In this document: positions 1-50,107 of the stretch, one piece after another
How the letters are laid out: the number at the start of each line of letters is the position of its first letter
How positions within the stretch are numbered: position 1 is the stretch's first letter
Assembly: GCA_003024175.1 (NCBI GenBank)
Contig: MDYQ01000204.1
Location: 1-50,107, forward strand
Origin: Planoprotostelium fungivorum
Lineage: Eukaryota > Evosea > Variosea > Cavosteliida > Cavosteliaceae
Length of the DNA: 50,107 nucleotides
Direction: 5' to 3'
Notes under the pieces: generated by a model
Seen by the model: the letters and a program-made list of their open reading frames with translations, nothing else
The model's database searches: none
Told to the model about the DNA's origin: nothing
Position numbers and translations under genes: made by a program

Positions 1-1601
1 TGCGGACGCTGGCTTCAGCTGTAAGTTGAGAGATTTCCTGCGGTAGGTCAACTCCATCGCTGAAAACGGTGACGTCATCACCTGTGAAAGTTTCTCCTTC
101 TCCTTCTTGTGGTCATCGGCCTCGGTGGAACGCTTCGAAGACTCTTCTTCGTACTTCTCTTGCAGTTCAGACACTTCCTGCATCGCATCAGCCGGTGAGA
201 GGAGAGGAGATGATGCGTTCACCTTCTGAAGCTTCTCGATCTGCCTCTTGTGGTTGACAATCTCCTCCGCATGATTCTTAGAGGCAGTTTCGGAGTCCTT
301 CTGGAGACCGGAGATCACCTGCGTCTGTGTCATTCGAGTCATCTGTGGAGGCATTACCTTCAGAAGACCCTCTCTCTCCTTGCATTCGGCCTCGGCCTGG
401 GAACTGTGGGCACTGGCTTCAGTTTGAAGTTGAGAGATTTCCTGCGGTAGGTCAACTCCATCGGTGACGATGGAGACGCACCTGTTGGAGTTTCTCCTTC
501 TCTTTCCTGTGGTCATCGGCCTCGGTGGAACGCTTCGAAGACTCTTCTTCGTACTTCTCTTGCAGTTCGGAGAGCTCCTGCATCACATCAGCTGGTGAGA
601 TGAGAAGAGGTGATGCGTTCACCTTCTCTAACTTGTTTGCCTTTGTACTCTGTAAGTTGGACTCGGCCGAGGATCTAGAAGATTCTTTCTGAAGTGTAGA
701 GACTTCCTGTAGAGGGTCAGCACAGCAGATGAGGGGTTCGAACACCTTCTCAAGTTCTTCTGTCTGCAGGCCGAGAAGTTCGGCTGTCTTCTGAAGCCTC
801 TCAATCTCCCTCTCGTGATGGGCGATCTCCTCCGCATGTTTCTCAGAGGCAGTTTCGGAGTCCTTCTGAAGGCCGGAGACCACCTGCGTCTGTGTCATTC
901 GAGTCCTCTGTGGAGGCATTACCTTCAGAAGACCCTTTCTCTCTCTGCACTCGGTCTCGGCCTCGAGAGAACGCTTCTTCAGAGCAGACTGGAGTCCGGA
1001 CTTCTCCTGAGACGGGTCAGATGGAAGAATGAAGATGCAATGTTACCGTCTGAAGTCTCTCAGTGAGACTGGTCAGGGCGGCGGCCCGGGCTTCGTGTTC
1101 AGAGACGACTTGTTCTTTTTCCTGGCGAATAAGAGCGACCTCCTGTGGTGCGTAAGTCGTTTCGTACCATGATACGATTGTCTCACAGCTCGAAGTTCGT
1201 AGCTTTCGAACAGATGGCTTTTCAAATCGTTCTCACTTCTCTCCTTGACTTCGAGAAGCTCCTGAGATGGATGAGTCGAATGCATTACGATCTGACGAGG
1301 GGCATCACCTTGTGAAGCCTGCAACCGACACGTTTCTCTCTTTTAATTCGTTCGTGAGCCTTGCGAAGTTCCTAAAGCAGATTAGTCACAATCATCGATT
1401 GTTTCGATTAGAGCTGATCATTACCTCAGAACACTTCTTAAATGCCTTCTCCCGACGAGTAGAAGCCTTAGAAACCTTTCTTCTTGGAGTCGCGGTCTGA
1501 TCAGGCTCTTTCACCTCCTCTCTCAGCACCACAACAAATCGCCAACAGAACAGAAGGCAGTTGATGAACAGTAAGACCGTGTAAACGTTTAGTTCGAGCA
1601 T
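1..1601 (-). CDS. Membrane-anchored modular coiled-coil protein, left copy (3' end outside window)
   Basis: I do not recognise a named family. The start is set at the ATG at 1601 (MLELNVYTVLL), which opens a hydrophobic segment of about 20 residues followed by basic residues. This looks like a signal anchor. Everything after it is predicted coiled coil rich in E, K, L and Q. The gene is a chain of short exons of about 20-46 codons, separated by introns of 38-53 nt. Exons start and end in phase 0, typically beginning GAA/GAG/GTG and ending CAG/AAG. Modules recur almost unchanged: one beginning VVSGLQKDSETAS or VISGLQKDSETAS and one beginning ELSELQEKYEEESS or EVSELQEKYEEESS appear at least twice each. 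Because introns are multiples of three or lack stops, translation often reads through them, so predicted long reading frames here are partly intron. A role in tethering or scaffolding at a membrane is only inference. Confidence 0.7.
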
Positions 1602-2019
1602 TTTAGCCTTGGTGTTCGTCCTTCGTGCGTCCAAAGAGATTTGGTGAAAATTGTTGAAAATGTTTTAAATTGAATCCTCCCCCATCTGCAATACAGCTGC
1701 GACAAATGCATTGGATGCCAGTGGTCGACATTTGTGAGATGAGGCGTCCGAAATGGACTCCGATCAAGTCGTGTCTGCTCTGAGTGGAGACAGGCACACG
1801 ACGCAGCAGCGACGGTATGTATGAATCGTTAGACGTCTCATCTGAAGAGCGGGGACAGGTGCGAGGCTTCTCGTCTGCACGATATATGGATCGTCTGATA
1901 GATTCAATTTCGGCTGGACATCGATCGGCGCAGGAGGCCAATCATAATCATCTACAGATGGTTTCCGTTTGTGAGAGGTAGATATCGATAGAATGGAATA
2001 TCTAAATGGATATATAGGT
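1602..2019. other. Conserved spacer inside the left arm
   Basis: This lies between the start of the coiled-coil gene and the end of the small upstream gene. It is well conserved in the right arm (47573-47991), including a minus-strand open frame (ending near 1764) containing SVDDYDWPPAPIDVQPK. That frame could be an alternative 3' exon of the upstream gene. It is interrupted by a stop after PKLNL in the right copy, which argues against strong coding constraint. It probably also contains the promoter of the coiled-coil gene. Confidence 0.4.
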
Positions 2020-2805
2020 TCACTGCTTTCTGAGCTTGTAGGTATGATAGGATGGCGATTGCATTTCGTGCTTTCCATCGACTTCTTCTCCTAGAGGTGT
2101 TCTGTGTGTCAAAGACTTGACTAATAGATAGGATACCCCTCGTATCTTTCTTCGGAGATCGATATCATCCATCATCTGTCCTAGTGAGAGGTTCATGTTC
2201 ATCACTTCGTAAGGTACGTCTTCGATCGACAGAACCCACTTGATCTCTTCACTTGCATCTCTTTCTATCCTCACAGCATGCAGAGACCAACTTTGTCTGC
2301 CACTGACAGGCAGCCGATGATCGCTTGCCTTCATTCTGACCTCGCCGACAGATAAGGCTCTTCTCGCTCAACCTCTTCGGAATTTCTCGTGAGTAACTGT
2401 TGTCGAGTCTCCTGACGAGAGTCTAATGATCGGCAGCCAAAAAAGGTCGAACATGGTCCAAGTGTAGAGATACTTCTGAATACATGTGAGATCAGTTTGA
2501 GAGAAGAGTAACATACCCGCCCTCCAGTTTTAGAACATGACCGCCTCGACCGTTGAATGGAATGCGGCATGGGCTGTATAAACGCCGGAATCAGTCTGGA
2601 ACCTCAGTCATCCGAACTGATGTCGAAGATGTGAGGAGGAGAGAAGTTTTGACCTGCCGTGTGGTTCGTGTGATGTGATATCAAAGTCGAGGTTTTCACA
2701 AATGTAGACTCTGATAGAATTTGACAGCCAGTCGTCCAACTTGAAACTCGAATAGAACCAGTGCGCTGAATTCTGCGAACTCCTTTCGTCAAAGTTCACC
2801 ATCAT
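2020..2805 (-). pseudogene. Small unknown gene, left copy (possibly decayed at its 5' end)
   Basis: The 3' exon is open from about 2300 down to a TGA at 2020 (ending KLRKQ) and contains the segment IKWVLSIEDVPYEVMNMN. A 38-nt GT-AG intron precedes it (about 2305-2342) and another, near 2475-2520, matches one in the right copy. Comparing the arms shows that the left copy has TGA where the right copy has a Trp codon (around 2609), and a shifted frame further 5' near 2650-2670. So either the true start is downstream, near 2570, or this copy is broken. No known domain is recognised. Confidence 0.4.
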
Positions 2806-2880
2806 CTACAACGCGAGATAATGTCGTATGATAAGCAATATCATAATATTTCTTGTCCACCGTTCGCGACACGTCATCAA

Positions 2881-2961
2881 GCAAGTTTAGTGAAGTGGTC
2901 AAACACGCTAGCTTCAGGTGCTAGTCCTTCGGGTTCGTGGGTTCGACTCCCACAGCTTGCA
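2881..2961 (+). tRNA. tRNA-Leu (anticodon CAG)
   Basis: A full cloverleaf can be folded by hand. The acceptor stem GCAAGTT pairs with AGCTTGC with one G-T wobble. The D stem is GTG/CAC. The anticodon stem CTAGC/GCTAG encloses the loop TTCAGGT, giving anticodon CAG. A long variable arm with a TTCG loop marks a type II tRNA, as expected for leucine, and the T arm GTGGG-TTCGACT-CCCAC is canonical. The discriminator is A2961. There is no intron. A T-rich stretch (ttctttt) follows immediately and can act as the RNA polymerase III terminator. Confidence 0.96.
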
Positions 2962-3119
2962 ACTTCTTTTGCACTCTCACACCCTCTTCCTCTTCTTCAA
3001 CCCTCACTTCCCATCACACCTCATCCGTCCACGATCAGCTCTACTTCAACAAAGAATCTTTTTACCTTTTGCACATTCAATGGATGCGATCGAATCCGGA
3101 GCCTGGCACTCTTTCATTC

Positions 3120-3300
3120 TCACCCATCATCTTCATCGTCTTCGTTCGTCATCTTTATTCGTCATCTTTCGTTCATCATCTTTCGTTCGTCATCTTTCGT
3201 TCGTCTTCTTTCGTTCATCATGATGTTTCGTTCATCATCTTTCGTTCGTCATCTTTCATCATCTCATCATCTCATCATCACATCATCATCATCACGACGT
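3120..3300 (+). repeat. Imperfect tandem repeat of TTCGTTC(G/A)TCATC units
   Basis: Repeated 12-13 nt units built from CATCTTTCGTTCGT and CATCATC run across this stretch between the tRNA and the 3' end of the next gene. The reading frames through it are low-complexity Ser/His/Phe/Ile strings and are not credible proteins. Confidence 0.8.
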
Positions 3301-3311
3301 ACAGAGTTGTT

Positions 3312-4452
3312 TTATTGTATGTTCTTTCCAGGTAAGAAGGCTTGTTCTTCTACCATGACAGGTCCTCTCAAGAACATCCCATACGAACTGTCCAAGTGTC
3401 CGACTGGCCCCAACTCTCTCACAGGCAGCTCGCTCTTATAGACAACAGTCGCATCGACCACCTTCTCGTAGATGGGCAGCGTCTGATGGATGAGTGTCGG
3501 TTGGATGACGTCTCTCTCTAAGACGGGTTGGATCTCTTCTATGACTGTCCTCTTTACCGTCTGTGTGTCTCATGTCGGTCGATGTGGAAGATGGAGATGA
3601 TGATATGGAGATGGATGATGCGAATCACCTCGTTGATGATGGGCTCGTTGATGCTCAGACTCTTCTGGGTCTCTTCGACTTCGACTGATGGTAAGATGAT
3701 CTGTTCTGGAATGGGAGCGCTGGATGGACATTCAACATGACGAATCGTGCACATCTCGTGATGACGTGTACCTGTTCTCTACAATGGCGGGTCGAACTTG
3801 GGCGGGTAGCTCTCTGGACTGTATGACTGTGGGTTTGATCTCGGTCTCATGCAGCTGTTGTGTGATCTGCTTGACTTCTAATTGTTCTCTTTCTCTGAAG
3901 ATGACTGGTTGGACCTCGCATACAAATGAGCCGATGGTGGGTGACGATCTGATATAGACACCTCTTGTTTCTCGACGGGATGGATGTGTTCGTGAACGAC
4001 GAGAGGCTTCTCGACTCGTTCCAAAGACACGGGCTCGACAGATAATGTGTCCGATTCGGCTGTTGATGTGACGACTTCACGTGCGATGGGAGAGGTGACA
4101 TCGACTGTCTCTACGATGGTCTCTGTCACGACAGGCGATTGCCTTGAGATCGATTGGGTCGCTTCTATGCCAGAGAGGCCTTCATGGTGTTCTATTGTTT
4201 GGATGGGCTTAATGTTCTGTTCGGCTGATATTCCATCGAATGGCTGTCGATGTCATTTAGAGGACGAAATGGTTGCAGTGTCACCTCTGCAAATGATGCA
4301 CCGTTGCTATATACTGGAGCTGCTGTCGGTGGGACTACGTTTTGCGAAGACAGAGGTGCTGAGTACGCTGCCTCGCGGCTGTGTCTCTTCGATCCACTCT
4401 TTCCATGATCATCTCTGTGGAGGACACTCTTGATCTTGTCACGAATGGGCAT
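3312..4452 (-). CDS. Hydrophilic allergen-like repeat protein, copy 1
   Basis: The start is the ATG at 4452 (MPIRDKIKSVLHRDD); the likely stop is TAA at 3314-3312. It is spliced, with one clear intron near 3586-3558. Recognisable segments are a basic N-terminus, then VEKPLVVHEHIHPVEKQEV, then EEIQPVLERDVIQPTLIHQ and TLPIYEKVVDATVVYKSEL. The pattern of 'EKPxVVxEHIHxVEKxEV' followed by short 'QPxxxRxxxQTE' type repeats resembles hydrophilic fungal and amoebal proteins labelled 'allergen' in databases. Their biochemical role is unclear and a stress/desiccation role is inference. No signal peptide or membrane segment is seen. A paralogue lies at 14204-15327 on the other strand with the same order of segments. 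Exact exon edges in the middle were not all resolved. Confidence 0.72.
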
Positions 4453-5125
4453 GATAAATAGATATAGAGAGGATGTGTTGTTTCGCTGTGTCTGTTGAAG
4501 TGATAACGGATAATGGATGAATGGATGGAACTGCGGTAGATCTGAATGAAATTTGAGAGGACACATGTGTCCAATGTCTTAAGATCTATATAGATCAATT
4601 CTTTGAAGATTGATAGAGGTTCTCCGTGTATACGAAACACAGATGATCCATCTGTGATCATGATCAAAATTGCGTCTGGTGTTACTCGTGGAAAGAGAAG
4701 AAAGCTGGAACGCTTGATCTTCAGCTCGAGTTGTTGAAAGATAGATGGGAAAGGAAATCAGAGACACGGATTGTACAGAGACTATTTATTACATGTTCTC
4801 TCTTCCAAAGAGGGACCTATATCGATAAGTAATGTTTCGATAGTTGAAAGATCGGTATCTATATCAAGATTGTGTTCAGACTCATTAAATCAGTTTTGTA
4901 TACTGTCATGTTTCCAGATATGCGTAAGTTACATCACATACACAAGAGAAGAAGAATAGATGAACGTGGAAGCCACCTCTCACCTTCTCGTTTCGAAGCG
5001 ATCTGATCTGTTTCCCTCGTTCATCTTGCACTCGCAGATTCCAGTCTCCTCTCTACAACGCAACAATAAAATAGAATAAAATCCACATTTCTCTCCTTTA
5101 TGTATATCTAAAAGCGCTCCACGAC
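4453..5125. other. Intergenic region
   Basis: This is 5' flank of the minus-strand gene ending at 4452 and 3' flank of the Vti1-like gene. It is AT-richer than its surroundings. Short open frames occur on both strands, but none shows a convincing domain. The sequence CTACAACG, common across this window, occurs at 5053-5060. Confidence 0.5.
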
Positions 5126-6119
5126 CTACACGAACATCGCATGAGTCTCATCGTCTATGATGACACGTTGTCTCACCCATCTCTTTACTGTGGAAGAGTT
5201 ATCTGTGACTGCACCTTCGTTACTAGAAGTATCACTAGAGCTGGGACCCCATCTATACCAGATGACAAATATGATGAGAGCGAGAAGGAGGAACGCGATG
5301 AGTCCAAAGATGAGCTTGTTAGTCATGATCCTCCTCTTCATAGAAGTCAACGTGCGCCTGCGACAGATGAGTCACCGATGAGACCCTGTATTTCACCTGG
5401 CCAGACCGACGTCTTCTCTGATGCCTTTGACATCGTCTCTCATCCCCCTCATCCTCTGTGATTGTTCATTGAGGCTTCCAGCAACACCTCTACCTGAATC
5501 GTGGGTAAATAAAGGTGATGGATTTAGAAGATGAGTCACCGATCTCTTCTGTGTCGTGAGCTGTGGCGAGGACATCATCCAGCATGGCGGTGCTGTTCTT
5601 CGCCCTCTGTGTCTGTTGTTCCAGTGCGTTCCTCTGGTCGATGTTTGTGACCACCATGTCCTGCGAGGATCAGCTCAACCATTTTCGAAATGACAGATGG
5701 ATGCAGATGTACATGGATGAGTCAAAATGGGACCCACCGATTTAGCGCCCTGGAAAAGAGACTGTCGCTCGGCGATCTTGAGGTTCTCTCTCATATGGTT
5801 TACTTCCCTCTCATATTCGGTGCATTTGTTGGTCAGAGATTTATCATTGGCACTGAGAGCCTCTCTTCTCATGGACCTCACCTGTTTACATTCACACCGA
5901 TATCATTTAAATCCTTCGACTCACCACATCACCTGCATTCTCGATCGCCTCCGAAGCAGCTCTTAATACTGCGCTTCTGTTGTCTGAAAAGGTCAACGAT
6001 GGAGGTCGAAGATCGATGGACTCACTTCCAGTGACCTTCGGTAGTTCCTCTAATTTGCTGTTGAACTTGGTCTTCTCGTCGAGGAACTCCTCTTCGTAGT
6101 CATCGAAACGGCCGGGCAT
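5126..6119 (-). CDS. VTI1: Vti1-type Qb-SNARE
   Basis: A tail-anchored SNARE for fusion in the Golgi/endosome/vacuole pathway. The start at 6119 (MPGRFDDYEEEF) leads into a Vti1-like N-terminal three-helix region (KFNSKLEELPKVTG, then RSAVLRAASEAIENA). The SNARE helix starts at RNALEQQTQRAKNSTAMLDD and carries the central glutamine in GSLNEQSQRM, the Q-SNARE zero layer. It ends RTLTSMKRRIMTNK, directly before a hydrophobic segment of about 22 residues (LIFGLIAFLLLALIIFVIW). At least five short introns are inferred. Unusually, about 43 residues follow the membrane segment, rich in Ser/Asp/Thr then basic, whereas Vti1 proteins normally end within a few residues of the anchor. The promoter is shared with the divergent GTPase gene at 6540. 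Confidence 0.88.
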
Positions 6120-6539
6120 GATGCGCTGTGTCGCAATGTGATAAGATGTTCCACCCGACCTTTCTCTGAAAAAAGACGTTTCAGTTTTTCGGTGTTCAAG
6201 AGTTGATGAGATTAGTCAACTTTAAAACAAGGCTCTAGCTCTCAAATGCCCTGAGTTGGAGAGGTGTTGTGATCCATCACTCATCATCGAACGCGTCAAC
6301 ACAGTGGAGCTGCAAACAAGTATGCATTCGGCCAATACAAACCGTCTTTATGTATATACAGGTTCTACCTCTTAAATACCTCGTTCTGTGCGCCTGCGAG
6401 CGAGCCCGTGGCCCGAAATAACGGATAGATTCGTCATTTTGGCGGGAACATTTCGATTCAAAAATGCGATATGCAGCGCTCATAACCAAACTTCGAGAGG
6501 ACACGTTACTTGCTCTTCAGCATTGACCTATATAACGTC
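6120..6539. promoter_or_regulatory. Divergent promoter region (SNARE / GTPase) with E2F-like site
   Basis: About 420 bp lie between the start codons of the divergent genes. TTTTGGCGGGAAC at 6437-6449 closely matches the E2F/DP consensus TTTSGCGGGAA on this strand. No clear TATA box is seen at a fixed distance from either start. Assignment as a regulatory site rests only on the consensus match. Confidence 0.4.
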
Positions 6540-7701
6540 ATGTCTTTCTCATATAACGAAAAGGAAAACTCCCCTCCGTCCACCTCTGGCACCTCGAAGT
6601 GCGCTTCTCAATCACCGACATCATGTGGCCAGGCCTCTAAGATCTCTCGCTCGTCTAGATCCATGAATTTAACGGGATTGAAGCCTTCTCTGGCTATGAT
6701 TCAACCACATTCCACTGGCAGAAGATCGAACATCAATTCTGAGAAGAGGTGGAGTAGAGTGGGGTTACCGATTCCTTCACCAGAGGATAGCTGGTGATAC
6801 TTTTCAGTTTACATTTTGTCAATTAGTCTAAAGACGATTCAGGGACGAGATACCAACCAATGAGACAACCGCTATCTATGGACACACCGCCATCCGTGTC
6901 ATGACGGTTGGAGATGCTGGGGTGAGGCATTCCGTCATACATTCAAATTCAACTCACTCCCGAAAGGTTGGCAAGAGTACCATGATCAACACATTCGCAT
7001 CCTCTATGGGCATCAAAGTCAATGACGATACTCCTTTTCGTATGATCTCCGTACCAGATGTTTCGCTGTCTGTTCCCTCCATGCTGAACCTGGTCGACAC
7101 ACAAGCTGGAGACCGTGTGGCTAAATTCCGAACTCTCAACTACCAGGTGACCTTCACACTCAACATCATCTACATTCTTGAACTAACGACCTGAACAGGG
7201 AAGCCATGCGATACTTCTCACCTTCGCTGTGAACAATAGAACGTCTTTCGAGAACATCAAGAACGAATGGATGGACGAGATCGAGTTCTACTCCCCCAAA
7301 GTACCCATCATCCTGATCGGCGCCAAGTGCGACCAGAGAACAGATGACGAGAGCAGCATCAGCACCGAAGAGGCCAAACAACTGGCATGGGACATGAAAG
7401 CCGCTGGATACTATGAAGTGACATCGACAGACCCCAGAAGCCTGTCGACTGTCTTCACCGCCGTCACAAAACTGGTGAGATGCAGATCGTCTGAGAAGAG
7501 GTGATCTCATTTCGACATCAGATCTGCCGGTTGAGAGCTGCTATGGTCCAGAGGGCGATCGATGCCAGCGCACAGAGACAACAGACGGAAAGTAATGATG
7601 AAGAGCTGGAGGCGACATCAACCAGCCCCATCGTGCAGAAGATCTTCCATCGCATCAAGAGCTCACAGAACTTTCTGAGGAGCAGTCTGAGACTTCGATG
7701 A
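6540..7701 (+). CDS. Atypical Rho-family small GTPase
   Basis: Exons are 6540-6793, 6843-6921, 6967-7146, 7199-7474 and 7522-7701; all junctions are GT-AG and keep frame. About 80 Ser-rich residues precede the G domain. The P-loop GDAGVGKS is created by the second splice. The G3 region reads DTQAGDR rather than DTAGQE, so the catalytic Gln is missing and a residue appears inserted. The second half is Rho-like: NNRTSFENIKNEW, then VPIILIGAKCDQR (G4), then a TSTDPRSLSTVF stretch at the G5 position. The C-terminus ends SSLRLR with no CAAX box, so no prenylation is predicted. Rho family GTPases control actin and polarity; this one looks hydrolysis-defective and not lipid-anchored, like Rnd/RhoBTB-type atypical members in behaviour but not necessarily in ancestry. 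Confidence 0.82.
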
Positions 7702-8208
7702 TCTCGATGATCCTCTCACCTTTTTGTCGATAAGTTATTTCTGTGAATAAATCAAGAGCAGCCATCTGTTAACTAATGTCATTCTTTTCATCGTGATGAG
7801 TGAAGGCGTGAACATTCGAACACCATTAGTGGATGGTAACCCCACCTCTCACTCAATACCTCTTCACATTCTAAAGACGCTTCATTTCATCCTCTACATG
7901 TTGCTGAGACGGGAGAGATGCACTCTGTCTTTTCTCCTTGGTGCCCAACCCTCGGGAAATAAAAGATAGAAATTCATTATCCTTCATTTGCGGAGTCAGG
8001 ATGCCCTTTCAGCGCTCTTTAGAGCTTGGCAGTTTCTCTCACGGAGAAGAGGAGCTATCATCTCAATCGATTATGTCATTGACGGAGTCTTGGACAGTAA
8101 AAGGAAAACGAAACTTTTATTCTCTTCTGCATTCGTGACGAAGGATGCACGTGTATAAGTGAACCGAAGACAAATACGAAGGGCAGACTATGAGACGGTG
8201 AGATGTAT
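7702..8208. other. Convergent intergenic region containing a dispersed repeat
   Basis: This is 3' flank of two convergent genes. It contains an AATAAA-like signal (tgaataaatc, about 7744) and the dispersed repeat at 7931-8095, described separately. No gene is seen. Confidence 0.55.
7931..8095 (+). repeat. Dispersed 165-bp repeat, copy 1
   Basis: Nearly identical to 23694-23857. The only visible differences are 3-4 positions just after 'gtgccca', including one extra base here. The flanks of the two copies are unrelated, so the edges are sharp: it starts TTTCTCCTTGGTG and ends GAGTCTTGGAC. It contains an internal GCTCTTTAGAGC hairpin next to TTCAGCGCT. No terminal inverted repeats or obvious target-site duplication are seen. 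Small reading frames cross it, but the two copies have unrelated flanking frames, so it is unlikely to code. Confidence 0.92.
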
Positions 8209-9163
8209 TCAGAGAGACAGAGGGTTCTCTCTCGCTTCTTCTTCTTCTTCTCCTTGTTCCTTCTGAATGACATCCATTAACTCTTTCGTAATCCTCTCAT
8301 CCTTCTCTTGCATGTCGATCAACAGCTGACACAACTCCGTCTGTTGGAGTTGACTCATGGAATCTGATGCTTTCGACAACTTCTCTTCTTCTCTTCGATA
8401 AGCTTCTCGGTAAGAGGGGTTACACGTGTTGACCAACACATGCAGGAGATGAACTGCCCTCTTTAGACAGTAATCTCTCAAGAGTTGAGAGAAGGCAGAT
8501 TCTGTCGGGTCCGAAGCCAAGAGGGTGTGAAGGAAGGACCACGTCTTAAAGTTGAACGGATTGATGATGATGGCACGTTGGATGTCTCGAATGGAGGATG
8601 AGACATTGCCCAATTCGAATAGACATATCGAACGATTGTGAAAGAAGGCTTCTTCTTCCAGCTGGCTCGTCAATACATCTGCACTGGTTCAGTGATCATT
8701 CTCGAGATGATGAACGACCCACCGAGATGTTCTAAAGCCTTCTCATACGATGACATTCTCTATTCGATATGAATAACTCGATGCATTTATTCCATTCACC
8801 ATGTAGATCCTTGAGCACGTGTCATGCAGATCGGTCGTGGCTTGTGATTGTTTCTTCGAGTAAGAACTGAGAAGCTCCTCTGCTTTGGCTAGACCTTCTT
8901 CAAATCTCTGTACACTGAGGAGGTAATTGACTTGTGCCAATTCATCCGTCCTCTTCGATTGGAATGTCTGTTTTCGATCTCCTGTTCTCATTTCAAGTTG
9001 CTGTTGACCATATTCAGTTGACACGTGATGATGCCTGCATGATCACCAGAGGAATCTCCATCTTGGGAACATACTTCTTCTCATCCTTCTTCTCCTTCTT
9101 CTTATCGTCTTTTCCAGAGAACAGATCTTCTTCAAACGCCCACGGCGTCTCAGAGGCCTCCAT
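8209..9163 (-). CDS. TPR-like protein of unknown function
   Basis: The start is the ATG at 9163 (MEASETPWAFEEDLF). The N-terminal part is Lys/Glu rich. Three introns are inferred: near 9046-9000, near 8805-8762 (removing an in-frame stop) and near 8722-8688, after which the frame continues ALEHLGG-ADVLTSQLEEE. The middle and C-terminal parts look like paired helices of tetratricopeptide type: RFEEGLAKAEELLSSYSKK, SYEKALEHLGG, and FFHNRSICLFELGNVSSSIRDIQRAIIINPFN. It ends with a Gln/Glu-rich tail. It shares a short divergent promoter with EDC4. A specific orthologue was not recognised. Confidence 0.68.
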
Positions 9164-9303
9164 TTATTGTGATGTGATGTGATGTGATATGAATCGGTTT
9201 GTAGACCACATCGTCATCTCAACTGAAATCATAATCTTCAAATCACCTGCGACTACGTAAACGGTGTAACGACGATTCGTAAGTCATCGTGAAATAGCTA
9301 GAC
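9164..9303. promoter_or_regulatory. Short divergent promoter (TPR-like / EDC4)
   Basis: Only 140 bp separate the two start codons. It contains a TGTGA/TGATG microsatellite at about 9168-9190. Confidence 0.5.
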
Positions 9304-12300
9304 ATGGACGGATTCAATAACCATCCCCATTTCCAAAACAACAACGTTTTTAACCCATACGGCGGCCTGCCACCTCTTAACAATCCTTTTCCCTTCGGTA
9401 TGTTTCTCCTTCTTTAGGCGCGTCCGTTGACCATTTTACAGATAACCGTCCTTCACAAGGATTGGGAGGGCCTCCACCCCACCTGCAAGCAAATCCATCC
9501 ACCATGTCTCAACCGATGGACGGACAACACTTTCGTTCTGGACAGCTACCTCTCTCTATGGGATCTCCTCTTCACTCCGGCCATACGTCTATGCACAGCA
9601 GCATGGAATACGCGAGAGACAGCCACCCGTCCAACTTTCCACCCAATCCTCTAGAACTCTTGGGCATTCCATTTAACGTCAATCCGCACAACTCTATGAA
9701 GCCCAGCCACTCCACATCGGCCTCCATCTTTCCTCCACCCAATGTGGTACACGCACCCCCCGAGAACGCACACATTTCATCTCTTCATCCCACCAACTCC
9801 CAATCGTTGCCAAACATCCTTCCACCTGGACTCCATGCCCCCACAGACGTCAACTCACAGCCGACCGTCAACACCGAAGGCGATTACCTTCCGTTCACTA
9901 ACGAAGACGTATCTTATGACATTGGAGATAAGAATGTGACCGCTCGAGGCTTGGGAAGGAAAGAGTTGGCGATGAACACCATCACCGTCTACTCATTCGA
10001 TCAATCGACATCGGTTGGAAGGGGAAATCTCATCGCGGTCAACGATAACTTCATCAGTTACATCGTGAAGGGCGATGTCGTTCGCATCATCAGCCGACAT
10101 TCCACGTATCGTGGACTGCTCAAAGGTGAATGCATCTCCATCTCACTACACGATCACCTCGTAACTGAGAGGCAACAGGTCACAAGGCGCTCATCACAGA
10201 GATCCAATTCCACAAGAACTCGAGCAAATACAGCGATCTCCTGTTGTCAGCTTCCATCAGCGGCACCATCATCATCTGGAGGATCAGAGAGAACCAGTAT
10301 CCGTTTTTATTTCATTTTATTTCGTTTTTCTTCCTTGACCGTGATAAGACAAGACATGGTCGTCCATTTAGAAGACACTTCACCTGATCTGACTCGTTGC
10401 ATTTGGAACCACCAATCTTTCGTTTCCCTTCACAACTCGAACAATGGGTGAGATCACCTGCTCTTCGTCTCTTCTGATCGATGGATGACATGATCGATGG
10501 ATGACATGATCGACGATCATGATCGTGAAGAAGTCATCCTACAGCATGCGACACAATTCCATATCGATCGATCCATCACAATACGAAATGTGTATATATT
10601 GACTGTCAAAGATTCATCACATTGTACAACGTTGATCTATCTCCCGCAGTCGAGGGAAGAACGGTCAGCAGTTTACCTTCACAGTCCATCCACTTTGACG
10701 ATAAGGTAAGAGTCACATCACTCACAATCACATCATCCATGACATCATCCAACACATCATCCATCACATTGGACGAACGTGCTGACGATGTCAGGTGGTA
10801 GACATCACCTTCTCTCCCAGTGGTGACTCTTTCTGTGTCCTCTTATCATCCTCCGCGAGAGTCTACAGGGTGAGGTATCACCTGCATCCGTTCACCGAAC
10901 GTCTGACAGGTCATCCGGGATGGAAACCAATTCACCCTGCCACACGAATCCGAGTCCACCATACACATCGACGGCCGCGACGCCAACCGGGTTCGAATTT
11001 TGAATTCGTAACGTGGCGGGAAATAACGGCATTCCAGGTTCAATTCTTGTCTCTCTACAACGACACCGGATCAGACTATCTGGTCATCGGCTGCGATAAG
11101 AACACGAGGCTGGAGCTGTACCACTGGAAGAGAAATCTTCTCATTCAAAAACTCAAGCTCCACTCGTCCAACAGCCACGGTGGAGGTCACGTGACCTTAG
11201 ACTTGCAGTTTGCCGTGGACGTCAGTGGAGAGATATTGTACTTGACCAACAGCCAGAGCCCCAGTCTCATCGCTGTGTACATCTCTTCTTCCAATCCCGA
11301 GGGTGTCCCCTGCTTCCACTACGTCAGTCAATTCCACGTGAATCATCCAATCTTGTACTCGGTTCACACGCTACAGACGGTGAGTGATATACGTACGATA
11401 CGTACGGTCACGCACGGAGACATCGTGACGTATACACGAGACGTCATACGATGTGTTGCATGTGAACTTCAACTGAATCGAGGACAGGGAAATGAAGTGG
11501 ACATCTACTGCGTACAGAGCAAAGCCATACAACAAGCTATTCTACACAGGAAAGACTGTACGCCCCCCCAAGAAATCCGCCCGAAGAGCTACAAATCCAC
11601 CAACTTGTTCGCCGACCATTTCTCTCCCTTCTCTTCTATCGATCGCAGTCACGTGACACCCACCCACGGACACACCACCCTCGTGACTTCTGGAACATCG
11701 AGCTTGAGGGCCAGCATCGAGATACCCGATCCTCCCTCCACCTACGGTGAGAATTTTGGCGGGAAATTTTCGGCGGGAAGATTTTGGCGGGAAATTGACG
11801 ATGACAGGAGACATGCAGGGTCTGGTGACTCCTGCCGATTTGAGGCAGTCGAGGGGTGAGACGCAGGTCAACCCACCTTCTGCCTTGTCCCCGACTTCTC
11901 CCGTAGAACTCGGTGGAAACTCGCTCTCGCTCCCTACCTCCCCCCTGCCCGTACACCCCGGTCCATCTACAACGCTGACGGGTGCCGATGAATTGAGGAA
12001 CAGTGGTGGTCCTGCCAACGGTACCGCTGTGACACAAGACAAAGAAGTAGACAACGCAGCGACGCTGAAGTCACCTGAAGTCCCCCACGGCCTCACACCC
12101 CCCTCACAAGAAACTTCCGGTGAGAATTCAGCGGTCACGTGATCGCTGTAGATGGAAAACTGATTGAAATTCCAGAAGAAGGAAAAGTGAATCAGAGCGC
12201 GAGTACCCGCCGCCCCAGCGAGAAGACGAGAAGGAGGGTCACCAGCAGGAACACGAAGGAAATTTCCGCGAATTCTCCGGGAGAGTTGACCATATTGACT

Positions 12301-13709
12301 CGCCCGAAGGAAGTCAACGCATCTACAACGAGAGAAGAGGAAGGAGAGAAGAGAGAAAAAGAAGAGAAGAGGGAGAAAGAAGAGAAGAGAGAGAAGGAAG
12401 GAGAGAGGAGAGAGAAAGAAGGGAAGAAGGGACAGAGTGTGGACATCGTACAGCAGATCGAGAGATCCATGCAGAATTTCTGTGAGTTTTCTACAAAGAC
12501 ACGTCCCATCGAATAGAATGAATCGATAGAATGAATCGAATAGAATGAATCGAATAGAATGAATCGAATAGAATGAATCGATAGAATGAATAAGAATAAA
12601 ATGAAATAAAATGTAACACAAAACAGACGTGAAGATGGAGAACGAGAGGAGAGAGAGAGAGAAGACAGAGAGAGAGAACAACGAAAAGATGATGAACCAC
12701 ATGATGCAGTCCATCACAAAGACTCTCTTACCACACATCGACAAGATCATCCACAGAGAATTCACTTCTACCGTCTTACCTACCATCACGAAATCCCTGG
12801 AAAAATTCCTGGAAAATGCATCGCAGAGCGGAGAGGCCAGGGTGAGGCGGAGTGGCTCGTTGTAGATGGGGGTTCTCACGTGAATAGGAAGGGGAGATGA
12901 GAGAGAGGGTGGAGGGTGCGATCGTGAGTGGTTTCGAGAATTTTATTCCTAGGATGGAGCGATCTACAACGGAGATGCTGTCCCAATTGAATGAGACCGT
13001 GAGGGACGGTCTGGCCAACCGTGTCGCACTGCTCGAGGCTTCCCAGAGGGCCCCACAGGGTGAGAAATTTCTGGGAAGATTCTGGGAGATTCTGAAGCGT
13101 TGTAGAGAGTCAGACGCAGTTCAACCGACCTCAAGGTGAGAATTTTTCACGATTTTTCCACAATTTTTCACTGAATCTTCACAGAAACACAAGCTTACCC
13201 CCAACCCCCCCAGAATGAAGACCCCCTCCCCTCCATCTACAACGACATCCAACTCTACATCAACCAAGAAGATTACGAGAAGGCCTTCACCACGGTACGT
13301 ACCCCCCCATCGTCTCAAACATTCGTGCCAACCCCCTCAGGCCCTGGGTGCCCGCTCCGTCCAGGTCGTCGCCTACACCTGCAACCGCATCGATCCTCTT
13401 AGACTCTTCTCCGTTCGACCTCTCCCCGTGTCACAGCCCGTCCTCTTGTCTCTAGTCCAGCAGCTGGGCTACGACCTGTCAGAGCAGACCCTCTTAAAGC
13501 TGAATTGGCTGAGAGACTGCATCTCGAAATTAGACTTGAACGATGAGAACATGCAGACGCTCGGGTTGACCATCTTGAGCAAGTTGAAACACAACATGGA
13601 GATGATGTTCCCCCGTTTCAGTGATGTGAACCATCCGTATTCACCGCCATTCAAGTTGTTGATGTATTACGTCAATTCGATCTTGCAGACGCTCAGAAAG
13701 ACAAAGTAG
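9304..13709 (+). CDS. EDC4: EDC4/Ge-1 mRNA-decapping scaffold
   Basis: EDC4 (Ge-1; VARICOSE in plants) is the P-body scaffold that links DCP1 and DCP2 for mRNA decapping. The start is the ATG at 9304 (MDGFNNHPHFQNNN), a Pro/Asn-rich N-terminus. A WD40-like region follows: VTARGLGRKELAMNTITVYS, NLIAVNDNFISYIVKGDVVR, HKNSSKYSDLLLSASISGT, FSPSGDSFCVLLSSSARVY, then YLVIGCDKNTRLELYHWKR. A Ser/Pro-rich linker and a highly charged Glu/Lys/Arg region (about 12300-12440) follow, then coiled coil (about 12630-13130). The C-terminal helical domain is diagnostic: NRIDPLRLF, PVSQPVLLSLVQQLGYDL, LKLNWLRDCISKLDLNDE, ending LQTLRKTK and TAG at 13707. There are many introns; several internal ones contain repeats. 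Exon edges in the linker are uncertain. Confidence 0.9.
10478..10525 (+). repeat. Short tandem repeat GATCGATGGATGACAT
   Basis: Two copies of GATCGATGGATGACAT are followed by a diverged, palindrome-rich third (gatcgacgatcatgatcg). It sits within the EDC4 gene, probably in an intron between the NSNNG segment and the next WD-like exon. Confidence 0.65.
12330..12432 (+). repeat. 103-nt pure purine tract in EDC4 coding sequence
   Basis: Every base from 12330 to 12432 is A or G. It encodes a run of Glu, Lys, Arg and Gly in the linker before the coiled coil (units like EKREKEE). A related, almost pure purine stretch occurs at about 12630-12690 in the next exon. Confidence 0.93.
12510..12605 (+). 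repeat. Intronic minisatellite, 13-14 nt unit (AATGAATCGAATAG)
   Basis: About six units of AATGAATCGA(A)TAG run in tandem through an EDC4 intron, with unit length alternating between 13 and 14 nt, before an AATAAAATGAAATAAAATG tail and the acceptor near 12628. Confidence 0.9.
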
Positions 13710-14203
13710 ATAAAGAGATGGAGTCGTACGATGATGATGTGTCTCTCGTGTGTGTCTTCACTGCGCTTTCACGACTTTATTCCGCGCCGCAAGACTGGAG
13801 GCTTCAGAGAGTCGAGGTGATGTGATGTTTCTAAACGAGACCTTCTACGTTGTGGGTCTAGAAGATAACACCACCACAGACGGTGCGACATCTACCATTC
13901 AACCACTGACGTCCCAATAGCTGCGTCAGACTCAATAGATCCACCACTGGCGCCGATGACGCCACAGGTGGTGCTGCCAACAGTCGAACTCGGGTGATGA
14001 TCTCGTTTAGAAGACACAGATGGCCTCTGTATCTCTGTTCTTAGCCTCGCACCGACAGAGAAGGAGTTCTTCACAGCATGTGTCGGTGTGAAACCGAGCG
14101 AAACTTCCTTCACAATTCTGAAGGTTCGCAGAAAATCGATAAATGAGTGTCTCATCATTCAACACCTTCACACCACACGCCAACGCCACTCAACGAACGA
14201 AAC
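13710..14203. other. Intergenic region
   Basis: This is 3' flank of EDC4 and 5' flank of the allergen-like gene. No convincing gene is seen. An in-frame upstream ATG at 14147 could extend the downstream protein by 19 residues. Confidence 0.5.
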
Positions 14204-15327
14204 ATGCAACGCTTAAAAGCCCACTTCAAGACATCGCCATCTGGCAACAAAGAACATCGCCACCTCTTTCAAAGACGCCATGCCTCGCACGAGACAGCCC
14301 CTTCCATGCCGGAGGGCTATCAACCTGCAGTGTATGGACCCAAGCCTACTTTGCCATTCTATCCTGATCCAATCCAACCCCAATTACAGCCCGAAGTCCA
14401 TGTAGCACCTGCCATACCTTCACGAATCGTCTCAGAGGAGTCGAAGACAGTGTCAACTCGAGGACCCTCTTCAGAGGTGTGTCATAGAGGTCAATCGTGA
14501 TGGAATGTGACCCATATGCAGCTGTTGCCCGCGACTCACGTCACATGTGAAAGAGAAGTGCAGCTGGTTGAGAAACCAACTGTCGTTAGGGAACACATTC
14601 ACAATGTCGAGAAAGAAGAGGTGAAGCTCTACCTCACGCGACATCAATTCATACTTTCAGATCCAACCCATCATCCACAGAGAAGTTGAACAGACCGAAG
14701 TCCATCAGGTAATCTTTCATTTCCTCTCATCTTCTCCATCTGAAATGCATCAGATCACTCAAAAGCTCCACGAGACAGAAGTCAAGCCAACCATCGTCCA
14801 ACATCTCGAGTTAGCCCCCCAGATCAGAGCCCCTCTTATCATCGAATCGGAGCCTGTACCATCCGATGTCATCTTGGCCTCAACGACTACCAGCCAAAAA
14901 TTAAAGACAACCGAGGTGCTGCATCATCCATCACCATCACGTGACTGATGGAGACACAGACGTTAGAACCCATCGTGAAGGAGAGAATCAGAAAGATCAT
15001 CGTGGAGGAGGTGCAACCGGTCGTAGATCGAGACATGGTCCATGTAACCATCGTCAAGCAGACTCTACCTCTTTACATCAGCGACGCTTATCTGGACAGA
15101 GAGCTAACCCCCGCCAGACCACTGGTGAGTGTGTCGTGCATGTCATCACCTGCAGCATGATCTGATGATGTCTATAGAGAGACTTTTCGACTGGTATGCA
15201 ATTCAGCGGTGGAATACTGAGAGACTACCGCAAGCAGCAGACAGTGGACAACAGATTCAACAACGTGAAGGAAGTGAAGGAGATGCAGACCAGAGTACAC
15301 AGACAACTCCCCATGACCTCCGCTTGA
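14204..15327 (+). CDS. Hydrophilic allergen-like repeat protein, copy 2
   Basis: Exons 14204-14476, 14522-14620, 14661-14708, 14754-14915, 14960-15124 and 15178-15327 join in phase 0 through GT-AG introns of 40-53 nt. The start MQRLKAHFKTSPSG was preferred because the copy-1 protein also starts just before its basic segment. The core reads VEKPTVVREHIHNVEKEEV, then IQPIIHREVEQTEVHQ, then ITQKLHETEVKPTIVQHLEL, then EEVQPVVDRDMVHVTIVKQ and TLPLYISDAYLDREL. These match copy 1 (3312-4452) segment by segment, including IVEEVQPVVDRD against IEEIQPVLERD. The core also resembles the repeat signature of fungal proteins annotated as allergens; actual function is unknown. It is probably soluble: no signal peptide or membrane helix is seen. 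Confidence 0.8.
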
Positions 15328-15410
15328 TAAAGAAGATGATGATGATGATGTCGGTGTGATGATGTAGATGTGAACGTTGGAGTCGTACATTGTTTTATTG
15401 TCTTTTATTT

Positions 15411-15840
15411 CTACTTGGCAAAGAGAATCCAATCTACGATCTCTACGATGGAGGATCAGTGTCAGTCTAACACCATCTTCCATCACATCACCTGCATAGA
15501 CGGGTTCGTTTCTTCCTACGTCGGTGATGGACGGTGGCACCGCAGCCACCTCCATCGTATCTTCGACATGCACCGTGCTCACTGCAGTCTGCAGCGATTC
15601 ACTCTCTAATGTAAAGTCTCCAAAGGCAAAGCCGTTTCCGTAGTCAAAGTTCATGATGTCTTTCGTTTGGTGTAGCTGTTCCGTTGCGTGCAGTGTTTTG
15701 TCTTCCCACTTTGTAAGTAGGAAAATTTCGAAGAAATTTCGGAGTTTTCTTCATCTCCGAGCGTGAACTCTATAGGGCACAGCTGTTCTATGATTCTCGC
15801 TTTCTCTTCAGATCCAAACTGTGCCGCAGATGCTTCAGTA
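15411..15840 (-). CDS. Small unknown gene or extra 3' exons of the cyclase gene
   Basis: An open segment contains HATEQLHQTKDIMNFDYGNG and DTMEVAAVPPSITDVGRNEP. A 49-nt intron (about 15501-15453) joins it to EIVDWILFAK and a TAG at 15413-15411. An ATG exists at 15654. Upstream, a second open stretch (EKARIIEQLCPIEFTLGDEE, about 15700-15845) is in a different frame and could be a preceding exon. It may be a small independent gene or an alternatively spliced C-terminus of the adenylyl cyclase; I cannot decide. No domain is recognised. Confidence 0.35.
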
Positions 15841-15914
15841 CAAGTCTATACATCTCCTCGATACTTTTTCACATATAGAGAATCCCCTCTTTCTATGTAC
15901 AAAATTTCGATACT

Positions 15915-18900
15915 TTATGACATGTCGATGGAGCGTGGGGTGCAGCCAGGTAAGTCTTCTACATCTTCAAACTTTTGCACACACCATGTCTTCATCTCTC
16001 CCTTTCCTTTGATCATAGTCTTCCCTCTATACACTGTGCGATAGACATGTTCGATTCTCTTGGCCACAGCTTCCGTTACCTGAAGGATTCAGGGGAGAAT
16101 AGAAGAGTGGGTCACCTGTATCATTCCTAACTCGGCCGTGGACAACATTCGCGAGCTCGTGTTGATGGTGTCCCCCCACATGTCGAAGCATACTCGAGAG
16201 CTACCGACGACCCCACCAGCACAAGGCCCAACATCGATACCTATAGAAGCCAGGTCACTCGATGCACGATGACGTCACGATGGTGCTGATGACGTCACGA
16301 TGATGATGATGACGTCACGATGATGATGATCATTACAATTCTCACCTGCGTGGAATCGTAATTCTTTGATCCCCTGCACTTGCTCCTGCACGTAGAAGAC
16401 GAGTTCGACGAGCTTTTCCGGGTGGACGTCACCATCCATGCCGCTGACAACCATGAACGTATTCTTGACCCTCTTGATCTTCTCCAAACCGAGAGCGATG
16501 ATTTTACGGTCGACTCGTACGACCAATTCTGCGTATTGATCGTACACTTTAAGTGAAGGATGAATGAATGGGATATTGAGAAACAAGCATCCACACTGAC
16601 CACGTTCAATGTCTCATACGCGTCGGTCGGCCGTTCACCTCTGGATATGACTCCGCATCGTGGCTGTGGTCGATAGATAGAGATCTGACCACGTGGTCTG
16701 GCAGGACACTACGGATCAATCTGTCCGTCTGCGTGGATGATTCCATGGCTAACTCTTCACAGTGAGTTGCCATCTGACCCAATTCGTAGATTCTCTTGAC
16801 CTGGCGGACTAGATTGATGGTGCTGTAACTCATCAGATAGAAGGAGAGCAACAGACAGGCTATGTTCGGTCGCAATACAAGGCTATCTCTCGTCAGTACT
16901 TTGAAGTAAGGGTCTAACATTGTAGAATATGTGAATCTCACCTCCTCAAATCGTCATCGAAGGAAGAGACGATGGTTGATACGATGATGATGACGGATAT
17001 GTGGACGGCAACCATGACGTAATTGAACACCCCGGCCGTGCACGTATTTGCAAATGCAACCGTAGCTCTTATGAGAAGAGACGAGTCTCGATCAGCTTGC
17101 GCCCACAGAGCACCAAAGATGAAGAGGCACCACAGAGTTCTGAAGATGAGATGAGAGTGAATGACCGCCGGGCCGTATCGAATCTTCTTGGCTGCCACCA
17201 CCTGATGTGATGAGTGAGATGACATTGAGTGGGTGATTCACGTTCAATATCATGGCGACGATGGAGGCAATGTACCAGGGCCACACGAGTCTGTGATGTG
17301 TCTGGATGTAATCGGGGATGTCGACCATGATGAATACGACGGTCAATAGGGCCGATGAGAGAGTCTGAGCCACGATGAATCTGGGGTAAGTGATGGATGC
17401 ATCCAGCCAGTATTTCCCCTCCACCTCGGCGTCTTGAAATTTTCCAGAAATCCAATTCAACACGTATTTCTGACTGAACTCCTACGAGATGATCACGATC
17501 ATCATCTCGATGTGCGATGATCATCTTCTCACCATCAGTCGGCTCTTGAAAATGGATTGGTGATGCTTGACGAAATCTTCCGTCGTGTTGTTTCTTCTGA
17601 GGTATATGCGTTCACACCGACTTCTCCTCGCCTCAATCTCGATGCATTTGACGTCTTTCTGTATCTTGTATCGATCCACCACTCTCTTCTCTAACACCTG
17701 CACGACTCAGACGTCTTCACTCTGCCTCTCATCTCTCACGTTGAATTGATAATCTTCCTTCTCCTTGATCGAATTCCATAATTCTTCACTGACGAGGGCT
17801 GTTCCGGGCCTGCATATGGGTTCCAAGTATTCAGCCTCGTAGAAAACGGGACCAGATACGTCATAATGCCATCGGTACAGACCGGTGATACCATAGACAG
17901 CGGTACCACAGCTGATACCGATCCGTAGGCTTAACGTCTCCTGTTCATCGTTATTTCGATTTTCAATGGGAGACATTCTTCTTTACCTTCAACGCGTTAT
18001 CTCTCAGTAATGGAAGGTCTAACAACTCCATGGCTAATCTCAGCATCGCATGCTTGTGATCATCGTTGGGTATCGTGACGTTTCCCGCGCAGATGTAACT
18101 GTCTCCCACTGTCCTCACCTTTCAGCGTCAGCATCTTCTCTTTTTGCCACACTCACCTTCTCTATTCCAAATTTCGTGCACAGTTGATCCATGCTGGAAT
18201 AGAGTAGATTGAGAAATTCTAACAGATCGTGTGGAGAATGCCTGGATGACATGGAGGTGAAGCCGACGAGGTCTAGGATGAGAAGGGAGGTGTCTTCCTT
18301 TTCCATGCGAACATGGATGCTGTCGGATTTGTTTCCGATGACCTTCTGGACGAGCTGATTCGGAAGCATGTTTAAGACGAGACACATCAGCTTGAACGCG
18401 ATCAACACGATATGTGATTGGATGATGAAAGAGGGATGACTCACTTGTTTGTGTTCCGTCTCAGCGCGGATGCAATTGTCCATCTTCTCTCTTTTTCTGA
18501 CTTCGAGCTGGAGATGGTGTCAAGATGATGTTGAATATTGAACCTCACCAGAGCTAATCGTTTGTGCATGAAGAATTTAGCAGCGAGAGTACCCAAAATA
18601 TACATGACGAAGCTCATCACATCACCCACGATCTCGGCAGGGGGGTGAAAAGAATATACACAGAGGCGGACGATGATGACGACGATGTTAACGCAGTACG
18701 TCCAAAGTATGATTCTATAGTCCCACACGTGTGCGACCATCATATCTGAGGGAGTGAGGAAGATCAAAGATGGACGTACTCACTCATGGTGATAGCCAAC
18801 ATTAAGGATGCCTCCACCCAATATGGGTCGGTACTTGTTGCTGACCACCAGATCATGTTGATTGAATGGATGACAATGGTGGAGTTTGCGCTAAAGAGGG

Positions 18901-19266
18901 CCATCTTCCGGCTAAACGACACACAGAGCGATAAAATCGAAAGAATGACCACCGTGATACATCTCAACACTAATCAAGTCAGATTCGAAATGGGTTGTGT
19001 TAATGAATAAGTTCTGCACCGGTGTGTGTTGATGCCGATTGGAAATAAGTCTTTTCCAGGCTGAGTTGAACAATCCACGTCAGAGCGTATAATGTCAATA
19101 TAGCTCTCAGCTCTTTCATCTTCATCCGAGCCTGTTTCGTGTATGTCTGTTTGTATGCTGTCCACCTATCATTCGCATCGATCTTTGCATCTTCGTATGA
19201 CTTTGCTCTCTGTAGAGTCATCATGCGATGTAGCTCTCTATGAGGTGATGCTGGGCTGATAGACAT
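15915..19266 (-). CDS. Adenylyl cyclase with two membrane cassettes and C1/C2 domains
   Basis: Membrane-bound class III cyclase producing cAMP from ATP. The start is probably the ATG at 19266 (MSISPASPHREL); the open frame extends upstream without another ATG. A first hydrophobic cassette (about 19130-18560: LTLYALTWIVQL, CITVVILSILSLC, IVVIIVRLCVY) precedes C1, which has ILDLVGFTSMSS and VRTVGDSYICAGN, so both metal-binding Asp residues are present, then RIGISCGTAVYG. A second cassette (about 17430-16800) precedes C2, which has LGLEKIKRVKNTFMVVSG with the purine-specifying Lys, and FDMWGDTINTSSRM with Asp, Asn and Arg at the ATP-specificity and catalytic positions. This fits adenylyl rather than guanylyl specificity. 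The layout matches mammalian cyclases and Dictyostelium ACA. The stop is TAA at 15917-15915. About ten short introns are inferred. Confidence 0.85.
16262..16330 (-). repeat. Intronic 20-bp repeat with three TGACGTCA palindromes
   Basis: TGACGTCA occurs at 16270-16277, 16290-16297 and 16310-16317, exactly 20 bp apart, within a cyclase intron made of GATGATGACGTCACGATG units. TGACGTCA is the palindromic cAMP-response element of animal CREB. Any regulatory meaning is speculative, since the repeat may be simple-sequence expansion. Confidence 0.85.
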
Positions 19267-19794
19267 CAGCGTCGATCCCCTGGATTCTCTTCTCACCCTT
19301 CTTGGGACCCAAGCATCGTTTGAGCTATCGTGCTGCGGTGAGCGTTGGGGCAGCGTATTCGTGTGCGAAGCTATTGCTACAAGCTAAGGATAGACTCGAG
19401 TGATTGGATCTGCAGGCGTTTAAGGCGTTCCTGACGATGTTTAAAATGACATTGAGAGGCGTGACGTTCACCTTTCTCAGCCTGTGAACAAGAAATCCGA
19501 CGCCGTATCATCCAAAAGGGAAGCTCAAAACCGACTGGCCCACAGAAGAGATCATTTCGTCGAGTCTTCTATTATTTTTGAAGTATATAGAAGCTAGATT
19601 TCAGTCTCTCAACTCCATCGCGATCAACTCGTGGGCCCACGCGTGGAGCTCGCAACACTAATAATAGATCTGGTCAGTTGTCAAACAACCTCACCACAAT
19701 TTGGATCGTCCTCGAAAACTAGAAAAGATAGGTAAGGAGAGAAACAACACGCAGTTTATTGGGAAGACGATGAAACGAAGAGACATCATCGTCA
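19267..19794. other. Intergenic region
   Basis: This is 5' flank of the cyclase and 3' flank of the double-module secreted protein. Short unrelated reading frames only; nothing recognisable. Confidence 0.5.
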
Positions 19795-22700
19795 TCAGAC
19801 GGAGAGCTTGATGTTGATGGCGCCGTTGCTGTCCTCTCTGTTTGCGAATCGTATCTTCTGTCCAGGTAAGACGTTCGGACTCTGCAAGGTGAAGGCAGCT
19901 GTCGAGTTGTTTGATCCTCTCAGACGCAGCTGGTAAGTCATCGTCTTCTGCGATGAAGTGTCTAAAGTGGCCTTGGTCTTTGATGCACCGGAAGTCAAGA
20001 GAAGGTACATGGGATAGTAGAAGGGAGCTGTTCCCTTGTTGGTCACGTCTACACGGACGGTGAAGATGGAGCTGATGGAAGATGAGTGATGATGGTGGAT
20101 GACGGATCGATCACCTGCTCGTGCGTGTGACGGTGAACTTGGAGAGGTAGATCTGGTAACCCAGCAGCTGCTCTGCCGCCTTCGCTCGGATGAGATTGTC
20201 ACCGGAATATTCTGATGATGTTATCATGGAGGTGATGCCGTCGCGTCTCACTCTGCTGGAACGCATAGTTGTTCCACAACCAAGAGGCGTGGATCTTGCT
20301 TACGGTGTCGCCAAATGGAGTTCGAGTGCAGGGTTTGCTGTCAAAAGCACAAGACTGGTAGGGAGGGTACAGTTCACCACCGATGGGCTGTGAAACACGT
20401 GAGAAACATCATCGTTACGTCCCAAATCGAACGAAATAAAAGAAATAAAATCGAATCAAATGACGAGATTTCACCTGGGTGGTCCAGATGTCGTTCGCGT
20501 TGACCGAAGATAATTGATTGGCAAAGTACCAATCTTGATCACCGTACGTATCCTCTCCAAAGCTGTCGTCATAGTAACCTGCGTTGAGATCTTTCGGGTT
20601 GTGGCTTCCGATCTTGTTGGGGTAGCGAGTCTGTACGTCTTCAATTCCACAATCAAAGTGGACACTCACCATCAGTCGGGTGACCTTGAAGCTGGAAGTG
20701 AAAGCGTTGAGTATGGTGTCTTGAACCGAGGTGGAAGCAAAGTCGGTGGTCTGGGAAGATGAGTGGAGGACGTACGTACGGTACTTACCGGGTAATTGTG
20801 CCATTCACCCCAGTGTCCCAGGAGACCCATCTGTCATGATATCACGGTGAGACGTCTCTCTTCACTCACCTGCCAGAATGCGATGCGGCTGTCTCCATCA
20901 TACTTACGTCCTGTCAAACGTCAGATGTCACGTGTCATCCAAGTCTTAAAGTCTCGAATCTCACCCAATTCAGTGATCAATTGTACGAGCGCCCTAGTCA
21001 GATTTACACTGTTGTAGTCGGGGTGGACTCCACTACCGTCGCCGTTGTCGATCATTCTCGTTCCCTGCAACAAGAAAGGAGGGAGGATTTGCTGTGAAAT
21101 GTCGGTGAAATTTCGCCGTCTACAACGCTCACGTTTGCCGATTTCGTGACGTCGGGATAATCGACGTAGACGCGAACGATGCTCTGATGATCTGTCCTTG
21201 ATGAGAAATTTTCTTCGTTTCACGTGAATTCACTCCTCTTGGCAACGTTAGAGAAGACCTGATCGAGTGTGGAGAAGTCAAACTGGTTCCAACCTGTCAT
21301 CAGCTTGCGGAAGGGTACGTAAGTGTTCTCCATGGAGCAGGGGAAGTCGTTGCAGGGATTGTTTGAATCACCTCCGAAGGGAACGAAGCCTGTGGTGGGT
21401 CACATATGAGGGTGATTACATAGCTCTTATTCTATAAATAGCTCAAGGTGAAATTGGATATCGTGATCTATATATATGTCGTGGTCTATATCTTATGACA
21501 TGACCTCACCTCTCTGTGGATTGCCCGCAGTGTTAGAAGCATCGTACTTCAGGAAAGTGTCGTTCAGACCAGTAGGATTGGGGGCAGGCTGAGAGGTAGG
21601 AGCAGGCTGGGTCGTATCTTGTCTCGTTGTAGATCGAGTGGTACCGACGGTCGGCATGGTGACCGTGAGTGCTCCGTTGGTATTGGCCTCTGAAGTCGCG
21701 AGCTTGACTTGATTCTGCGATAAGACGTAGCGACTGACGAGCGAGAAGACGAGAGCTTGTCCAGAGACGGATTTGATGCCTGTTATGGTGAGACATCGTC
21801 TACAACGTTGTAGATGGTCACCGCTGACGGTCAATCGGTAGGTGTTCGTCTGGCCCGGAGTGGTATCGAGGCTCTGGCTGGTTGTAGATCCACCGGTGGC
21901 AACTTGTAGAGAGATGGGGTAGTAGAACGGAGCGTTACCGTTGTTCACGGTAGTTACCGTGGCAACCACGTCACACCTACCCCGATCAATTCGAATCCTC
22001 GAGTTTTCTCTCACGTGTTACCATTGCACGTCTGTTCAACTTGAACCGAAGACAAATGGATCTGATAGCCCAAAGAGGCAGCGGCATTCAACGCGTTCGT
22101 CTTCTGAGTTCCAGAGTATCCGGTAGAGAAGGCATAGTTGTTCCACATCCAAGAGGGACGGGTGAGGCTGACACACGTGTTCCAATCCATCGTGGCGCAG
22201 TTACCAGAGAAGGCACAATTCTGAAGGGGAGGATACAGCTCTCCACCGATGATCTACAACGGTTCAGCGAAGAATAAAATAGAATAAAATGTGGATTCAA
22301 ATGGTGAATGGAATACCTGTGTCTTCCAGATGTCTTGACCTCCTACTGAAGAGAGTTGATTGTAATAGTACCAATCTTGGTCACCGTAGGTGTCCTCTAA
22401 AAAGCTGTCGTCATAGTAACCTGCGTTCAATTGTCCGGGTGCGTAGCCACCGATCTTGTTGGGGTATCTGACCTGTCTACCCGTCAGACTACAACCAGCC
22501 ACTCCCGCCTCACCTGCAGCTTCGTCTGGGTGAAAGAGTGGGTGAATGCGTCGAGTATGAGCTTCTGGTTGGCGGTGCTGGCGAAATCGGTGGTGGGCCA
22601 TGTGTGCCATTCTCCCCAGTGACCCAATAGACCGACCTGCCACACAGCGATGCGGTTGTCTCCGTTGTATTTAGAACCTGAGATGATCTTAGAATGAGAT

Positions 22701-23378
22701 GATGGTGAGACGATATGTGGATGATGTAGAGGTGCGACGGAGGAATGAGAGAGGTGTTCGGTCGGATGTGACGTACCGAGGGCATTGATCAATTGAACGA
22801 GAGCTTTGATCAGATTGGCATCATCGTAGTTGGGATGGACTCCTGTTCCATCTCCGTTGTCGATGACTTGAACGGTGTTGGCCAAGAAGGGAGGAAGGAT
22901 TTGCTGGAAGACTTTAGATCGGATGATGTAATATGTGTGTCTCACGTTGATGCTTCCACTGTTGTCTTCTGGGTAGTCCACATAGATACGGATGATCGTC
23001 TGATGTCCTACATTCCGTCAGTTTCGACCGAGCGTAAACAAAGGGTTATGATATGATTTACCTCTGGATGCAACATTGGCAAACGTCCGCTCGATGATCG
23101 AAAAATCAAAGGTGTTCCAATTGGACATGACGGAGATGAAGGGGATGTATTTGTTCTCGAGAGAACATGGAAAGAGAGTGCAGGGATCGTTGCCATCCCC
23201 ACCGAAAGGGACGAAACCTGCACACATTAATCTTCACACGCGAAGAAGAGAACGGATCATCCACACCTCTTAAAGGATTCCTCTGGGTGTTTGAAGTACT
23301 GTAGGTGTATCGAGAGCTGAAGAGAACATCAGCGCTGACCAACAGAGGTAACAGCAGAAGGGACCAGCTGCCCTTCAT
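19795..23378 (-). CDS. Secreted protein with two DUF4874/DUF4832-like modules
   Basis: The start at 23378 begins a signal peptide (MKGSWSLLLLPLLVSADV). Module 1 (about 23340-21700) has NPLRGFVPFGGDGNDPC, SVMSNWNTFDFSIIERTF, QTIIRIYVDYP, FLANTVQVIDNGDGTGVHPN, IAVWQVGLLGHWGEWHTWP and QLNAGYYDDSFLEDTYGDQ, then a beta-rich part. This is the pattern of bacterial and amoebal DUF4874 + DUF4832 proteins, thought to be TIM-barrel and beta-sandwich carbohydrate-active-like proteins of unknown activity. A Thr/Gln/Pro linker (RSTTRQDTTQPAPTSQPAP) leads through an in-phase splice (NPQRG|FVPFGGD, about 21508/21390) into module 2, which repeats the same blocks (FVPFGGDSNNPCNDFPC; AGYYDDSFGEDTYGDQDWY) and ends IKLSV. 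So one gene with an internal duplication is favoured over two genes. About 14 introns; one (about 21785-21826) is a 42-nt intron holding a palindrome. Confidence 0.8.
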
Positions 23379-24076
23379 GGTGTTGGAGGAGGAAAATGAA
23401 CTGACGCGAGGAGAAATGTATATGACATGATGGAAACAGTCCGACGAATCGTCAGTGTCAAGTCAGCTTGCCTTGCATCGTCGCGGTGGGGTACCGTCCA
23501 TCCACCTCTACGTGGCTCGCACTCTGATTGTTCGCTTGCTCGAACCGCCCCACGACTGCCACGGGCCTATTTCAATGGATTCCATAAATCAAGGAGAGCG
23601 ACGATGAGATCACCGTCTATCATGTGCCCTCTCTTCTGTGATGGTGCCTCATCATTTAGAACGTCAACAGCAGAGAAGTAATGGGAGTGTAGATTTCTCC
23701 TTGGTGCCCAAGTTCGGGAAATAAAAGATAGAAATTCATTATCCTTCATTTGCGGAGTCAGGATGCCCTTTCAGCGCTCTTTAGAGCTTGGCAGTTTCTC
23801 TCACGGAGAAGAGGAGCTATCATCTCAATCGATTATGTCATTGACGGAGTCTTGGACGCTAAAACTCCTCGAGTCGAGCGCAGGTCTTGACGTCGTATAG
23901 GTTTTGTTTGAGATTTTTATGTTTTGAGGATGTTTCTCGTCTGTCTATCGACCAGTCTCTTCGTACATTCTAGAAACAGGGCAACTGACAGGACAGAGAG
24001 CAGAGGCCACGGAGCTGTGACTCTTGAATCGATATTTTGTTCAGGTAGGGATGACACATCATAGGACAGCAACAAC
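23379..24076. other. Intergenic region with dispersed repeat copy 2
   Basis: This is 5' flank of the secreted protein gene. It contains the dispersed repeat (23694-23857). Otherwise no recognisable gene. Confidence 0.5.
23694..23857 (+). repeat. Dispersed 164-bp repeat, copy 2
   Basis: Nearly identical to 7931-8095 and in the same orientation. Both copies lie in intergenic DNA. Sequence similarity stops abruptly on both sides. Confidence 0.92.
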
Positions 24077-24700
24077 TTACACTGGTTTCACCTCCAATTC
24101 TAAACCGCACCGAAAGCCTATCGCGGTATGAAACCCTGAATCGTGCGTCTCATTAGCGTGTCGAGAAACAGGGGGGAGAAATATGGTTATCTGGGCCAGA
24201 ACAGAAGCGACACAGCAACCACACCACCAGACGAACATGACGAGGGCGGTCCGATCATCTTCCATCTCTAAATTCGACAATCACCACATGGAGTCGTTCG
24301 ATCAGAGAGTGAAGCGATCGAAGAGTGTAACGAAGATGGTCAAATTCTCGAAATTGCTGAGCCACAAGGCGAGCTTAGAGGTTGACATCGCACGTGTCCA
24401 CCTTCACTTTCTGAACTTCAACAGCTGGCGATGACTCACGTGTTTCCTCACCCACCGATGGTAGAGGAGGAGGAGGATGACGATACTGAGCACATCATAT
24501 TGATCAATCGGACGGGATCTAAGATGATCTTGAAGCGATCTCCTCAAGTGACAAGAAGAGAGGCTTTTAGAATGGCCTGAGAGGATGCCGATGTGGAATC
24601 TGCATTTGTGAATAAAAGAGAGGAGACCTTCCGATCGATCATACATCATCGAATATACATCGTCATTCTGTGAATCGAGAAGGCTATTTCCGATCATGCC
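24077..24700 (-). CDS. Hypothetical small membrane protein (uncertain)
   Basis: Two open segments are seen: an upstream one beginning at an ATG near 24699 (MIGNSLLDSQNDD) with a hydrophobic stretch YDVLSIVILLLLYH followed by a good donor (gtgagtca, about 24441), and a downstream one with LVMFVWWCGCCVASVLAQI. Stops between them imply at least one more intron that I could not place. It is divergent to the lysyl-tRNA synthetase gene. It may be a real two-helix membrane protein or chance open sequence. Confidence 0.3.
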
Positions 24701-24873
24701 GCTGGTGTGTTGGCAAGAGGGCTCTGAATGGATAGCGAAGAGGTACTTTGTTCGAATTTTTGGACACTTGCGTGTAATCCTAGTACTTATTCTCATTTTG
24801 ACGAACATAATAAATTTTCAGGATAGAAATCTGTCTTGCTTTCCCTCATTTCATCGCCTCCCAGAACTTGAAC

Positions 24874-27474
<2,601 letters not shown>

Positions 27475-27902
27475 TTGGACACAATACATCTCTCCTTAAA
27501 CTTGTCTGTAGTTTATTCGTGTCCTTTTAGAAGATCCGCGGGTCATCCACATGATGCTTCTCGTCGTGAGAGATCATCGGCCGTGATGTGATCCTTTTAG
27601 ACGACCGAAGGAGGATGAATTTTGGGCTGTTTCATCTGCACATTTGATCATCCGTGGATAATGAAATTGAATTCATAAATTATCAAAAGCGCTGAAAACG
27701 TGCTGGGAGAGTAAATCAACTCCGGTGGATGAATCTATCACTTCACTTCATTTATACTAAAGAAATTAAAACGCTTAACTTGTGATGATGAAGGACATTC
27801 ATATGTATCGCTGCACATCGATAGACGGGACACCGCCTTTATAACAAACCCTCTTCTCATCATCTTCTTACAAACATGAGAGCACCTGATTCTTTACATT
27901 TA
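27475..27902. other. Convergent intergenic region with a diverged dispersed-repeat relative
   Basis: This is 3' flank of lysyl-tRNA synthetase and of the H15 protein. It contains the element at about 27655-27750. No gene is seen. Confidence 0.5.
27655..27750 (-). repeat. Diverged relative of the dispersed repeat, copy 3
   Basis: Shares AAAAGCGCTGAA, an ACTCCG block and ATGAATCTATC with the reverse complement of 46517-46610, in the same order and near-equal spacing. The upstream TTCATAAATTATC/TTCATAAATCATC segment is shared as well. The last part also aligns with the reverse complement of the 165-bp repeat (AGCGCTGAA ... ACTCCG ... ATGAATTTCTATC). Confidence 0.6.
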
Positions 27903-28610
27903 TTACAGTTTGACGGTAGAGGCTATCCAATCTGAGATGTTCTGAGATACGTCGTCACGTCTAACGTATTGGCTCTCTACAAATGTTTCCCCGTTGCCGT
28001 AGCATGATAGCCCGACCTTGATGTTGATGTCCGTGAATAGCTGCAGTGCGCTGTCGATCTTCTCCTTCGTTTTCGTGAGGGCGTCGGCGATGGCGGCGTC
28101 TGAGACATCTGCTGCAAAGATGATCTCAGTGACATTGTTTTCTGATCCGGCGAAGCATTGGAGAGCACCAAAGGGGTCGATCTCTAACCAACGAGAAGAT
28201 GAGACGACTTGATGGACTGCGGGTGCGATAGCTGGGGCTACCACCGCAGGAGAGGGTCTCCTCTTGGCGATGGATTTCGTTTCCTTGCTCTTCTTCGCTG
28301 TCTTCTTGTTCTTTCTCTCCTTCTTCTCTGTCGATCCGGTCCTCTTCACGAGAACGTATCTCTTGCTGTCAAGTCTGATGTGTCCAGCGGTGATGGCGAG
28401 ACGAAGTGCCTTTCGTATGTAGGTCGCACTCCTCTTGTTCCTCAAGTTCGTTCCGTATGTCTCGTGCAACCAGCTTCGGATCGCATGCCCGGAGACTCCC
28501 TTTCTTCCAGTTTGGAGCTGTCGAACGGCTGAGACGATCATCTTGACGTAGGTGGGATGATTCTTCGTGGGAATGATGGTTCCAGAGGAGGTTCTGTTTA
28601 ATTGAGGCAT
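27903..28610 (-). CDS. Linker-histone-fold (H15) protein with extra C-terminal domain
   Basis: The chosen start is the ATG at 28610 (MPQLNRTSSGTI); an in-frame upstream ATG at 28691 would add 27 residues. An H15/H1-type winged helix spans roughly residues 15-85: NHPTYVKMIVSAVRQLQ, KGVSGHAIRSWLHETYG, RNKRSATYIRKALRLAIT, GHIRLDSKRYVLVKR. A Lys-rich stretch follows (KKERKNKKTAKKSKETK), as in linker histones, then about 110 residues unlike an H1 tail: SSRWLEIDPFGALQCFAG, TEIIFAADVSDAAIADAL, NIKVGLSCYGNGETFV. The product is probably a nuclear DNA/chromatin-binding protein. It appears to be a single exon, unusual for this window. Confidence 0.82.
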   Translation of the reverse strand: MPQLNRTSSGTIIPTKNHPTYVKMIVSAVRQLQTGRKGVSGHAIRSWLHETYGTNLRNKRSATYIRKALRLAITAGHIRLDSKRYVLVKRTGSTEKKERKNKKTAKKSKETKSIAKRRPSPAVVAPAIAPAVHQVVSSSRWLEIDPFGALQCFAGSENNVTEIIFAADVSDAAIADALTKTKEKIDSALQLFTDINIKVGLSCYGNGETFVESQYVRRDDVSQNISDWIASTVKL

Positions 28611-29020
28611 GTTGTCTTTGGTGTGTTGGTGTTTTCTGTTTTCGTTGTGTCGGAACCATCGTGCGATTCCAGGAAAAAGAGTAAGCGTCATGGTGTCTCG
28701 TTAAGAAACGAGAATGCCGAATTCGTGGAATTTGAAAATAAATTCGAACAAGCAAAGATGATGTGCATCCGCCGGGAAACGAACCTCTAGATCAGTTCCA
28801 TTCAATTCAGGAAGCTTCTTCTAAAGAACCGTCTTTTTATTCGGTGCAACGTCGTGTCATATGATCATCAAAGTTCCATCGGAGAGTGTGCATCCCGGTA
28901 AACATCGCTCAGACAGGAAGGTGAGTGGATGCGAAGAGAATCCGACTGTACCGTATTCATCTAGACAATGCAATTCGAAGGGACGTATGCAAAAAAGAGA
29001 CAAGATACAATCAATACTGT
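28611..29020. other. Intergenic region
   Basis: This is 5' flank of the H15 gene and 3' flank of the next minus-strand gene. No recognisable gene. Confidence 0.5.
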
Positions 29021-30011
29021 TTATAATAGCCCAAACACAGCATCATCTCCCAGGAGTGACTCCATGAAATCTATGGACAGCAGATCATCAGATGGAGGGA
29101 GGCTCATGAATGGAGGGTTCTCAAAAAGGCTGACGCTCTGAAGATGTGGCTGTTGTTCGATTTCGAACGAAAGACCCTCTTCAGATGTTCGTTCCACGAT
29201 GTGATCGACATCGGCGTACTCCATCCACTCTTCTCTCGTGGCATCATCCAAGTCATACCAATCCTCCTTTGTCGCCTATCTTGGGTCAATATGCGTTCGT
29301 GAAGACAGAGACGACCTCGTTGATGAGGTGGTAGGCCCTCCAGCCCATCATGTCTCTCTTGCAATCGTTGAGGAATGGGATCATGATGTCGGAATTCACT
29401 CGGCGTGACTTGTTCAAGATGTCGGTGAGGGTGCTCGGCCTCTGATGATCTGATCGTGTGATTAGATCCTCTCTATGATGGATCGACTCACTCAGATACT
29501 GAATGACGCGCATGTGCAAATCAGAAGGTGTTCGGCTGAACTTGAGTTTCGTGGACGTCCATGCATCTCCCAGTGGTCCATGTGCGTTTCGCAATTCAAA
29601 TGTCATGGTGACCTCTGAGCTCGTATCGAAGTTCAACAGGGGTCTCGCGAAGGATATGTCGATGAATCCCTCGACTGAGATGATGAGTGCGATGACCGGG
29701 CAACTGACGGGAGGTCTCTCGTCGTACCTAATACTGACTCGTAGTCCTTCTCTTTCGACACCATGGAGGCCGAAATCTCTCAGTCGAAGAGTGACGTTCT
29801 TTCGTCTGCCACGTTCTGTTGGAACCAATGCAAACCGATGGTCTTTCTTTCCAGATTGCCACAAGAGAACTGACAATGGTCCACATCCATCTTGAAGTCG
29901 TATGGTGTTCTTCTCGAAGAATGGTTCAGCACGTCGATAGAGGTACTTCTTGCGATGGGCTTTGAAGGGGGAGTCCTCGATGTGTTCCTGCAGCTCTTTG
30001 GATAGTATCAT
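29021..30011 (-). CDS. Unknown protein, beta-rich N-terminal domain and acidic/hydrophobic tail
   Basis: The start at 30011 (MILSKELQEHIEDSPF). Three exons: 30011 to about 29497, then two introns, about 29496-29455 and about 29315-29276, both GT-AG and in frame (…VIQYLN-HQRPSTLTDIL and HLINE-ATKEDWYDLDD). The N-terminal 170 residues alternate hydrophobic and charged residues like a beta sandwich (GPLSVLLWQSGKKDHRFALV, NVTLRLRDFGL, SFARPLLNFDTSSEVTMTFE). A helical middle follows. The last 75 residues are acidic and hydrophobic (DDLLSIDFMESLLGDDAVFG), resembling transcription-activation segments such as those of p53 or E2F. A transcription-factor role is inference; no named family was recognised. 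The stop is TAA at 29023-29021. Confidence 0.65.
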
Positions 30012-30499
30012 CTTCTTTTTGTTTGTCGTCCTCGATGTGAGTGACCACCATCTTTGAATGCATTGGACGAGCCGTCCGGCCGTCCAGACGACCCAGCAAT
30101 CATCTACAAGCGCGACATTTTTTTGACATTATAATATCTGCCGAATGTTGAGGGTGTGATTACAGGCGATGACTTGATGTGACGATGAATCTATGTGATG
30201 GAATGAGTCTGGCAGAAGATGCATCTGCCTAGTGCTCTTCTGGGTGGAAGATCTCTTTGATGAGGTCTGTCTCATGTCTATCCACTCTTCTCGCTATCGT
30301 CACAAACGTTGTGGACACATGGACAGAGGATTCGCCGCCCGTGCAGCTGAAAGAGATAGATCTATAGATTGATACTGTTTCTGTCAGAGAAGTCATCGAA
30401 AAGACACCGGAGGTTTTGTGATGGACCATCCTCACTTCACAACAGCATCACGACACGAAAACGAACGATAAATAGACAACAAACGAGAAATCAATAACA
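30012..30499. other. Divergent intergenic region with a possible small ORF
   Basis: A minus-strand open frame at 30435-30229 (68 codons; contains TTFVTIARRVDRHETDLIKE) starts with ATG and may be a small gene, with or without a GTGTC...TATAG intron. Evidence is weak. The rest is non-coding. Confidence 0.35.
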
Positions 30500-31597
30500 A
30501 TGAACGATAGATTATCAGAAGTGCAGACGGTGAGATGATTTTACATACCGTGGAAGGAACCTCCCGGGTGGTGATTTGTGGCTGACCTTGATAGAACCAA
30601 CTCGGAGCCGGTCAACAGAGCCCCGCCCTCTCGTTGCATTCCACAGATAGCGCACATTCACCATCTTCCCTGAAACACAAGAAGAAGTTTAAGAAGGAGA
30701 AGAAGGTCAAGATATCGAAGAAGGCCAAGCACAGCCAATTAGAGACTGAAATCCTCGGCGTCACAGAGGATGGAGAATTTATGGCCGACTTCTTTACCAA
30801 AGTGGGGGAGATGAAGAAGAACATCTTGATCATAGAGGAGACGACACACAAGTTGAACTCGGTCACCACTCAGAAGGGTCTGGACAACATGTCAACGCTA
30901 TTGAGCGAGACCAACTGCTACATTGCTCAGATTCGAGACGACCTCTTGACCATGGGCAAGGAGAACACCATCTTGGGAGATAACCCAAAGATTGCCCAGT
31001 CATCAGAGTACATGATCCGAGTCAACGCCTTCAACTCTCTCAAGTCCAAGTTCTTTGAGACGGCCCGACATTACGAGGAATCGCAACTCAACGCCAGAAA
31101 CAAAGAGAAGGAGTCCATCGAGAGACGAATCAAGATTGGTATGTCGTACTCTTCAACATTCCAAAGACTTACATGAGACAGTCAATCCCAGCGCCACCCA
31201 AGAAGAAGTGGACGAGATGATCGAGTTGGGAGAGAACGTCTTCGAACAGAAGACATTAGACAAGAAGCGCCATGCAGAGGCGAAGGAAGCTCTTGAGAAA
31301 GTCGAAGACCAACGAATTCAACTCCATCAACTCGAGCAGTCCATCATGGAGTTGCATCAACTCTTTTTAGACATGGCACTCTTGGTCGATGAACAGGGAG
31401 AGATGATCAACGTCATCGAGGCCAACGTGAACAAGACCGTCCAATACGTTGCAGAAGCCAACCAAGAGCTGAAGATTGCCCTCAAGTACTCGAACAGCGC
31501 GAGAAAGAAGGTTGCCTTCTTAGTCGCGGGAGTCGTGGCTGGTGTCGCGGCGGGAGCTGGAGCCATAGCAGCTAAATTCGCTCTCATTGGAGTATAA
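30500..31597 (+). CDS. Qa-SNARE (syntaxin), copy A
   Basis: Exons are 30500-30529, 30619 to about 31139, and about 31184-31597. Exon 1 (MNDRLSEVQT) was chosen because the paralogue at 42897 starts alike (MQNRLAEVK) with an intron right after; the 30618/30619 acceptor keeps phase 0. Residues about 40-160 form the syntaxin N-terminal helices (EFMADFFTKVGEMKKNILII). The SNARE helix includes QRIQLHQLEQSIMELHQLF and ALLVDEQGEMINVIEANV, with Gln in the zero layer (DEQGEMI). The end is a hydrophobic tail anchor (KVAFLVAGVVAGVAAGAGAI). This is the arrangement of plasma-membrane syntaxins acting in exocytosis. The anchor is Ala/Gly rich rather than the Ile/Leu/Val-rich one of copy B. Confidence 0.9.
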
Positions 31598-32014
31598 AAG
31601 ATTTATTTAATGCATCATGATGTTCGTCCATTGACACATGTGTTCGGTGTTTGTAGACGAGCGCCATGTACCCAAAGAAGACCTGATTTCTCCTATAATA
31701 GTATGACTCTCTGTTGTCGCATGACCTCTCACCATCTTCACTGTCTTTTGGCTCTGTTGGGCGTTTCTGGAGAATTTGGACCCAAAATTGCCCCACGGTT
31801 GTTAACGTGGCACCTCGCATGGTACATTCTGCTGAAAGAGCTGTCAGAGAGTTCGTATTGGGCTCTGTTTTGGGTCACATGATCTTCACAGACAGAGGAA
31901 CGAAGGCCATCCAATCAACACGCGATGGTGTGCAGAATGTTCCTCTATCGATGACTTGTCGTTCGGTGCACATCAGCAAGGTTCACGAGAGTTAGAGTCG
32001 AGGAGTCGATCTAT
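31598..32014. other. Convergent intergenic region with unassigned open frames
   Basis: Open frames exist on both strands (minus 31820-31584 starting MRGATLTTVGQFW; plus 31714-31995). Neither shows a domain, and no splice arrangement gave a convincing protein. Confidence 0.4.
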
Positions 32015-34170
32015 TCATATGTTGTACATTTGTCTTATGTTCACAGTCCTCTCTGTCTCTTCTACATAGTTGGAAGGGATGTACCCTGTCTTCTTCGTTC
32101 TCACGTTGTATCCTCTCGTCCACTCTCCTTCTTGACTCAGCAGCGCGATCTATAGAACCTCCACGTCAGCTCATGTTCTCATCATCACCTCTCACCTCAT
32201 CATCGGCTCGCACGTCTAACTCGAATTCTGTCCTTGACTGGAAGTCGTAGAGGGCGATGCAGATGGTGTTCTCGTCTTCCTTCTTTGTTGTTGGCTTCTC
32301 TTTCTCTGCGGCGACGACCAAGGCTTGAAAGAGGACGTCCAACTGTGGTGGTGTGAGGAGGACTGGTTTCGAACCCCACTGGTCGAGTTTTTTTCACCTT
32401 CTCTGACGTCGGTTTCGTTCTGTCGCTGCTGTTTGCACGATCACGAGGGTCGTTACTGGTCTTGTCATCTACAACGAGTCAGTGAGAGTTAGAGCAACGT
32501 GATCTTTCATTTTGAAGATGCAAGAGAATTTCAGAGTGATTTTTCGTTCGTGATGATGACATGACATCATGTGAATCGACAGATGATGACACAGATCATC
32601 CATGGTGGTACTACGGACACACGATGATCAACCATAGTATCATACGACGAAGACACTATCGATGACACGAAATATCAATCCATCGTCTCACCTGCATTGG
32701 GTGGCTCTAGTGTCTGCCCCTTCGCTGGATGGTTCGTCACTGCTTGATTCACCACCACTGGATTTGCACTGGCGTCAGAATCCTTCCTCACCACCGGTGG
32801 CAACGGCGGCGGCCGATTCGGAACCTGTCATCAGAGTCTCAATCTGACAGGCCCAGTGGAGCATCTTCCCACCTGGGACAACAAGATCTCCTCTTCTTCG
32901 TCACTCTCTTCGAACGGATGATTGTACATAGGGATGGTCCACTTCATCATCTGCACTACCGGACTCACCACGGTGGGTACGATCTGAAATTTCCGTCACT
33001 TTTCTCCCACTTTTCAAATTTCTCACCTGAGGTACTATTTCTTCGTTTCTCGTTAAGACGATCGTGTTCCTCTTCAATCCATTCTGACTGTCTTCTCTCT
33101 TCATTCTGAACGTGGACGCAAAATCGCTAAAGTGATTTCTAAACGAGCTGAAGGATGTTCGCACTACAACGCGTCAGTCACGTGACTCATTCGGTGAATG
33201 GCTCACTCAGGGCTGAATCACCGTTGTCGGTTACGCTCGAGTACGCTTGTCTTTCGTTCGATGGAGGGGAGGAGTTAGAAGGGGGAGGGGATGTCACAGA
33301 GTTGGCTTGGCCTGCCATGGGTGTCGTGGGAGCCGTCAGCGATGGAGAATTTAAATTGGGATTCGTCAGTGATGGAGAATTCAAATTGGGACTCGGTTTC
33401 GGCAGCAACGCTGGCGGCTGTCCTCTTTAGTTTCATATTGATGATGAAGTCAACACTCACCTGTACCTCTTGTTTCGTTTGGCTCGTTGTAGTGGGACCC
33501 GTCGGTGTCCTCACGAGTGGCCTCTTCTGAGCCGGTGGTGGAGCGGGTGTGGTACGACTCGAAATTTCACTCGAATTTCCAGGTAAAGTCGTGGAAGGAA
33601 TGCTCTTGCCTTGAGGAGGTAATGGGAGGGGATTGAAAGCCTTTTTGACTTCATTAGAGTTTCTAGATATGCGTAGGGTGGATGATGATGGTGTGTCTTT
33701 CGTCGGCCGTGACGGTCGCAGAGGCATGGGCTCTTCTGAACTGTGAGAGATGTGTGAGTGTCTTCGAGATTGGGAGACGTCATATCATCATCTCGACTCA
33801 CCTTCCTTTTCGGTTCAAACTGAATCGTTTGGATTGAGTCAATGAGGTGGGATCGTTGGCCGGTGCCGTCGGCTGATTGAACTTCTGCATTGCATTTTTG
33901 AATCGATCTGACATTTGTCGGCGATGTGATGCATTGCAGAGCATACAAGTCAATTGAAAACAACAGAGGTGCTCACCTTGTCGAGAAGGACTATTTGGGT
34001 TGACAGTCTGTCGTAAATCAGCCGATGACGTTGATTGCTGTTGTGCATTTTGCCACATCTGCAATTTACTACGCACGGGCTATCAAAAGATTGTGAGCGA
34101 AGCAGTCACATGAGATGACCCTCACTCCGTTACCATTATTTCCATCAGAAGATCCCCCTCCTTCGCTCAT
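32015..34170 (-). CDS. Proline-rich adaptor with C-terminal SH3 domain
   Basis: The start at 34170 (MSEGGGSSDGNNGN). The first 80% is low-complexity Ser/Pro/Thr/Asn sequence with Pro-rich stretches (KAFNPLPLPPQGKSIP, TTPAPPPAQKRPL, NRPPPLPPVVRK) that could bind SH3, WW or profilin. A duplicated SPNLNSPSLTNPNLNSPSLT block occurs near 33360. The SH3 domain at the C-terminus reads ICIALYDFQSRTELDVRADD (ALYDF motif), then EGEWTRGYN (the Trp), then KTGYIPSNYVEE (the SNYV motif). The stop is TGA at 32017-32015. SH3 adaptors of this design commonly sit at actin/endocytosis sites. About nine short introns are inferred; one splits the SH3 domain near 32200-32155. Confidence 0.8.
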
Positions 34171-34589
34171 CTTCTATGAGCAGTCGATATCACAGGTGGC
34201 TCTCTGCCGCCTTTAGAGGATAACTGTATCACGCGGAAGATGCCCCGAGATGTGGCCTGAGGAATATTGCCTCAGTGTAGATGCAGCCCGACATACCGAT
34301 ACGCATTTGGGAAAGGTCATGTGCCGGCACATGATGAACTCTTAAGAACCAGAGACAACGAACGCACACACACGTATGGATGTCTATACTGAGCTTGGCC
34401 GAAGCTCGTTAGACAGTTTCTTCTGCTTGACGTGTGATACAAATATGGAATATCCTAAAGAGAAGAACAATTTTCAAAGCTGAGGTTGACACTTGGAATA
34501 CATTCGCTCGTTCTCAAGCACAATGTAAAGAACAGTCTTATATGACATATATATTATGCTTATCAGCAGGGAAGTCCAGAGAAGGGCGT
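34171..34589. other. Intergenic region
   Basis: This is 5' flank of the SH3 gene and 3' flank of the LamG gene. Nothing recognisable. Confidence 0.5.
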
Positions 34590-37436
34590 TCAGAAGATCC
34601 ACCAGTTCTGCATTCTGTTCAAGCTGACGCTAGAGAGGACGCTGCCGAGCTCCCAGCCAGTTCCCCAATCGTAAGAGCCAGTCTGCTGACTCCAGTTGTT
34701 GGCAGGCACGATAGCTCCGGTGAGGTACTTGTCCCTGGCATCACAGATCTGCTGCTTGACGAGAGTGCGATCGAAGACGAGGAACTCATCGAGGGTACCA
34801 CGAAGAGGATCAGCAGACAGCTTGCCTCCCACAGTGAGGCCGACGACGCTCTGGACGAGGGCAGAGATGGACTTGACGCCGCAAGAGACGCCGTTCAAGA
34901 AGAGCTCGGCACGACCGGCACTGACGGCGACGGCAACGTGGGCCCAGGCACCCACTTGTAGAGAGCTGGCGTCCCAGCTGACATAGCTGCCCTGAGATGG
35001 CTGGAAGGTGATCTGCTTGGCGCTGCCGTCGTAGGCTAGCTCCCAGCCGCTGAGAAGAGCCTTGGTCGATGCGATGATGTTCTTCCCTCCGATAGCGTCG
35101 AGACGCAACCAAGTGGCGATGGTGAAGGCGTTGTTGAGATTGAACTGAGGCAGAGTGATGTAGAGGCGGTTGCCACTCTTCCAGTTGCAGCCCCGTCTCA
35201 GCTTACCGACGACGAGAGAGATGTCGGTGGAGAAGGCGCCGTGACGGCCGTGTCCAGAATCATCGGTACATCTTCCCTGGTTGATCTTGTCGAATGACCA
35301 GTACAGCCAAGGTAAGCCACAGCTCATGCCTGCAGCCGTGGACGCAGGTACGCCAGTGAAAGAGGGATTGGAAGACTGGGCTGCACTTGTTGAGGGTGTG
35401 GAAGTGGGAGTGTAGATCTGAGAAGTCCCCGCATCGGTTGCCGGTGGAGATGTGACGGCGTCAGTGGGGGTGTAGGGCTGGGTGTTCATTCCTGCGTCGG
35501 AAGATGGGGTAGGAGTGTAAGGCTGAGTGTTCATTCCTGTGTCTGTTGCGGAGATGTAGGGAGCGTCAGATGGGACGAGAGTGAAAGATTGGGCAGGAGT
35601 GGAAGATTGAGAGGATGTTGCAGGTGCAGATGTGGAGGTAGAGCATCTGTTGCTGATGATCGAGAGGATCTGCTGGGCAGAGAGAGATTGGGTGAACATC
35701 AGGAAGTCGTCGAGAGCTCCCTTGAAGTTGCTGATGCTCTGATCAGCGGCGATGTAGAGAGGGCTGATGACTTTGGACAAGGCGATGTTCTGAGTGGCTC
35801 CAGCAATTCCGTTGATGTACAGAATGACCTTACCGCTCTTCTCAGCGGTGAAAGCCAAGTGGAACCATGTATCGGTGGGGATGTTGATGTTCCAAGAGAC
35901 GCTAGAGAAGCCAGAGGTGAACGTGCATGTCTTCGCGACGGGGTTGATAGAGAGTTCCCAGCCAGAGAGGAGGGAGAATAGACCTTTCTTCGCGGACACG
36001 ATCTTCATTACTTTGTTGCTGGCTTGGACCTGTCCACTCTCAGCGATGTCTACGAGATGACGGAAGAATGAGACTCACCTTCAGCCAAGTGGCAATCGAG
36101 AATGCACCGTCGAGACCGGCAGTCTGGTCGAGTCTGAGACCTTGGAATCCAGCAGAAGAACCGAAGCCGAGCGCCTGCTTCGTCTTTCCCAAGATGACGC
36201 TGGGTAAGCCGAGCACAGTCGCGATCTTGCCGTTTCCACTGTCGTCCTTCAATAGATTACCCAAGATACCGTTGTCAAAGGAGTAGTAGCAGTAGGGGAC
36301 GGGAATGGATGGTCCTCCAGGAACGCAGGGAGGAGATACGATGGGGATGGAGCTGGTGGCGGGAGTGTAAGTCGTCGGTGGGGGGAAGTTGGAGGTGGCT
36401 GCCGAAGTGGAAGGGGCCTTGTTACCGCCGCCGAACAGTCCACCGAGGATGTTGGTGATGGGCAGAATGGAAGTGACTACGTTGGTGACGGGCAAGACTG
36501 CACTGACTACGTTGGTGACGGGCAGTACCGAGCCGATGACGTTGGACAGAGCGCTGGGCACGGTGGGGCCAGTGAGAGTGGCGTACAAGTAATTGGCAGA
36601 GCAGGTCAGACCGTTGACTTTGTTGACGTACAAGTTGGAACCGCCAGAGGGAGAAGAGCAGGCGTACCACAAGAGACTGCCGTTGTGGCTGAGATAGTCA
36701 CCAGAGATACCGAAGATCGTCTTGATGGCACCGTTGGCAGTGTTGGCAACAGTATTGACCACACCGTTGACGGCACCGTTGACAGCGTTCGTGATAGGGG
36801 CTCCATACATGAGCTGGCCACCAGTAGAGATATAGCACTGCTGACCCTTGTGATCGAAGAGAGATCCTGCAGACAGAGTGAAGTTGACGGCGGCAGTGAT
36901 GCTCTTTGCAGCGTTGATGCGAAGCTGACCGCCAAGCAGAGAGCGGACGTTGTAGAGACCAAAGGGACTCTTGCATGTCGTGTCAGCGACAGCAGCAGTG
37001 GGCTGAGGGCAGGTGCTGATGTCTTGAGGCTGGCCAGAGACGCAGCAGAACTTGCTGCTGTCGTAACATGCGTCGCCACAAGCCATCATGTTGTTGGTCA
37101 CACAAGAAGGAGGAGAAGAGCAGCTGCGGTCGGTTCTGGCAGTGTACTGAACGCTCATCAGTCCATCTAGTCTTCATCATCTGCTCGAGATGAACTCACC
37201 GAACCGTCAGTTCCACACTGGTACGCGCAAGAAGCGATGCAGACGTCGTTGCATGAGGCTGTTCCAGTGGCACAGAGACGGTATTGTCCGTGATACTGGT
37301 CAGCGTTGCAGCTGTACTGAGAGGGATCGTAGCAAGTGTTGACGCCGGAGCACCAGACATAGCCGGGCTGGCATATGTTGGCCCACACAGCGGTGGCCGA
37401 GAGAGCGAGAAACAGCAAAGTGATTGCGTGTCTCAT
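34590..37436 (-). CDS. Secreted double LamG-like (concanavalin-fold) protein
   Basis: The start at 37436 gives a signal peptide (MRHAITLLFLALSATAVWA). A Cys-rich N-terminus follows (CQPGYVWCSGVNTCYDPSQY; about 20 Cys across two exons), then a mid region with NGAVNGVVNTVANTANGA and near-tandem copies of SVLPVTNVV. Two LamG/laminin-G-3-like domains follow. The first has YCYYSFDNGILGNLLKDDSG, FSIATWLK and GALDDFLMFTQSLSAQQI; the second has LYWSFDKINQGRCTDDSGHG, FTIATWLRLD, AHVAVAVSAGRAELFLNG and GTLDEFLVFDRTL. A Ser/Thr/Pro linker with repeated GMNTQPYTPT units, probably O-glycosylated, separates them. Introns lie near 37198-37152 and 36080-36030. It ends NWWIF. Likely an extracellular or wall carbohydrate-binding protein. 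Codons are strongly C/G-ending, suggesting high expression. Confidence 0.85.
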
Positions 37437-37799
37437 CGTGTTCGTTGAGGAGTTGGTCGTTCGTGTGTTGTTGTTCGTAGGTCTGTTTCTTTTCGAATGA
37501 TGTTGAGGCTCGGCAGAGTTTCGGTCACGTGCATGGCTTCTGGTGTAAACCTTTTCCTGTCATCTCTGACATCACAGGGTACCGCTCACCATATCTAAAA
37601 AATTCCCCGCCTGTGGGCTGTGGAGATATGAGACGGCGGGTTCAAATTTGAACCTCTTATATTTTGACGTCTTTGGGTTCATCAGGATCACATGATCTTT
37701 TTATATGATGAGACACATCAGATCGCATCGATATTGTAATTCGCTTTTGGATGTTTAATATCTCCACTCATGTTCCATCACACGATGGCTCGGCGTTTT
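37437..37799. other. Intergenic region
   Basis: This is 5' flank of the LamG gene and 3' flank of the ASNSD1-like gene. It includes GGCGGGTTCAAATTTGAAC near 37635. No gene is seen. Confidence 0.5.
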
Positions 37800-40130
37800 T
37801 TATTTCGAACGAAAAGAAGATGCACCGCTGATCTTCGATGATGGTGTAGAGGGAAAGATAACCTTGTTCACTCTCGATCCAAACTGCACAAAGACATCAA
37901 CCAATCATCTTCCATGATGACCTCACCTGTATCGCCCTCTTTGTCAGCGTAGATGCTTCTTTCAATCCGATTCTGTCGGCCAGCTGCCTGAGGATTTTTT
38001 TATCCCCGACGCCGGGAGGACAATCAAAGTCACAGATAACATTTAGAGGTAGAGAAGAGATGTATCTGACGACGCCTTCGTCTAAGAAGGGGAACCTCGC
38101 TTCTCTTCCGTGATCACTAATGAGACGATCGTCTCTTCCTGCGGATTTTTTCAACTCGAAATTTCAACTTGAAATTTGGGACTCACCCAAGTTCCTCTGC
38201 CACAGGCGATGGATGTCCTTGTCCAACTCCCGTCTCAATTCCATTTTCCCGCCCTTTTTGAACGTGACCCTGTGTCTGCCGTAGCCGGCCAGCTGCTCGT
38301 CTGCCCCCAGACCATCTAGTAAAACTTTCGCTTGACACGAACCATTGTATCTCTTAGAAGCAAACCAAAGGGCAGCACCGATGGTGACGTCCATGATGCT
38401 GCTCTTGGGATAGATGAGGTCGAGTATGTGGTCTCTGTACAGGGAGAACTGTGGGGTTTAGGGTTTAAGAGGGAGGGGGTCACCTCTTCCGGGCCGACGT
38501 CGATCTCAATGAAATTCCAAGTGCGGTTGGATAAGGTTCTAAAGAAGTCAGACTCATCGTCTCGTGTGGTAGTCATCATCAGATGACGATCGTGAGCGAT
38601 GACGATGACTGATCGCAAACGCAGTGGAATGATAACGTCATGATGATGATCATCACCGTGATGACATATCAATGAGATGACGTCATGATCCGATCGAGAT
38701 GAAACCGATCGCGATGATGATCGATGATCATCTCACCTCAATTCTCTCACGCCGTTCCTCCCCGTCACACGATCTGGCACGTTGTAGTTTCCGTTGACGC
38801 TGAAAGAAACGTTCAACAAGTCGATGGACTCTGTAGGGTCGACGTGTAGGTCAGAGAGGGCCGCCAGCACCATGGAGTCGATTCCTCCGCTGAATAAGAT
38901 TCCCAATTTAGATCCCGTGCTGCTGTCTTCTCCTTTGGATTGGGAGGGGTTGGGTAAGTTGATGACGCGAGATCGTACGGCTCGGCTGAGGGCCTGTTTG
39001 GTGTCGGTGGTGTTGAGATGATCATCGATGGGGATGATGTGATGGTGATGAGAGTGATGATCGTATCGGTGAAGAGATCACGTTGTCATCATGATGATCA
39101 TGTGATGATGATCACCTCCAAGAGGCCTTTCACACTCTCTTCTTCACGATTGCCCTCTTCCTCATTCGATACGATGGGTATCTGAAAAATTGAGTTGCAC
39201 ATCATCACACCATCATCACCTCCGGTCGAGATGATCCCTTGTGCCATGCGTGTCGTTTGACGATGATCTTCTCCTTCTCTTCAAAGACGAAGCGATAGAG
39301 GTACTCGGGTGACATCTCCTCCCAATTCTCTCTTATTTCCTCTCCATCATCTGTTTCACATTACACATTGTCTCGAGATGATGCAAACATCTTCACCTTC
39401 TTCTTCGTTGTTAGAAGGTGTAGAGGATTGGACGCGGCTTTTTGCATCTCCGAAAGCGATGGAAGAGATAGACAGTGATGGACAGGTTGCATTAGGTAGA
39501 TGGAGTAACAGACTTCGTTGACCGAACAGACTTCTTCCCGCCCAAAGAGTTTGTGCAGGGTGCTTCACTGTCTTTGTTTATAATCGAAGGGGTGAATGAT
39601 GATGACATCACCTCCCAGAACAAGATGGACCACTCGCCCTCGATGGACGTCAAGATGTGATTCACATCTGCATCTTTCCTGCACAGTTGATTTAAGAGAA
39701 TTTCTGTATCATTGTCCTTGATGGGTATCTGTCGTGTTGTTAGTTGGAAGGATGCAGAAGCGAGGATACCGAAAGTTGGCCGTCATACACTTCTCCATTC
39801 CAACACAAGATGTTGCCTGTCTCTTCGTCTCGGATGGGTTGAGGACAGATTTCACCTCTGATAGCTAATACACTGGCCGATAGATGCAATTTCGTCTCTG
39901 AAGATATCATCAGAGAAGAGAGACCATCGATGAATCATGGTACCCGATGTGGTAACGATGTCAATAGAACATTGACTGTCTGGACCTCTTGGGCGTAATG
40001 CTTCTGAGAGCGCAGCTGATTGAAGATGGAAGATCTCATCGTTCGATTCTGCAGACGATGTCTGTGTGTTCCAATCACTCGGAAGTTGAACAATTGGTTG
40101 TGTCCCTAAGATGGCTCCGATGCCACACAT
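37800..40130 (-). CDS. ASNSD1: Asparagine synthetase domain protein (ASNSD1 type)
   Basis: The start at 40130 (MCGIGAILGTQP) places Cys2, the glutaminase nucleophile, at the N-terminus. The N-terminal amidotransferase half has EALRPRGPDSQC and GNILCWNGEVYDG. The synthetase half has GILFSGGIDSMVLAALSDLH (PP-loop SGGxDS), LLDGLGADEQLAGYGRHRV, and RDDRLISDHGREARFPFLDE. The C-terminus reads LTKRAIQ-FGSRVNK across a splice. The GLGADEQLAGY and RDDRLISDHGREARFPFLDE blocks match ASNSD1 proteins better than classical asparagine synthetase. The enzymatic role of ASNSD1 is not established. About nine introns, several rich in GATGATCATC repeats. The stop is TAA at 37802-37800. Confidence 0.9.
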
Positions 40131-40201
40131 GATCTGTTCTCTGTTGTATATCGGGTGATCGTTTGAAATCGCATCACATCACATCACAACAAAAAAACAT
40201 C

Positions 40202-40694
40202 ATGTCAGCAGCTGGACGTGTTATCACTGGCTCACGGGCGCTGTCGAGCAGGTTCGCCAATAGAAAGGCCGCCGTCGCTTTGGTGAATATTCATTTTCTC
40301 ACGTGAGCTGATGATGTGATGTCGTTGACCAACTCATAGTCGCCCTCTGCTGGAGCCCGACTTAAAGAACTGCTGGCAAAGAAACCAGATAGCATGGGGA
40401 TACGATTGGGAGTTAAGAGGAGAGGATGCAGCGGACTCTCATACACGCTAGACTACGCACGCGAGAAGAAACCAGCAGATGAGATCGTCGAAGAACATGG
40501 TGAAGACAGACAGATTCGTATGAACGATGAGTGACATTCCAACAGGTATCAAGATATTCATAGACCCTTCGGCTTTAATGACGGTAGTTGGGACGGAGAT
40601 GGACTATGTAGAAGATCACTTGAAATCAGAATTCGTGTTTGTCAATCCAAATGCAAAGGGGTCATGTGGCTGCGGAGAATCATTCAACACATAA
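40202..40694 (+). CDS. ISCA1: ISCA1-type iron-sulfur cluster assembly protein, mitochondrial
   Basis: A-type Fe-S carrier for [4Fe-4S] maturation in mitochondria. Exons 40202-40282, 40340-40499 and 40546-40694 join in frame. The N-terminus (MSAAGRVITGSRALSSRF) is basic and Ser-rich like a mitochondrial targeting peptide. The core has SPSAGARLKELLAKKPD, GIRLGVKRRGCSGLSYTLDY (first conserved Cys), GIKIFIDPSALMTVVGTEMD and KGSCGCGESFNT (the C-x-C pair). About 125 residues, as expected. It is divergent from ASNSD1 with only about 70 bp between start codons, so the promoter must be shared. Confidence 0.95.
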
Positions 40695-40932
40695 AACGAA
40701 AGAGAGAAACCCATTCATCATAAGTCTATCCACATGAGATGAGTGGACACATCTTGAGACCTGGTGGATAGTGGAGAGGACACGGTCTGTTGAGCAAACA
40801 CAAGATTAGACAGAAAAAAATTGAGAGGGAATATGAGAGAGTACTGCAGGATCATCTCAGACACGTGCATCACAAGACCCTCTTTGATTCTACGTTTCGG
40901 GTTTATATCTACAAAGGTTTGTCCTTTGTTCT

Positions 40933-42570
<1,638 letters not shown>

Positions 42571-42896
42571 CTTTTCGACTGTCTGAAGCTGTTGGAGCAA
42601 GCAATGCTCCTCAGGAAAAGAGGCCGAGAATATGTTCCGGCTCGGTACAAAAAGTGGACAGCCGGGGTCGGTAACGGAACGACTCAGCCACCACTGGCTA
42701 TCGTCTCGTGATGTATCGAACGTATATCATCCAGAGACACGTAGGAGGGAGAGACAGGGTGTACAAATAAAGAGGCTGTTCTTCATCGCTTTTCTTTGAT
42801 TTCGGAATCGCGCGCCTCGCGTTGTTTCTCGCACATCATCCCGACCCAGGAAACAGAGGACGAAAGGAGGTCAACTACGCTCATAACCTCTTAAAC

Positions 42897-44118
42897 ATGC
42901 AGAACAGGTTAGCAGAAGTCAAGGTAATGTTGTCTCTTGGAGATATGATTTGCGAAAGTGGGATTGAGAGGTGCACAGGATGCAGAGGCAGATCCTGAAG
43001 ACGTCAACGTCGAGTTTGGAGGAGGCAATAAAAAGAAGAGGAGTGATAGCACAGAGACGGGAGAGGAACTAGAGCTGGTCGGTATGGAGGGTTTCATGCA
43101 GGAGTTCTTCGAAGAAGTGAGAGGATACCTTTTACGCCTCTGACAGTCGCTCAACATGGTAGGTCTCATCCATCAAGGCCGGTATGTCCACCATACGAAA
43201 GAACATCAAGGCCATCGAAGAGAGCTCTTCGCAGAGTCTCATGTCCGTTGGCATCGAATCCAGTGAGTCGTGGAAACAGTTTACATTCGGATCCTGAAGA
43301 CAAACAGAGGGAAGTGGAGAATTGGAGAAACTGATCGAATCGACAAACATCACGGCCAGTGATGTCCGAAACAAACTCAAAGACATGGATGCAGATAACA
43401 AGAAAACGAGCACGAAAGAGAAGGCCACGGCACAGTTTCGGATACGTACAAACGTACACGGTACCCTCACTAAGAAGTTCTTGGAGCTCATGCAAGAATA
43501 CCAAGAGGTGCCATCATTATCATCTCGAATGACAAAACGAGATGAATCACCGACGTTCGAACAGGTTCAAAACAAGTACAAAAACAAATACAGAGAGAGA
43601 GTCGAGAGACAATACAAGATCGGTGATCTCCCATTCCAATCATCCCTCATCTCACCTTCCATCAGTCAAGCCCGAGGCCACACAAGAAGAAATCGACGCT
43701 GCCATGGAGTCTGGCAACACAGAAGTCTTCGCAGAGAAGATTTTAGACAAGCAGCGTCACTCTCAAGCGAAAGACGCCCTGGCTTACATCGAGAACAAGC
43801 ACAGAGAGATTCTCGCTTTAGAACAGAGTATCATGGAGCTCCACCAACTATTTATGGACATGGCTATATTGGTGGAGGCGCAGGGCGAGCTCATCGACCA
43901 GATCGAATACAATGTCCAACAGAGTGTGGGCTACACAGCAGAGGGAGTCAAGCAGCTCAAATCGGCCAACAAGCTCGCAAAGAAATCGAGAAAGGTGAAA
44001 AGAGGAGAGAGGAAAGACTGACGCGATGTAGAGGATGTGCTGTCTCATCATCTTGTTGATCATCGTTCTGGCCATCGTCGCGGCAGTTGTTGGTGGAATC
44101 TTTGGCTCGAGGAAGTAG
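42897..44118 (+). CDS. Qa-SNARE (syntaxin), copy B
   Basis: The start at 42897 (MQNRLAEVK) is followed by an intron of about 35 nt. The N-terminal helices include GMEGFMQEFFEEVEDIRKNI across an intron near 43119-43183. The SNARE helix has KHREILALEQSIMELHQLFM and AILVEAQGELIDQIEYNVQQ, with Gln in the zero layer. The final exon supplies the anchor (CCLIILLIIVLAIVAAVVGG) and a short GIFGSRK tail after a 37-nt intron (about 43994-44030). It is a paralogue of 30500-31597: the SEQ...SIMELHQLF core and early intron position agree. Plasma-membrane-type syntaxin for exocytosis is the best call. The order of exons 3-4 near 43260-43310 is less sure. Confidence 0.88.
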
Positions 44119-44280
44119 TGTCTCTTATAAATAATCCATCTCTTGTCTACTCATGCATCGTGAAAACGCACACGACAAATAAAATGAAATAAAATGCCAC
44201 GCCGAAGAGAATTTTTCTATCGATAAAACAATCGACCACGGCCGACAGAGGAGAAGGGAGCTAAGACATCTGCCCTCTTC

Positions 44281-46050
44281 TCATCCAAATTGGAAGGCTC
44301 TCTCTACGAACGACTGCTCATCGTAGAGTTGGGCGACGACTTTTCTTCCACCAAAGGTTCGGCCGTTTAGATCGTCGATGGCTGTATGTCTTTAAACTTC
44401 GTCCCTCGCACGAGACGATTCACCTCTCTTGGCTTGGTCGTGATGTGCGAATTTGACAAAGATACGCACGGCCTCGTGGTTGGCAACGCCGCTCCTCGTG
44501 TCCTATGGAATTGACTCTCAGATGAACATCATGATGAACATGGAGAACATGATGATGATGAACATGACACGATGAACATCATGATGAGCTCAGGATGATG
44601 AGGCGATGATGATGAGATGAAAGATGATGAGTTGTTGGCGATCACCTCGTGTACGATGCATTGCATGACGGGACCATACTTTGACGTGCACTCTTCTTTC
44701 GTCTCTCTCTCCAGCTCGTTATCCACCTCACCCGGCCCCACCATGTTCTATATCCTCTTCATCTTCCCATTCAAATGAAACCTCCACTCACCGTAAGCAC
44801 CACCACGCTGCTCAGATGTAGAGGGACACTATTATTCTGAACCTTCTGACTGATCTTCTTCATCGCATCACCGACCACGATGACACCGGTTCGGCCGTCC
44901 GTCTTCTTAACGATGAGAGGAGCAGTGATACCGTCTTCGGTCTTGCCGAGACCTTGTCCTTCTTTGTAACCCATCTTGGCCATCATCTTGGCGACGATGC
45001 TGTTGTTGGTGACCCCAACTCCGGGGCCAGTCTGATTGTTTTCCTTCTTTGATTTCTTGCTGGGAAAATTCTTCAGATTCTGTTCTGTGATGGATGTGAC
45101 ATGGTGATGTGAGATCGTGATTTGAAATGAGATGATGGATGGAGGAGATGATGGAGGAGACTTTCGTCACCTCTTCTTCGCTGGAGGTTGAGAGATTGAC
45201 GGTGCTTCGTGCTGGATCTTCGATGGCGATGGCTTCTTCTCTTCCTTCTCTTCGTGAAGCGGCGGTGGGACATCTTCGTTCTTGTAGATGGAGGGAGGTC
45301 TAAAGTCTGGATTGACTGGTGCTTGCATCTTCGTCTCTCGATCTTCTAAAAGCGAACCAGATCAATATCCAAGAGGTCAAAAAGATGACAACGGAATTCA
45401 CTCTTGATAAGGTTCCTCCTCCTCTCTTCGATAAGCTTGATGTAATCATTCGGTTTCGTTGGATCGTACACTTCGATGGCAGAACCAAAGATGGATTGTG
45501 AGGCTTGTGCGTTTCTAGAGAGGGTGAGAAGGGTTTAAAACGTCCATCGGTCACTCTAATGGGTCGTGTGTGATGGTGAGTGGTATGGGTGTCACTTTCT
45601 CCTCGACTTTGATTGTGTGGCTCAAAGATGCCTCTTCTTCTGTGAATTTAGACTCTCGCTGTTTGAGATCATTCTGAGCCTGCTTCAACTTTTGTAATTG
45701 TGAATTGGCCAGTGAGGATATCTTCTTGACTGGTGCTGGCTTGGCCGCCTTAGCTGCGGCAGCCTTTCTTATCGCGATCAATCTTGCAGTATTCGAGCCC
45801 CAATCTTCGACATCGAATCAGCAATCGAGACGTGGGCCATCACACCTGTGGTGGTCTCTTTGATGGGTGCTTTGGTGGGGGCGGCACTGGTGATGACGAT
45901 CTCATTTGGAGTAGACTCAGGAGCATTCGACGTCGTGGCAGAAGATGAGGGGACATCTGGTGTTGGTAGACTCGATAGAGGTGCTGAGAGTGATCCAGTT
46001 GACGTGGATGGAGGTGGAAGATCCTCGTATAGACTCCAGGTGCCGCTCAT
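44281..46050 (-). CDS. RBM17: Splicing factor SPF45 / RBM17
   Basis: Spliceosome-associated factor that helps 3' splice-site choice. The start at 46050 (MSGTWSLYEDLPPPS). The N-terminal low-complexity part includes KAAAAKAAKPAPVKKISSLA and DYIKLIEERRR. The G-patch spans NSIVAKMMAKMGYKEGQGLG KTEDG, about 45000-44930. The C-terminal RRM is a U2AF-homology motif (UHM): NMVGPGEVDNELERETKEEC, EAVRIFVKFAHHDQAKRAID, and GRTFGGRKVVAQLYDE, where the RxF motif of UHMs is RTF. This order (G-patch then UHM) is diagnostic for SPF45. About six introns. The stop is TGA at 44283-44281. A splicing factor of this class is of interest in a genome with introns this short. Confidence 0.92.
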
Positions 46051-46874
46051 CGCGTAATGGTGTGATGATCAATCACTTTAAAAAGAATCGGGCCAAAAAA
46101 TGAGTGGAAAAGTAGCCGAGTTCACCAAAGTCAATCATCTTTGAGCCTTCTGAGATTCTCTTGTGGAATGAAGAGATAGAGTTCTTCCACAAAGAGCTCA
46201 CGAGATGTATCGATGAAGACAGATAGAGATGAACACAAGAGTCTCAACGATCGTCGTATCATACACGGTCAGTGTGGGAGGCATTCAGAGACGATGCGAC
46301 TGTTCTCCTTCCTCGAATGATCTCATCTGATAAAAAAACTTGATTGAGGTCACACGTCGCAGGCAGCTGCCCAGAACATCGCCGTTTCACTCCGGGAGCG
46401 GCTATGATGAAGTTCGTCGCTTGTTGTCAGCGATACAGAATAGCTATGGCGTCATACGCTGTCTCGTGGAAGTAAGCAAAGTCTGACCTTTAGAAGATGA
46501 AAACGTAATGGAGGTGATAGAAATTCATTGATCGGAGATAATTCACTTTTAGAGCGTGTCTTCAGCGCTTTTGATGATTTATGAAAATTCTCTAAAAATG
46601 AATTGAATACCAATAGCGTAAATGCGATGCAAGATCACATCGTAGCAGCAGCACCATATTGATATCATCCGCATCGAGCTCTTCTCTCGTCAACGTCAGA
46701 CGGTGTTGTTCTTTTGACTCTCCCCTCCCCATCTATCACTTTCTTCTACTCCCTCTCTGGCCTCTCGCTTCACGACACATCTCATGTTCTCCTCTCATCT
46801 GCACACGCTGTCCGCGGTCGACATGGATCCACAACACGCGAGCATTCAGTGAATGTGTGAGTTGAGAGTTGTAG
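46051..46874. other. Intergenic region bordering the right arm
   Basis: This is 5' flank of the SPF45 gene. It contains a diverged dispersed-repeat relative (46517-46610). No gene is seen. Confidence 0.5.
46517..46610 (+). repeat. Diverged relative of the dispersed repeat, copy 4
   Basis: Begins GATAGAAATTCATT exactly as inside the 165-bp repeat, then a CGGAG block and TTCAGCGCT in the same order, and continues into TTTTGATGATTTATGAA, which matches the reverse complement of 27655-27750. Confidence 0.6.
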
Positions 46875-47572
46875 ATGAGAGCTATAAAAGGAGAGTTTAT
46901 CGACCATATCACATCACAAGGGCCGCATGTTGAAGTTTCTCCTCCTCACATCTTCGAGTTCAATTCGAATGACTGGGAGCTTAGACTGATTCCGGTGTTA
47001 TATATCCCATGCCGCATTCCACTCATCGGTCGACAGGGTCATGTTCTAAAACTGGAGGGCGAGTATGTTACTCTTCTCTCAAACTGATTCCACTTGCATT
47101 TAGACTTCTCTCGCCACTTGGACCATGTTCGACCTTTTTTGGCTACTGATCATTAGACTCTCGTCAGGAGATTCGACAACAGTTACTCACGAGAAATAAC
47201 GGAGAGGTTAAACGAGGGAGGAGTCTTGTCTGTCGGCAAAGGTCAGAATGAATGCAAGCGGTCATCGGGTGGGCAAGGCGGCCGCCTGTCAGTGGGAGAC
47301 AAAGATGTTCTCTGCTGTGAGGATAGAAGGAGATGCAAGTGAAGAGCTCAAGTGGGTTCTGTCGATCGAAGACGTTACACTACGAACTGATGTACATGAA
47401 CCTCTCACTAGCACAGATGATGGATGATATCGACCTCTGATGAAACATACGAGGGGTATCCTATCTATTAGTCAAGTCTTTGACGCACAGAACACCTCTA
47501 GGAGAAGAAGTTGATGGAAAGCACGAAATGCAATCGCCATGCTATCATACCTACAAGCTCAGAAAGCAGTGA
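46875..47572 (+). pseudogene. Small unknown gene, right copy (broken)
   Basis: Homologous to 2020-2805 in opposite orientation. The 5' part is open and better than the left copy (MRAIKGEFIDHITSQG; IPVLYIPCRIPLIGRQG). In the 3' exon, relative to the left copy, one extra base lies near 47373 and a TGA replaces a codon near 47438, so the final exon (ending KLRKQ in the left copy) cannot be read through. The two copies are damaged at different places. Confidence 0.55.
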
Positions 47573-49326
47573 ACCTATATATCCATTTAGATATTCCATT
47601 CTATCGATATCTACCTCTCACAAACGGAAACCATCTGTAGATGATTATGATTGGCCTCCTGCGCCGATCGATGTCCAGCCGAAATTGAATCTATGAGACG
47701 ATGCATCCATCGTACAGACGAGAAGCCTCGCACCTGTCCCCGCTCTTCAGATGAGACGTCTCATGATTCATACATACCGTCGCTGCTGCGTCGTGTCTCT
47801 GTCTCCACTCAGAGTAGACACGACTGGAACAGAGTCCATTTCGGACGCCTCATCTCATAAATGTCGACCACTGGCATCCAATGCATTTGTCGCGGCTGTA
47901 TTGCAGTTGGGGGAGGATTCAATTTAAAACATTTTTCAACAATTTTCACCAAATCTCTTTGGACACACGAAGGACGAACACCAAGGCTAAAATGCTCGAA
48001 CTAAACGTTTACACGGTCTTTCTATTCTTCAACTGCCTTCTATTCTGTTGGCGATTTGTTGTGGTGCTGAGAGAGGAGGTGAAAGAGCCTGATCAGACCG
48101 CGACTCCAAGAAGAAAGGTTTCTAAGGCTTCTACTCGTCGGGAGAAGGCATTTAAGAAGTGTTCTGAGGTAATGATCAGCTCTAATCGAAACAATCGATG
48201 ATTGTGACTAATCTGCTTTAGGAACTTCGCAAGGCTCAGGAACGAATTAAAAGAGAGAAACGAGTCGGTTGCAGGCTTCACAAGGTGATGCCCCTCGTCA
48301 GAGTCAGATCATAATGCATTCGACTCATCCATCTCAGGAGCTTCTCGAAGTCAAGGAGAGAAGTGAGACCGATTTGAAAAGCCATCTGGTCGAAAGCTAC
48401 GAACTTCGAGCTGTGAGACAATCGTATCATGGTACGAAACGACTTACGCACCACAGGAGGTCGCTCTTATTCGCCAGGAAAAAGAACAAGTCGTCTCTGA
48501 ACACGAAGCCCGGGCCGCCGCCCTGACCAGTCTCACTGAGAGACTTCAGACGGTAACATTGCATCTTCATTCTTCCATCTGACCTGTCTCAAGAACTCCG
48601 GACTCCAGTCTGCTCTGAAGAAGCGTTCTCTCGAGGCCGAGACCCAGTGCAGAGAGAGAGAGGGCCTTTTGAAGGTAATGGAAACACAGAGGACTCGAAT
48701 GACACAGACGCAGGTGGTCTCCGGCCTCCAGAAGGACTCCGAAACTGCCTCTGAGAAACATGCGGAGGAGATCGCCCATCACAAGAGGGAGATCGAAAGG
48801 CTTCAGAAGACGGCCGAACTTCTCGGCCTGCAGACAGAAGAACTCGAGAAGGTGTTCGAATCCTTCATCAACAGTGCTGACCCTCTGCAGGAAGTCTCTA
48901 CACTACAGAGAGAGTCTTCTAGATCCCTGGCCGAGGCCGAATGCAAGGAGAGAGAGGGTCTTCTGAAGGTAATGCCTCCACAGATGACTCGAATGACACA
49001 GACGCAGGTGATCTCCGGTCTCCAGAAGGACTCCGAAACTGCCTCTAAGAATCATGCGGAGGAGATTGTCAACCACAAGAGGCAGATCGAGAAGCTTCAG
49101 AAGGTGAACGCATCATCTCCTCTCCTCTCACCGGCTGATGCGATGCAGGAAGTGTCTGAACTGCAAGAGAAGTACGAAGAAGAGTCTTCGAAGCGTTCCA
49201 CCGAGGCCGATGACCACAAGAAGGAGAAGGAGAAACTTTCACAGGTGATGACGTCACCATCTTCAGCGATGGAGTTGACCTACCGCAGGAAATCTCTCAA
49301 CTTACAGCTGAAGCCAGCGTCCGCAG
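46890..49326. repeat. Right arm of large inverted duplication
   Basis: Matches the reverse complement of 1-2690, including introns and the spacer between the two genes. 49326 corresponds to position 1 of the window, so the homology may continue to the right beyond what can be compared. Confidence 0.88.
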
Positions 49327-50107
49327 TTCACAGACGGCCAAGCTTGAGAAGGTAGACTCTTCGTGTCATGTTTCCTCATCAACTGATGCATGTAGGATCT
49401 CTCTGAAATGCAAGTCAAGCACTCATCCGAACATCTCAAACGTTTCAAGCAAGCGACCGATCATCGCAAGGCGATAGGAAAGATACGACAGGTCGTGACT
49501 TCACCTTCATCGTCATCTTCATCATGAAGCTGATCCGTCACAGGAACTCTCCAAAGTCAAGTCACAGTCGGCCAAGAGATGCACCGAGCTACTCACGGTG
49601 AGAACATCTCCCCTCTCTTTCATACGTCTCACAATCCACAGGAAAACCGAACGTTGAGGGCGAGACACGAAGCTGCAGAGCGCACAATCACCGACCTTCG
49701 CGCGGCTGCCGTGGTCGCTGAACTGCAGTCGCTCAGCCTGACTGATGGACCACGCTTCCCCATGTGCACGAGACAGCATCAGCCACCATCCGCCCCCGTT
49801 GTCGACACATCTGTGTCGACACCTGTACAGACGGATCCTACGGCAGACATGGATGCTGAAGTCACCAACACAGCTGTCTCGACACCTCCACAAATAGATC
49901 CCCCGGTAGACATGGAGGCTGAAGTCACCGACACAGCTGTGTACACTCCCACACAGACAGATACCTTGGTGGACATGGAAGCTGAAGTGGCCAACACAGC
50001 TGTCTCGACACCTCCACAAACAGATGCCCCGGTAGACATGGAAGATGAAGTCACCGACACAGCTGTGTCCACTCCCACACAAACGGACGATACGGCAGAC
50101 ATGGAAG
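47992..50107 (+). CDS. Membrane-anchored modular coiled-coil protein, right copy (3' end outside window)
   Basis: The start at 47992 (MLELNVYTVFLFFNCLLFC) gives the same signal anchor as the left copy. Phase-0 coiled-coil exons follow: ELLEVKERSETDLKSHLVES, EVALIRQEKEQVVSEHEARA, VVSGLQKDSETASEKHAEE, EVSTLQRESSRSLAEAECKE, VISGLQKDSETASKNHAEE, EVSELQEKYEEESSKRSTE, then EISQL, DLSEMQVKHSSEHLKRFKQ, ELSKVKSQSAKRCTEL and ENRTLRARHEAAERTI, with introns of 38-52 nt between. The long exon from about 49642 leaves the coiled coil and enters 21-residue repeats (VSTP...DMEAEV..TA), running off the window. One module fewer than the left copy is present before position 49326. All visible exons are open. The acceptor at about 48589 differs from the left copy (AAG for CAG) but keeps phase. 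Confidence 0.72.
49813..50107 (+). repeat. Coding minisatellite, 63-bp unit (21 residues)
   Basis: Nearly five units of 63 bp encode VSTPxQTDxxxDMEAEVxxTA, continuing past the window edge. Unit variants alternate in pairs: NTA then DTA endings, and PPQ then PTQ, so a 126-bp higher-order unit is likely. No stop is seen in any unit. Confidence 0.93.

Follow-up and report, generated by a model that had tools for sequence, protein, structure and literature searches.

Inverted gene copies about 44 kb apart in Planoprotostelium fungivorum, probably homogenised in part by ectopic gene conversion

The window, that is, the whole stretch of 50,107 nt analysed here, contains one large inverted pair of segments, which was detected by repeat search as well as by self-BLAST. 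The left arm (positions 1-2642, minus strand, 2642 nt) leaves the window at base 1, and the right arm occupies positions 46938-49325 (plus strand, 2388 nt). The two arms lie about 44 kb apart in mirror orientation with their genes facing outward, and each of them consists of about 1 kb of upstream DNA and a single outward-reading gene. The sequence-only reading of this DNA had described arms that match in opposite orientation, introns included, and that leave the window on at least one side. Repeat search, self-BLAST and MAFFT alignment all pair 1-2642 with 46938-49325, the left arm is indeed cut at base 1, and the self-alignment that had been proposed as a check, carried out by self-BLAST, recovers the inverted arms. 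For the right gene model, the two left upstream open reading frames (ORFs) and the right-arm ORF at 48540-49352, Pfam matched nothing at its cut-off and revealed no mobile-element protein.

The gene in each arm is putatively coiled-coil-like. Its left copy (1-1601, minus strand) was modelled with 12 exons, the last one cut by the window, and 375 codons in the window; the right copy (47992-50107, plus strand) has 13 exons and 526 codons to the window end, its 3' end being open. The right gene thus runs on past 49325, without a left counterpart, up to the window end. Start codons (ATG at 1601 on the left and at 47992 on the right) and GT..AG splice sites were picked by eye. The predicted introns, 11 on the left and 12 on the right, are all 39-53 nt long and all in phase 0. 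As the earlier reading had stated, the gene is open in both arms, since both modelled frames are uninterrupted to the window edge. Indels within the modelled exons preserve the reading frame, and in the right copy a 2-nt loss at a splice acceptor is offset by an acceptor one base on, the exon measuring 81 nt versus 84 nt. Repeat search and self-BLAST further revealed internal tandem repeats in the exon array. A 63-bp minisatellite of 4.8 copies (49803-50107, plus strand) lies within the final exon modelled for the right gene; it extends to the window end and encodes about 4.8 copies of a 21-residue repeat in the right protein.

The protein begins with a hydrophobic segment, a probable membrane anchor, and continues with 340 residues which include 0 prolines and are rich in E, L, K and R. 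Over the whole stretch the strongest period was 3.50, with a power at 3.4-3.6 of 6.6 as compared with a shuffle maximum of 12.8 (n = 1000). A windowed test of heptad periodicity, used after this whole-stretch test had shown no excess over shuffles, gave a mean 3.5-residue power that was reached by 5 of 2000 shuffles. The protein of the right model matched no Pfam family at the cut-off, the best hit being REST_helical (E = 0.025; 15.3 bits versus 27). Relatives were confirmed neither among 12 pattern matches in a virus contig collection nor among 98 in a bacterial and archaeal one, a result that says little because both collections are limited to viruses and prokaryotes.

Divergence of the upstream DNA is uneven, with 4.7% differences in 1602-2216 and 11.6% in 2217-2642 (49 of 421 columns), the inner region where the left arm is most diverged. 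This inner part is more diverged than the introns of the coiled-coil-like gene (11.6% versus 3.6%). A possible 54-nt exon and 41-nt intron are common to both arms in the upstream stretch, open over 53 codons on the left and 49 on the right. A 115-codon frame is open at full length in the left arm only, and neither of the two left-arm upstream ORFs matched a Pfam family. A former small gene may possibly have lain here; the earlier claim of a small neighbouring gene with different breaks in the two arms could not be established.

The interval between the arms was surveyed by a Pfam scan of 40 proteins, 36 of them from the interior, in a window that has 388 stop-to-stop ORFs of at least 60 codons. 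Judging from these matches, which together with the introns mark the DNA as eukaryotic, the interior genes belong to ordinary cellular families: Ras, EDC4 C-terminal, guanylate/adenylate cyclase, class II tRNA synthetase, linker histone, syntaxin, SNARE, Laminin_G_3, protein kinase and G-patch were all at or above the cut-off. The closest solved structures are lysyl-tRNA synthetases for the class II tRNA synthetase match and Akt/SGK-type kinases for the protein kinase match. About half of the 36 interior proteins had no Pfam match at the cut-off. The sole tRNA gene found in the window, a tRNA-Leu (CAG) at 2881-2961 (plus strand), is situated in the interior, about 240 nt from the border of the left arm. 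The interval also contains paralogue pairs of greater divergence, one inverted and several direct. We asked whether they mark the region as unusually prone to duplication and rejected this idea, because their proteins are only 25-71% identical and the pairs were therefore taken as unrelated, older events.

Individual features of the interior can be summarised as follows. Inverted related protein pieces of about 40-71% identity lie at 3468-4015 (minus strand) and 14567-15076 (plus strand), and three ORFs in or beside these segments had no Pfam match at the cut-off. Tandem related genes occupy 19804-21393 and 21655-23221 (minus strand), one ORF of which matches DUF4874 just under the cut-off (28.1 versus 30.1 bits). 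Two syntaxin-like genes at 30811-31507 and 43193-43994 (plus strand), about 12 kb apart, are 47% identical over 145 aligned residues. At 16.3-18.8 kb (minus strand) a match to the guanylate/adenylate cyclase catalytic domain at about 18.1-18.5 kb stands beside hydrophobic ORFs, and this stretch possibly encodes a membrane-bound cyclase. The two ORFs at 34593-37173 (minus strand), pieces of which are related to each other, are cell-surface-like, with a Laminin_G_3 match and a weak PIR1-like_C match below the cut-off; a Toxin_R_bind_N match (28.2 versus 23.8 bits) covers the same stretch as Laminin_G_3 and is taken to reflect nothing more than a lectin-like fold common to both. Positions 7931-8102 and 23694-23864 carry the two copies of a direct repeat (about 170 nt, 97% identity) whose surroundings are otherwise unrelated; it has the appearance of a short interspersed element, and a 14-nt piece of it occurs again at 46516-46529 (E = 0.025). 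Because the latter overlaps one member (46511-46585) of a 75-nt inverted pair with 77% identity, the other being at 27672-27744, this pair may be a decayed interspersed element.

When the two arms were aligned with MAFFT in gene orientation, 116 mismatches were found in 2364 two-base columns, which corresponds to 95.1% identity, along with ten gaps. The difference in arm length is mostly due to the largest of these gaps, a 271-nt block present on the left only (398-668, minus strand). Both main self-BLAST pieces gave printed E-values of 0.0, hence a chance match of the arms is excluded. The inner flanks of the two arms are unrelated in sequence. At the inner end the identity of the arms falls to 88%, and at the border itself 18 of the first 100 columns differ, after which short patches only follow without a clean join. 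For the extension of homology past this border, 500 shuffles attained the observed value 1, 0 and 4 times at 60, 120 and 300 nt, respectively. As the homology fades at the inner border, the junction of the duplication is not seen. The locus thus shows opposite homologous segments above chance with unrelated inner flanks, as is the case for an inverted, dispersed gene duplication.

These properties bear directly on whether allelic or collapsed copies of one gene were joined mirror-wise at a contig end during assembly. Such an artefact would explain why the left arm is cut off at base 1, within sequence that is nearly the same in both copies and that short reads could not assign to one or the other; the right end of the window lies in the minisatellite, and assemblies are expected to break on repeats. 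Alleles, too, can have patchy divergence of the kind described below. Against these points stand the unrelated inner flanks, the homology that fades instead of ending in a clean join, and the 271-nt module that is present in one copy only, so that we consider a misjoin quite improbable. The arms were earlier held to be a real duplication and no exact mirror artefact, and this is borne out by the 95.1% identity, the ten gaps, the coding-like substitutions and the fading inner homology. The accompanying description of the duplication as not very recent suits the diverged parts of the arms and does not suit those parts that are identical over 153-330 nt, where the identity suggests a later homogenisation.

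The differences between the copies are indeed distributed in patches. Identical runs of 330, 196, 195 and 153 nt adjoin stretches with 8-12% differences, and these runs span introns and upstream DNA. The longest one, a candidate gene-conversion tract at 68-397 (minus strand), is identical to 48929-49258. Over all columns, neither the observed dispersion nor the 330-nt longest run was reached in any of 5000 shuffles. For left positions up to 2216, dispersion was reached by 0 and the longest run by 2 of 5000 shuffles; the corresponding numbers for the gene alone were 6 and 3. The analysis was also restricted to near-neutral sites, namely introns, upstream DNA and third codon positions (taken whole, not the synonymous ones only), in three sets: all sites, those up to 2216 and those of the gene only. 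For each set, 10000 shuffles were made. None of them, in any set, matched the four longest difference-free runs taken together, and 0, 4 and 8, respectively, reached the dispersion. The longest single difference-free run at these sites is not extreme, since 7, 91 and 54 shuffles attained it in the same order of sets. Near-neutral divergence is therefore clustered beyond the expectation of a uniform rate, as in paralogues under gene conversion.

A plain duplication without conversion, in which uneven mutation or constraint produced the patches, has to be weighed at this point. The identical sequence is partly coding, and in the gene-only set the longest difference-free run came up in 54 of the 10000 shuffles, both of which suit this explanation. 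It has difficulty with identical runs that cross introns and upstream DNA, with the four longest runs that together were never equalled in 10000 shuffles, and with a step in identity that falls on a deletion border. For these reasons we regard it as unlikely.

This step is located at the border of the 271-nt exon-module block, which has no counterpart on the right. Just proximal to the border 26 of 337 columns differ, and distal to it 2 of 397 (Fisher p = 1.4e-7, an optimistic value since the border was picked after the alignment had been seen). The short repeat GGCCGAG is found at both block ends and at the junction of the right copy (48928/48929). The loss of 271 nt still leaves the right copy with a 78-nt exon, in frame. 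Comparison of the tandem exon units A1 and A2 within the left copy shows 9 differences in 96 bases, whereas A2 of the left copy and its right equivalent differ at 0 of 96. A1 and A2 hence look older than the last homogenisation, and it was probably the right copy that lost the block. Further in, 10 of 594 columns differ in left 1006-1601; a single event is thus insufficient, and a minimum of one further homogenised stretch has to be assumed.

Selection on the two copies was evaluated from the modelled exons. Differences at codon positions 1, 2 and 3 amount to 2.2, 1.0 and 4.5%, and those in introns to 3.6%. Twenty-two of the 311 compared codons differ, 12 synonymously and 10 nonsynonymously, which gives dN 0.014, dS 0.060 and a dN/dS of about 0.23. 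Were both copies neutral, 10 or fewer nonsynonymous differences among 22 would be expected with p of about 0.001; were only one copy neutral, the 10:12 ratio would be borderline (p = 0.064). As both copies are open and dN/dS is about 0.23, at least one of them is under purifying selection. Both are probably constrained genes, and given the p = 0.064 under a single neutral copy, one of them could be decaying.

Taken together, a dispersed inverted gene duplication that diverged and was partly homogenised by ectopic (non-allelic) gene conversion appears to be the best explanation, to which we assign a probability of roughly 0.7. The coiled-coil-like gene, with its probable N-terminal anchor, and about 1 kb of upstream DNA would have given rise to a second, inverted copy at a distance of about 44 kb, and both copies would then have diverged. 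Ectopic gene conversion would subsequently have overwritten patches between them. One misaligned exchange, annealing at the short repeat in the exon array, may have removed the 271-nt module from the right copy and left everything distal to the deletion nearly identical. We infer conversion as the cause from the pattern of the arms, and likewise the mechanism of duplication, the direction of transfer and the single-event account of the deletion. As there are two copies and no outgroup, conversion is inseparable from an uneven mutation rate or hidden constraint, and mixing of short reads at long identical tracts during assembly could mimic homogenisation. It should be further pointed out that an exon array whose introns are all in phase 0 could allow a coiled-coil protein to become shorter or longer through loss or gain of exon modules, its frame remaining intact.

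Inverted arms of this kind could plausibly drive inversion of the 44-kb interior, an effect that would add to conversion and not replace it. A natural precedent, and the closest published case found, is the flip/flop region of Saccharomyces (PMC9731477), where 24 kb lie between 4.2-kb inverted repeats that are 97.6% identical in S288C, carry the Centroid genes and begin at a tRNA gene. There, the authors ascribe homogenisation to gene conversion, accompanied by occasional crossovers that invert the segment. The same paper followed about 53,800 mitoses and 950 meioses and saw the orientation change in none of them, hence flipping is rare even for homogenised arms. An active inversion switch, or a recurrent flip/flop region with the 44-kb interior in both orientations, would be in keeping with outward-facing inverted paralogues that share identical tracts of up to 330 nt and with the tRNA gene close to one arm border. 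Nevertheless, the 36 interior proteins scanned by Pfam, a part of the 388 ORFs, included no mating-type or recombinase family, and identity is only 88% at the inner arm end, which makes such a switch very doubtful here.

Like the flip/flop region, the present locus has paralogous arms in inverted orientation, each a few kb long and alike in their intergenic DNA as well; in both cases homogenisation is ascribed to conversion, tens of kb of other genes separate the arms, and a tRNA gene stands at an arm border or close to it. It differs in that its identity is more uneven (88-100%), its gene is split by many small introns, its tRNA gene accompanies one arm only and lies outside it, and the outer end of the left arm lies beyond the window. 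Two orientations are the defining feature of the Saccharomyces region; the resemblance here is one of layout, with one orientation read. It is a long shot that this is a recurrently homogenised inverted repeat of another eukaryotic lineage, flipping its interior, in which a modular coiled-coil gene would replace the Centroid genes. If confirmed, the locus would be a second case for studying why certain inverted-repeat gene pairs stay alike and whether homogenisation flips chromosome segments as a by-product. The same paper mentions inversion-type mating-type switching in Ogataea polymorpha and similar yeasts (PMC9731477). As in the system outlined there, recombination between inverted repeats could turn round the intervening segment; unlike in that system, the 36 interior proteins scanned by Pfam include no mating-type family.

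The mosaic of the two arms is of the same kind as in dispersed gene duplicates under ectopic gene conversion and differs from it in nothing basic, the inverted orientation at 44 kb being a detail. Such duplicates form a mosaic of near-identical and diverged tracts which spans introns. On present evidence, the pair is an ordinary gene duplication with a mosaic history.
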